The notes under the pieces: generated by a model
Databases searched by the model: none
What the model saw: only the letters and a program-made list of their open reading frames with translations
Told to the model about the DNA's origin: nothing
In this document: positions 1 to 64,000 of the stretch, in pieces
How the letters are laid out: each line of letters begins with the position of its first letter
Position numbering within the stretch: position 1 is the stretch's first letter
Origin: Tribonema minus
Taxonomy: Eukaryota > Sar > Xanthophyceae > Tribonematales > Tribonemataceae
Assembly: GCA_017506865.1 (NCBI GenBank)
Contig: JAFCMP010000235.1
Location: forward strand, 1 to 64,000
Reading direction: 5' to 3'
DNA length: 64,000 nt
Position numbers and translations under genes: made by a program

Positions 1-230
1 CCCCCCCCCCCCCCAGCCAGAGAGAGCGCCTGATCGCAAAGCGCAGCACGAGCGCAAGCAGCAAGAACGAGGCCGTCGCTGCGCGCGCGCCGTAGCATAG
101 GCAACCTGTCACCCATGACGGCAGGGCCCGGGTGACGGCCCTGCGTTGTCAATGTCATTGGACATCAAAGTCGACCTACTGGCGCCAGCAGCAGCTGAGC
201 GTTGTGTACCGTGGCGTGGCGCTCACGCAC

Positions 231-327
231 CTGGTCGCTCTGCAGTATGTTGATGCCGTAGCCGAACAGCAGCTGCGCGACCGCGGCGACGACGCCGATC
301 TTGTCCTTGCACTTGACGCGCAGCGTC
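231..327 (-). CDS. ACT-domain exon, formyltetrahydrofolate deformylase (PurU)-like, partial
   Basis: Read on the minus strand, a 97-nt exon lies between a GCAG acceptor (328-330) and a GTGCGTGAG donor (229-230). Its 32 codons begin TLRVKCKDKIGVVAAVAQ and end with the GINILQSDQ segment. The pattern Leu-Cys-Asp-Gly-Ala, then Asn-Ile and Asp-Gln, is that of the N-terminal ACT domain of formyltetrahydrofolate deformylase, which releases formate from 10-formyl-THF. The catalytic formyltransferase-like domain would lie beyond the left edge. I could not find the first exon at higher coordinates. Another ACT-domain protein is possible. The splice sites and frame are seen; the enzyme name is inference from about 30 residues. 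Confidence 0.5.
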
Positions 328-1849
328 CTGCGCGCGCCGCGGCAGGCGGCGGCGGTGCCAAGTTGAAGTTAAAATTGAGGAACATTTGAAGTCGCTGGAT
401 CTCGGGGTGGAAGACTAGGCACGACGCACGAGGTTTTAGGTGGACGACCAGACAGGATGCATCAAATAGTTCGATTTTTTGGGTGGAGGACCAGACAGGA
501 CGCTTTGAATTAAGGGGTAAGGCCATAATTTTCAAGGGACAAGCGATGGGCGCCAGCCGTGCACTTGCCGAATTGAAGTTGAACAAGAAGTAATCTCGAA
601 GCACCAGACAACGGGTTGGAGACCAGATGGGATAGTTTTCATGAGGGACGTGGGTCGGCCATGCCGGGACGAGGGATCACCTGCAAGGGTCGGCGCGCTG
701 CCGCGCATGCGTGTGCATTTGCCATTGAGGCAGATAGCGCATCATGACGGAATTTAGGGCCACTGCATTCGCCGCGAGTGCCAGAAGCGCTGGGCCACTG
801 CATTCGGCGCGAGTGCCAGAAGCGCTGGCGTGAGCGGTGCACACTTTGCACAGGTTCACGAGGCATGATGGACATGCGTGACGATCATGCGGCTGTCGCG
901 TTCGCAATGCTGATACTGTCGGCATGGTGACCATCCGAGGCAGCATTGCAGATTTCAATTTTGCGCATGCTCCAGGTATTGATAACCTTGCGCGAGTATG
1001 TAGTTGGAGGCCTTGGCCCATTCTGAAACCAATCCTGCCTGCGGCGAGTAGGCTGCACGGGCATGACCACACCGCTAATGCGCTCAACACCGCGAAATCA
1101 TGACCATATGCATAATTCAACTTCGGCACCTTAAATACTCTTGCTTGAGTGCACACAAATACTCGCTGTAGAGTAATCAGTGACTAATCACTGTCACTGT
1201 TGGTATTAAGATTCAAGGGACTCATTGCTCAGTGCACGTTGATAGGTGGGCGATGCACACAGCCATGGTGTATGCAGCACACCAGGTAGCGTGGACACTA
1301 TGCTTTCTGGCCACCTTCCAGCGTAGACAGCTGTCCAGTGCTGGGTGAACTGCAGCCAGCTGGCATTTTCAACATGTGCTGCCACGCACGCCAAACCAGC
1401 ACGAGCATGTCACGGGTGGGGTTTCTCGCGGTCAGGTGTCCTAGTAACACATTCATACACGAAGTTGTGGTAGTCATGCCACAATGCACTAGCCAGTGTT
1501 TTCAGCCCAAGGGCGACATGGCCACGAAAAAAATGTGCACGCAACGTGATGTTTGCCGACGCCCGCGGTTGCTTGAAATCATACAAGGTGTGGTTGTCGC
1601 TTACAGTAGCAATTGGTCATGCAGTAGCACTTCGTATTGCGACAACACGCGTGCACTCACGCCAGGTAAGGGTTTGCGGCAGGCAGCGTCGCCAAGGCTT
1701 CCGCTGCGATCGCCGCTGTTGGCTCCGCCGCGACCTTCGCCTTCTTGGCGGCTGGAGACCCTCCATTATTGTTCGCTTCGCTCATGACCCCCACCTCCGC
1801 AAGAGAATCAGCAATGGGATTTACTGAAGGCGAGCTCGGGATGTGCGGT

Positions 1850-2415
1850 CACCTCAACAAGAAGTTCAAGCACTTGAAGTTGCGTCAAGCTTCAACTAAA
1901 GCTCTCCAACGAGACTCCAAGTGACCTGTACTCTTGCCACTCCCCCCAAGAAATCATGAGCGGCACATTACTCTATGAGCGACTCAGTCACTCAGTGCCG
2001 CTGCTTTCACATGTAGAGATGATACTGCATAGGGGGAGCACATGGGGAGCGCTACCTTATATTCTTTTCCTGATGGTCAGTGGTGTGGTATATATAGGAT
2101 GGGCACAACGCAGACAAATTGAATACGGGCATGATGTGCGTGATGTGGTGAGGTGATTACAGGCATGGGCTCCTCAACGCAAAGTTCAAGCTCTTGAAGT
2201 TGTGTCAACTTCCACCGTGCAATGAGCGAATCGACATTCTGTGAGCGATTCAGTCACTCAGTGCCGCTGCTTCAGATGTAGTGATTCTACTGCATAGGGT
2301 ATCACAGGTGGAGCACTGCTTTTCATTCTTGTTTCTGATTGTCAGTGGTGTACACATTGGCATGTTGTGCACAATGCAGGGAAAACTGCCTTACGGACAA
2401 TGCGTAATGTAGGCA
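1850..2415. repeat. Imperfect tandem duplication, about 310-bp unit
   Basis: Copy one starts near 1855 and copy two near 2172. Both contain a CAAGnnnTTGAAGTTG block, the string GATTCAGTCACTCAGTGCCG or a close variant, an ACTGCATAGGG block, and GTCAGTGGTGT. The copies are diverged. No protein can be read through either one. Confidence 0.7.
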
Positions 2416-2740
2416 GCAATCACAGACATGAACATGGCAAGCTGAGCAGGCAGGGCGCCATGCAAGAATGTTCAATGCCACCAGCTTAATGCCACCAGCT
2501 GTAGTCTAGTCTATATATATCTTAGACCTCCTCAAGTATTATTTTATTTTTGAAAAAAATAAAATAATGTTTTGCATGTAAGTTTATCAATGCACAGGAC
2601 TCGCCTGCACGTGCCCGCCACTGCCATTGCATTTTCCAGCTGCGCAATGCCTGAAGCAATTCACGATACCTGCGACTGCAGTGCAGATCCACTGCACGAA
2701 GCGGAGAACCACGCACTGCCGTGGCATGCCAAATACATGT

Positions 2741-2782
2741 ACTTTTTATTAATTCTCGCTCAGGGCGCGAAAAAGCCCAGAT
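2741..2782 (-). repeat. Dispersed LINE-tail element, copy 1
   Basis: This copy contains the string CTCGCTCAGGGCGCGAAAAA followed by GCCCAGAT. On the minus strand it reads GGGCTTTTTCGCGCCC, a short GGGC/GCCC stem-loop. Near-identical copies lie at 29321-29362, 55558-55600 and 56005-56042, with a diverged one near 63272. At 55.6 and 56.0 kb it sits downstream of a LINE open reading frame, so I read it as that element's 3' tail. Confidence 0.7.
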
Positions 2783-3141
2783 ACATGTACCCTTGCGCAG
2801 CACAAATTCACTGCTGTTGCGTAGTGATGTCACTGCCAAGTAGCACGCATTCGCTGACCATCAGATGGGCGTACATCTCGCAGTCAGCTGCCTTCCTAAG
2901 CATTGCCATGCACTAAAAGCTTGTGAGGTTGTCCGTGTGAGCATTGGAGCTGCAGTCAAAAGCGCCATTGCCGACATTCAATGATTGACTAGTGGTACCC
3001 AGATTGTTGCAAGCTGATTTGCAAGGACGTTTCTATGCTCCAAGTAAAAACTGCACATCAGAATTGTATCAAGTTTTGCTTCTGCCGCGAGCAGACACCA
3101 GCATTTAACAATAACCTAACCTTATTCTGGTGACCTCACAG

Positions 3142-3346
3142 GTGGCCCGAACATGGCCACTGGCAGTGCGAAGGCGAGATCGTCCACATTGGCAATGGCA
3201 ATCTCGGCTGCAGCTTGTATGCTCGCATGGACGACCTCAAGAAATATCATGACATGACGACGCTCAGGAAGGCGCCCGATTGCGAGATGTGCGGCCCTCT
3301 GACGGTTAGCGATATTGCCTTGCTACTTGGCAGCTGCAACTACTGA
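3142..3346 (+). CDS. Candidate terminal exon of an unrecognised gene
   Basis: After a CAG acceptor (3139-3141), an open frame of 67 codons runs to TGA at 3344-3346. It begins WPEHGHWQCEGEIVHIGNGN and contains a later CEMC pair. The sequence is compositionally balanced, unlike the low-complexity shadows nearby. Paired Cys and His residues could bind metal, but I do not recognise the family. No upstream exon was found. A possible donor near 3304 would make this an internal exon instead. The kelch gene begins 1.7 kb downstream on the same strand. Confidence 0.4.
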
Positions 3347-5067
3347 TGCAGCACTTGTATTCACACACTTTACACAACTTGAGCCCAGTCCTGCTGTGCC
3401 TAGACATGTGTGTGCTCACTTGTGAGATCGCAAGCATGACGCTCTCATCAAGCTTCTGCTGATTCCTACAAGCAGCTTCGACGGACCCGCATGAAGCTGC
3501 ACGCGTGCTGAGGTCCGCTGCAGCCTTTCTCGTCCCCGGTTTCCGCCCCGCAGCGACGGCGGCAACGGCAGTCGTCGTTTCCGCCGTGCAGCGACGGCGG
3601 CAACGGCATTCTTCGTGCCGTAGTCGCCCTTGTTGCGCGGCGGAAAGTTGAGGACCAGGACGGCTGCAGCGGACCCCTCCACACACGCAACATCGGATGC
3701 AGGCCTGCAGGAGCTGCTTTCAGGTGTCCAGCAGGTGCTCAACGAAAGCAATATGCGCTGCAATGCAGCGGGCGTGTTGTAACGCCGCCGCTGCGCAATC
3801 CCCCCAGGAGTTCAGCTGTAGACATGGAGATGCCGGTTGATAACGCCGCTGCTAGCTGACGAGGAGCCGCTGCGGCACATGCTGACATGTCCTGTGCTCT
3901 GCGTGGGTGATCGCAGTGGCCTGCTCATCCACAAGGCAACATGCAAGCGCTGAGCCAGTGAGACGAATGACATTCCTTCAATAGACAATGATTTGAGACG
4001 CATTGTCTCATCGATTGACGCCAACTGTCGCGGGCGCCACGACATCACAAGCTTTTTTCCTGTGATGTTCTGTTCTCAAAGCCTCGACAATTCTTTGTGA
4101 ACATGTATTCTGAACAGCCGCTGTTCCAGCAGATGTCAAGCATCGCATGGCTTAGCGCACATCACCATCTACAGCGACTTCCTGCATTGAACTGCCTCAG
4201 GGTTAGGGTCCAGCACGTCACATCTCGTAGAAGTTGGCACAGTGCACTCGGTGACATTATGGTGCAGTATTAATGGTCCTGATTACGGCCACGGTTTGAG
4301 GCAGAGTGATAATGCAAATTGTTAGGTGCCATGTGCAAATTTCATGATCATGTTAACGTTAGACTGATACCGCATGACAGCATGAGCGCACCTGACGCCA
4401 TCATGTACCGCCGCAGACATGCGCCGCCATTGCATTATTATCAGCTTGACGATTCTTGCTCACCGCTGGATGTTTGGCAATCACAGCTCACGCTGACACA
4501 CCTCATCACATGATGATGATGAATCCTCACTGTGGAAGAAACATCATCCGCTACATTGTCCAGCTGCCACTAACTTGAATACAATAAGATATCAAGAATC
4601 TGCGGGCCTCCCCCCCCGGGGCCCCTCCACCGCATCTGCCACCGCCTCGCTGGCGAATGCAAATTAACTTCAAGACCTGCCTGGATGAATTAATGAAGTT
4701 TTTTTCATGGATGTGAATGCAACAGCTTTTTTATTTGCAAAAAAAAATGCGACGGATGCAAAACGATTTTGCTGCTGCCGTCCTGACAGCTAGCCACACA
4801 CACCTCGCCACGAGTCAAGAGATTGACTGAAAGCGAGGCTAAGCACACCAGCGTCACTGCGGCTCAACAGCATCCGGAGGCGCCATACGAGATTTGGCAA
4901 TCCTGGAGAGCGCGGGAAGCGAGGGTCTCCAAGGACAAGCACAGTAGACCAGCAAGTCAAGTGGTCAGCCGACATTGAGCTGCTGTTCATCACCTTGCAG
5001 CAGCAGCAGCAGCAGCAGTGGCGTCGGCGATAGCAGCTCTAGCGCGAGGGAGGCCGCGCGCAAGTGC
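3347..5067. other. Intergenic region upstream of the kelch gene
   Basis: No gene was resolved. A 39-bp unit rich in CGGCGGCAACGGCA is repeated twice at about 3540-3616. An A-rich stretch lies at 4700-4750. The sequence just upstream of the kelch gene has an in-frame TAG at 4945-4947 and no ATG between that and 5068. Confidence 0.4.
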
Positions 5068-8000
5068 ATGGGGAACCAGTCCGCCACATCGCTGTGCAGT
5101 GACGACAGCCGCAGCATGGGGCTGAGCAGGAAGCGGCCCGCTCATGTGGCCTGGGAGGACACCCTGGGGCGCTGGGTCTGTCTGCAGACCTCGGGGCAGG
5201 GACCGTCGCCTCGCAGCGGGCACGATGTGGTCGTTATTGGTCGCAAAGCGTATTTATTTGGAGGCTGCGGAGGCGAGAGCAACGACCAGATAGCGTGCCT
5301 AAACGACGTGTACACCTTCGACCTGGACACGCATCAGTGGAACGCCGTCGCCGTCAATGGGGAGCCGCCTCTCCCGCGTGCGAGCTTCGGCATGTGCGCT
5401 CGCCCAAGCCCCCACAGGTAAGAGCCGTACAATACGTGAAAGCAAAGCAGGTGTTTTGCATCGCACTGTGACGCACACAAAGGGCAGATGTTAGCTTGCG
5501 GCTCTCGTCAGCACGCCAGTTCAGCTCGTGCTTGCGAGGCGCAGGTCGACAGGGTTGCAGCAGTTTCGAAACTGAAACATGTGCAACGCGAATGAAACTG
5601 CTCCGGACACGATCCGCTACGCGCTCTCCGCGTGTGGCGGCTACCGTAACAGCAGCACTTGATGTTTGCTGGTTTGCACAACACCGCATTCCGTTGATTG
5701 CAGCACACACATCTGCAAATTCATACACACTAGAACCGTACGCTACGCGGCACTTTCAACATATGCCGATAAACAGCGACGACGCAGCTTGACAGCGCGA
5801 GTGTGGCTAGCGCTGAGCAATTTTTGTAGCCCAAGCAAGCAGACACATGGCACAGCAGTCAAGCTTGCCTGGGGCTTTCCTGTGCATGAAGGTGCGCTGA
5901 GTCAGTACTTCAATTGGCTTCAACGCCGGATTGGGCGCTGCCCAGTGACAAGCAGACCCAGAGGTAAATAGCGCACATGTGCAGCAGCGCTCGCGCCGCC
6001 GGCTTCCGCGCAGCGCAGCCGCCCTAAGCCAAGACGCGAAACCTCAATTTAGATTTCAGTCTACCCATAAACAGAGTGCTGCTGTTGCGTCACCACAGGC
6101 AGCACCCGCCTGCAGGCAGCGCAGTAGCAGGTGCAGCAGCGCGCACAGACCTTGCCGTTGGCTGCAACGCTCGGTTGCTCAGTTAGCTCAAGTGCTCACG
6201 CACCCCGCATGGGGCAGCGGCGGCGCGCGCTGTCGCCTGCGAGGCAGCTGGGTGACAGCAGTGCTCAGGGCAAACACACGGCGCGCCGCGAGGGATGCGC
6301 GCACTGCAAGAGCACCACGAATGGCTTTCGTCAAACTTATTGTTGGTAGTTTGCGTCGTAAATCGAACGCCGTACGTAGCGCAGCCTTGGCGCAGCACGT
6401 GGAGTGCGCTTCTTGCCTTTGCCGCCGCCGCGCGCTGCTCCCGCCGCCGCCGCCAATGCCCGCCCGCGGCGCCCGTGTGCCCACGATGCAATTTTAGTTG
6501 TTGTGTTTTGTGCATGTGCCGCACTTCACCTTGCTCTATACCGTACGCGCCGCATCACAACGTGTGCGCTTGCAGGTCCATCGTCGACGCCGGCGGCACA
6601 GGCATGGAGATGGACAGCCTGCGCGCTGCTGCAGCCATTAGCCACGAGTCAAACAGTGCCACCATTACATATTTTTGTGATCCGTGCATTGGCCGCCGCA
6701 CTTCATCCTGGTCTACGTGTCGCGTGCCGCACTTCACCTTGCTCTACCGCACGCATCGCGCCGTGCGCTCACTCGCAGGTCCATCGTGGTCGCCGGCGGC
6801 ACGGGCGTGGAGATGGACAGCCTGCGCGCGGACATCGTAGAGTTCGACACGCGCACGCGCGCGTGGCGCAGGGTCGTGACGGACTCCGAGGAGACGCCGT
6901 GCAGGTTCTACGGGCAGAGCCTGTGCACGTACGGTGAGTCAAATCGTGTCGTAGTCTCGGGCATACGTGTACGCACGTGCGTACCTGCCACGACAGAAAT
7001 CATCAATGTTCGCATATTTTTAGGAATCTGGCCAGACGCTGTGCAAGTTCTACGGGCAGAGCCTGTGCACGTACGGTGAGCGCGCGCGCGTGAGTGAGAC
7101 GAGTCAAGTCGAGTCATAGTCTTGGGCTTGTGCGCATGGGCGTGCGTCGGCAGATCTGCCGGGGCAGCAAGGATCAGAACTCACCTCTTTTGAGAGGAGG
7201 CGTCATGCAGGTGCTATCGCCAGACGGCAAGTTGAGCGCTGCAACTCAAATCGTCGCCTCCACTTCAACCTGCACAATTTCAAGCTTCAGGTGCTGACCC
7301 CCCCCCCCTTCCCCCCCCCCTGCCGGGCAGGCGAGTCGCTGCTGGCTCCACGGGCATGCACTACACGAACGACCTGTACGAGTACAACCCTAGCCGTAGC
7401 TCTATCCCAGGCAAAGCTCAAGTGCTAACCTACTGAAACGAACCCCCCCCCCCCCCCCCCCTCCCCCTCCCCCCCCCGCCCCGCAGGCGAGTCGCTGCTG
7501 CTCTTCGGCGGCTCCACGGGCATGCACTACACGAACGACCTGTACGAGTACAACACGACAACGCAGCGCTGGCGCAAGCTCACCACCACGGGCCGCAAGC
7601 CGACGCCGCGCTACAAGCACCAGGTGTGTCACCGCGCGCCGCGCCTGCACTTCAAGTTGAAATGCTTTGGAATACCATGCCGCCCGAGTGTGACGGCAGC
7701 TTGTGTGGCAATGCTGCATGTGCCAGGTGGGCTCAGAGGTGGTTTGTTCATTTCTGTGGATCCGGCAATGCCGGACGTGCCAGTTAGGGCAACGAGGTAG
7801 TCTTGGCCCCCGTGTTGATGTGTTGATGATTCCCTGACGAGAATGTCGGACGTGTCATGTAGGAGAAACAGTGTTCTCCCCTAATGGTGTTCTCCCCTGT
7901 TGATGTATCACACCCTCCGAACCCCTCGCCCTTTTTTTTTTTTAGCCCCTGCAGTCACGAGGCACAATTGTGTACGTAGGGCCGACAGTCGAAACGATGG

Positions 8001-9602
8001 TTTGCTGCACTGAGCTGATAGCAGAAGGTCAGCAGTTCTCCCTCCGGTCCATCCAATGGATCACAGCTCTGACCCTGACTCTTTGCAGGCTGTCGTCGTG
8101 GGTGCGTCTATGCACCTATTATAGGTAAGGGTTGCAGTTCCCATTTCTGACGCTGGTCTATCCCATGCGTTGCGCCTCTCACCCTGACTGTAACTCTGAA
8201 TCTGACCCCCTGCAGGCTGTCATCGTCGGCGCCTCCATGTACGTGATCGGCGGCGGCTGCTTCAAGCCCGAGCAGTCGACGATAGACGTGCACCGCCTAG
8301 ACCTCGCGACGCTCGCGTGGGACGAGGTCGCCACTTCCGGTGAGACATCAACAATTGCCCTTTGTACATTCTCACAGATATGTATGTGTACTCAAATGTG
8401 CGCTTTCATCTTTGAAGTGTATACATTGTGTATGGTCAGGTACAGATGTGTGCATCGTCAGGTACAGTCAACGTGCCGTCGTACGGCAGTTGCGCAGCGC
8501 GATTGGCGGCAGACGTGCGCGTTGGGTTAGGGTTAGGGTTAGGGTTAGGGTTAGTGCGTGCCCATCGTGCGCAGTGAGCTCCGCGATGTCGGCAGGGCAG
8601 AACCCGTGCGCTTTGCGCCACTCGCGAGTACCTGACAGCTTTCACGGTGTTGAGGGCTTGCTGAACTGGGCAGGGCTCTGCTGAGCAGGCCTGCCAATAT
8701 ACCTACCTACCGTTGTTGTCGGTCACCGCAAACTGAATCGGACAAGATTTCTGACGAGCAGGCCTGCCTGCTGCGGAAACTGTGAGTCAAGGCGCAAGAC
8801 ACCATCGACTAGCTTGGTCATGACCATGTCCGGACTGCCCATATTTACCTCTCTGATATTTGGTCAACGCAAACGCGCCGCCCTCACATCCCCCCCCTCC
8901 CCGCCGACTTCAACTTCAACCTCCGCAGGCGACGTCCCCAAGTCGCGCGTCGCGCACTCGTGCTGCTACGACGCCGGCACCGGCACCATCTTCCTGTGGG
9001 GCGGCTTCACGAGTGAGCTCAGCCGCCTCCAGGACTTCTATACGCTGCACTGCGAGACCGCCACGTGGCGCGCCGTGACGCCGGGCAAGGCGCCGCCGCC
9101 GCTGCCGCCGACGCACGCGCCCGCCGCCGAGGGCGCGGCGATGGGCGGCGCCGCCGTCGCCGCCGGCCCGCCCGCCGGCCCCGCGGCGGCGGCGGAAGCG
9201 CCGCCGCCAGCCGCCGAGGCCCCGGAGGCAGCGGCGCTGGCGCCGGCGGTGGTGTCGGGGGTGGTGCCCGCGGCCGCGGCGGCGGCGGCGGCGGCGGCGC
9301 TGCCGCCGGCGCGCGCCTTCCACGCGGCGTGCTTCTTCGAGGACGCGCTGTACGTGTTCAGCGGCGCAAACGGCGACGTGCGCTACAGCGACGTGTGGCG
9401 CTACCAGGCGTGCGCGTCGCCGCCGAGCCTCGGCGTCCTTGCGGCGCGGCTCGTGCGCGCGGCGGCGGCGGCGGAGGGCGGCGGCGACGCAGACGCGGCC
9501 GCGGCGGCGGCGGCGGCAGCGCGCCACAAGCGCCACCTGCCGAGCGAGGTCGCCGACGCCGTGCTCCACTTCAACCAGCACGCGATGGGGCTTGCCACGT
9601 GA
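5068..9602 (+). CDS. Kelch-repeat beta-propeller protein (five exons)
   Basis: Exons: 5068-5417, 6779-6933, 7487-7623, 8216-8339 and 8929-9602 (TGA 9600-9602). All four junctions keep phase (2, 1, 0, 1), giving 479 residues. Successive kelch blades show the G-G doublet followed by Tyr and Trp, for example KAYLFGGCGG with LDTHQW, SIVVAGGTG with RTRAWR, LLLFGGSTG with TTTQRW, MYVIGGGC with LATLAW, and IFLWGGF with ETATWR. A long Ala/Pro-rich insert splits the last blades. The C-terminus has a GANGDVRYSDVW motif and a LPSEVADAVLHF helix. Kelch propellers are protein-binding scaffolds; the partner is unknown. The start could be ATG 5068 or ATG 5116, which has the better context. All four introns carry partial copies of neighbouring exons. 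Confidence 0.9.
6515..6666 (+). repeat. Exon echo: copy of kelch exon 2 start with its acceptor
   Basis: Sequence from about 6517 to 6630 repeats the end of intron 1 and the first 50 or so nt of exon 2 (real exon at 6779). The copy keeps the GCAG acceptor (6572-6575) and the ATGGAGATGGACAGCCTGCG block. It then runs into a copy of a dispersed repeat (6625-6666) that contains GCCACGAGTCAAACAGTGCC. Confidence 0.85.
7038..7078 (+). repeat. Exon echo: copy of kelch exon 2 end with its donor
   Basis: The last 35-40 nt of exon 2 and its GTGAG donor recur about 145 nt downstream of the real donor at 6934. The shared core is TTCTACGGGCAGAGCCTGTG followed by CACGTACGGTGAG. The copy lies in intron 2. 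Confidence 0.9.
7328..7388 (+). repeat. Exon echo: copy of kelch exon 3 start with its acceptor
   Basis: A GCAG acceptor (7327-7330) is followed by a copy of the first 58 nt or so of exon 3 (real start 7487), with about 10 nt deleted after GAGTCGCTGCTG. Both the copy and the real exon are preceded by a run of C residues. Confidence 0.9.
8089..8116 (+). repeat. Exon echo: short copy of kelch exon 4 start
   Basis: TTTGCAGGCTGTCGTCGTGG with GTGCGTCTATG matches the acceptor and first codons of exon 4, whose real start is 8216. The flanking CTCTGACCCTGA sequence is duplicated as well. Confidence 0.75.
8526..8556 (+). repeat. Internal telomeric repeat, five TTAGGG units
   Basis: Perfect GGGTTA repeats lie within kelch intron 4. 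They are far from any chromosome end visible in the window. Confidence 0.95.
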
Positions 9603-12244
9603 GCGCGCACATGCCGCCGCCGCTGCCGTCGCCGCCGCCACCGCTGGCCTCCACCGCGGCGGCGGCGCGCTGCTGCGGCGGCTGTGCGGCGTGACGAGGC
9701 GCTCCGTGAGCTGATGCGCCGCGCCCGCGTGTGCAGCACAGCCTTCTCCTTCCGTTTGACATTGTTTCCCGCCCTTCCCCGCCGGTACCGCGTCTTGGCC
9801 CGCCCCCCTGCCGCCCCACGCATGCTTCTGTGAGATGCGGGGGCGGGGGCAGCGGCGGCGGGGAGGGGCGGCGATTTTGTGGTGTGTCGTGTGTGTGCGC
9901 CGTGTTCGGTGGTCAAGACCGCAACTTCCTGTGCGAGTGCAGCAGCGGATGCCGCCGGCGTTGCCCCCCATGGCAACGCAGCAGCAGAGGTCAAACCGAA
10001 ATCGTCCGCAGAGCCAGTAGCGGCACTGCTGCGGTCAGCGGCGTCAATGTCGGAAGTCTTTGTTCTGGCGCCATCGGCTGCTGCAGCGTGCCGATGGCGG
10101 CACTGGTCATCGTGCCCGCCGCCGCCGCTGCTGCTGCAGTCAGTGATGGTACGTGCAGGCGTGTCGTCTGCTGCGGCAGCGGCGGCAGCGCGGGGCGATG
10201 GCCGCTGTCCCTCCCTCCAGAGGAAGAGCGCCCCCTTCCGGTTTTCGAGGAAGGGGGTCGCTGAGTGCGGTGGCAGCGCTCCACAAGCACTGTGTGTGTG
10301 CGAGAGCGGGGCGTGTCTGATGACTGCCGTGCCGTTTTTTTCTCGTGTCTGTTGCAAGAGGTCGTTGGAGCATTGTCGAGCACCGTTGTCGGGAGCGCAT
10401 TTGAGTTGTTTGTAGTGAGTTCTCTTCGCTCTCTCTCTCTCTCTCTCTTTGCCGTCACACACGGGGGCCCCTCCCCCATAGATGAGCGCTGCTGCAGTAC
10501 CCGCAGCAGTGCTCCGCAGCATCCCCGGCCGGCGCCCCCCTCCCCCCCCCCCAAACCCCCCACCCTGGGTACGCTCGCTCCTCTCAGAGGGCAATTGTGT
10601 TTGTGTGTCACGGGGGGGAGGGGGGGCGTTGGGCGGCGCTGCGGGACGCTATACGTCCGTGCTGCGTCACGCGGATTGCCGTAGATTGTGCGTCCCAAGG
10701 CTCAATATATTGCAGCCACGATCGTCTGTGCGTCCGTGTGGAGGTGGCAGTAGACTGGCTGCGTTGCGGTCTGAAGTGTTCAAAGCTGCATGCACGGCGC
10801 GCCGGGCTTGCGTCGCCGGTGCCTTGCAAATACACGTTGTGTGGCGATTCTGTGCTTGTTAGCGCGTTATGCTCTTGCTTTTGGTGCAAGTTCGCTGGGC
10901 CATCTTTGACCTGATTCGGCGTGTCTCTGCTGATGCGCTTGTGCAGTAGCATACGGGCGGTCACTGCCTGGGCGCCTTTTGCAACATGCATAAACTCAAC
11001 CACCTTTAGACTTAGAGTGTTTTGTCTTCACCTCAACATGTTGTGTCCCACACTGTGCCGCCTTGCTGAGAGATCTTGCTAGTTGACCATTGGTCAAGAG
11101 ACTTTGAACACTGGGACAGTACTGAGGTTCAACCGTTGGCACCGTGCATGCGCGCTTTCGCATGGAGCCTTGCAATTGCGTGGGCCATCTTGCATCACAT
11201 GTTCGCTAGCGCGCACCAGCAAGCAAGCAGACGCACTCGCTGATACCCATGGTGACCCACCATATAAGTGCTTCTGTTGCAAGCCTGCACACTTGTACGC
11301 GTAGAAAACTCATCAACATAATGTGATATCGTGTGGCCGTTGCAAAATCATTTGCATCCATCCAGTGCTTCCGCAGCTTGCACACTCTTTATTGCCACTC
11401 CAGCAAGTGAGCTCAACACCGGCGTGCATGTATTCATAAAAGCATGTCGGTGTATGAAATCAACAACCGGCAGAGTGTCTGTCAATGGCGTGTGCAGCTT
11501 CCGCGCTTATGGCTGAGTCTTGAGATGACCCCTAGGGGCGCTGGACGCACACCAGCGCCGTGCCCCTCACAGCGTTGAGAGAATGCGCAATGCTGCAGTG
11601 CACCGCAAGTTTTACTGCTGCTTGAGGAACATGGTGTATCGCACTCACGGAGTCGACTCAGGCGCTTAACGTCTCGCTTGAGCCAGTGGGATCAGCCCCC
11701 CGTTCGTGATTGATGCCATTCACCCCCATGCGCGCGCGCTGCGGGGGGGGGGACTAGACTGCTGTCAGTGCCTAGTCATCGCGGTGGCGTTGCTGAGCGC
11801 TGCAACACGCCTCGCCTCTCTGCATTTATCCGTTGGCTGGAGCCTATGTGGCACAGGCATGTGGCCGCAGCAAGCTGTCATCGCGGCCCGCAAACCGCGC
11901 CGCCTGCGCTGCCGCGCTAGCCAGGGGCTGCGCTGGCTGCGGTAGCGTCCAGCTGTCTCGCAAGTGCTGCCACACACAGACGCCGCTGCAGCGGCGCGCG
12001 CCGCCAGTGCGTATTCAGCAGCGGCGGCGCTGGCTCCAGGCGACACGCCGCTCGGCGCAGCCGCTGCGCGGACGCCGCGATGGCAGGGAGAGTCACCGGC
12101 GGCAGTGTCGGCCGTGCAACTTCAACGCGGGTCGCCACTCGAGTTGCCGTGAGCACGAGGCAGATCAGCTTGACCAGCCCGGTAGGTGTGGACGCAGAGG
12201 CCGTGGCGCTCGTGTATGGCGGGGCGTTCACGTATCATCAGCGC
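9603..12244. other. Convergent intergenic region, no gene resolved
   Basis: This lies between the stop of the kelch gene (+) and the stop of the long minus-strand gene. It is rich in CGG/CCG triplets and C runs, with a (CT)n tract at about 10429-10449. Long open frames on both strands here reflect base composition and have no consistent codon bias. Confidence 0.5.
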
Positions 12245-15200
12245 TCAGATGTCCGCGTCGCCGCCGGAGGGGGGGGGGTGCGCGTGCAGCGGGTTGCGCA
12301 TGTGCTCCTCCATGACGGCATAGACGACCTGCGGCGCGCGCGCGGCAGCAGCAGCGGCGGCGGCGGTCAGGGCGGAGATGAGAATGCGGCTGCTGTCGGC
12401 GCTGCCGCTGCTGCTGCTACTGGGGCTTGGCGGCAGCTACGCCCCAGGGAGCACTAGGCTCGGCTGAGGCGTGAGGCCACCGCTGTATTGTGCTCATGTC
12501 CACATCGGGCACGCAAACACACTTGTGATGTCGACGCACTCCTCCCTACGGCCACAACGACCTGTGCGTCTCTGCACAGGAAGCGCATTGAGGGCAGTGT
12601 GGGGCCAGCGGGGGTGACGCATTCTACATAGAGGTGGTTGTGAATGCTCTGTGCTGTTCTTACCGCAGTACGCGCCCTTGAGCCACCTGCTGCAGAGCCT
12701 GAGGGTTAGGGTTAGGGTTAGGGTTAGGGTTAGCCAGCCCCTGCCACCCCCGGCCACCTCATCTCTATGGGCTGCACCGCAGGGCGTCGCTTAGAAACCA
12801 TACTTCAACTCATCACTTCAACACCAGCCCGGCGGCTCAGTAGCGCATGCGCATCGGCTGCCCCTGCCGCAGGCAGCAGGCAGGACTGCACCACCTACAC
12901 CACTGGAGCGCTCAAAGCAGAGCCGATGGTCGGTACACAGAGTTGCAGACAAAGACTTTGACAAACGCCTGCGAGGTGTCTCGGCAGCGCACACATACGC
13001 ACAACCTGAGTCCACACAACAAATTTGACAAATGCGTGCAACGCGCGCGTACGCCGCCTGCGCCGTCGCTCGGCAGCGCACTACACATACGCACGTCCTG
13101 AATCCACGCGTTGAGCTGCCCCGCCACCGATAAAGCCTTTGACAGATGCCTCAAAGCAGAACCAATGGTCGGACGACGCCTTCGACGCAATGCCTGCAAC
13201 GCGCACGTATGCCGCCTGCATCGTCGCCCGGCAGCGTGCACATACGGGGAATCGGCCTTAAAGAGTGTGAAGCTTTTGCGAAGAGTCTGGGGGAGGCAGC
13301 AGCATGTGCAGCAATCCTTGCATTGCACCGACCAGTAAGGATGGGCACACGGCTGCAGCAGAGGACTATCTGGTAGGCTAGCATAGAAAGCAGTCAGACA
13401 AGACGGCGCGCTCATACGCACGTCCTGAATCCACGCATTGAGCTGCCCCGCCACCGGCAGCAGCCAGCGCTCCATGAGCGTCGCCATGGGCGCAAAGTGC
13501 GCCGGCGGCAGCAGCGCCGCCGCCAGAAGCGCGTTGGACAGCGGCCGGCCCTCGCGCATGCTCTCTGCCAGCGCCTTTGCGGGAGGGGCAGCCCCCCCGC
13601 TCTTCTTAAAGAGCCTGGTGGAGAGGGGGAGGGGGGGGCGTTTTTGGGGTGGGCGGTGGCTCTGTGAGTGTTTGCGCACGCTCGAGATCAGGGTTGTTAA
13701 TGACGTAATGACGCCAAACTACGTCACAGTAAGAAGTGCCGCAAGTACCTAAGTATTTCAGAGTGACGGACGTAATTACGCGTAAGTAACTACCTCGATG
13801 TGCCGTGATTAACAACCCTGCTCGAGAGATCCCAGCGGGATAGCGTGCACAAGCTCAATGGAAGCATACTTGCTGCATTTATTGTGGCGCAGAACAGCCC
13901 AAGGGTGTCCGCCGCTCAAGCGGAAGTAAATAAAGTACTTCTCAATTGTCGTCTTTTTACATCAGATGCTGCTGCTCCAATGTCAAATTGTAATTATCTA
14001 AAGGCCTGGGCATTCCCGAAGCTTATTCTTTTTAATAAAAATGAACAAAGAGAGATGATGGTTTTTGTAATCCTAGTATATTTAATATTTATTAGACATT
14101 TGTAAATGGGTTTGATAAAGTTTGGCAATGTATAAGCTTGCTTCTATAGTTGAGGCAAAGACAGCAAATTTTGCAAAAAATCCGCCTATGCTTAGCTCTA
14201 CATCTTCAATAGTACAATTTTTCATGAATATTAAATTATCGTTATTAAGCTCCCAAGACTTAAATTCTCCGTTTAACAAATATAAGCTCAAACCTAATTG
14301 GAAAAAAGCTTCAGCATAAGGATTTGCTATTTTTAGAGCTGACATTTTATTGGTCATAAGCGACCTCCTAATCGATTTATTTTGCTATCAATAATTAAAG
14401 ACTGATCAGAGGTACTCTTCTATTCGTTGTGGTGAGGGGCGAAGTGCGCAGCGCGGCAGCAGCGATAGCGCAGCAGCCCGGCAGCGCACGCGACAGTGAC
14501 CTGCGCCTGCGCCTGCCTGCACGCGCGCGCCCTCGACGAAGCGTTGCTGCAGGATTGTCGGCGTTGCCGTCGTTGGACAGAACGAGGTGTGCACAGGTGG
14601 GGCACAGGAGAGCGACACAGTCTGCGCCGAGACTGCTGCTACACCCCCCGGGTGTTCGGGTGGAAGCTTGACATCAAATCATCTCGCCCCAAGCGAGAAT
14701 TGACAAAAGGTACACATCGCGTACAAAGTCAATCACATAGCTCAGTGGTGGCAGTTGCAGCAGCGCTCGTCTCCTGCCAACGCGCTTGCGGAATTGCAGT
14801 GGCAAATCTGCGCAACGAGCAGTATGTACGTATGCGCACCTGCTGGCGCGATGCGACGGGCCCTGCTTTGAGGGGGTGGGGTCAGGTGACTACAGAGGGG
14901 GGGGGAGGTCTTTTCTTGGGAGATGGCTGGGTTTCCCCTGGGGGTGGCAACACTGTCAGCGGCTGCGATCCCTTCCCCCCACACCAGCGCACCGACGATA
15001 CATCATCGCTATGTTGTATACATGCACCTTGTGTGCCACTCTGCTGCCTTGCCCTCAGCATAGAAAACGAGAGGAAGGTACGCATGCGCACCTGCTAGCG
15101 CGACGTGCCAGCGCGGGCGCGCCGCTGTGCACCGGCTCCGCAGGCGGCGCGCTGCGCAGCGCACACACGCGAGCGAGCAGAAGACAGAGAGCAATTTCAG

Positions 15201-18200
15201 CGTCAGCCATACAGCCGCAAGCGCCAAGATGAAAGTGGCGACATGCAGGCGGAGAGGCTGTGGGCCCGGTCGGCCACAGTAGGCACATGACGATAGATGG
15301 GCTCCGCAGGTGGCGCGCTGCGCAGCGCGCGCGCACGCGAGCGAGCGGAAGACAAAGAGCAATGCCGGCATCAGTCATACAGCTACAACGAGTGCCAAGA
15401 CCAGAACGGCAATGTGCAGGCGGGGAGGCCGTGCATGTGACAATTGTGCCGTGACGCGCGCTGCTGCGGGCACGTGAGCGTTGCGAGGAGAGCAGTGATG
15501 CTGGCTTGCCAAGTTACCACAACTGGGTAAAAGGACCGTGAGTTACAGATGTCGCGGATGCGCGGTGGGCGCACTGCGGGAAAGTGCTGTAGAACCTTGT
15601 GACTGCTGTAGAACCTCCTGACCAGAGAACAAGGCGATGGCGGCAGACTTGCTGCGATCAACTGCGCCAGCCCGACGTGCACCAACGACCGACTGAAACG
15701 ATGAACAGCTGAGCATCATCAAGGCCGTCATTGTACATGACACGCCGTCATGAGTTTGTTGGTAGGCGGGCCTGGTGTCCAGCAGCAGCTGCTGGCAGCA
15801 CTGCTGGCAGCGTATGAATTCCAGCCGCCGTCTGCCGTCTGACTCAGTGCTCGCCTGGCCCAGTGGACTGCCGGCGACCGCCACACAGCCTCAAATTGTG
15901 AATTGAATCTTACCGCGCTACACAATCATACGACGCGGCGGTCACCTTGCCGGAGAGCTGTCGCCTTGCGCGTCCGCCGCCGCTGCCGCTGCCAGGCGCG
16001 CCGCCAGGTCAACAGCGGCCTGGTTCGCGGCCGCCTGCTCCTGAGTGCTGCTGCCGCTGCCGCCGCTGCCACTGCTGCCGCTGCTGCTACCGCTCTCGCC
16101 CGCCGCCGCAAGCTCTGGGCGCAGCGGGCGCAGCAGCATGTACACGCACGACGCGAGAACCTGGGAGTGCGGTGGCGGCGGCAGCAGCGCACAGTTCAGG
16201 GCGCTGTCAGTTTTCCTGGCGAGCGCATGCGGGGTTAGGGCAAGGGTTACGACGAGAGTTAGGGTTAGAGGTAGCGCGTGGCGCGCGTGAGCTTTGCCGT
16301 GCATGTTGCTGCCACGTGCTCGCGTCTTCTGCTGCTGTGCCAGCTCCGGGCACAGTGACCGCGCGCAGCAGCGTGTGCGCGCACAACGCGAGCACCCGCG
16401 TACACAGGGGCACGGCGACAGTATAATTTGAAGGTCATGTAGACTTCAAGTGCCCGGGCGCGATTCGCGAAGTGCGTGCGCGTGAATTTAATACTGAGCA
16501 CTGCTGCCAGGTTCCGTAGACTTCAAAGCCCGCCAAAGCGCACCTTCGCGCTCGTTGTAAGGCGCGGCGCACAGCTTTTGAGCGTGGAACACGCGGCAGG
16601 TTCAGGCTGCTGCCGCGTCGTGACGACGCAACACGCACGGACAAGCGGGCCTTCGCGATGCGCACTTCAAGTTGGATGCTTCAAGAGCGTAAACGCGCGA
16701 TCGGCAGCCGGAAGGGGGCGGAAGGGGATACGTGCTGTCAGGGCTAGGGCCAAAGCAGTTGACAGTGCTGCTTGAGGCGCATGCGTATGCACTGCCATCC
16801 GGGGTCTCAGTTCAACGCACCTGACAGTTACAGGTTGCAGTTGCCGCCGCGACCCCAGCCAACCGCTTCAGGCCCGACTCCCAGGGGTACAGCACTGCCC
16901 ACGGCAGAAGTTGACGCACCAGGAGGAAGTTTGTCACCTGCGCCAAGGGGACACCATTGGGAAGTATTGTTACAAATGTTCATGGCTTCAGGGTACATGC
17001 GTCGAATCATGCACGTTGCTGCATATTCAATGTTGATGTCATCAAAGTGAGACGGTTTTATAAACCTTCAGCTGCATTACCCTAACTTAACTCTAGGCGG
17101 TAACAAAGCCGCGCTTGCCAGCACCTGAACCTCAGACTGAGAGCCACGCCAGACTGATGAAGTCTGCTGCAAGCGCAGCATTATTATTGATTGCGCAGCA
17201 TAAAAATTGATTGCGTTCCGTCGTTCAATATCAGAAAACCTCACATTGCTTCGATGACAACAATTGCGCATGCTCACGAACCCCCAACCGTCTCCACACC
17301 CAACCACCCTCCGTCAGTCATGCAGGCTCACAAGCAGTGTCAGCGCTCTGCACTGCGGAAACGTGTGACGCTTCACTGCGTCAACGCTCAAACGTGTGAC
17401 GCTCCACTGCGTCCACTGCGTCAGCGCTGAAACATGTAACGTTCCACTGCGCCAGCGCTCAAGCGTGTGACGCTCCACTGCGTCAGCGCTCAAACGTGTG
17501 ACTCTCCACTGCGTCAGCGCTCAAACGTGTGACGCTCCACTGCATCAGCACTCAAGAGTGTGACGCTCCACTGCGTCAGCGCTCAAACGAGTGACTCTCC
17601 ACTGCGTCAGCGCTCAAACGTGTGACGCTCCACTGCATCAGCACTCAAACGTGTGACATTCCACCGCAGCAGCGCTCAAACTTGTGACGCTCCACCGCGT
17701 CAGCGCTCAAACGTGTGACGCTCCACTGCATCAACGTGTGAAGCTCCACTGCGTCAGCGCTCACACGTGTGACACTCCACTGCAGCAGTGCTCACCAGCA
17801 TCTCCACGGTGGACACGTCGTAGGCGACGCCGGTGGCCCCGTGCACGTACGTACACGCCTTCTTGCTGCGCCGCACGATCTCCAGGGTCTGCGCAGGCGC
17901 GCACAGCGAAGCGTAGGCAGTTGAAGTTGGCACATAGTGTGTGCATCAAGTACTCATCTAAAGCGTGAGATTTGGCGCATTGTGTGCATGTTTCAGTAGC
18001 TCGTTTACAGCGTGAAACCAATGAGAAGCGATGCCTTCTTGCTGCGCCGCACAATCTCCAGGGTCTGCACAATGACGCATCGCGGATCGTAGACAGTTGA
18101 AGTTGGCGCACTGTGTGCATGTTTCAGAGGTCGGCTAGGGCGTGCACCCGCTGAGGAGCGCTGCGCGGGCGCGCATCGCAGAGCGTAGGCAGTTGAAGTT

Positions 18201-21200
18201 GGCGCATTGTGTGTGCATCAACAAAACGGTCATGATCCATTGCTCCATTGCGGTCACAAATGCGTATGAGCACACGCTTGATGATGTGAATGCAAGAGCT
18301 GCATATCATGCACTTCTCTTAGGGTTTCCGCTCCTCAGGCGGAAGTAAATAGAGCACTTGTTCACAGCGTGCACCCAGTGAGCGTTGGCGAATTGTGTGC
18401 ATGTTTCAGAAGCTGGTTTACGACGTGTACACATGAGAGGTGATGCCCTGTCACCTGTGCCGCGAGGCCTCTGCAAGTTCAACATTGAAGTAGACGCTCC
18501 TGGCTAACAAAACGTCATCAGCTGATTAATTTGACTCCGGCTATCACGCCCATTCAGGTGCGGTAGCATAAGCCTCACGTGGCTTGCAAAGGTGGGAACG
18601 CGGCATGCAAAGGTAGGAAGTGGCACAGAGCGGTGGAGTCGACATGATTAGTATGAGGGTTGAGTTTACGCTCAGGCTTAGGGTTCGCGCTACGGTCAGG
18701 GTTAAGGCCAGGGTTAGGGTTGGCAAAGCCTTGTACCAAAAGCTTGCGCACATTTCGCCAGACGTTACGCGCAGCAGCCCAAATGTACACGCTCAGCGAG
18801 AAAAACGTACTTTGAAGTATTCAACAAAGATTTACATTCGGTATATATGACGAGAGGTGCGCATGGCCTGCACGACAGCTCAGGAACGTGGCATCGACAG
18901 CAAGTTGTTACTGTTCTGCTTGTTGTCACTACTTCAAGTCAGTGCTGGCAATTACCGGCGGCAGCGACGTCTTGCGCATGCCGCGCTTCACGGTAGTGCG
19001 CCCCCCTCCCGGCGGCGGCGGCCGCGGCGTCGTTGCGCCGTATGCAGCGCTGCCGCCGCCGTTGCCATTGTCGCCGCTGCCTGCGGGGCGCACGATCCAA
19101 CGCGTAGCCCCCAAGGGCGAGAACGACATGCGCGCGCACTCCCCCTGCGGCGGCGGAGACACACGAGTAGGGCTAGGTTAAGGCAGAAGAGTGGATGAAA
19201 CTGTAAGTATGTAGCTCATGTGCACGGGCGGGCGGCGCGGCATGCAGTAGTGAATGGCAGGTCTCCTGGACTGAGCGGAGGTCACTGCACGTGCAGGCAG
19301 TAGGTCCACGGACTGCTTTGTCCCGCAGCATGCAATGTCAACGGGGCGCCTAATCGTGGCCCCTGCCCTCACGCTAGCCCTAATCCTAGCCCTACCCCTA
19401 ATTCAAGAGGGCGCGAGGTGGCCAAGGGTTCAGGCACGCGGGGTGACGAGATACCGCAGGCCAAGACCAGAACCATGTGACCATGACGGTAGCAGTGCAA
19501 TTCTCTTGGAGCGGCTGTGGCGCACGTCCCCCAAGTCCCTGTCGCACGCTCGTGGCGGCTGTAGCCCTAGTTTTGGATCTGACCGTAGTTCAACTCTGGC
19601 CCTAACCCTAAGCGTCAATTGCATGTAGCGCGACCTGGCGCGGGACTGCGGGTGGACCTCAGCAGGCTCGTGTTGCTGGAGCCACAGCTGCCGCTGCAAT
19701 GCCCGCGGGTGCTCTGAGCGTAACCCTCACCCTGATCCTGGCGTCAATCCTGGTGTTGACAATCACCAAGTGATGCAGTCAAAGCGCCAGCCACGGCCGC
19801 ACCGCCTGTGGCAACCGCCTCACCCTGACTGAGGCATTGCTACACGCATTGCAGGGTGAAGCGTGACCCCTGAGCGGCGGGCGGGCGGGCGCACAGGCAG
19901 CGGTGCTCAGGCAGAGGGTTTGGTTCAGGGTAAGAGCTGCGGTGGAGACAAGGGGGGCGTGCAACGCTGGGCGTTGGTCATGGATCGTCATGCACTGGGT
20001 GGGGTGCGACTTAACTCCCACTTTCGCCCTCAACCCCGCATTCTGGAAGCAGTGCCGCGTTCAGATCTGGCCCTAACCCTAGGTGGGGGGTTGCATGCGC
20101 GGAGAAGGCGGCGGAGCAGTGAGATTGCCAGACGGCGAAGGCTGCGCGCAGTCCGTCCACGACATCCCTAAACCTGACCTCAACCCCGACTTCACCCCCA
20201 CCCCGATGACATTACCGCGCTCGAGCGCTGCATCTTCTGCTACCACCTGTGTCGTCACAGAGTCGAAGAAAAGTTGCATACAGCATTCCGTAGAGAAAGA
20301 CCATTACCGACTACATCAACCTTTGCCTCACCGTAACTCTGACTTGTCATGCACGGCTCTCTGTTTGAGAGCATGCTCACCGGGAATAAAAAGCCTTCCG
20401 GGTAGTAGTTGCCGTCCGCGATGAGGAAGGCCAGGAACTTGATGATGTCGTGCGGCGGCGGCTCGCGCGTGACGCCGTCGATGATGCCCTTGACGTGCAC
20501 CTGCAGCAGCGATCAGCATGGGGCAAAGGAGTGTCAACTTCAACACCAGAAGGGGCTGCACCGCGCCCTGGCGCCACCGCAGCACCTGCGGCAGCGCTCA
20601 GCACCAGAGCAGAAACACCACAGCTCTGATAACGCACACCCTTGACTGCCCTTGGTGGTGTTAAGGAAACACCGACGGGCGCGCGGGCGCTGCCCGTGTC
20701 AGTGGCCACACGGCCTCTCAGAGCACGGCGCAAAGAGCATGTGCACGCGTGGCACTCGTTAATGGAGCTGTTGATCGCGGTACGTGGTGCCGACGTGATG
20801 CCTGGCACTCTTTTGTGGAGCTATTGACGGAGGTACCGGCATGGTGCCGATGATGCCCGGTGCCGGCGTGTGACAGCTGCACCGCAAAAACTTAACCCAG
20901 GATTGGCCTAACTTTAACCCTAACCCTAACCCTAACACTGAGCATGCCACCGGCAAAGCAGGAGCTGCAGCAGATGGCAACGCGGCAAAAAACCCGCAAC
21001 TCCTAACCCTAACCCAGGTCGAGGACTGGAGCAACTGATGGCCAAGTAAGGGCTACCTAGTCCGCACAAGCATCTGGCCATTTCACTCCCTGTACCGCTG
21101 CTGCAGACTGCCCCGCATCTGCTCACGGTAGCAGCTACTGCTGCACTCCCGCCAAGTGTCTTCACCTTCAACCGGGGGGGCAGCTGATACCGCTAATCTA

Positions 21201-24038
21201 CGAGCCATCTTGAGCTTGCTGTGCTGCACCTCGAGACTGTGCCCCACACTCGCCTGCAGCAGCCATCGTGCCGCTGTCACTTCAAGTGCAAGTTCCTATG
21301 TCACCTTGAGTTTGGTGAGCCGCAGCTTAAGGTTGTCGCCCCTCTTGGCCAGTTGCAGCCGCCACAACCAAGCTCCACCAGTTTCAACTTAGCATCAACA
21401 GCATTTACATGCTTCAATTTGGTGTGCCGCAGCGCGAGGCTGCCATTGTAACTTCAACTTCAATTTAACGTCACCTTGAGCTCGGTGTGCCGCAGCTCGA
21501 GGCTGCCACTGTAACTTCAACTTCAATCTAAGATCACCTTGAGCTTGGTGTGCCGCAGCTCGAGGCTGCCGCCCGTCTTGGCCTGCAGCAGCCGCCGCAG
21601 CAGCGCCCCGCCGCCGCCGCCGTCCGCCGCGGTGGTCGCGCCGGCGCGCAGGCTCAGGCTCGGGTCCTTGAGGCACGACGACAGCGGCAGGCGCGTCGCG
21701 CGCAGCGCCCATGCGCGGCAGCGCCCCTGCACGGCGACGCGCGGTGCAGTTGACGTTCTGGGTTTTGTTATTCACAATCTAAGTTCAGATTACATCAAAA
21801 GCGTCAGTACTTACGTGCTGCAGGTGCTTGTGGTCAATCAACTACGAAAGCGTCAAACTACGCGTGAACTTAGCGGCGCCCTTGCACGGCACCCAGGATG
21901 CAATGGACGTATCGCGCGAGCTGGCGCTGCCCTTGTCCTCTGCCCCCTCACTCTACTGCTCCTGCATCAGTGACACCTCAAGGAAATCAGGGTGGGGTCC
22001 TTGAGGCACGAGCTCGTGCAGAGGCAGGCATGTCGCGCGCAGCGCCCACGCGCGGCAACGCCCCTGCACGGCGATGCGCGATGCAATGGACATTCTGCGC
22101 GTAAGGCAAGAACCCGGCTTCGGCGGCAACAAGAAGCCCCCCCGCTTCCGCAAACTTGTGTGCCGTGCGTTGCGCCAACTCTCAGTTGGGCAGCGCCGCT
22201 GCACGGCGGCGCGCGATGCAGCGGACGTTTTGCGTGAAGCTCGTGCTGGCGCTGCCACTGTTCTTTTGCCCCCACGCTTGACTGCTTCTGCATCAGTGAC
22301 ACCGCCATGAAATCAGGGTCGGGCCCTCGAGGCATGAGGGCAGCGGCAGGCGCGTCACGCGCGGCGCCCACGCACGGCGACGCGGTGGTGCACGATGGAG
22401 GCAGCCCTCTCGGTTAGGGTTAGTGTCAGGGTTAGGGTTTGGGCCAGCGTGTGCCATGGCGCGTGCGGTGCGCAGCGTGCTCAAGGCGCTCGGCGCGATC
22501 GCAATGATGATGCTGCGCGCCCGCTCTCTGTGGCCATTCGCGTTGCAAAGGAGACGCCGAGGCGGCGCGGTCGATCTACGACGGGGCGCCTGCGCTGCTC
22601 TCGCGTTCTCTCGCTGCCATGGCCGCCGCGTGCTGCCATGCGCAAAGGGTCAGGGTCGCAGTGAGTGCCGGGGTGCGTCCAGTGGCGCTGCTAGCGTGCG
22701 CAATGTGCGATCGCGGCTCGGTCTCGCTGCACGGCGACGACGCGCGCCGCGGTAACTCGTGGTACAAGGGCATGTGTACCGTCCGCGCCTCCGACCTGCT
22801 GTGCTTCGAGGTGCGCGCGGGCGCAGCGGTTTTGCCACGAGCCGCACGGCTCTAGCACGACTGATGCGCCACCTGCCCCTTTCAATGTCTTGCAGATCCT
22901 GATGCTCGAGGCCTCGGAGACCTCACCACAGTGCAGCCAGTCACCGCGACACAAGGCATAGGTTAGTGGTGGGGTTCACAACACCGTGTGCCACACCTCC
23001 AGCCGACCGCACCTCCATGCGCCGCACGGCACGAGCTCGAACACGACTCATGTGCCGCCTGCGCTTCTGACCTCGTGCAGATCCTGATGTCACAAGGACA
23101 CCCCGCTCAAGTACGTCCAGTCACCTCAACACTAGGCGTAAGTTGAAGTCAGCGCATGAATACTGACGGCCCATGGCGACTTGCGCACACAGACAGATAC
23201 CCTGAGGGATCATGTCCGGCACCATGATGATCATGTGCAAAAGCCGTTGCCACTACCTGCAGGCCGCGCGCTGACTTCCACCGAGGTGCGTAGAACCTGT
23301 AATATCCCTCGCAGCCGCCGCTGCGCATCACATCTCATCCAATTGCCAAGCGCATCAGCAGCAACAGCATTAAGGCTACATCCCCCCCCCCCCCCCCTTC
23401 CCAGGACTTCACTGTGATCCTTAGAGCCTCTCGTGATAGTGATAATGAAGCAAACGCTTGCCAGCCTTGATATAGTCCGATGCACATGCAATGCTGTGTA
23501 CCCCCCCCCCCTCCCCGCCCCTGAACGCCCGCGGTCACAAGTGAAGGGCTTACTCTGACCCTCACCCTCACCCTAATTCTAACCCTAAACCTAGCACCGA
23601 CCCCTACTGAGTGAACGCACGTGCGGGCATCCCTGGCAGGCATTTAAGCCAGTGGCATAGTGTACCTGTTGCCTGCGACCATCGTCGCCACGTGCTGACA
23701 CCGTTGCTCACGCATGCGTACATACATTCATGGTGTAATAACCATGTACTTAAAGTATGTAGAAGTACATACACATGAATATCTACACCCATAAATAACG
23801 TAGAGACGAAGGCCAATGATGGAAACGGAAGGGGCGCATTGCTGTCTTGATATCATGCCAGAGGTAGGCCTCATGAAACTTCACCGATGAGCAGTGTTAC
23901 CTGATACAGGGCCAGCGTCGCGGCAAACTCGTCCGCGTCCTGTGTGCGCGACTTGGACTTGCGACTCAGCGCGTCGAGTCGCGGGCGCGCCACAAAGGCC
24001 AGGACGACGATCGCGGCGGCGCGGAACAGCCTGCGCAT
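12245..24038 (-). CDS. Unrecognised eight-exon protein with N-terminal hydrophobic segment
   Basis: Exons on the minus strand: 24038-23901 (ATG), 21726-21538, 20500-20381, 19144-18956, 17888-17796, 16160-15946, 13614-13422 and 12328-12245 (TGA 12247-12245). Each has AG and GT borders and high third-position GC, and every junction keeps phase, giving about 406 residues. The N-terminus MRRLFRAAAIVVLAFVA looks like a signal anchor. Notable segments are HDIIKFLAFLIADGNYYPEG in exon 3, RMSFSPLGATRWIVRPAG in exon 4, TLEIVRRSKKACTYVHGATG in exon 5, a Ser/Gly-rich then Ala-rich stretch in exon 6, and MATLMERWLLPVAGQLNAW in exon 7. I do not recognise the family. Further exons could be missing in the long introns, and the model could merge two genes. 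Confidence 0.6.
12703..12733 (+). repeat. Internal telomeric repeat, five units
   Basis: Perfect GGTTAG repeats lie within an intron of the minus-strand gene, between its exons 7 and 8. Confidence 0.95.
12905..13255 (-). repeat. Tandem echo of exon 7 end, about 240-bp unit
   Basis: The string CTCAAAGCAGA followed by GCCGATGGTCGG or AACCAATGGTCGG occurs at 12911 and 13151. Between them (about 13090-13135), the minus strand repeats GTGGCGGGGCAGCTCAACGC and the GCGTGGATTCAGGAC end of exon 7, with a GTGCGTATG donor. The real exon end is at 13422. Confidence 0.85.
13689..13820. mobile_element. hAT-like MITE, 132 bp, with target-site duplication
   Basis: The element starts CAGGGTTGTTAAT and ends ATTAACAACCCTG, a perfect 13-bp terminal inverted repeat that extends to 17 bp with one mismatch. 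It is flanked by CTCGAGAT (13681-13688) and CTCGAGAG (13821-13828), an 8-bp direct repeat with one mismatch. Terminal CAGGG and an 8-bp target duplication are hallmarks of the hAT superfamily. There is no transposase, so it is non-autonomous. It sits in an intron of the minus-strand gene, upstream of exon 7 in gene order. Confidence 0.85.
13905..14412 (-). other. Organelle-derived AT-rich insert (nuclear plastid DNA)
   Basis: About 500 bp of AT-rich DNA sits abruptly inside GC-rich intron sequence. On the minus strand, 14412-14357 encodes an AtpF-like C-terminus ending DSKINRLGGRL. It overlaps the ATG of an AtpD-like frame by four bases (ATGA), with AGGAGG 6 nt upstream of the ATG. This arrangement is known from red-lineage plastid genomes. 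The left half (13905-14100) is also AT-rich but I could not identify it, so the insert may be a mosaic. Confidence 0.75.
14082..14357 (-). pseudogene. atpD: Plastid atpD (ATP synthase CF1 delta) fragment in nuclear DNA
   Basis: The frame of 91 codons starts MTNKMSALKIANPYAEAFFQ. The KIANPYAEA segment matches the conserved N-terminus of ATP synthase delta subunits. The bacterial-style AGGAGG site and the overlap with the AtpF-like stop support a plastid origin. Past about residue 35 I see no delta-like sequence. The frame stops at about half the usual length (roughly 180 residues), so the copy is truncated or rearranged. It is not expected to be expressed from the nucleus. Confidence 0.7.
15120..15450. 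repeat. Tandem duplication, about 175-bp unit, in an intron
   Basis: GGCTCCGCAGGCGGCGCGCT at about 15132 recurs as GGCTCCGCAGGTGGCGCGCT at about 15299. Each is followed by a CACGCGAGCGAGC block, GAAGACAnAGAGCAAT, and CAGGCGGnGAGGC. It lies between exons 6 and 7 of the minus-strand gene. No exon could be assigned. Confidence 0.75.
16361..16405 (-). repeat. Exon echo: copy of exon 6 start
   Basis: On the minus strand this reads VLALCAHTLLRAVT, a diverged copy of VLASCVYMLLRPLR at the start of exon 6 (real start 16160). It lies about 200 nt upstream of the exon in gene orientation. Confidence 0.7.
17338..17795 (-). repeat. Minisatellite of about 31-bp units starting at an exon donor
   Basis: Around 14 units carry the core GCGTCAGCGCTCAAACGTGT then GACGCTCCACT, with small variations. 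The array starts directly at the donor of exon 5 (17796) of the minus-strand gene and fills the first 450 nt of the intron. Units abut with no unique spacers. Confidence 0.9.
18031..18068 (-). repeat. Exon echo: copy of exon 5 start with its acceptor
   Basis: The minus strand repeats CAGACCCTGGAGATTGTGCG and the following GCGCAGCAAGAAGGC, encoding TLEIVRRSKKA. The real exon begins at 17888, about 180 nt downstream in gene orientation. Confidence 0.9.
20913..20940 (-). repeat. Internal telomeric repeat, minus orientation
   Basis: TAACCCTAACCCTAACCCTA lies between exons 2 and 3 of the minus-strand gene. A further CCTAACCCTAACCC occurs at about 21003-21017. Confidence 0.9.
21207..21537 (-). repeat. 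Exon-echo ladder: four copies of exon 2 end with donor
   Basis: The 3' end of exon 2 (minus strand; real end 21538) encodes SLELRHTKLK before a GTGATC donor. Degraded copies of this edge occur at about 21472-21509, 21412-21445, 21301-21360 and 21207-21258. Most keep CACCTTGAG (the donor complement) and GGTGTGCCGCAGC. The two most distant copies also retain the preceding Gln-rich part. The intron string TAACTTCAACTTCAAT separates the units. Confidence 0.9.
21890..22400 (-). repeat. Exon-echo array: copies of exon 2 start, about 300-bp unit
   Basis: Parts of the start of exon 2 (encoding CRAWALRATRLPLSSCLKDP) recur at about 21995-22080 and 22310-22385. The shared blocks include CTTGAGGCACGA or CTCGAGGCATGA and GCAGGCnnGTCGCGCGCAGC. 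Each unit also carries a CTGCATCAGTGACACC intron block. Confidence 0.85.
22540..22810 (+). CDS. Candidate exon of an unrecognised plus-strand gene
   Basis: An open frame with strong third-position GC reads GDAEAARSIYDGAPALLSRS, then later GNSWYKGMCTVRASDLLCFE, ending at a GTGCGC donor (22811). Minus-strand frames over the same bases have a much weaker codon signal. A possible next exon, ILMLEASETSPQ, starts at 22896 after TTGCAG. An altered copy of its start is at about 23081. The exon lies inside intron 1 of the minus-strand gene, so it implies either a nested gene or a mis-joined model. Function unknown. Confidence 0.4.
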
Positions 24039-24313
24039 CGCGACAGCGCGTTACACGTGCAGCCGGCACGTGAGGTGTGTTGGTAATTGCGCTTGCTCTG
24101 TGGCTGCTTGGGGATTATCCCCAAGGTGTCGGCTGATAAGTGTTCGTGTCTGTTAACAGTGACAGCTACCACGGTTACTCAACCGCCACAACAATGCCGA
24201 GTTGTTGTTGGTGAACGCACACATGTGTTTTCGGATAGCTCGGACACATCTTGGCTCTGAGCTCCTGCTGCTGTCAAGTTGATGAACTACTGTGGAGGTG
24301 CTGCATTCCGCAG

Positions 24314-24480
24314 GCACCCGTGATAAGCGCCGAGCGGACGACGAGCGATAAGAGAATGCGCCTCTGCACGCTTTGCAGCACGCGCAACGTGCCGCTCGCT
24401 GTCAGCGGCGCTCTCCGAGACGACCTGTGCGCCTCCTATTATCAGACTTATGGCTTCCGCTCTCGAGCGTCATTGCCGCG
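24314..24480 (+). CDS. Candidate plus-strand exon with a Cys pair
   Basis: After a CAG acceptor (24311-24313), an open frame reads APVISAERTTSDKRMRLCTL and continues with CSTRNVPLAVSGALRDDL. The CTLC pair could be half of a zinc site. The frame stays open past 24480, where coding character fades. It may belong with the candidate exon at 22540-22810. Function unknown. Confidence 0.3.
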
Positions 24481-24732
24481 CCTGACAAGTTTCAGCACCG
24501 GACGAGGATTGCAGACTTCAACTTCAAGCCCGCTTCTCCCGGGCGCACCGACACCAGTGCTTCTGCATGTACACGTTTCGCTTTGATGTGCTTATTAGCG
24601 TGCTTCTGCACACCGCAAAGCAGGCACGCGGCGAGCGCTGCTGCTGCGTGAGCACGAGGCACGAAGGGTCCAGCCCCCCCTCCCCCTCCCCGTCGCAGTG
24701 CCACGGTTCTGCATGCAGGTGTTGTCGGTGCA

Positions 24733-24810
24733 ATGCACGACCCCGACCCTGACCCCAACCCCTACCCTAACCCTAACCTAAACCCCAACCCTGACCCTAA
24801 CGCTAATTCC
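24733..24810 (-). repeat. Degenerate telomeric-type repeat
   Basis: CCTACCCTAACCCTAACC and surrounding CCCTGACCCC/AACCCC units form a diverged telomere-like tract in the intergenic gap between two minus-strand genes. Confidence 0.7.
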
Positions 24811-24839
24811 TGCCCCAACCCCGTGCGCGTGTGTCCGGC

Positions 24840-25360
24840 AGTCCAACGCACGCTGCTGCGCTCCTCCCCGCCGCGCCGCATCTGCGTCGTGCCGCACCAA
24901 GCCCGTGCGCGCCGCTGCCGCAGCACCCCACGCGTGAGCGTCTGCGCCGCCATCGAGCGCACCGCCGCCGCGCGCGCACCGCACGCCCCAACGATTCAGC
25001 ATCTACTTGCTCTCGCTGCCGTGCGCCGTCAATGCCACAATTGCGCCGCAGCAGCGCCCGTCGTGCCGCACAGGGCACGTGGCGCGCCGCCGCAGCAGCG
25101 GCCCACTCAAGTGTCTGCGCTGCCATTGACCGCACCGCTATGCGCGCGCACGCACTGCGCCCCAACGACTAGCATCAACATGTTCTCGCTGCCGTGCGCC
25201 GCCAATACAACAATCGCGCCCGCAGCAGCGCCCGTTGTGCCGCACCGGGCGCGCGCGCACTGCCACAGCAGCCCACTTGAGCGCCTGCGCCGCCATTGCG
25301 CATGCACTGCGCGCCAACAACTACCATCAACCCAGCTCTCGCTGCCGTGCGCTACCCAAC
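24840..25360 (-). repeat. Tandem triplication, about 170-bp unit, exon-echo type
   Basis: Three units share CTCGCTGCCGTGCG, GCCGCAGCAGCGCCCGT or a variant, GTGCCGCAC, and an AGCGnCTGCGCCGCCAT block. On the minus strand each has a GCGGCGCAG acceptor followed by related sequence (about 24941, 25110 and 25290). This fits echoes upstream of an exon at about 24941 of the Gln-rich gene, but I could not fix that exon's frame. Confidence 0.65.
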
Positions 25361-25363
25361 GCG

Positions 25364-25424
25364 GCGACGCAGCAGCAGCAGCAGCAGCAGCAGCAGCGGC
25401 AGCAGCAGCAGCAGCAGCAGCAGC

Positions 25425-25461
<37 letters not shown>

Positions 25462-25476
25462 GCGGCAGCAGCAGCG
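25364..25476 (+). repeat. CAG/AGC triplet repeat
   Basis: More than 35 AGC units, with a few GGC interruptions, form a microsatellite directly downstream of the donor at 25481 of the minus-strand Gln-rich gene. Confidence 0.95.
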
Positions 25477-25481
25477 CTCAC

Positions 25482-28257
25482 CGGAGCCCCTCCAGCACGT
25501 CGTCAGGATCCGGGTCCATGACCCCCTCCTCCTCCCAGCGCCACAGCGGCCGCCGCGTGCGCCGCGCCGCCGCCGGCCCCTCCGCAACCGTCCTGCGCAG
25601 CCGCCGCAGCAGCTCCGCCTGCGCCTGCTGCCGCTCCTGGCTGCTGCGACGCCCGCCTCCGCCGCCGCCGCCCGCTGCGGCGGCGGCGGCACCGCCGGCC
25701 GTGGGTGCGTCGGCGTCTGCGGCGCGCGTGGCGCAGGGGCGTAGGTGGTGAGCACTGCACGCATTCATACTCTCTGGTGGCAATCAGTATAGCTGCTTGG
25801 ATTCCGCCGTGTTCCGCTCGCGCTGACATGGCGCTGCAATGTGCATCGCGTAGCGCTGCTGTGGCGCGTTGCGCAGCGCCGCTATGGTCAGTGTTCGTGT
25901 CGATGCTCCGCGGCAAGATCCACATGCCAACGACACCTGCTGAGCAGCGCTGCAATGCTGTAATCAGCTGCCCCCCCATGGTTGAAGTTGATGCTGATGT
26001 TCCACTTCACTTGCTGCGCCAGCGGGCCAGCCGGCCCATCCACTGTCAGAGCGGTTTTGATTGATTGTCCACGGCGGCGCGATCAGGACCGTGCACTCGC
26101 GAACACTTCCGTCGCCGAGCTCTCCCAGAATTCACTCCGATGTTGAAGCTACGCATGGCAGAACAGTTACGTCTTGCCTACGTATGCCATGAGATCTTGA
26201 TTGGATCCTGAGTAGAAGTACTGCAAGTTCTCATCTGCACCCTGGCCATCACAAAACGCGCAGTTGACTCGCCGGCGGCGTCGTCCTCGTCCGGACATCC
26301 ACTTGAATGTTGAAGTTATAGCAATTAAATGCACAGTTGACTCACCGATGGCGTCCTCTTCGTCAACCGGCCAACGTGGCCACTGTCAAAGCGCTTTTTA
26401 AATTCAGCACGGCGACGCGGTCAGCGCCGTGCACACGCGAGCACTTCCATCACCAACCTCCGGTAATTCACTTCTATGTTGAAGTTACACTTGTCAAATG
26501 CGAAGTTGACTCACCGGCGGCGTCCTCCTCGTCAACCACCCTGATGATCTCGACGCTTCCGGTGCCCACTTCGATGTTGAATTTACAGTATCCAACTGCG
26601 CAGGCGACTCACCGGCGGCGTCCTCTCTCGTCAACCACCTTGATCATCTCGGCACTTCGGTGCCAAGCTCCTGAAGCCCACTTCAATGAAGATACAGTAT
26701 CCAAGTGCGAAGTTGACTCACCGGCGGCGTCCTTCTCATCCGAACATCCACTTCAATGTTGAAGTTGTAGTATTCAACTGCGAAGTTGACTCACCAGCGG
26801 CATCCTCCTCGTCGACTGCCCTGATCATCTCGTCCAGCTCTCGCTCCAGGTCCTTGAGCCTGTCTTTTGCCGCCGGCTCCGCGGAAAACGGCATCAACGG
26901 CTCAGTCTGTTGAGCGTCGCTGTTGGACGGCGGCGGAGGACCCCACGATGGCCGGTCGTCGTCATCATCGTTGTCGCTGTACCCCCCGTCGGACTGGTGA
27001 CCGTCCTGGCGACACGAGGCGCATGGAAATGGCGGCGTTGCCTTTAGTGCGTGGCAGTTTACTGTGCGTGGCAGTTTACTGCCGAAGCATCTTGGGTGTG
27101 AGGGTTTTGCGAGGGACCAAGAGAGGTACCAGCCTGCTGATGAGAGGTAGGGTAGTACCTCACTATGGTTGAGCATCATCATCAGCAGAGGGTGCGCACG
27201 CACACCGGCCCAGCGGACAATGGTCTGCTGTGGCAGCTGCAGCCGCGCGCCGTCGGGGCGACAGACAGCGCACGCAAACAAAATTTTCACACTGGCTGTG
27301 AAACCGTTCCACGTAGGGCGCCCGGTGCAGTGCATCTCTGTGACGGCGCATCGCATCAGGTGCCCGCGCAGTCTCTCAGCACTGCCACATCGCTTGCGCA
27401 CGCGCGCGACGCAGCACCCGTGCAGGACGGCGGCGGCACCGCGCCGAGGGGCGGAACGGAGGGCGCGCCATGAAGGTGTCAGTCGGTGATTTGGTTATGA
27501 TCCGACAAGTGGCCCAGCGGGGTCGCGCGTATGCATTGGACCCCAAGTACATGGGTCCTTGGCAAGTTGAGGCGCAAGCCGGCAAGTCTGGTTTGTCTTT
27601 CATTTGCTGCATGATGGGGCGGCGCATCAGGCACACCACGGCTCATGTTGAGAACATGAAGCCATTCCACCTCAGGCTCGTTCAGTTTGAGCACCAGATG
27701 CTCAGCCCTCAGCAGCTGGAGGAGCTGCCAAACGCTCGCGGCCACGCATTCCCCGTGCTTGTCTGCACCTGCGTTGCTGTGAAAGTATTATACAGAGCAC
27801 ACACAGCAGCAACCTCGGCCTTGTATTAACCTCAAGCCTGACCCGCGCCTCGTAACACACTATGAACGCCAGCCAGCGCAAGGCAGTGCGTCAGGAGGGC
27901 GGTGGCGGCGTTGGCGTTGTTTGTTTTGCGGCGTCGGGCGCACCCGCCGCTTGCGGCAGACGCCGGAGCGCTGCTGCGGTCCTCATCGCTCAGGAACCCC
28001 CCAAATACTCCCCTTACGAGTGATCCTAACCCTAACCCTAGATCTAAGCAAGCCTGGCCAGTCCACGCGCCAAGCACGAGTCAAGCAGTCTCACACGAAT
28101 GGCATGTACCTCAACAACCTCCTGTGGGCGTTGCTCCGCAGGTGCCTCGCGCCGCTGCTGCTGCTGCATCCCCGCACCCTGCTGCTCCGGCGGCTGCTGC
28201 TGTTGCTGCGGCGGCGGCGCCTGCAGCTGCTTCTGCTGCGGCGGCGGCCGCTGCCAC

Positions 28258-28316
<59 letters not shown>

Positions 28317-29949
28317 CCACGGAGGCGCGCCGCCGAGCGGTGGCACATAGACCTGCTGCTCATCGTACGGCGCGCGCTGCGGGTACTGCTGCTGCTGCCA
28401 GGCCTGCTGCTGGATGAAGCGACAGAGGCGGCGAAGTCAGGCTGCTGAACCATGCTGTGTGCATGTGCCGAGGGCGTGGATGTTGCGGGGCTTCGACTGA
28501 GCGGTAGGTATGCTTGCTCTTTCACCATTCACACAGAGGTTGAGCGCATACCACTGCACGCGTGCTGGTGCTCGCTGTAGTGTGCTCGCTGCCAATGTAC
28601 CTATGCTGCGTGCGCTGTGCGTCGAGGCTCCCCGAATCGGTCGCGCATGCACGCAGAAAAATGCGCTTTGGCGACGCGGTGCTTTGCGGTGCGCGGCTCG
28701 CTCATAGAGTTTGCGCCGTCCTAAAAGCTGCCAATTTAGAAGTCAGGCCTTGATGCTACGGGCTACGACTACTGCTTGTTGTTGACGTCACCATCCTAGA
28801 ACAGGTTGCCAGTTTTGGTCACCGTCCGCGTGTGCACTTGTCACGTCGCATGCAGCGCCGCCGCCACGCGGGATTCGCGACAGTAGTAGCAGCAATGGTG
28901 ACGCACGAGCGGCCAGCGTCACAGCACGCGGCAACGCACGCGCGCAGTGCAGCGCGCGTGACAGCACACACGGCGATGGCGCCACGTGCGAGCACATGCT
29001 GCTGAAGGCCTGGTCATGCCAGTATTAAGGTTAGGGGTGGAATCGCATGCATGCAGTGCATGCAGATGCGTTTTTGCGGCTCGTTGCACTGAACCACATG
29101 CAGTCATATTGTGACAATACCCAAAACTCAAGGGCAGCTGGCAGCTTAGGATTGACCGCCAGGGTGGGTTCCTCATGGCGTACGAGAGAAGCTGTCCAGG
29201 CCTACATGCGGTGCAGCGTCGCAAACTTCAAGTGGCGCGCAGCATCACCACGAACGTGGCGATTTCACCAGAACTTGCACGTACGATTGGTTGCACATGA
29301 CCATGAATCGCAGCGAGGTGTACTTTTTATAAATTCTCGCTCAGGGCGCGAAAAAGCCCAGAAGGTGGATGTCCACGCACCTGCAACCAGAATCTACACG
29401 TGTCTTTGTGAACACCTTGAAAGGCTCAATGCACATTGCGGATATCTTCTAAACGACAAGTGAGGTATACCTTTGGGGCCAGAGTAAGATTTAGGCTCAT
29501 AAACTCAAGCTGCTGCTGACCCTGCTCAACGCCCAGAAAGCGGACCAGCAGCCATGGTTTCGGCTTGCTTGTACCAGTTGATGTGCCGGATCAGTCACAG
29601 TAAATCATGAACACAATCTGATATTCCAAAGTGCTGGGTAGGAGCCCGTCCGAGGACTTCTGCACTAGCTCGCATCGTAACAGCTGCGAGATCCCCTGCC
29701 GATCGTTCAATTCGTGGTCAATAGGGCGCGCACCTGCTGCTGCTGCTGCTGCTGCTGCTTGTGCTGCCACAGTTGACGCTGAAGCACCTGTCTCTGCTGC
29801 TGCTGCTGCACCACCCTCAGCTGCAGAATCCTCTGCTTGAATTGCATGTTCCGCAGCTTCGCCTGTTTCAGCCTCTGCGCCTCCACCACCATTTGCAGGA
29901 CTGTTGCTCGGTCAGGAATAGAATCCTGCAGCTGCTGCTGCCGCTGCAT
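25482..29949 (-). CDS. Gln-rich coiled-coil protein, multi-exon, 3' end unresolved
   Basis: Exons on the minus strand: 29949-29734, 28403-28110, 27005-26795 and 25716-25482. Junction phases agree (0, 0, 1/2), and the last exon ends in phase 2 and must continue to lower coordinates. The N-terminus MQRQQQLQDSIPDRATVLQM is followed by a Gln/Arg/Leu-rich helix ending in polyGln. Exon 2 has YPQRAPYDEQQVYVPPLGG and about 16 Gln encoded by a CTG tract. Exon 3 has a DNDDDDD cluster and the helix LKDLERELDEMIRAVDEEDA. The last exon has RQQAQAELLRRLRRTVAEG and PLWRWEEEGVMDPDPDDVLE. This suggests a nuclear or RNA-binding regulatory protein by composition only. Start ATG 29949 could instead be internal. 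The gap at 27006-28109 contains a retroelement fragment. Confidence 0.6.
26263..26760 (-). repeat. Exon-echo ladder: five copies of an exon end with donor
   Basis: The exon at 27005-26795 ends by encoding VDEEDAAG before the donor GTGAGTCAACTTCG. That edge recurs downstream with donors near 26721, 26612, 26515, 26346 and 26274. Each has GACTCACCGGCGGCGTCC or a variant, and most extend back into the TCGTCAACCACC and GATCATCTCG region of the exon. Spacings are about 70-170 nt. Confidence 0.93.
27470..27829 (+). mobile_element. Ty3/gypsy-type integrase C-terminal fragment
   Basis: An open frame of 119 codons begins MKVSVGDLVMIRQVAQRG, then KYMGPWQVEAQAGKSG, and HTTAHVENMKPFHLRL. The GDLV strand, the GPW-V (GPY/F-like) module and the HVENMKPFH end are typical of the C-terminal domain of Ty3/gypsy retrotransposon integrases. 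No catalytic core, reverse transcriptase or LTR is visible, so this is an orphan fragment. It lies in an intron of the minus-strand Gln-rich gene. Confidence 0.7.
28255..28315 (-). repeat. CTG triplet tract encoding polyglutamine
   Basis: About 16-18 CTG units on the plus strand read as CAG on the coding minus strand. They give a Gln run in exon 28403-28110. Confidence 0.9.
29321..29362 (-). repeat. Dispersed LINE-tail element, copy 2
   Basis: GTACTTTTTATAAATTCTCG is followed by CTCAGGGCGCGAAAAAGCCC. An AGAATCTACACGT string nearby matches the flank of the copies at 55.6 and 56.1 kb. It is a solo tail with no LINE frame beside it. Confidence 0.7.
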
Positions 29950-31152
29950 ATGTCATAAGTATGCCACTACACACACACACACATGTCCCATCTTCAACAT
30001 TGGCAGTTGGCGGCAGTTACAAAAGTTGATGTTGATGTTGTTGATTGGTCAAGCTGCACCAATCAAGCTGCAAGCCGCAGTGACCAACTTCAAAGCAGAA
30101 AGGAGTGTGTATGCACACGCCACCCCCCTGTCAGGTCTCACAACGGTCAATCAATGCCGACATGTGGGCCATGTACCACTATAGGGCAACTGGTGGCTGC
30201 CAAAACCGAGTCACCCAGGGTCCCCCTCCGCCGCCAACTTGAAGCCCTAGTTCCAGCAACGCAGATATGAGACCACAATGCAAAGCGGGATGTAGAGGCT
30301 CCCTGTGAGTGGGGTGTCACAGGCTTGAAGTTTTGAGTACTGCCTGCAGGTGCCGTTGCAGCGGAAACCCAGGCGCGTGAATTGTGTCTTCAGCGGGCAA
30401 AGCAGTCACCCACAGCAGAAGCCAGTGCACCATGGAGAAGCAGCCTCACTAGGTGCCCATCTCATTTGTGTGCCCAGATGTCGTCGATGCACTGCACCTT
30501 GGTTCCTGGGCGCATGACTAGGGAGGCTTCTCTGCCAAACTGGCACACGCGTAAGCCAATTTGTTCTATACTTCTACACAACTGAAATCGATGTATGCAA
30601 TGACATCCGCTGTATCCATCTGCTGCAGTACGATTGAGTCCATACTTAGGGTTAGGGTTAGGCTAACCCTAACCCTAACCCTAACCCTAACCATACACAA
30701 TAACCTCATGAAGCATTCTGATGGTCCGTGGTGCTTAGCACATGCCCGCGCAGCCCCCGAGCGTTGTGAATGTCATCAGCAAAACTTCAAGACAGCAGGC
30801 GCCGGAGCAGCAAGCCACCAGCAACACAAGGGAGCACCCAGAAACATTGAAGAAGAGTCGTCATCGCGCAAACCGCCCCTGTACATTACAGAAGAGCCTT
30901 TTTGCGCGCCAGCGCCGCCCATGCGCCGGGCGTCACAGCAACACAGCCCTCAGCAGCGCTCAGTAGCGCACCATACTCCTTCCCACTTCAACATGCAATA
31001 CATAGTACACTCAATAGATAACCCGAAACAGCGCTGAAGGGGGTGTTCCTGTTCGCGACTGCGCGCGTCCGCCACTTGGGGGGGTGCTCTCACATACCCC
31101 CTTACCCCCCCCCCTGCCTCTTGCCTCAATAATGATGTCTCGTTGCCTCTGG
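29950..31152. other. Region between the Gln-rich gene and PACRG; inverted telomere tract
   Basis: A plus-strand open stretch at about 30790-31037 looks mildly protein-like but has low third-position GC, so I did not call it. The region holds (CA)n at about 29967-29982 and an inverted telomeric array (30645-30698). Confidence 0.45.
30645..30698. repeat. Head-to-head internal telomeric repeats (site A)
   Basis: TTAGGGTTAGGGTTAGG runs directly into CTAACCCTAACCCTAACC. The junction TTAGGGTTAGGCTAACCCTA is palindromic and could form a hairpin. The same junction occurs at 33661-33705. Confidence 0.95.
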
Positions 31153-34100
31153 TTACGTCACCACCACGCTCTGATAGACGGGTACCAGGTACTGCGATCA
31201 CAGGAGCAAGAGAGCGGGGAGGGGGGCGGAGGGAGACAAAGAGGGAGCTCAGTGAGAGAGTGACGAAAAGGCCTTGGTTGAGGATTTAGCGTCATTCATA
31301 CATGCCAGTGCCTCAGCACACTGCGGATGATACGGTTCTGTATACGCTAACCCTTAACCTAACCTTAGGAGGACTTCGTCCGCCTCAAGACCCCCGCCAA
31401 CGGACCTTGAAGAGAGAGGTACGCTTGCGCATTGAGCCACTCTCAAGTATTCATATTCTGCAGGTAGCACCTGGAAGCAAGCTGGACATCTACCGTCTAG
31501 ATTTTTGCGCCCCTAAGCAAGAATTGGTTCGAAGAGCAAGAGAATCCGATCCTGAAACAATCCATCAACAAGACGACCGCGTACCTTGATGTTGATGAAC
31601 GCGTCCTCGCCGCCGTTGACTTCAAACGCCTCCAGCGTCTCCACAATGAGCTCGCCGAGGTTCTCGCGCCGCTGCTGCCCGTAGTCAATGGTGTCCCCTA
31701 GGTTGTCTGGGGAGGGGGGGGGAGGGGAAGGCGGGGGGGGGGGGAGGCGGGGGGGGGGGGGGGGGGCAGAGCAGTGTCAGTCAGACGTGTGAGCATGACT
31801 TGCAGTGGAAATTGCAGGCAGGAAGGCCCCAAGTGATGCGTGAAGTGAACACGGAAGTGGGGCTGGCACCTGATTCGGCTGCACCTGCTGGTTGTGTCAG
31901 CACGGGGTTGTCTGGTGCGCGCTTCCGGGGGGGGGGGGGGGGGCAGAGCTCAACGATCAACGGCAAATGCCCACCCCCACTTACGCAACTACAGGCATCA
32001 GCAATCGGGATGATGATGCGCACGTGCGCGACGCGCCTGTGCTGCTGACTCTCTCACCTCCACTTAACCCAAGTAGTATCGGCAAATGCATAGCCTCAGT
32101 AATTCAGCGGCCGGTGCACACGCATTTGTGCGGTGCGCGCTGGTGATAGTAGTAGCAAACCAAAGCTCGCTCAGAAATGCGATCTCACCATTGTTCCTGA
32201 TGAAGATGTTGAGTATGGGCAGTATCTGGCGGTAGTACGGGACGAGCGCCTGGCCAATGAGGGCCTGGCCATCTGTGCCCTGGTCGCACGCCACCAGCGC
32301 CTGCAGCACCTTGAGCACCTGCAAGGGGCGTGCGTGCATCAAGCCACGGGTTATATCTAGAGACTAGGGCTAGTCTTTTGACAAATTGGGCCATCTTTTA
32401 CCTCGGCGTGCACGGCGCAGCGCCTTGGCCTGGCCACGACGCCCCTGATGGGCACGTCGAGGGCCAGAGATTCTTCAAGTTGAGTTGAACTCAAGTTGGA
32501 GACGACGTCAGCTCCAGGGGCAGGCGAAACCCGACCCTCACGGCGCGCATGCCGCACGCCATGGGCAGGTATACTTTAAGTTGAGGTTGAAGTTGAAGTC
32601 GAAGACGAAGTCAGCCGGCAGCGGCTCTCACCTTGACGATGACGCCCTTGCTGCGCACATCGAGGTTAGGTCAGGGGTATCTGAAGTTGAAGAAGAAGGT
32701 GAGTTTGAAACGAGGTCAGCTTTAGGGAACAGGCAGAAGCTGATTCTCATGGCGTGCATGCCGCAGCGGCGGCTCACTTGACGATGACGCCCTTGCTGCG
32801 CACATCGAGGTTAGGTCAGGGGTACTTCAAGTTGAAGAAGAAGGTGAGCTTGAGACGAGGTCAGCTCTAGGAACAGGAGAAGCTGACTCCCATGGCTTGC
32901 ATGCCGCAGCGGCGGCTCACTTGACGATGACGCCCTTAATGAGCACATTGAGGTTACGGACACGGATACTTCAAGTTGATGTAGAAATTGAGGTGCGAGA
33001 CGGCTCACCTTGACAATGACGCCCTTGATGCGCGTGTTAAGCGCCGTCTTGATGGGGATGATGAGCTGCGGTATGACCGGCAGGACCTGAGCGCGCGCCA
33101 GACGCGCAGACGGACGGCAGCGAATGCGAGCAATGCATCGCCGCTGAGCCATGTGACGATGCAGAGCGGTGTCACAAAAGTGAAAGCGCGCACGCGGCGC
33201 TGCTGAGCCATGTCACAATGCGGAGCGGTGTCACACAGAGCCAGCGCCCAGCGCCCCCCCCGCTTTGCCACCCCCTGATACGTGGTGATGCACTGCATGC
33301 CATTGCGAACGAGAGTGCTATGCCCCCCCCCCCCCCCCCCCCCCCGTTGCGCGCTGGTAGGCGGTGGTACACTGCGTATCGTCGCCGTCGCGCGCGCTGC
33401 AATCTATTGCGTGTCCAGCTCCGCACCACACTCACAATCCTTCTGGAAACTGCAACAGGCAACTGCAGAGCGCTGCCATTTCAGTGTCCCACACGGTGCA
33501 ATGATTCTGTTGTGCAAGCGCGGCGTGAGTGCCAAGGGCTGAGGCGCCCTGCGCGAAGGCAGGCAGTGCCTTGAAGACAGCGTTCTGGAGGCATGATTGA
33601 CGATTGCTTGTCACATTCTCGTAGGTGTGGCAAGGGACAACTCTGAGGGTGAGGGTTGGAGTTAGGGTTAGGCTAACCCTAACCCTAACCCTACCCTAAC
33701 CCTAAGCGGTTGTACTCGTGACGCACTCGTAGGGCCTGGACGTGGGCTTTGACAATCCGCCAGGCGCGCCGTGAGGCCCGCTCTTGTACACACCTCCAAC
33801 CCAAACGCGCTGCTAGCATGCCGCACTACAATGTTTGCAGCGGCCGCAAGGTAGCACATTCATCAGGATGGGGTACTGTTCTTATGATAATAGGCGGCAA
33901 CATGCTGATTCAAGGACAGAAGTATGCCACACTTCTACTGGCAGTGCAGCGGGGGGCACCGTATGCTATGGGGATATTCACAGGCCGCGAGGAGGCACTT
34001 CTCGGAACGGACCACCCTCGCGCACTCTGGCATTGGAAAACCGGGGGTGCGCAGAGAGAGAGGAGAGCAGCCATGCCCTGGCCGCAGGCCGCCCGCAGGC

Positions 34101-35774
34101 GCCTCGAGCTGGGAGAAGAAGAAGTGATATTATCGCTGACACAAAACAAGGGCCAGCGGGAACCTTCCGTTCCGTAGGGGCACCAGAACCTTCAAGAACT
34201 TGCTAGAACTTACTGGAGAAACCCTTAGAACTGGACCGTGCCCTACCCCTAGGGTATGCACTAAGTATTGGACCATCTCATATTCCAACACTGGCGTACA
34301 CTCCCCGAGTACATTAGGGGTACAGTCCGGAGTACAGGCAGTGTCACACACAAAATTGCATTGCAAGGCATGCTCAGCGCGCAGGGCCGCCGCTGACATC
34401 GGCGGTCGGCGCATTCCGCAATGCGCCGCGCTAGCAGGGAGTAATGCGTCAGTCGACGGCTCATCTGCGCCTGCTACTTCAACAAGTGACCTGCCGCGCT
34501 TCGTAGTTCAAGACCTGCGCCCCCTGCTCCGCCATCAGCGCACACAACCGGCGCAGCAATCAGCCCGTCTTTGCAACGCCGTACGAGGGCAGGAGAGCGC
34601 CCGTCTCAGCGTGTGGCTGCATGCACTTTTGTGATGCCTATGTTCAGGTCTCACATCTAGGGTTAGGGTTAGGGTTTACCTTGGCTGACCCAGCGCTCAG
34701 CATGTCGTACACCCCCTGCTCCGCCAGGAACGCGTACGGCATCTCCATCTCCCGCAGCCCGTCAAAGAAGATGGGCAGGTAGTGGTGGAAGTCCAGCTTC
34801 TGGATGTCCACCTGACGATGCGATGAGATGGGGGTGCATACGGCGCATGGCGTCACGCACTTCATACTTGAAGTATACGGATGTCGGCGGACGCTGCACG
34901 AGGGTCGGGGGCTCTCCGAACCATGCCTTATACCCCATGGCATCACACACTTCACGCACTTCCTACTTGAGGTATACGCATGCCGATAGACACTGCACGA
35001 GGGGAGGGGGGCTCTCCGAAGCACGCCTCATACAGTAGTAATACCCTCCGCACCTGCAGTACTTTGTGAGATGCTGCTGAACATGTTGCGTGGAGCATGA
35101 GAATATGCCAGGGTTGCAAAATTGGAGTTGATGAGGCAGTGGGCGTCCTCTATGCTGAGCAAAACACAATAGAACGGGCGCCAACCAACGCCACGTGCAA
35201 GAGGCGCACAGGCGCAGGCGCCCACGTGCGGAGTCACCGTTGCGTTTGAGGCGCGACAGCATCACCGCATGCCTTGGCGTCAACGCCGCTGGCCCCCCTG
35301 TTGTAATGCGCGACTGATGACATGAATTGCTAGCGCGTAAGGGGACCAAGACTGGTGCAGCACTGACTGGAAGTTGTGCAGCAGATCGGCTTCATGTCCA
35401 CTTCTGGTTTGTTTACTTGGACAGAAATGGTTTGTTTACTTTGACGCATCCAAGGTGGCAGCATATGTTCACAAGCGACGACCAGTCCCCATAGAGGCGG
35501 CAGACGCTGCGCGTGTTGCGCATACGGTAACAGCTGAACTCCTGTATAAACTTCGACGTGCTCTCTGACTACGCTGCAGGCTCACCTTCCATGCGATGCG
35601 GTTGTGCACCCCCCCATGATCGATCTGCACCGGCAAGTCCCCCCTCTCATAGAACCGCCGCAGCTGTGTGTTGGGAGGGTTTGGCCGCTCCGAAAACGCC
35701 TGGAAGTCCTTGGGTTTGCTCTTCTTCACCACCGTTGTCGTCGCCACCGGTGCCTTTGTGGCGACAGGAGGCAT
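31153..35774 (-). CDS. PACRG: PACRG, parkin co-regulated protein (ciliary inner-junction protein)
   Basis: Exons: 35774-35586 (ATG), 34811-34680, 33086-33009, 32318-32189, 31706-31585 and 31191-31153 (TAA 31155-31153). All phases agree, giving 229 residues, close to the conserved core of animal PACRG. Diagnostic stretches are [10 protein letters not shown] with [73 protein letters not shown], and the last exon [17 protein letters not shown] is an armadillo-like protein at the inner junction of ciliary doublet microtubules, so the organism should make flagella. Its 5' end faces the next gene about 660 bp away. The exon 2 donor abuts telomeric repeats, and exon 3 has a ladder of echoes downstream. 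Confidence 0.97.
31709..31767 (-). promoter_or_regulatory. C-only polypyrimidine tract of a PACRG acceptor
   Basis: On the coding strand, about 55 nt of almost pure C (G on the plus strand) precede the CAG acceptor of exon 5. Similar C runs precede several other acceptors in the window. Confidence 0.7.
32433..32960 (-). repeat. Exon-echo ladder: four copies of PACRG exon 3 end with donor
   Basis: The real exon ends by encoding IKGVIVK before GTGAGCC (donor at 33008-33007). Copies lie at about 32914-32958, 32771-32813, 32622-32670 and 32433-32465. They share CTTGACGATGACGCCCTT, and the nearer ones keep the GGCTCAC donor complement. Units at 32678-32780 and 32820-32925 also repeat intron sequence around GAAGAAGAAGGTGAG, giving a unit of about 143 bp. 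Confidence 0.95.
33661..33705. repeat. Head-to-head internal telomeric repeats (site B)
   Basis: GTTAGGGTTAGG runs into CTAACCCTAACCCTAACCCT, with the same junction as site A. It lies in the intron between PACRG exons 2 and 3. Confidence 0.95.
34660..34679 (-). repeat. Telomeric repeat forming the PACRG exon 2 donor region
   Basis: Coding-strand sequence after exon 2 reads GTAAACCCTAACCCTAACCC. The 5' splice site is continuous with the telomeric array. Confidence 0.9.
34845..35040. repeat. Tandem duplication, about 110-bp unit, in PACRG intron 1
   Basis: Two units share CACGCACTTC, CTTGAnGTATACG, CACTGCACGAGGG or GCTGCACGAGGG, and GGGGGCTCTCCGAA. Confidence 0.85.
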
Positions 35775-36433
35775 TGGCTGTCACGAGCAAAGCAGCAGCA
35801 GCTCAGGAGAGTTGGCGGCTGCGACGACATCGACGGGGGCAGGGATGACAAGGCTGCACCCAGGAGCCTGCTGATGCACGCCAATTGTCGTGATGTTGGC
35901 GAGCAGACTTACCAGCATGCCGCCTATGCCTGTTCCCCTCTTCAGAAACTTCTTGGGGGAGGGCTTCTCCACTTGCTTCGAGTGGGAAAAGGCTGCCACA
36001 TCGATTGCCCTTGGAGCCAGACCCTCATGGCCTCCCGCTCGCTTCTGCGAGCCATGGAAAAAAGTAAATGGTGGCGAGTGAGGTGTTGGTTGATGTCTGT
36101 AACATTTCACATCAAGTAAGCAGAGCTGTGGCAACAACACTTACCGTGAGAGATGCAGTAGTCGTGTCGAATGGGGAGCCCGTGTGTTTGATCGTTTCCT
36201 TCTGCGTCCCCAACTTCAGGGAGCCGCTCATCGTGCAACTGAGGACCGCTGTGTTGCCAGTAGATTTCAGATGTCAGGACAACGCGCGCCTTGTGCACCG
36301 CTGTCAAAGCACTACTTGACCAATAATGTAACACACACAAAACGGTTTCATGCGTTTCATCAGTTGGACAATACCTACCCCTCCCGATCGTGTGTGTGAA
36401 AAAAAAAACAGAACTTAGAGTCTCAAGAGCACG
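35775..36433. promoter_or_regulatory. Shared upstream region of two divergent genes
   Basis: About 660 bp separates the PACRG ATG (-) from the ATG of the caprin/PYM-like gene (+), so it probably holds both promoters and 5' leaders. It is less GC-rich than the flanking exons and includes an A-run at about 36400-36408. No TATA box or other motif stands out. Confidence 0.5.
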
Positions 36434-39400
36434 ATGCCCGCAGCAGCAGAAGGTTCCGGAGATGGCGCCAGTGTTGCCGATGGCGCCGGCTTGCACGCAG
36501 CCTCCAGCACCAACCCCTATATCATGTGAGTAGTCCTTCCTTCTAGGAGTGAAAAAAAGGCGGCTTCATCAAAATGGATCTTTGCCGATGACAGCCGCGC
36601 ATCAGAGTACAGTCTCTGCACGATCACTCTGTGATGTGTCATGGACGAACATACGGCTGATGGCACAACCAGCGCCTCACATTGCGCTCGAGGTACTGTG
36701 TTCAGCTGTCATCCAATTTCAAAAACATAGACCAGATAGGCGCCAACGCGCGACCCGGCAGTGCTGTTCAGCACATGCCAGCTTGAGTCGCTGATCATGC
36801 TTTCGACTCCGCGACAACACCACCACACTGTCTTCGTCACAATACTCAAGTTGGCAGGTGTTGGCAGCCGGCGTGCTCGACAAAAAAGCGCTTACCGTAT
36901 AGCGCGTGTTTCGTTTTTGCGCCTTGTTGGCGACGTCGCCGCTGTGTGCAGGGTGGTCTCCAAGAAACTCAGGGCGCTGCGCAAGAAGGGCGAGAAGATA
37001 CGGAAGACGGAGGAGCAGGCAGCCAGTGGGAAGCAGCTCCACGACGAGCAGGTGGAGCTCATCATGACCAAGGAGCTGGTCGAAAGGTACACCACACGCC
37101 GCTGCTCCATGCGCGAACCCACTGCACGACACAGAAATGAACTTGAAGCATGGAACTATGTCCCCAGTCTCGCCTTCACATGCAGTAAACCACACACACC
37201 CTCATGCCCACCAGCGATCGCCGGGCCCTCCTCGCAGGTCGGTGCTCGAGCACTCGACGATTTTGGCAATGCTGGAGGAAGTGGCCAAGGGGGAGGCAGC
37301 GGCGGCAGAGGCGGAAAAGGCGGCGGAAGAAGCAGCAGCAGAGGCAGAGGCGGCGGAGCGGGCGGCAGCGACATCAACGGCAGAAGACGAAGCCGCAGCG
37401 GAGGCAAGTGTGAGCTGCTGGCTCTGCATTCCGCTTTGTGCAAACTTTCAGCACACGACAGCTTGCTGTGGCGGTGTGGTGGTACGTCGCAGTGCTACAG
37501 TATACCAAGTGGTGATAGAACTTCAAGCTGCATGGCCATACTGGCAGCAGCAGCCTTTATTGACTATACGAAGAATCCTTTGTATGGCTCTTTGACTGTA
37601 TATCACACAGAGTTGGTGATCTTTTTGCACGTGGTTGATGGCGTGCTTGTAGGACCAGCTCCAAGTTGTCTCAACGCGCTCCTTGCATGAATAATCCTGA
37701 CTTTGTGGTAGACATGATCCTGACCGTAGCATCACTCATCGCCCTCCTTACTCAAGCAATTCCGTTTGGTTTTGTTTTGTGGACAGTCCTTGTGGTATGA
37801 GAAACGTTTTGGCACGCGTGACCCAGCCGCTGAGTCCTAGCCGATGGTGCCAGTTGGATGGGGGGTTCAGCCCGAGAAATCAGGCTCAGGTCAAGCGCAC
37901 GCTATGCCTTCTAAATAAGTTTGACCCACTATGATAAGTAGTCAGATTCCTCAATGAAGCCCGCTCTGCGCGAACAAGCCCGCAAAGCATGTCAACTTCA
38001 ACTTCAGCAGACAGGCACCTCTCCTTTTAAGTGCGACTGGCATCTGCCACAACTCCGCTTGTGCGGCAGTGCTCCGCGAGAGAATGCTGCTGAAAGCACC
38101 CCAATCGGCCCTCAAACACCAGCACCTGACCGTATGCTGGCTCTCAACATAGGCCTGCCGGCAGCCCTGTGAGAAACCACCGCTCAATGCCCCCCCCCCC
38201 CCACACCAAACCGCCGCTCGAAGACCGGAACCCCCACTGTGTGCTGTCTACAATGGAAACGGACCAAAAGGATGTAGAGCTCTAGGTGACAAGGTGTGGT
38301 TAGCCGCAAATGCCTTCCACCGATCACCGTGGTCGCCGCTGCAATGATGGCCTGCAGGCAGCGGAGCCGGAGGGCGAGGCGCTGCCGCTGATGCCTGCAG
38401 AAGTGGCGGATGCCACCACCAACACGGCGGCGGTGGGGACGGCGGCGGCGAGCGTGCAGACGGCGCCGCAGCAGGAGCCCGCAGCAGCGCTCAGCAAGCC
38501 GCGCGGCGTGTCCAGCGCGCAGCAGACGGTGGCGGTGCCTGGTAGGTTCTGAGAGTCTGCCATGCACTTGAAGATGTTCTTGAAGTTTCTCATCAGCTTG
38601 CCCTTGGTGCGACGGTCGTCGGTCAGTGTGCGACAGCCAGCAGCTGCGCACTCAAATCTGTGCCTTAATTCAACTGGGCGTTGGGCGAGAGCAGTGCCAA
38701 GTGAGTAAACGCTTGCCGATCTGTCACATCTTCAAGTGCTATTTAAAGTTTGTCACCAGGCACATATGCAGCAGCCTGCAGAAGCATCCGCGAAGTTTTT
38801 TTACGTCATATTGGACGGCTGATGGTGGTAGAGCCTGGCGTGCAGTCCCTGCCAGATCTGAGCGCGAAAAGCAGCCACCTGCTTCAGAAATCTCGTCGGC
38901 GCCACGGCAACTCGCGTGCAGGAAGCTGCGGCCGTGTCGTTGCAAGCTTGCGGGAGAATCAAGCTCGTTGGAAACAGCGGTTGACCAGGACATGCAGTTT
39001 AGCAGTTGCAGGACACTGGCAATGCGTACAGGCTATGCGCACTCTGCAGAGGTACTGCTGCATGCGTGAAGCCGGGCGGGCGGCGCACACGCGCCTTTCC
39101 TCCAAAACTTCAGTGCTCAACCATATGACTACGCCCTGCAGGCTGGTGCGCTATCGGCGCGTCTTGCCCACAAAGCCCGCTTTCGCTGCGTCGCGCATGC
39201 GGTGTCGCCCGCCACCACCGCCGCCGCCGCTGCCGCAGACGTCGGAGCGGCGCGCGCGCGCTGCCGCAGTTGCAGTGCTGCACAATGATCCCCGCACCCA
39301 GAATGCCCCTGCGCTGTCGCCGCAACTCACCCGCCACGCGCGCTGTCGCCCTGCCGCAGACGCGGCGCAGCCCGCTGCTGCCGCCGCCACCGCCGCCGCC

Positions 39401-42376
39401 GCGGACGTCACGCGCAAGCTGCTGCGCCTGCTGCACGCGTGGAGCTGGGCGGGCGGCGCGCACGCGCTGCCGGTGCCGGTGCGCCTCTTCTGCGACGTCA
39501 TCTTCGGCCGCGCGCGCCCGCCGCCGCCGGAGGAGGCGGACTTTGAGGAGATCGTGCACGCCAACACGAAGCACGCGCTGAGGTGCGTTGTACGTACGCA
39601 CTACCGCATCGCTTTGACTTCACTGAGGATTCCTCCTGTGCGCTGCAGCATGCTCCAAGCTGCGACAGCGCGCAGGTGCTCTTGCGCGAATGTGCGATGC
39701 GCGCAGTTCTGCGCCATTGACCATGCTTGTAGCCCGGCTTTGCGATGCGTGGTACGCAGCTGGTAGCAGCTATGCTGAAGCGGCAGCTGACGATTGGTCA
39801 GTGGCTGCTGTGTACTGCTCATTAGCGCTTGTTTAGAAGGCCGCACTGTGTATTGTCTTTCGTGCGGCTACACTTCTGAAGAGAGTGCGAGGTACTTCTG
39901 CTGTCCCAGCGGCACTGGGATTGGACGGCTTCTACTGCTGCTCATTGTGACGCTTATTCCTGATGCCCCTCCTCAAGTTGATATTTTGCTCATTTAAGCA
40001 TGCGCGCCTCCCGCCGCGCGCCACCGCAGGTACGTCACGCAAGCGCAGGGGGAGTTCGGCGCGGGGGTCACGTACGTGCAGCTCGAGGCCATGGTCGAGG
40101 AGCTGTGCACAAAGTTCTCGCCCGCGCCCGCCGCCGCCGCTGCCGCTGCCGCGCCGCCGCCCCAGGCGCAGCCGGCGGCGGCCCGTCAGCCGGAGCAGGC
40201 CTCGAAGGCGCAAGCTGCGGAGCCGCGCGCGGCGCAGGCGAAGCCCAGCAGGCCCCCGCAGGAGCAGCCGCAGCAGCCGCCCGTGCAGAGCAGAGCGGAG
40301 CAGCTGAGGGGGGGGCAGGAGGGGGGCGGAGGGGGGTCCGGCGGGGCGCAGGCGGGGGGGGCTGCGCGGGTGTCGGACGGGCCAGCACGGGCGTCAGGAG
40401 AGGCGGCGGCGCAGTCTGCGCACCGCGGCGGCAGTGAGCACAGGGAGAGGGAACGCAGGAAGCAGGGGGAGGTGAGGGTGCCTGCTGCGGCGGCGCCCGC
40501 ACAGCCGCAGCGCACGGCTGCGCCGGCGGGTGGCGGCGTGGTGCCGCAGCGGGCCACGGCGCCGCCATCGCCGCCGCCGCAGCAGCGGCAGCAGCAGCAG
40601 CAGCAGGCACAGCGGCAGCGCGTCGTGCAGCAGTTGCAGGAGCCGACGCAGCATCAGCAGCAGCTGCCACAGCAGCAGCAGCAAGCTTTGCCGGGTGCAC
40701 AACGTGCGCAGCAGCAGCAGCAGAAGCAGCCTTCACCAGTGAAGCAGGAGCGGCTGCACCAGCCCTCGCAGGTGCCGTCGGCCGCACAGGCAAAATCAGC
40801 TGCTCGGCCGCAGGGCGGCGCCGCTGCTGCCAACATGAACAGCGGTCGCCGAGATGCTGACAAAGGTGCACACGGGACGAACGGCGTGTCTACCTCTGCC
40901 AAGGTGAGAGCACTGTACTGACGCCGTGATGTGTGTGGTTTTTGCCGCAGTATGAAACTTCAGCATCAAAGTTCAACTTGTTGACAGCAGGTAATAATCC
41001 AAGCTCAACCTCCGCTGTGTTGTTGCTCGCTGCTGTTCTGCAGAGCCTGTTAAGATTGGCCACCTGCTTGTATCCTGCAGTGCAACCGCTGTCGACCAGC
41101 AAATGCTGGCTCTTATGACACAGTCAAATGCCAGAAACATGCCAGTTGCCACAATTGCTTGCTACCACGCCAAGCTGCGGTGTATGTTGCCGCTGACACA
41201 GTCAGCACTGCGCCTCTCGTCGCTCTGCTGCAGGCTCCTGCGCCTCTGGCTGTACCCACTCTACAGGACCCACCCACGGCACCAGGTTGGGCAGATGAGC
41301 CCATGGACACATGGGCAGCCCCCGCAGGTGACGCTCCCACGCAGGGCAGAACAGCCACTGCCACAATGCAGGCTGCGGATACACGGCGCGCGCCTCCTGG
41401 TCGCGGCGACCGCAGAGATGGCGGCAGCAGCGGCAGTGCCGGCGGCAGCGGCGGCGCCGGTGGCGGCGATGCGAGCGGCGGCAGCGGCGGCGGAGACGGC
41501 GACAGTGGCGGCAGGATGAAGCGCAGTGGCAGGGGCGGAGGCGCTCGCAAATCAAAGCAGCAGACCAGTGATGGCGTTGGCGCTGCTGCTGCCGAGGGTG
41601 CGGCCGCGGCTGCGCTGACAGATGTGCAGCCGCAAAAGCAGCAGCAGCAGCAGCGGCGTAAGCCTTTGCCGGCACGGCAGGCGCCCGTGGCAGCTCCGCA
41701 CGCCACAGTCCCTGCGGCTGCTGAAGCCGCTGAACAGACTGCTGCCGCGGCGGCACCGACAGCGATGGCAGCGACGCCCAAACCGCCTAGGCCTCAGCGG
41801 AAGCCGACACGGCAGCAGCAGGATGGTGCCACTGCTGCGGCTCCAGCAGTCGGCGAGGAGAACGGCAGCGGTGGCACAGCTCCGGCTGCTGTTGCGGCGA
41901 GCGACGGCGGCAGCGAAGGAGACAAGGCAGGGGTGCGCAGGAACCGGCGCGGCGGCAGCGCGCGCAGAAGAGCAAAGCCTGGAGGCGAGGAGACTGCTTC
42001 CACTGCCATGCTGGATCAACAGCGGCAAAAGCAGGAGCGGGCACCAGCGCAGCAGCAGCAGCAGCAGCAGCAGCGGCAGCAGCCGAGGCGACAGCCAGCA
42101 CCTGCAAAAGCCGCTGCAGCACCGCCCGCGGATGCCGCAGAACAGGCCAAGGCCGCAGCTCGCAATGGCAGCGGCGGCAATGGCGGCAACGGCGGCGGCG
42201 GCAACGGCGGCGGCGGTGGCGGTGCAGGGGGGGCAGGAAGGGGGGATGGGCGCCACAGGAAGCCTGGCAGTGGCCGCAACAGCAGAGGCACGGGCGGCGA
42301 CGCCGCGGCAAAGGATGGCCATATTGCCAGAGCTGAGGGCGGCACTCCCGCTGGCCAGGCGCTGATGGCGGGGTAG
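36434..42376 (+). CDS. Large low-complexity protein with caprin/PYM-like N-terminal helix
   Basis: Exons: 36434-36525, 36952-37086, 37238-37403, 38358-38541, 39360-39582, 40030-40903 and 41234-42376 (TAG). All phases agree if exon 3 uses a GC donor (GCAAGT at 37404), giving 938 residues. Residues 31-75 or so, VSKKLRALRKKGEKIRKTEE followed by SGKQLHDEQVEL, resemble the basic helix and K-LN-EQ pattern of caprin and PYM-type RNA-associated proteins. An Ala/Glu coiled coil follows. Then comes a more folded part with DVTRKLLRLLHAWSW and QLEAMVEELCTKF. The C-terminal two thirds is Gln-, Ala- and Gly/Arg-rich. A role in RNA granules is inference from composition. Confidence 0.8.
38254..38345 (-). 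repeat. Dispersed repeat family D, partial copy
   Basis: It has AGAGCTCTAGGTGACAAGG, GGTTAGCCGCAAATGCCTTC and ACCGTGGTCGCCGCTG. Other copies are at 6625-6666, 48218-48281, 60193-60334 and 61025-61157. The minus strand encodes a recurrent peptide GGRHLRLT-PC-LEL. It lies directly before exon 4 of the caprin/PYM-like gene. Confidence 0.8.
39200..39359 (+). repeat. Exon echoes before exon 5 of the caprin/PYM-like gene
   Basis: The acceptor context TGTCGCCCTGCCGCAGACG and the following Ala-rich start recur at about 39205-39245 as TGTCGCCCGCCACC with GCTGCCGCAGACGTC. A partial form at about 39313-39330 has GCGCTGTCGCCGCAAC. The copies are weakly conserved. Confidence 0.55.
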
Positions 42377-43744
42377 GAGTGGGGGGGCGGGGGATGGGGT
42401 TACAATCAGGGCCCGGCTGGGGCAGGGGACACTTCAGCCATTCGGTACATTATGTGCAAAGCGGTCTGGTGCAGCAAAGCCAAAAACAGAGTCTCTTGAA
42501 TTGCGATGCGTTGGGAGCAAGGGACAACAGGGCGCGGTGCACGCATTCATAGTGTGCGCGCTTTGCTCGCACACACCACAGCCATTCGGCAAACACTAGG
42601 AGTCGGCGTGAAAATGGCACCTGAGCACTGCCAGCCACTTGGCGTGCAGCAAAAAAATTGTCTTCTCCATTGACTACACAGTCGTTCTGATTCACATTGC
42701 GCTGGGGGGAGCGTCTGCAGCACACTGCTGCCGGTGCACAAGTCAGCATGGCTCCTACTAGTGTGTTGACTGTGGCGTACGCATGTGCGGCGCTTGAGAT
42801 GGGGTGCAAGGAGGGGGGAGGTGCTTGCACGCCTGGGGGCCTTGGTAAATGCGTTCTTGTTGGTGGCTGGTGTGCTCGTGCGACGTGCACTCTGCGCGTC
42901 ACGGCGGCCGCAGCTGCGCGTGCAGCATACTCAATGGCCTGCGTTGCCTACACATCAATGAATGAGGTGCCGCCATCAATACTTGTGCTTGTTGTGGTAC
43001 TTGAGAGAGTTGCGTGTGTGTTGTGCTGTTTTTTCCATCATGCTGCACATGATGTAGTGCTCTTTGTGCATGGGCGTCCATCCTGGTTTACATGTGTGCA
43101 AATGTCATTGACAACATGTGTGCGGTTTCTTCAGGGGTGACAAACTAGCATTTCTGAGATGACAAAAGCAGAGTCTCTGAAGGTGTGATGCGGCGCAACT
43201 ACGCTTGACCAACGCCAACTGGCGCTGCTATTAAACAGGCATACAATGCTTTTATCATAATAAATGACTTTCATTCGAAGGGCGATTACACTTACATAGA
43301 GGCTACGTCAGGGTTAGGGTCAGCTTCAACCCTACATACATACTTTGGACCTTGACCGTTAGGCAAACACCCATGAGTATGCTCGAAAATGGTCACGAGT
43401 AAGCTCGTTAGCCATGAGCACCAAGCAGAGAAGATAGTGCAAAGCAAATCAGGTTGCCAGCTGTGGGCATTTGCGCAAGGGGCTTGGGCTGGTTGGAGAA
43501 TAGAAAATCCGTTCGAAATCAAAACTAATTGGGAACTTCAATCAAGTCTTGAGGTTTCTTCAGTCGAGTCAGAGAGTTCATGCGTGGAGCAGTTGCTGTC
43601 ACACGCCTTCTGCAAAGCGGCCAAGTGCTTCAACCCACTAACACCGAGAGGCACAACCGGCAATAGGACTTTAACGCAGGAGCGGACCGCGGCGCAGCTG
43701 CAGGCCACTGCAAGGAGGGCTTCGCTCTCGGAGCGCTCATACAC
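42377..43744. other. Intergenic region upstream of zeaxanthin epoxidase
   Basis: No gene resolved. A short run with GGGTTAGGGTCAG is at about 43310-43322. The 3' part presumably carries the promoter and 5' leader of zeaxanthin epoxidase. I saw no clear core motif. Confidence 0.5.
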
Positions 43745-46700
43745 ATGAGGGCGGTGATTGCGTCCGTTGCGGTGGCAGCCTGTTTGAGTTGTTCTGAAGC
43801 CTTCGCGCCTCATGCAGGATCATGCACCACTAGCAGGAGGGCGCAGCTGACGGTGGCAGCGGGCGCGGCACCATCGCGCTCGGTGGGAGTCAGTGCTGCT
43901 AGGCGGGGAGCCAGGCGCGCGGGCGCTACTATCAGCATGGGGGCTGGCGCCGCGACGGCGGATGCAGCCTATGCCCCTCCCGATGCAATTACCCCAGAGC
44001 ACCCGCTCCGAGTTATACTGGCGGGCGGCGGTGTGGGAGGGCTGCTGGCGGCGAAGTACCTCAAGCAGAGCGGCTTCGACGTGACAGTTTTCGAGAAGAC
44101 CGATTCCTTTAAGCGATTCGGAGGTCCCATCCAGCTGGCCTCCAACGCCCTAAGTACCATCAAGGCAATCGACCCAAAGCTCTTTGAGTCGCTGATGAAG
44201 AAGTTCACCTTCACCGGGGTGCGCACCAACGGCATCATGGATGGGTGCGTGCTGCATCTGCATGCCCCCAGTATGTTGATCAAACATGGAACAGAAACAC
44301 CAGCAGCACTCTCCAGGTGTCTGATGCTCTGCAGTGCCGCGCTGTGCACCAAAGCAGATAGGCAACGAGGTCAGGGCCATGCTGTAGCTGCCGCTGCTGA
44401 AGCGCGGCGGCGCTTGCGTTGCATTGTCAGAACCTGTTGAAGATCCACTCTTTAGTTCTGATACATGCATCTGATGTTAGTTCTAGTGCTCATCTGATGT
44501 TAGTTCTACAGCGCATGACATGAGAGGCGAGCAGTGCTCTGATGTCATGGGGCGCACCATCAATGCAGCTGCTGCAGCCCGCGCAGGCAGCGATTGCATG
44601 TTGACTTGAATGCTGTTGGTGGTACTGCGGACATGGCGTGATTGCATCAACCAATTTCCTCTGCAGAAAACTAGAGCGCGCAAGTTCACGTACGTTCTCC
44701 TAGCGTCATCACATTCTTCAATTGTCTTCCTGTCACCGCTGCTGCCGCTGCCGCCTTTGCACACCACGCTCGACGTGATCACCGTGGCAGCAGACATGTG
44801 TGCGGAAGGCTGTGCGTCCCATGCCCAAAAGTCAACTCAGTCATTCACATCACTCTTTTGCACCATCGCATTCTGTGACCGCTGTCGTGTCACTGCCACT
44901 GCTGCCGCCGCCGCTGCTGCCGCCGCCTCTGCTGCCGCCGCAGCCTGCGTACGGAGTGGTGCACGAAGCTCAACGCAATCACCGCGGCAGTGGTTGTGCG
45001 CGCCTAATGCCGCAGATCCCTCACCCTACCGCCAAACCGAATCATCCTCATCAAATCGCTTGCGCAATCACATTTCGTAACCGACTTCTTTGCACCGCTG
45101 CCGCCGCCGCAGCCTGCGCACGGAGTGGTACACCAAGTTCGACGCGATCACCGCGGCGGCGGACATGCGCGGGCTGCCGTATACGGGCGTGGTGGACAGG
45201 CCAGACCTGCAGGCGATCCTGCTGGAGGACCTGGGGGAGAACGTGGTGCACAACGCCAACACCGTCTGCGGCTACAGGAACACGGACAAGTGAGTGCCGT
45301 ACGCTGAACCGCAATGCAGTACAGTGAATACTGTAAACTGCAATGCAGTACAGTGAACTGCAATGTGGTACAGTGCACTGTAGTGCAGTACAGTGAACTG
45401 CAATCCAGTACAGGAAACCGCAAAATCTAGGGAAGAACGTGGTGCACAACGCCAACACCGTCTGCGGCTACAGGAACACGGACAAGGAGAGCGTACGCGT
45501 AGTACGGTGAACCGTAATGCGGTACAGCAAACTGCGATGTAGTGCGCTGAACTGCGAGGCGGATGCGGAACTGCAATGTAGTACAGTGAACTGCAATGCG
45601 GTGTATTGAACTGCAGTGCAGCACAGTGAACTGGAATGCAGTGCAGTGAATGGTAATGCAGTGCGGGCGCGCAACGCGTACACGGCCAGGATGTGCTTGG
45701 GTGCCAGGATGTACGTAGGTGCCAGGGTATCCTTGTGTGCCCGGATGTACTTGCATACGCAACGCGGATGTCACAAAACATGGTGGTGGCGTGCTTGAGT
45801 GACCGAAGTGGTGCACAATCCAAACACCTGGTATAAGAACCCTTCTCACAAGGTTGTGGACGTGTGTGAGTAAGCTCCTGGACTCTTTGACGTCTACGGC
45901 CATAGCTGTTGGCGTACGTGTACCACTAGCTGCAGAATGCTGATTTACATATAGCACCAGGCATGCGCGTCCACTGTGGCTGTTCACAAGCACAGTCCCG
46001 TGCATGCAGGGTTAGTGCAACCTTAGAGGATAGGGTCAGGTTCAAATAGGTTGACCCTGTAGACTTGTCTTCCCCTGGTGGGGCGCTTTCGCGCTCGAAC
46101 CACACTTAAGTTGACCGCACAGTGACCAGTAGGTGGGGCATTCAACCGTAACCCTCGCCGCGATAAGATGCCTCAGCGGCAGCAATGCCTGGCGCCGGTG
46201 CGCGTGGTGCGGACGCCATCGCTAGCTCTGCTTCGCTGTCGCTGTGGACGCGATGCCCGACGCGCATGTGCGCGCTGCTGCTGTCGTGCGCAGCGTTGCA
46301 GAGGTGCACGTGCGCTTCAATCAGGTTTAGGGCTAGGGTTAGGTTAGGGTTGCAGGTACAGTCAGGGTTAGGACCCCAGTCCAGTTGCCGCACGGTCGCC
46401 AACAACGTCACTCCAATTCTGACGCAAACTCTGTTCAACTGCCTCTATGACCGTGCTATTGGCGGCGCCGGCGCGCGGCTGCTTCAGCGGCGTGGAGGTA
46501 TTGCTGGAGGGCGGCAAGACGATGCACGGCGACGTGCTCATTGGCGCCGACGGCATCTGGTCGCAGGTACGGCTGGTGTTGATGTACTGTACACTGTACT
46601 GCTGTACTGTATTGAACTATAAATGCACTACATGCTGCTGGAGGGCGGCAAGACCATGCACGGCGATGTGCTGCTTGGCGCCGACGGCATCTGGTCGCAG

Positions 46701-49700
46701 GTATAATCAGGTGGTTGGTGTACTGTACTGTACTGTGCTGTTAATATCATACATCCAAAAGACTGATTGGCGCCGAGCATCTGGTCGCAGGTGCCGCTGG
46801 GTCATCAGTGTACTGTACTCTACTGTACTGTACTGTACTGTGAATGGGGTACCAGGATTGTTTCTGCAAGCCCTCGGGTGAAGCTGGCAGCGCGCCCAGC
46901 CCTACCTTACCTCGCTACAGGCAGCCAGCAGGGGGCAGGCACAGCTGTTGTAGAGGCGACAGCTGGCAGGCAGATCTGAAGTGGTGTACTGTGCTGCTGT
47001 TTTGTACTGTACAGAATTACATTTCAGAGGACAGAGTTGGGAGCGGGTGACCACCACGTTGATGTGGTGAAACGGTGTACCGTATGCTGACCATGCGCTC
47101 GACGTGCAAGTCAAGTAAATCAGACATGACGATGCAGTGATCAGCATTTGGCAGTCCTGTCGAAGGTTGCTGTGCCAGTGTGGACACACTGCGTGAGGTA
47201 TTGGCAGCAGGTGGTGGTATAGACGATGGTGCTATTTGGGCGCAGAATGTACAGTAGCTGTGCTGGAAAAGAGGGCCCTCCGGGCCAGAGGCTGTGTACT
47301 GCAATTGTTGAACAGTGTGTAGGGCTAGCGTTAGGGTTAGGGGTGGGTAGCCTGTCCAGACTGTTTCATCGCAGCGCCCTCTGACATTTTGGCTAACGTC
47401 CTGCGCGCGGAACGCACGCTGCAACACACACGCTACGTGCAACCGGCGTGCGCTCTTGTACTGCACGTGTTACACCTCAGCGCAATCCGTCTAGTGCCGG
47501 TGCCGTTGCTGTACAGCAGACGGCAGTGAGCGCGCCCCTGGCGGCATCGCACAGTGCTCAGCCATGGCACGTGAACATGTGTCTTTGCTGCGGGCCGCCG
47601 CGTGCAAAGCAGCTGCCGGGTCACACGGCTCTGTAGACGTGCACAGTGCTCGACCATGGCACGTGAACATGTGTCTTTGCCGCGGGGCGCTGCGTGCAAA
47701 CCAGCTGCCGGGTCACACGGCTCTGTGGACGTGCACAGTGCTCAGTCACGGCACGCGAAAATGTGTGTTGGTTGCGGAGCGCATTGGGCGAATCAGATGC
47801 CGGGTCACACGGCTCCATGGACGCACATGCTTGGCAACACGCTGAATCTAACTCTTAACCATAAGTCTTGGAGGCGAGCGCAGAGCGCCTGGTCGTACCT
47901 CAATACTGTGTACGCAACCGAGCGCTTTCGCTACCCCTACCCCTTTTGTTAACTTAGAGCTGTGTTGATACTGGGTGTTGCTGCATACATCCTTGATCCT
48001 ATTAATCGCTTGTGGTATTGAGCACTGCTGCTGTTGAGCTTTGTCGATACTGGCGCGCTGCTCCAGGTGCGCGCCGAGATGTTCATTGTTGATGTTGAGC
48101 TTTGTCGAAGCTCAGCAATGATGATGTTGACGTTTCGTGATGTTGAGCTTTGCTGATACTGGCGCGTTGGTGCAGGTGCGCGCCCAGATGTGCATTGTTG
48201 ATGTTGAGCTTTGTTGACGGAAACGAATCAAATGATCGTGGAGCTCTAGGTGACAAAGGATGGTCAGCCGCAAGTGTTGATGTTGAGCTTGTCGTCAACA
48301 CTGGTGTGTTGCTGCAGGTGCGTGCCCAGCTGTGCGCTGTTGATGCGTTGCTGATGTTGTTGATCACCGTTAATGTTGAGCTTTGCTGATGCTGGACTTT
48401 ACTGAGGTTGACCTTTGCTGATATTGGCGCGTTGCTGCAGGTGCGCGCCCAGATGTTCGTTGTTGATGTTAAGCTTTGTTGAAGTTCAGCATTGTTGATG
48501 TTGACCTTTGCTGATGTTGCGCTGGCGCATTGCAGGTGCGGGCCCAGATGTGGGACGAGCCCGTCAAGAACGGCAAGAACTCGGGCGCCACGTACTCGGG
48601 CTACACTGTCTTCGCCGGCGAGACCATCTACGAGCCGCGCGACTACTGGGACGTGAGTGTTGAGCGCTGCCATTCATAGTGCCGCACTGCTCGAATTTGA
48701 AGTGCTGATGGCACCCTCTTCCAGCCCAAATCATAAGTAAGAAAAGCAGTGTTTCACACGGAGTTTGCACCCTCTTCTAGCCCAAACCACGAGAAGCAAT
48801 GTTTCACACGGTGTTTGCCGGCGAGACCATCACGAGTCGCGCGACTGCCGGGACGCGAGCGTTGAGCGCTGCCATCCATGATGCAGTATCATTAATGCTG
48901 ATGGCACTGTAATTGACCACCAGGACGTGAGTGTAGAGCGCTGCCACCTGTGTTGCGGCGTCTTGAATGCTGATGGCATCCTCAACAACCCCAAATTAGA
49001 AGTTGATCGAACATAGGAGTATTCTTTCTGGTTGTTTGCTGGTGAGGCCACATGCTGAGCACTGTCCCCCTCTCGCGCCGCGCGCCACAAGGTGTACCAC
49101 ATAGCCTCTAACGAAGGCCCTGGGCTGTATATTGTGACACGCTGCGCTATGCAGTTCAAACGTGCTGCCGCCGCGCACTACATGCTGAGCACTGTCCCCC
49201 TCATGCGCACTACGCGCCGCAGGTCGGCTACAAGGTGTACATCGGCCCCGGGCAGTACTTTGTGACGAGCGACATTGGACAGGGGCGCATGCAGTGGTAC
49301 GCTTTCCTGGCGCTGCCTGCTGGCACCAAGGCGCGCGACGACAACATCCTATACCTCAAGGTGAGTAAATTGAAGTTGCTCCAAAGCTGAGCGCTGCTGC
49401 TTGCATTGCCATCGCTGTCGGGCAACACAAAGGTGCATGACGATGACAACATGGTACATATAAGGTTAAGGCGGTACCTTGTGACGAGCGACATTGGACA
49501 GGGGCGCATGCAGTGGTACGCCTTCCTGGCGCTGCCCGCGGGCACCAAGGCGCGCGACGACAACATCCTGTACCTCAAGGTGAGCAAGTTGAAGTTGGTG
49601 GCAGCGTTCGTTTTTGCCGTCGGGCGAGGCAAGCTGGTATTCGTGGGCAAGCAAGCGCGCTGTGACGACGAGTCATACATCGAGATGAGAGGCTGACGCG

Positions 49701-52700
49701 GTGCTCAACACATCCGCTCATGCCCAACGCAATGGTTTGTGTGTCACTGCGCGGAGGCTGCGCTCAATCATCGCATGCACAAGATGTGGCGCGGAGCAAT
49801 GGGGGAGCAGGAAGCTAACCCTAACCTTGACCCCTGAGCCTTAGCGCTGCTGCTTGCGTCGCCGCCGTCAGTCTGGCCTGCATCTGCGTGATGTACTCAG
49901 GCACCTCAAGCCCCCACACCCCATGAATTGCACCTGTGGTGACCTGGAGTTCTTGCATGGACCCGGCGCCGTGGTTCGGCCATCGAGGTGAGCACTGCAA
50001 AGCACTGCTGTAGGGCCATGAAGCTCAGCGCTGCTGCGCGTGTCTTGCCCGCATCTGCGTGGCGCTTTCGGGCACGCCCCCTAAAATGCATCTGTGGTGG
50101 CACCGAGACCTTATTTGGCCATTGAACTGAGCACTGTTGTAAGGCTATGGAGCTGAGCGCTGCTGCTCGTGTCGCCGCGCCGCCCATTTTATTGCGCGCA
50201 GGATCGATTCAAGGGCTGGAGCGAGGACATTTCCGAGGCGCTGGACGCAACCTCCAACAACGACGTGGAGCAGGTATGTAGGCATCGCTTGCCAGGTTAA
50301 GTTTCAGGTCAGGGTAAGGGTTAGGGGACGAGCACAGCACAACGAGATTCGCATGCCGGGTTTGCTCATACATAGGTATCGCTTGCTCAGGGTTAGGATT
50401 AGGCATCGCTTGCCAGGTTAAGTTTCAGGTTAGGGTTAGGGTTAGGGGACGAGCACAGCACAACGGGATGCGCATGCCGGGTTTGCTCATACATAGGTAT
50501 CGCTTGCTCAGGGTTAGGATTAGGGTTAGGGCAACGCGCGCCACGACGCAGCTGGCACAGCATGCTGCTCCAAACACTTCGTCATAAGGGATGGCAATCA
50601 CACAGGCATGGCAGAATGTGGGTTGGGGCTAGGACTAGGGTTAGGGCTAGGGTTAGGGTCGGGGTTAGAGGACGAGCACAGCGTGATGGGACGTGGGCGC
50701 CGCTTGCTTGCGGGGAGGGCACGAAAGCACAACAGGATGCACACTGCGGGTTTGCGCACAATCCTACATGCATCTCTTTGAGGGTGTGAGGGGGGTTAGG
50801 TAGTTCGCGATGGGGATTGGTCGTGCTGGCGGTAAGTACTTCAAACAGTGAATGTGCAATTTCCGCTGGTTACCCCCGCGCCCCTCCGGCCCAAGACATC
50901 TCCAGAGGTGCTTGCTTCATCCTTCCTCCACCGGAGAAAGCTTTGCGCGACGCTTGTTTCTCACGGCGAATGCCCCCCATCTCGCCCCCCCCCCCCCCTA
51001 CCTGGCCAGCGCGACCTGTACGACCGCAGGCCGAGCGTCATGCGCAGCTGGTGATACGGCCATTGATGTTCAGAGAAAAAAAGCTGTGCATGACACGTGT
51101 TCCTCTGGCACTCACCACCCTTCCCCCCCCCCCCCCCCCCTTTCAGCGCGACCTGTATGACCGCAGGCCCAGCGTCATGCGCAGCTGGTGTATGTCTAGT
51201 GATGGGCACACAGAGAGCTTTGCATGCCCCTTGTTTTGCATGGTGTTCACCCCCCTCGCCCCCCCCCCCCTCTTCCCCATTCCAGCGCGATCTGTACGAC
51301 CGCAGGCCCAGCGTCATGCGCAGCTGGTCGGACGGCCACGTGATGCTCATGGGCAGACAGAATGAGTACCTTTGCACAACACTTAATTCGCACGGTGTTC
51401 ACCCCCCTCTCCCCCCCCCCCCCCCCTCCCCCCTTCCAGCGTGACCTGTACGACCGCAGGCCCAGCGTCATGCGCAGCTGGTCGGACGGCCACGTGACGC
51501 TCATGGGCGACGCGTGCCACCCCATGATGCCCAACCTCGGGCAGGGCGGCTGCCAGGCGATGGAGGACGGCTACGTGCTCACCAACATGCTCAAGGAGGT
51601 GACGCGCCGCAGCGAGGTGAGCAGCGCTCAGCGTGTGTACGGTACGTATGTATGTGCATACATGCCATAGAGGAACGGCTATGTACTCACCAACATGCTC
51701 AGGGGGAGGTGACGCGCCGCAGCGAGATGAGCAGCGCTCACCGCGGGCGCGCAGTGCATGTATGTATGCACATTCCTTGCCAGGCGCCGGAGCAATGGCT
51801 ACGCTCTCACCGACATGGCGTTGGAAGGAGCAAAAAAAATGAAATGAATCTGGTTTAACGGCCCTGGACATGCATTAATTAATCCCTGGCAGGTGACGCT
51901 CCGCAGCGCGGTGAGCGCTGCCCCCAGCAGGCGCGCGGTATGTATGCAACACACATCTGTCACACGTGGGACAGTCTTTTACGAAATACGCGGGCACAAC
52001 TCACGCTGCATTTCTTTGCGCGGTCGTCGTCTCCGATGGAATCCCCGGGTACAGAGCTCGTGCTACATTACTTTGAATCACGTCCTTGTTCTGAATCCCT
52101 TGCTTCCCCCCCGCCCTCCCCCCTCCTCCCTCCCGTGCGCGCTTTCGCAGATCCCCTCCACCCTGCAGAAGTACTACCGCACGCGCATTGCGCGCACGGC
52201 GATCGTGCAGGGCCTGTCGCGCATCGCTTCGGACCTCATCATCAACCAGGTTAGCATGACTTGCAACAATTGTGATGATTGTATATAGAGCTGGATTCAG
52301 TATGTCTGTAGAGCAGGATTGGGGGCGCGGACCTGCCTAGCAGAGTTGAAGTTGGTAGCCCGCGCTGGGAGCGCAGCTGCCGCTCGCAATGGAGCTGTTA
52401 TGTAAAGCAATGTGTTTGCACGTCGGATCTGATCATCGGTCAGGTGAGCCGCGACAGCAGAGCAGAACGCGCAACACAAGAGCATATATATGCTATCTTA
52501 TACAAAGCTCAACTCGCATCGATTTGTAGTGGTCATGGGGGGGGCGCGGAAGCGCTCAGCAAGGCAAAAATGCGCGGCCCGCTGCACTTGTTGAGTGAGA
52601 CACGCTTCTGCGCTGACCACAGACAACCTGCTTCAAGTTGAACTTGCTCACATAGGAAGTACACACACTGGAAGATACTCTCTCGACACCCCCTGTGTTC

Positions 52701-54766
52701 CCTGCCCCCCTTACCTCAACTTGCAGTTTGACACGCCCGCGTGCATGACCCCCTTCAAGATGGACTTGCTCACATGTATGTATTTGTTTACAGCCAAAAG
52801 TATACACTTGAAAAAATGCCTCAACGCCCCCTTCCCTCCCCCTTCGTCCCCTTCCCCTCTTCAACTTGCAGTTTGACACACTCGCGCGGATGACCATGAG
52901 CCCCTTTCAAGATGGACTTGCTTACAGTATTCAAAGAAGTAAACAGACTTGAAGCAAAACCCTCAAAGCGCCCCCTTCGCCGCTTTCCCCGCTTCAACTT
53001 GCAGTTTGACACGCCCGCGCGCATGACCATGAGCCCCTTCAAGATGGACATGCCCGGCGGCATGAAGAGCATCATGACGTCGCTCATGCAGCCGGTCCTG
53101 CCCCTCATCTTCTGGGCGCAGTTCAAGTGAGTCATACTTGAAGTACGCCCCTGCACAAAATGGGAATGAGAGACTGCATGCTTTTGTTCCTAGAGCCTGC
53201 GCCCGATAGAATGCATGACTCTGTGGCCGCCCGCTTTTGAGGCCTGCACACAAAGTTGCCGGAAGGTTTGAATTGCGATTAAACAGGACCTGAAGCCGGC
53301 TCTGCCCCTCCTTCTGGGCGCAGTTCAAGTAAGTTCGACGCCCCACACAATGCATTCATTCTGCTCCTGCAGTAGCTCATGTGCCTGATAGAATGCATGC
53401 ACAGATCCGAGGAAGGCCGCTTTCAGGGGCTGGCAGCAAGCTACCGGGGTTGGCCGCAATAGAAAACTGTCTGAGATTGTTGTCAAATGTGGGCAACTGG
53501 ATTACGGCGCTTGTGGAGTGGCGCTTCAGTGCTCAACGCATGGCGCTGCACCTCAACTTTAGCCCTCGAGCCCAGTGAACGCAACGGCACTCCCTTCACG
53601 CTCGTGTGTTTTGTCGTTGGCAGCATGGCCCAAGTGGGTCGTTCCTCTGGGTCTGTTCCGGGTACATACTGCCAAAAAGTGTGCCTGTCAAGGTGGCGTG
53701 ACTGCAAGTGAGCAGGGTCTCTGCGTGTGCGGGCGGGTACAAAGTGCCAGAATAGGCATGGTCCAGTGCCTTGGGACTGTATACGCGCCTTGCATTGAGT
53801 GTTTGCTTGGCACAGCTTGCAATACGGCCAGTGAAGATGCTGGCAGCCTATGGGCTGGAGGTGTGCAAGTGCATAGTGGAACTCATACTGACGCACTCTG
53901 CCTCGCCGCTCCCCCCCCCCCCCCCGCAGCACAGATAACCATAGCCCAGCGTAGCACTGTGGCGGCTGCAGTTGTGCAAGCGCATAAGCGCATCAGCTCC
54001 ACAGCAGGTGGAAGTTTTGTTTGACTGACGCGCTGTGCCTTGCACGCGCCTCTCCCCCCCCCCGCAGCTACCTGTACAGCTTCTGCCCCACGAGCCTCAC
54101 GGAGGAGGAGCGCGCTGCGCTGGTCACAGAGGAGAGGGCGCGCGCGCGGAAAGACGCCGAATTGGTAAGTTCAGGGGTAGGGATAGTGTCATCGACGACT
54201 TTTAAGGCATTTTGTTGAGCGCACCGGTCGCGTGATGACGCTGATACTGGCTGATATGGTTTGGTGTGTTGAGCACACCGGTCAAGTGGTACTGACACTG
54301 GCTGGTATGGTGGGCGTCACGGTTGATATGGCTGGTCACCAAGCAGAGGGCGCGCGCGCGGAAAGACGCCGAATTGGTGAGTTCAGGGCTAGGTTGGTTT
54401 GGTGTGTCTCAGGGTTGGTATGGCTGCAGCAGGACTTGACGTCATAGACTGGGTCTAGCGGTGGCGGCGGCGACAGCAGCGGGGTATCGCTGCTAGAAGC
54501 TTACTATCTGGGCTCGGCCTCCTCTGTATGACAGTTGCGTTGCAGCACAAGAAGAAAAAATACTCACGCTGTCTTGCAGCTGAAGGCAATCTCATCAACA
54601 GCACTTGTCCCTCGTCTCTCAGACTTGCACTTCTTGTTAACGGCAAAACCGATGAGATAATACCCCCCCCCTCCCCTGCCTGCCCCTCCCCCAGGTCTGG
54701 GCAAAAGCCAAGGCGGACGGCACATTTGCCAAGGGCTACAACCGCGAGCTCAAGCAGTTCACATGA
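43745..54766 (+). CDS. ZEP: Zeaxanthin epoxidase, plastid-targeted (eleven exons)
   Basis: Exons: 43745-44244, 45113-45289, 46488-46566, 48536-48652, 49223-49360, 50202-50273, 51440-51616, 52151-52249, 53005-53126, 54068-54164 and 54695-54766 (TGA). All phases agree, giving 549 residues. The enzyme is a FAD monooxygenase that converts zeaxanthin to violaxanthin in the xanthophyll cycle. The N-terminus MRAVIASVAVAACLSCSEAF then AP is a signal peptide with the AFAP cleavage motif used for complex red plastids. FAD motifs are AGGGVGG (93-99), GADGIWS (245-251) and GDACHPMMPNLGQGG (384-398). YTGVVDRPDLQ and FVTSDIGQGRMQWYAF match algal family members. The C-terminal FHA domain of plant enzymes is absent. 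Most introns hold copies of exon edges. Confidence 0.97.
44745..45000 (+). repeat. Exon echoes: two copies of ZEP exon 2 start
   Basis: Copies at about 44745-44815 and 44930-45000 repeat the CTGCCGCCGC acceptor region and the start of exon 2 (real start 45113). The second has GCAGCCTGCGTACGGAGTGG and a GATCACCGCGGC-like block. The first is more diverged. Confidence 0.85.
45300..45665 (+). repeat. Minisatellite of GTACAGTGAACTGCAATGCA-type units
   Basis: A variable unit of about 20 bp built on CAGTACAGTGAACTGCAATG repeats through the first 370 nt of ZEP intron 2. An exon 2 echo interrupts it at about 45430-45487. Confidence 0.9.
45430..45487 (+). repeat. Exon echo: copy of ZEP exon 2 end
   Basis: GAACGTGGTGCACAACGCCA through CGGCTACAGGAACACGGACA is an almost exact copy of the last 50 nt or so of exon 2 (real end 45289). 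The donor is altered to AAGGAGAG. Confidence 0.95.
46629..46802 (+). repeat. Exon echoes: two copies of ZEP exon 3 end with donor
   Basis: At 46633-46702, CTGGAGGGCGGCAAGACCAT and on to GGCATCTGGTCGCAGGTATA copy exon 3 (46488-46566) nearly in full. At about 46768-46792, GGCGCCGAGCATCTGGTCGC with AGGTG copies only its end. Tandem TACTG units follow each (to about 46845). Confidence 0.95.
48060..48470 (+). repeat. Exon-echo ladder: four copies of ZEP exon 4 start with acceptor
   Basis: GCAGGTGCGCGCCCAGATGT or variants occur at about 48066, 48174, 48315 and 48437. The real exon starts at 48536 after the same GCAG. Each copy is followed by TTGATGTTGAGCTTTG-type intron sequence, so the array has a unit of roughly 110-140 bp. 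Confidence 0.95.
48218..48281. repeat. Dispersed repeat family D, partial copy
   Basis: CGGAAACGAATCAAATGATC, GAGCTCTAGGTGACAAAGG and TGGTCAGCCGCAAGTG match the other copies of the family. It is embedded in the exon 4 echo array. Confidence 0.8.
48808..48930 (+). repeat. Exon echoes: copies of ZEP exon 4 end
   Basis: GCCGGCGAGACCATC then GAGTCGCGCGACTGCCGGGA copies the end of exon 4 with small changes. About 100 nt further, AGGACGTGAGTGTAGAGCGC copies only the donor region. Confidence 0.85.
49462..49590 (+). repeat. Long exon echo: near-identical copy of ZEP exon 5 with donor
   Basis: About 108 nt from GTGACGAGCGACATTGGACA to TACCTCAAGGTGAGCAAGTT copies exon 5 (49223-49360). Over the roughly 36 shared codons I count four differences, all at third positions and synonymous. 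The donor is intact. The first 13 codons or so of exon 5 are not clearly copied here. A more diverged copy of the exon start lies upstream at about 49085-49150. Confidence 0.95.
50280..50525 (+). repeat. Tandem duplication of about 122 bp containing telomeric repeats
   Basis: GGCATCGCTTGCCAGGTTAA through CTTGCTCAGGGTTAGGATTA occurs twice almost unchanged. Each unit contains GGTTAGGG runs and GGACGAGCACAGCACAACG. More TTAGGG tracts follow to about 50670 in the same ZEP intron. Confidence 0.95.
50999..51352 (+). repeat. Exon-echo ladder: three copies of ZEP exon 7 start with acceptor
   Basis: Copies at about 51006-51051, 51145-51190 and 51285-51352 repeat the C-rich tract, the CAG acceptor and GACCTGTACGACCGCAGGCC onward. 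They match the exon for about 45, 45 and 65 nt respectively. The real exon starts at 51440, so the longest copy is nearest. Confidence 0.97.
51672..51732 (+). repeat. Exon echo: copy of ZEP exon 7 end with donor
   Basis: GGCTATGTACTCACCAACAT and then GGTGACGCGCCGCAGCGAGA repeat the exon 7 end with changes. A further short form, GGTGACGCTCCGCAGCGCGG followed by TGAGC, is at 51893-51915. Confidence 0.9.
52424..52448 (+). repeat. Exon echo: short copy of ZEP exon 8 end with donor
   Basis: TCGGATCTGATCATCGGTCA then GGTGAGC resembles the exon 8 end TCGGACCTCATCATCAACCA then GGTTAGC. Confidence 0.75.
52722..52925 (+). repeat. Exon echoes: two copies of ZEP exon 9 start with acceptor
   Basis: CAACTTGCAGTTTGACACGC at about 52719 and a close variant at about 52864 copy the acceptor and first 45 nt or so of exon 9 (real start 53005). 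The TTCAAGATGGACTTGCT blocks match the exon. Confidence 0.95.
53288..53335 (+). repeat. Exon echo: copy of ZEP exon 9 end with donor
   Basis: GCTCTGCCCCTCCTTCTGGG then CGCAGTTCAAGTAAGT copies the exon 9 end and donor (real donor at 53127). Confidence 0.93.
54340..54385 (+). repeat. Exon echo: copy of ZEP exon 10 end with donor
   Basis: AGAGGGCGCGCGCGCGGAAA then GACGCCGAATTGGTGAGTTC copies the last 30 nt or so of exon 10 and its donor (real donor at 54165). Confidence 0.95.
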
Positions 54767-55557
54767 GGAAGCAGTTCACACGAGGGTCACTGCAGCAGCG
54801 CTCAGCTTTTGAGCTGTGTCCCGCGCACCACTCGGGAGGCTGACTCGGGAGTCGTCCGACAGCGCTCGACCCTGGCTCGGCTTGCTGCGCGCGTGCACCA
54901 TTACGCCCTTTGCACGCGCGCACGCGATGGGTGCGCCCCGTGTTTTTGCAGAGAGAGGAGGCAGTTCTCGTTCGCCTCCTGACCCTTCCGAACCCCCCCC
55001 CTCGCCGCACGATGTCTGACTGACGGCGGCGAGCAGTGGCGCTTCGTGGGGGGCACAGGGCTTGCATGTGGAGCGAGAGGGGGTGTAGGGGGGGGGGGGG
55101 GAGGGGGTAAGGGGGGGGTCCGGTCCCTTGCCCACCGGACCAAGCTCCGGGACGGTCTCCCGGAATAGTGAATATTGCTGCGATTTTTTACCCCTTGTCG
55201 TGTACATGCTGTGGTGGCCTTCCGTCGGTCTACGGCCCCGCACTACTTTATTTCACCTGTGGCATGAAGGGGGTAGTTTGGCTCTGACGGTGAGAGTGGG
55301 GGTAGGGGGGGGGGGGGGGGGGGCACGCGGGTGCCGCACAGATTAGTACATTTGTATGTAAGGCAATAGATCACACACGTACGAGCGTGGAGCTAGCGCT
55401 TGCACAATGCCGTTCGGCTCTTCTCTCAGACGTGCCCGTTGTGTCTGCTTGTGCACTGTGGGCCTGTCTCTGCTTTGTCGAGCGCGCTGCAGTAGCCCCT
55501 CGAGCACTGATTCGAGCGTGCAGTGTGAGGTGACAACATGTGACAACATGTGCTGTG
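54767..55557. other. 3' flank of ZEP, no gene resolved
   Basis: GAAGCAGTTCACACGAGG (54770-54787) repeats the last codons and stop region of ZEP with one change. C and G runs follow (54990-55000, 55089-55102, 55303-55322). No convincing exon was seen. Confidence 0.5.
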
Positions 55558-57013
55558 TACTTTTTATTAATTCTCGCTCAGGGCGCGAAAAAGCCCAGAT
55601 GATTGGCATCTAGCTGTAAAGAATCTACATATCGTATGACAGTCTGAAAGTGTCGCAACGACAACCACTCAAACGCCGCCGCCGCCAAATGGCATCTCGG
55701 GGTCCTCCCCTACGTCCTCCTCCATGTGCCCCCCCCCCCTGGATTCTGCCATGTGTGTCATGACACGGCCAGAGTACGCCATGTGGAGCGCTGCCGACAG
55801 TGCCGAGCGTAAGCGCGCCAGAGCGATGCCCTTGAGAGCTTTAGGGCGCGCTCCTCCGGGCACTGATATCCTGCTGGCATACTCCGTCGCCACAGCCTCC
55901 AGCAGCTTCCGCCCCTGCTCCCCGATGCTGCCAAATGACCCTATTGCCAAAGTGGCAAGTTTGTAGCAATTCTGATCATAACAACCAGAATAGTGGGTAC
56001 TTTAGAATGAATTCTCGCTCAGGGCGTGAAAAAGCCCAGATGAATGGTATCACATCTAACTTGAAGCTTGCTGTACGGAATCTACATGTCGTTCACGTTG
56101 AAGTGTGATAATCTGAAAGTGTCTCAACGACAACCATTCAAACGCCGCCGCCGCCAAATGGCATCTCGGGATCCTCCCCTACGTCCTCCTCCATGTGCCC
56201 CACCCCCCTTGATTCTGCCATGTGTGCTCATGACACGGCCAGAGTACGCCATGTGGAGCGCTGTCGACAGTGCCCAGCGCAAGTGCGCCAGGGCCCCAAG
56301 AACTTGAGGGCGTGCTCCTCCGGGCACTGACTTCCTGCTGGCATACTCCGTCGCCACAACCTCCAGCAGCTTCTGCCCCTGCTCCTCGATGCTGCCAAAC
56401 GACCCATTGCCAACGTGGCAAATTTGTAGCAATTCTGATCATAATGACCAGAATATAGTGGGTGTATTTGGCGGCCTCTTGGTCGCGGCAGCAGCGTTCG
56501 AGGTCTGTTGCAGTCTTCGCCGCCCGCGGCACCACCTGTGCCTTGAAGCAGGTGACGTCCACCATGAGTGGTAGGTGACGTGTCGCGTCGTCGTAGCCGG
56601 TCACCGGGAAGGCGTCGGCAGGCAGCCCGGCGGATACCAGAAACGGCGTGTAGTCCTCGTCCACCAGTCCCGTTTTGAGGTACTGCCGCAGGATGCGCTG
56701 CGTGGCCCTCTTGACGCTATTGTGGACGATGGTGTCGTGCGCCTTGACGCGTGGCGCTTGACACAGCCGTGCATGCAGGGTGCCGCCCGGCGACTTCCCG
56801 CACAGCTTGCAGCCTGCCGTCTGCTCCTCTACTCCGATGGCGCGTTTGACGGCCAGCTGCCATCGGCTCGTTGAGGAATGCCATGCCGATCAAGTGGATG
56901 TGGCGCTGCGATCGGAATCGATCAAGTGCTTGCGTGCGCTGCGTGCCCTGCGGCAACTGTTGCTGCAACAGGTCCGCCTCCATTTTACCTGCAAGTATTG
57001 TAGTGCACTGCAT
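55558..57013 (-). mobile_element. LINE relic with restriction-like endonuclease region, duplicated 3' end
   Basis: On the minus strand, 56840-56465 encodes a knuckle CKLCGKSPGGTLHARLC, then NSVKRATQRILRQYL, LVDEDYTPFLVSAGLPADAF and LPLMVDVTCFKAQVVPRAAK. A CCHC knuckle followed by such an acidic segment is typical of the C-terminus of LINEs with a restriction-like endonuclease. Upstream (57013-56850) the frame shifts. The 3' end, GSFGSIEEQGQKLLE to LHMAYSGRVM, is present at 56432-56124 and again at 55950-55669. Each copy is followed by a tail with GGGCTTTTTCGCGCCC (56042-56005 and 55600-55558). There is no reverse transcriptase here, so the copy is 5'-truncated and dead. Confidence 0.75.
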
Positions 57014-58754
57014 GCATCATGCGAGTTCAAGCCTTCAGCCATACACCATGTATATATACACGCCCTAGGGCTGAGATGCCATCGGACAGAAACCATCATG
57101 GCTGCACTCAGGCCGTTGGCAGCCTTTCGGCGCTGAGCCTCACTTGGCTAGACGCCATCTCAAACTACAGTGCGTCAGCCATCATGATTATGCAGCTCTA
57201 CCAGCACACTTTTGCACTCTGCACCGCAACTTGAACCTTACAGTTTGTTGGACAGCCTGAGTGGCCAATGCAATCACGACCAAGCGGCTTTGAAAAAGTC
57301 TTTTGAATTGCCACCGTGGCCGTGTGCCAGTGGTGCGCACCGTCAGTTCAAGTTGTGCGCTGAATCCATCGATCGTGATGGTCGTTGAGCTTCGCGGAGG
57401 ACTGATAGGGCTGCGCCATGTACGCAGCCAAATCGCCGGCGTTTGCAGCGGTTTGTTCTGTAGTATAGTGTAAAAAGCAAGAGGGCTCTGTGACGCAGTC
57501 GGGACTCACAGCCTGTGACCGGCGTCTGCCAGTGTGTGACAGGAACCATGGTGCACTAGGCTAAGTGCAGTTACAGGCAAATGATTGTCAATTGGAGTAC
57601 CATATGATATCAGCAATAGAGCCTGACGTTGTTGCCATCACAAATTCAACTTGTTTCAGCGCCGGTGCAACTGTTGTTACATTCAATGGTGTTGCCATCT
57701 GTGAAAATGGTCTCCTGTCCCGTGATATGCGGCGACTAAGCAAGAGAGCTTGCGGCAGCATCTCATGTTTCGGGTTTGTTATCGCCAGGCCCCGATTTTG
57801 GTGCTTACATGGTATGCAATGTGGTCCATGGGATGTTATTATAATAAATAAATACTATGCTGGGGCTCGATTCAACAGTTGTGCGAGGTATGATACGCCA
57901 GTGATACGCACAGCCTGTGCATTGTCTGGCGCTTTCGCGATCCCTTCACCTGCAGCGTCTCGTTGTGCTGCTTGCTCGCAATCCAGCGTCTCGGCAGGTC
58001 ATGCTAGACTTGCAAGGCGCGAGCCACTGCGCTTGTGCGCCCCGGGATATATAGATACAACTCCCGGGCACGCGTCGGCCACAGTGAGGTCGTGTAAGTT
58101 GAAAACCGTCGTCACAAGCATGCAGTTGGCTTCTGTTACACAGTGAAACGTTTTTGTGAAACTTCAACGGTGAAGTTATGACACATATGCCCCGCGTGTG
58201 ATCTCAGCCGTGCTTTCGATGCTGCTGGTTAGCGCGTTGCTCGATATACCGCCAGCCACTCGTCAGATGTGGTTTGTGGGCTTCGGGGGCGGCGGCTCTA
58301 CTACGGAAGGTAAGCTTTGATACACTTCTGTTCCAAGGATGCAGAGATTGCTTTTTTAGGTCCCGATGCACGCATTGTATTCGCTGCATTCGGCCGCGCA
58401 TGCACTGTGTGCTCAAAGCAGCTTTCATCCTCAGCTCACTCCTTCCCTGATTCCATCGTCAAATAAGGTAACCAAGTGAAGCGCATCTTGTGTTCGAAAT
58501 ATCCAGCCTGCCCGGTGCGGGTGCAAAATGCGCACAAGCTCGGCCATTAATGTTATGCCTTTCTTTGCGGTGGCCCGGGGTAGCGCATGGAATTTACGAC
58601 GCAGCTTGATCAGGCTCAGATCTTATCCCCAACACTCACACCGCTGGGTTCAGAAAAGGGACGTGACAGTCAAGATCGCTACATAGTTCGCCGTGCACAG
58701 CATCTCAGCACTTACCCTGTCCCATGGATATTTGAATTGCCAACAATGCTGCAG
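57014..58754. other. Region between the LINE relic and the next gene
   Basis: One possible exon is at 58208-58309 (+): after CAG, a frame reads VLSMLLVSALLDIPPATRQM then WFVGFGGGGSTTEG to a GTAAGC donor. It ends in phase 1, which does not fit the phase-2 acceptor at 58755, so either an exon is missing or it belongs elsewhere. Otherwise nothing was recognised. Confidence 0.4.
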
Positions 58755-61700
58755 GGTTAACCGGACCATGATGTACAAGCTGACCCAGATGATGCTCGCT
58801 GCGGTGGCGGCCGGGGTGCGAGGCACAGACTCCGGCGATCCGACCATTGTGGTAAGTGTCATCTGCTTTTGAGATGTGCTGAATGATACGCAGTCAACCT
58901 GTGACGGTCATCCCCTGCAATCATCAAGTAATATGACAATGTCATGCCCGTCATTAGCACAATACACTTGTGTATACACAGTGGAGTCCGGAGTGGCGCG
59001 CCGACCGCACTGTTGCGTTGCACAAAACAATTTGTGCGTGTCTGTGTTCAAGGCAAAGAAAGTCTGAGAATCTCAGTCATGGCCAAACAGCCTGAGCGCC
59101 TCAGTCGATTCTTAGATTCTAATCCTCCAAGTTCAACTCAAGTTGAACTAGCAGCTACGATGTGTCCAAGCATGATGACGCACCAGGAACTTGAAGGCGC
59201 GGGTGCAGCCTTCGAGGTATTACAATTTGTCCTGAATTTAGTTGCAACATCATGTACTACTACCATGTTGCTCAGGCTGTCTCCTGCCAACTGAACAAGT
59301 AGTATAAGCCTGATGAGGTATTTCACGATCTTGTGCCCTTGTAGTCAGCAGCCCTTACTGTAACAGTAGCAGCTACTGTATGCTAACTTTCTCAACTTAT
59401 ATGTGAGTTCAACATTTATGAAGTTGGTTATACCTATAGTAGTTATTCCGTGTTGCAACTTGTATAGTTGCTTGACACTCTTCAAGAAGTCGGCCAACAG
59501 CAGCCCCGAGCACAGTGACTGCCATTTCAGGACCAGGGCAGCCGCTGTCGCCTCGCGCATGCAGTTTGGAAACTACACTCAGCGACTGCAAGACCGCGCC
59601 CACGCAGTCTGACATATGTTGTGCGCAATTGGTTTTGCCTGTAGTACTACCGTAACGGCAGCAGGAGCCTCAGGCGGCCAACTGGCGACCTGAGGCTCAG
59701 CCTGTTATTGGACACCAACTTGAAGCGACATGTGGTTTTCCAGCTGCATTGCAAAGCAAACCAAGTCTTCAGTGAATGCACCTGACCGGGTGCATACAAT
59801 TGGTAGGTAGTACATAGTGTTGGTTGCTGGCGGCACGGTGCAATGCACGTTTAATTTCCTACAAAATCCAATCTGTTTGAGCTCATGATTTCAACTGTCA
59901 CACCGTGACGGTGATGGTGAGATAGGCTACAGTGACTGTCGTGGAGCCAGAAAGTGATCGAGTTTTTGCGGGGTGGACACACACTGTCATGTGCTTCTTG
60001 ATGCTCTCCTGAGGCTCAGAAGCACTGCCGTTCACCCAATTCTTTCATGTTGAAGTTTCCAGTGGTAAATTGTAAGAACACTTTCACCCCAACTTCAAGT
60101 TGGCCTTGGGCAGTCCAAGAGCGTGAGAATACTTTCACCCCCTAAACTTGCTCACTGGCTGCGGCACCGGACGAGGGGTACCCGTATATACACGGAAACG
60201 AATCAAAAGGTCGTAGTGCTGTACTTAGGTGACAAGCCTGAGGTGCGGTTAGCCGTCACGTTGAATGCCTTCCATCAATAACCGTGGTCGCCGCTGTTGC
60301 GGCAACTGGCCACGAGTCAAACAGTGCCATCATACATGTTATGTATGCGGCAGCTGCTGCATGCAAAAGCAAAAAAAGCCGCGCAGACGTGATCATCATG
60401 ATGCCAGTGGCACCAATGGCATACTGTAGGCACCACATGCACTTATTGTAATCGTGCAGCGGCGGCGCGCGCTGCACGTGCACACCCCCGCCTTTGAGTC
60501 AGTGGCTCCCTGTGCTGCTGATCGCAGTGCTGCAATGCATCATTCTTCAACGTGAAGTTGTCATACGATTATTAGCATGTCATTGACGGCATCGATGCTC
60601 ACCGCGAAGTCGTCAGGTGCAGCGCGCCGGCGCTGCAAGCAATGATTCAATGACGGCACAGTGCGTCGCCGCTGCGCTTGCTTGCTGCTTGCCATCGGTG
60701 AACGCCGCCGCGGCCATCGTGGCAGCAGTTTGTGGAACCGGCACTGATGACCTCTGAGCCTCACTTCTTTGCGCACATGCCAGTTCAGCGCCTGAGCATG
60801 CTGGTGCTGCCGTGCCATTCTCAACCGCTTCCGCAGGGAGGCGCGCCCCCCCCGAGCTTCGGCGCATTCGCTACGAACGGATTCGGCACGGGGTACATGA
60901 GCTCAAGCGGGCACTTTACATTTCAGAACGCTGACCAGCCCGCTGTTTCCGGCGCCTACATCTACCACACGTAAGCTCCGCGCACCGGAGCGCCTATTTG
61001 TTGCTATGATAATCACTTGTTAATGAAAAACGAATCAAAAGATTGTTGAGCTCTAGGCGACAAGGGATGGTTAGCCGCAAGTGCCTTCCACCAGTAACCG
61101 TGGTCCGAGTCGCCGCTGCTGCAGTCATTGGCCACGAGTCAAACAGTGCCACCATAACCACAGTAGGCAATGAGACTTCTGTGTGCAAGCTTTTTAGCGT
61201 TCGAGGCATGGGTGTTCAGTATGCACAGGTCTCACGCGTTCGGTAGGCCAGCTCCAGCCGGCGGCCTAACACAGAGGTTCAGCTGCTAGTGACAGCGCTC
61301 TTGAATGCGCGTAGTGCAGAAGGTGATGAGCGGGTTTTGAACCAATCCATGCGGCGACATGGAGGCTCCAGGTTGTTTAGCACGAGTTAACTGTAGCCTT
61401 CTCCTTTCCTCACCTACGAGCAGTAGCATAGCAGGCGGAGCGCGGGTCAGGAGTCTTGTCTGACCCCCTAGCTTCGCCGCGCTAGAGGGTGAACCTCCTT
61501 TCTCTAGCTCCAGCTGCCCAGTTTCCTTTCCGTCCCGGGTCGTCCGTCGCAGTGTTTTAAAAAAAGGAAATCTATGCCGTACGTAATAGGTTCATTTCTT
61601 CGACTTATTGATATAATTAATTATATGTGGCGCCCGGGCCGTTGTACCGGCACAGTATTTTCGTCTAGGCTCTGTGTGCTGGTGCGTCTAATGGCCTGTT

Positions 61701-62506
61701 GCGATGATCCCATCACAAGTCGTGGTGCGTGAAAGCTTTGCTGCCAGTGACTTAGAGTCTCAGCCGTCAAGGAGCTTGCTGCAGTTTTCAACGTACTGAG
61801 GGCGAACTTCAAGTTGGTGCTGCAGTGCGCGCTGGCAGTGACGACGCGTTGTTGACTTGAATGCAGCGTGTCAGTCCTCCGCATCGTGAGCATACAGTGC
61901 AATCATAAAGTAAAATGTCAACGCAGTGTTGTGCACTGCCAGGCGTGCAGCTCCCCACACACTGGCAGCACAGTGATGACGGCGTGCTGATACGATGAAC
62001 TGCAATTGCAAGAACTTATTGAGCTTGCTACCAGAGCCTACACCGCAAGGCACAAGCCTCAAAGCGTCTCACAACTAATTACCATGATGAATGACAACGC
62101 CACGTGCCACATGACATTATTTGTGCTGCGCTACTTCCGCCAAACAGTTACTGTGCTACTGCAGCGACTAACATTGCCGTGCACCACATGCGCTGCCGCC
62201 GCCGCCGCTGCCAGGTGCGACCCCTACACGCCCGGCGCGTACTACGCGCTCATGGTGAGCTCTGGCGCCAACTCGGACGGTTCCGCAGCGTTCATCGACC
62301 AGGCGTCCTGCGAGCACGGCGCCTTCTCCTATGCGTCCGACGGCACGACCCTGCAGTGGACGTTTGCCCTTGCCGATCCCGACTTTTCCACGACGTGCCA
62401 GGCGCTGCCCAGCGAGGCGTTCGCGGCGCCGGCCACCGCGTCGCGCATCGCGCGCGTTCCCGACGCGGTGTCCTTGGGAATGTTCTGCGGCCTCAACTAC
62501 TACTAG
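58755..62506 (+). CDS. Unrecognised gene, three C-terminal exons
   Basis: Exons 58755-58851, 60837-60970 and 62215-62506 (TAG) join with matching phases (0, 2). The first needs an upstream exon ending in phase 2. The joined protein has MMYKLTQMMLAAVAAGVRGT, then GAPPPSFGAFATNGFGTGYM, FTFQNADQPAVSGAYIYHT, and CDPYTPGAYYALMVSSGANS to LGMFCGLNYY. The Gly/Ser/Tyr-rich beta-type composition with scattered Cys suggests a secreted or surface domain. I do not recognise the family. The candidate exon at 58208-58309 may be its N-terminal part. Confidence 0.55.
60193..60334. repeat. Dispersed repeat family D, full-length-type copy
   Basis: It runs from ACGGAAACGAATCAAAAGGT through GGTTAGCCGTC, ACCGTGGTCGCCGCTG and GGCCACGAGTCAAACAGTGC. 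It lies in an intron of the plus-strand gene at 58.8-62.5 kb. Confidence 0.85.
61025..61157. repeat. Dispersed repeat family D, full-length-type copy
   Basis: It has the same order of blocks as the 60.2 kb copy: ACGAATCAAAAGATTG, GAGCTCTAGGCGACAAGGG, GGTTAGCCGCAAGTGCCTTC, then GGCCACGAGTCAAACAGTGC. It lies in the intron after the exon ending at 60970. Confidence 0.85.
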
Positions 62507-62559
62507 GAACTTCAAGCGGAGCGTCGGAGCGTGTGGCGAGTGTGAGTGCGTTTAGCAGC

Positions 62560-62772
62560 CTAGTAGTAGAGGAGGTTGATTTGCTTTGTAAGCAGCGACT
62601 GTACCATGAACTCAGCGACGAGGGTGCGTAATTCCTCAGGCTGCTGCTGCCAGGCGATGCAGCCCTGGCGATGGCTGGTCGGGGAGTGTCGTGAGCGCGC
62701 GATGATCTGCTGGCGGAAGTGTCGCCCGCAGTTTTCAAAGCATGTCTTGAAACCCTCAACTTGTATGCGCCA
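62560..62772 (-). CDS. Terminal exon of an unrecognised minus-strand gene
   Basis: The minus-strand frame reads VEGFKTCFENCGRHFRQQII, then GCIAWQQQPEELRTLVAEFM and LLTKQINLLYY before TAG (62562-62560). It is compositionally balanced and protein-like. The upstream border near 62765 has candidate AG acceptors but I could not choose one. It converges with the plus-strand gene ending at 62506, 53 bp away. Function unknown. Confidence 0.45.
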   Translation of the reverse strand, partial: WRIQVEGFKTCFENCGRHFRQQIIARSRHSPTSHRQGCIAWQQQPEELRTLVAEFMVQSLLTKQINLLYY

Positions 62773-64000
62773 AACGGCATGCATATGTCCTTTACAGGTA
62801 ATGACCACTCCTGATGTACAGAGACTGTGGATGGCTTCCTGCTTTGTCGCTGCGCAGTTGTGCTTTCAAATTGCTGCTTTTGCTTGGCCACGCGCGCTCG
62901 TGATAAGTGCGGCAGTGCGCGCGCTAGTCACGACATGAAAACTGTTGCACTTGCCATGTCGACAAACCGTGTGTCAGGCTCCAACGGCACACGCAGTCGC
63001 CGTGACTGAAACTTCAGACGTGCAGGCTGTCCGGCACATGTGCACTGTAGCATGCCCGCTTGCCGGCGTTGCAGTCGCTCTCACATTGTGAGCATGTTAG
63101 CATCAGCACTTAGATACTCTGGGAGCTACAGCCGCAAACAACCCTCGCACGGCATGGACCTTGCACTGGTTGTGGTGAAGCCCTGAGCCCACCAAGAATG
63201 CAGCCTGAGTGAATGCGCTTGCGTATGGCCATTCAGATGTCGGAGCGCAGTGCGTGAGGTGAATGGATGCAAAGTGTACTTTGTGTGAATTCACGCCAAG
63301 GGCGCGGAAACGACCCGGTGATTCGTCCTTCAATCTGCGGCACAATGAACCATAATGATTGGCGCCACGTGTCAGCATCAGTCGTTGTGCACCATCATGT
63401 GCTACACCAAGCGCTGGCGCCACTTACTTGTGCAGTTGCGACAATTACCCGTCAGCAGACACAAGTTGAGGTGCCTCAATGTTTTGAAGAGCATTTACAT
63501 TCACAAGCAAACACGCAGTGCCTGCCAGTGCTGTGGCACAGTTGCGTAACCGCTGTAATTGTCACTGCCAGCAGTCTGCAGTACTCAGTCTGCTGTACGT
63601 ATGGACTTGTATTTATAAAGGCCCAAGGGAGGCCGGGTTGCCTATGCAATCGAAAAGCTTGCGTCAACGCAGCAGCCTAGTCTGCGCTGTGTACCCCAAC
63701 CAGCACGCACAATCGTGATGTATGTAGTAACTTATTTATTAGTATTGTAAGTATGCTCCAACATGATGTGTTTTGCATGCCCGAAGTTTACATGCCTGAT
63801 CAGGGTACACACTAGCTCATGATATGATATCCGCTACATAGTGGTGCGATAGTCAGCCAGATGTCTGCATGCTTGCTGGTGTGCCTTATGCAGGTGCATC
63901 GCATGCATCTGCTGCTTGTTATAGTATAATCACTGGTACAGGACACTGTGTGTGAGTACACTCTCTGTATGCGCAGGCAGTTACACGGGCACATGTGGTG
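62773..64000. other. Right end of the window, no gene resolved
   Basis: Lower-GC sequence without convincing exons. It includes a diverged LINE-tail copy at about 63268-63320 (GTACTTTGTGTGAATTCACG then AAGGGCGCGGAAACGACCCG). Upstream exons of the minus-strand gene may lie here. Confidence 0.4.

Follow-up and report, generated by a model that had tools for sequence, protein, structure and literature searches.

Many introns of Tribonema minus carry partial, diverged copies of the edges of their own neighbouring exons. Copies of the acceptor-side edge lie upstream of the exon and copies of the donor-side edge lie downstream of it, an arrangement referred to here as the side rule, and the copies themselves are termed exon echoes. 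An earlier note had described such copies in the introns of a single stretch of DNA; the present analysis, which verified 21 copies in that stretch and detected 88 in 30 loci outside it, confirms that exon echoes in this genome are real and are not confined to the place where they were noticed. The best explanation, to which we assign a probability of about 0.7, is that the echoes are the older copies from repeated head-to-tail duplications of about 100–200 bp that straddle a splice junction. The findings suggest that introns lengthen through small duplications that recur across their own splice junctions.

Exon echoes in the window

Contig JAFCMP010000235.1, whose first 64 kb form the window, belongs to an assembly of 158 Mb in 554 contigs. 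The window is eukaryotic in its genes, of which Pfam matches and reading frames located three: kelch, PACRG (on the minus strand), and a ZEP-like gene. The last of these is presumably a zeaxanthin epoxidase, ZEP being the name used in the earlier note; the relatives of its product in a PDB search are FAD-dependent monooxygenases. The PACRG gene has a match to Pfam PF10274. Comparison of the window with itself gave 81 repeat pairs, 76 direct and 5 inverted, where all five inverted pairs are telomere-type and the direct pairs are mostly spaced by 70–450 bp. The 21 verified exon-edge copies belong to kelch, ZEP, PACRG, and a minus-strand gene near 26.8 kb, with sense scores of 37–190 against best antisense scores of 17–24. 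The echoes, their source exons, and two duplications lying wholly within introns are the following (window positions).

6577–6626, plus strand: acceptor-side echo upstream of kelch exon 2 (core 6780–6875); covers nt 1–50 of the 96-nt core at 92% identity (sense score 80, antisense 22)
7330–7388, plus strand: acceptor-side echo upstream of kelch exon 3 (core 7486–7608); covers nt 1–69 of the 123-nt core at 86% identity (sense score 94, antisense 18)
26258–26740, minus strand: array of donor-side echoes that follow a minus-strand exon with its donor GT beginning at 26794; copies at 26702–26740, 26593–26651, 26495–26552, and 26258–26291
26795–27494, minus strand: open frame (27494–26736) with the exon edge that is the source of the 26.3–26.7 kb array
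32627–32944, minus strand: three donor-side echoes of PACRG exon B at 32913–32944, 32770–32801, and 32627–32656; 88–93% identity, scores 43–50 against antisense 19
33009–33086, minus strand: PACRG exon B core, source edge, followed by gtgagc; exon B taken from translation, PF10274 matched in the gene
44761–45002, plus strand: two acceptor-side echoes of ZEP exon 2 at 44761–44798 and 44957–45002, which match the first 46 nt of the core at 84% and 78% identity
45126–45290, plus strand: ZEP exon 2 core, echoed both upstream and downstream
45427–45486, plus strand: copy of the final 60 nt of the ZEP exon 2 core on the donor side (97% identity; sense score 110, antisense 22)
46489–46572, plus strand: ZEP exon 3 core, source edge
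46636–46792, plus strand: two donor-side echoes of ZEP exon 3 at 46636–46703 and 46763–46792; 94% and 91% identity
47549–47823, plus strand: intron-only tandem array of 3 × 92 bp in ZEP intron 3, without an exon edge
48806–48855, plus strand: donor-side echo of ZEP exon 4 (core 48545–48655); 86% identity
49223–49360, plus strand: ZEP exon 5 core, source edge
49470–49579, plus strand: donor-side echo from ZEP exon 5 (95% identity; sense score 190, antisense 17)
50279–50524, plus strand: intron-only tandem duplication of 2 × 121 bp, beginning 5 nt past the ZEP exon 6 donor; 97% identity
51010–51354, plus strand: three acceptor-side echoes of ZEP exon 7 at 51010–51062, 51147–51189, and 51286–51354; 91–96% identity to the first 43–69 nt of the core
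51440–51616, plus strand: ZEP exon 7 core, likewise echoed upstream and downstream
51661–51817, plus strand: two donor-side echoes of ZEP exon 7 at 51661–51726 and 51778–51817; 86% and 80% identity

The four copies in the array at 26258–26740 are 83–88% identical to the exon edge (best antisense score 20), and the window repeat search additionally lists 26311–26364 in the same family; the open frame that supplies the edge continues beyond the donor into the intron up to a stop. The PACRG exon B echoes are spaced by 143 bp within a 145-bp tandem array at 32618–33002. In ZEP, all 12 copies lie on the predicted side. Its exon 5 echo includes 110 of the 138 nt of the exon, more than any other of the 27 nearest echoes placed at exact junctions, and the exon 7 echo at 51778–51817 stops 27 nt before the end of the core. 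No copy was found in the window for the cores of kelch exons 1 and 4, PACRG exons A, C, and D, or ZEP exons 1, 6, and 8, and two matches downstream of kelch exon 5 were discarded as low complexity (antisense score 47). The earlier note had counted roughly 40 copies in at least five genes. Kelch, ZEP, and PACRG were recovered and the minus-strand exon at 26.8 kb may belong to its Gln-rich gene, while the figure of 40 was not reproduced beyond the 21 copies verified. The three copies on the minus strand at 17857–18221, which read like an acceptor followed by open sequence, are possibly another acceptor-side array.

Echoes across the genome

The genome was searched with profiles of the tubulin, kinesin, dynein, and antenna-protein families. 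One of its antenna proteins is matched best by LHC polyprotein chains (9vfj) and, among chains of a single domain, by those labelled ACPI and CAC, which are labels of cryptophyte antennae and give a hint of affinity at most. The echo sample consists of 30 loci outside the window (24 kinesin and 6 dynein, hence two gene families) with 109 conserved exon pieces, and the eight tubulin and antenna loci (L009–L016) were left out of the echo counts. The search extended over 1.5 kb around the exons, and low-complexity matches were dropped uncounted. The flanking DNA yielded 88 sense copies of exon sequence, whereas no antisense copy was found in the flanks of the 109 exons of the 30 loci. At least one copy was present at 41 of the 109 exons and in 20 of the 30 loci, so far as the two families sampled go, which extends the pattern well past the few genes of the window. 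The 44 upstream copies touch the 5′ end of the exon only in 42 cases, both ends in one, and neither in one; the 44 downstream copies touch the 3′ end in 40 cases and neither end in four. The side rule, which the earlier note had asserted for both strands, is thereby obeyed by 83 of the 88 copies (44/44 in 15 plus-strand loci and 39/44 in 15 minus-strand loci). The echoes are not whole-exon duplications, for a single one of the 88 reaches within 30 nt of both ends of the exon core. Two segments called as dynein exons by the family search, L037 2635–2745 and L038 3878–3964 (gene orientation), overlap with the exon before them in both profile range and sequence and resemble echoes; these cores, probably echoes themselves, were kept in the counts.

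Exact splice junctions were obtained by joint modelling of donor, acceptor, and frame, and introns were kept if the splice model passed. A first round retained 26 of 37 modelled introns; the later set holds 42 introns of at least 250 nt, seven of them from ZEP, including ZEP intron 1, which was added by hand below the score cut. One exact L038 intron depends on a core that is probably an echo. ZEP, a gene chosen by the finding itself, contributes to the analyses of 84 edges, array age, flank homology, and exon part, and to part of the analysis of exact introns and splice dinucleotides. In the first 26 introns, an echo is present at 16 of 52 edges, with 2/52 on the wrong exon side and 0/52 in the antisense control; in the 42-intron set, ZEP included, the count is 28 of 84 edges against 0/84 antisense. 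For the first 26 introns, probes from the exon interior have copies in the flanks in 12 of 190 cases.

Repeats of other kinds were also observed. Telomere-type TTAGGG repeats occur inside genes, at 8524–8554, 12703–12733, 30646–30692, and 33646–33705 of the window and in introns of sampled loci. In 251 kb of sampled loci, there are 258 TTAGGG/CCCTAA hexamers (both strands) against about 115 expected, or approximately 2.2-fold; 32 kb of introns contain 53 of them and 25 kb of exon cores contain 4. These interstitial repeats were weighed as a sign of break repair and set aside, for introns with and without echoes differ little (1.79 vs 1.41 per kb). A 31-bp minisatellite of 14 copies lies at window 17359–17794. 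A repeat of about 440 bp forms two tandem copies, 84% alike, at window 55554–56463, is also seen in L001–L008, and has at least 48 genome matches (40 of 1379 candidates scored), most with 95–99% identity over at least 440 bp; from its sequence, it would be a young dispersed or satellite-like repeat.

Anatomy of the copies

The copy nearest to the exon contains 21–69 nt of exon at 26 of 27 exact edges and usually includes the splice site. Copies of one edge often stop at the same exon limit (45, 45, and 45; 47 and 47; 21, 22, and 22 nt). The distance from the real edge to the nearest copy is 97–203 nt at 44 of 58 edges, with a median of about 150. Sampled introns are about 300–2000 nt long and hold partial units beside other DNA; an intron of L029 has the order exon, donor copies, acceptor copies, exon. 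The intron flanks of neighbouring copies, or of a copy and the real edge, are homologous in 63 of 99 comparisons, the threshold being the 95th percentile of 378 cross-gene controls, while 36 of 99 show no homology beyond control and eight antisense flank comparisons exceed it. A simulated tandem process gives 0.67–0.85 on the same measure. Averaged over 21 echoes, identity is 0.90 in the exon and 0.77 in the first 10 nt of the intron, and is near control beyond. Among 27 young pairs (at least 88% identity), none abut within 20 nt by strict alignment and 12 continue on the intron side; one L038 pair outside these 27 has a gap of 9 nt.

The direct orientation of the copies (88 sense, 0 antisense) and the inclusion of adjoining intron in the unit (63/99 flanks) are the features of small tandem duplication, and local duplication or slippage fits this anatomy, the earlier note having suggested local slippage or template switching. 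Spaced copy-paste ("filler") insertion was set aside after the sensitive comparison showed homologous intron flanks, and an assembly error is unlikely, given the average difference of 10% between an echo and its exon (21 echoes). Many similar segments spread over the introns of many genes might also bring to mind an introner-like or other mobile element. This is scarcely credible here: each array copies its own exon, no exon copies are inverted, and echo flanks from different genes are unrelated, the 378 cross-gene control pairs having a mean score of 9.0 (99th percentile 14.0) against 20.7 within an array, so that sharing among genes was not found. The direct orientation and the array-specific flanks agree with the earlier view that no mobile element is involved.

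A likely preference for exon edges

The side rule by itself is no evidence that edges are special, because a head-to-tail duplication across a junction, together with selection on the exon, yields it: only the copy beside the exon body can act as the working edge. A process that regenerates splice-site sequence, as the earlier note had envisaged, is accordingly not needed for the side rule, although the excess of copies at edges and the star-like relation of the copies described below leave it some room.

Whether edges are copied more often than other DNA has to be judged from interior probes. In the first count, made without masking, local copies were present for 120 of 409 interior probes, about as often as for edges (16 of 52), and this early equality arose largely because echoes matched one another. 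When echo copies were masked, the interior probes with a copy came down to 81/595. In the masked 42-intron set, which includes ZEP, 155 of 1028 interior probes stand against 28 of 84 edges, a ratio of 2.2, and in the 19 introns without an edge echo, 4.7% of 429 interior probes have a local copy. Exact introns without ZEP give 20/70 edges against 98/809 interior probes, a ratio of 2.35 with a wide interval (0.95–7.77). Over all 30 loci, the ratio is 2.15 (55/214 edges against 741/6205 other probes; 95% interval 1.58–2.91 by locus bootstrap), in a comparison where edges are placed more roughly and unannotated exons count as other DNA.

These counts bear on the reading in which local tandem duplication is position-blind only, the frozen exon keeping exon–echo pairs recognisable about twice as long as intron–intron pairs while duplications internal to exons are lost. 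We consider it doubtful as a full account. The arrays at 47549–47823 and 50279–50524 have no exon edge, so duplications lacking an edge also happen, and the local direct copies at non-edge probes, the initial parity of interior and edge, and the covariation of edge and other-DNA rates across the 30 loci (rho 0.63, p 0.0002) all accord with a position-blind process. Set against this are the drop on masking and a purpose-written simulation of position-blind duplication with a frozen exon, run over a range of unit sizes and indel rates and with hot and cold introns in different mixtures: its edge-to-interior ratio was 0.46–0.92, compared with 2.2 observed and a lower bound of 1.58 over 30 loci. 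Generic intron duplication as the full explanation was therefore rejected, the masked counts and simulations falling short of the data. A simulated edge preference of four-fold gave a ratio of 1.64 and one of eight-fold gave 2.58.

Duplications thus straddle edges, as the simulation supports, at no less than about twice the position-blind rate, and a tie to gene structure beyond the side rule, as the earlier note had held, is likely, judged from this purpose-written simulation. A stronger proposal is that splice junctions are hotspots of local duplication in this lineage, introns growing at either end as a segment of roughly nucleosome size, centred near the splice site, is copied again and again, which would leave a decaying record of earlier exon sequence; we advance it tentatively, at less than even odds.

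Loci differ strongly from one another, as ten of the 30 have no echo, and loci with long exons are poor in echoes (rho −0.62). L021, L023, L025, L033, L036, L041, and L043, several of which have long exons, are almost without local direct duplication, which gives the appearance of a split between hot and cold genes.

Proposed mechanism and the genealogy of copies

Under the preferred reading, a segment of about 100–200 bp across a splice junction would be duplicated head-to-tail. One copy would remain joined to the exon body and be maintained by selection, and the other would come to lie in the intron, where it is presumably spliced out and could decay freely. Repetition would drive the older copies inward, leaving donor-side copies after the exon and acceptor-side copies before it. 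The molecular step may be fill-in of staggered breaks or of paired nicks, or replication slippage.

The genealogy of the copies fits this explanation less well. Strict accretion at the edge would make the nearest copy almost always the most alike, and the nearest copy is most alike in 14 of 26 arrays (9.6 by chance), which counts against the explanation; simulations that also duplicate echoes gave 28/46 and 29/46. Derived states shared among copies at codon positions 1 and 2 number 14 of at most 141 (0.10), against 0.25–0.54 in simulation, and the exon part, at most 69 nt at 26 of 27 edges, is shorter than the simulated medians of 70 and 78. Star-like copies with a short exon part could be explained by exchange between exon and copy or by repeated copying from the edge.

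Two further readings take up these features. In the first, the exon would serve as a selected master copy from which gene conversion or unequal exchange refreshes old tandem arrays. The loose relation of identity to distance, the star-like copies, and exon parts that are more alike than flanks in several arrays (for example, L029 8365–8425, at 98%) would agree with it, but a simple one-way simulation of conversion gave an edge ratio of just 1.39–1.46 with copies no more star-like, and the divergence by codon position is explicable without refreshing, so that we consider it unlikely. In the second, copying is linked to splicing: a segment of the exon edge, taken from pre-mRNA or from DNA that lies exposed at the splice site, would return as a copy to the same intron. 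The exon as hub of a star-like set, the short exon part that is similar among copies of one edge, the sense-only orientation, and the fall in identity just inside the intron are all in its favour. It is nonetheless quite improbable, given that intron flank was copied as well in 63/99 comparisons, that the copies are not cut at the junction, and that their narrow spacing suggests head-to-tail units.

Decay of the copies

Copy and exon mismatch at 7.0% of first, 7.0% of second, and 15.6% of third codon positions (78 copies of 94 exon pieces in 26 loci), and 6 of 430 mismatches create a stop. This pattern would be expected from a freely changing copy set beside an exon that varies mainly at silent sites. 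Splice dinucleotides are kept in 28 of 36 copies, a figure that could suggest that echoes are retained for a function, such as decoy or backup splice sites. Control exon dinucleotides are retained equally often, however (111/144), stops and amino-acid changes build up in the copies, and the 10 of 30 loci without any echo do without them, all of which makes retention for function very improbable. The copies decay neutrally: to judge from sequence, they are not maintained for coding, nor are they removed as decoys.

Relation to known systems

The type of event is known. In a potato RdRp gene (PMC4974935), a single tandem duplication across an intron–exon boundary made a new intron; by comparison, the present case involves many genes, several copies per intron, and both sides of the exon. 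Intron gain by tandem duplication (Rogers/Hellsten) is alike in that a small tandem duplication is rendered harmless by splicing, but there a new intron arises from duplicated exon sequence, whereas here partial units lie beside other intron DNA. Repair-mediated proximal duplications in vertebrates are likewise local and of similar size, with a median of 147 bp, 278 of 824 donors intronic, and splice sites sometimes copied (PMC2671141). In that study, copies less than 50 bp from the template were excluded as tandem, partial exon/intron donors number 4 of 824, and opposite orientation occurs, as for an ACSBG2 exon; the exon copies described here are direct only, biased to edges, and homologous in their flanks in 63/99 comparisons. 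Fill-in at staggered breaks makes small tandem duplications at induced breaks in mammalian cells (PMC8355091, which introduces them as short insertions of <100 bp and cites Vaughn and Bennetzen 2014 on rice). These are head-to-tail and offer a plausible molecular route, while the passages covered of that paper, unlike the present data, draw no link to exon edges. Introners, described for Amoebophrya (PMC7789003) and in a survey (PMC9860276), are families of repeats that have spread from gene to gene, in some cases with short repeats at the target site; they resemble echoes in being repeats at introns of many protist genes and differ in that each echo derives from its own exon. Genome-wide recurrent duplication of exon edges was not found in the literature among the matches listed, in a search with subscription papers mostly outside it; PMC2592719, consulted on exon duplication, contributed nothing further. 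As far as the searches reach, the frequency, the recurrence, and the edge preference in one genome are new.

Significance

Exon echoes carry a warning for annotation, since they may be mistaken for exons. How introns lengthen, and how the spliceosome disregards near-copies 100–200 nt from real splice sites, are open questions, and a genome in which about one-quarter of the sampled exon edges (55/214) carry copies with mostly intact splice dinucleotides (28/36) provides a natural test of exon definition. The echoes are also a record of small tandem duplication of a kind that is normally lost: old duplications stay recognisable here because the exon end of the duplicated unit remains under selection.
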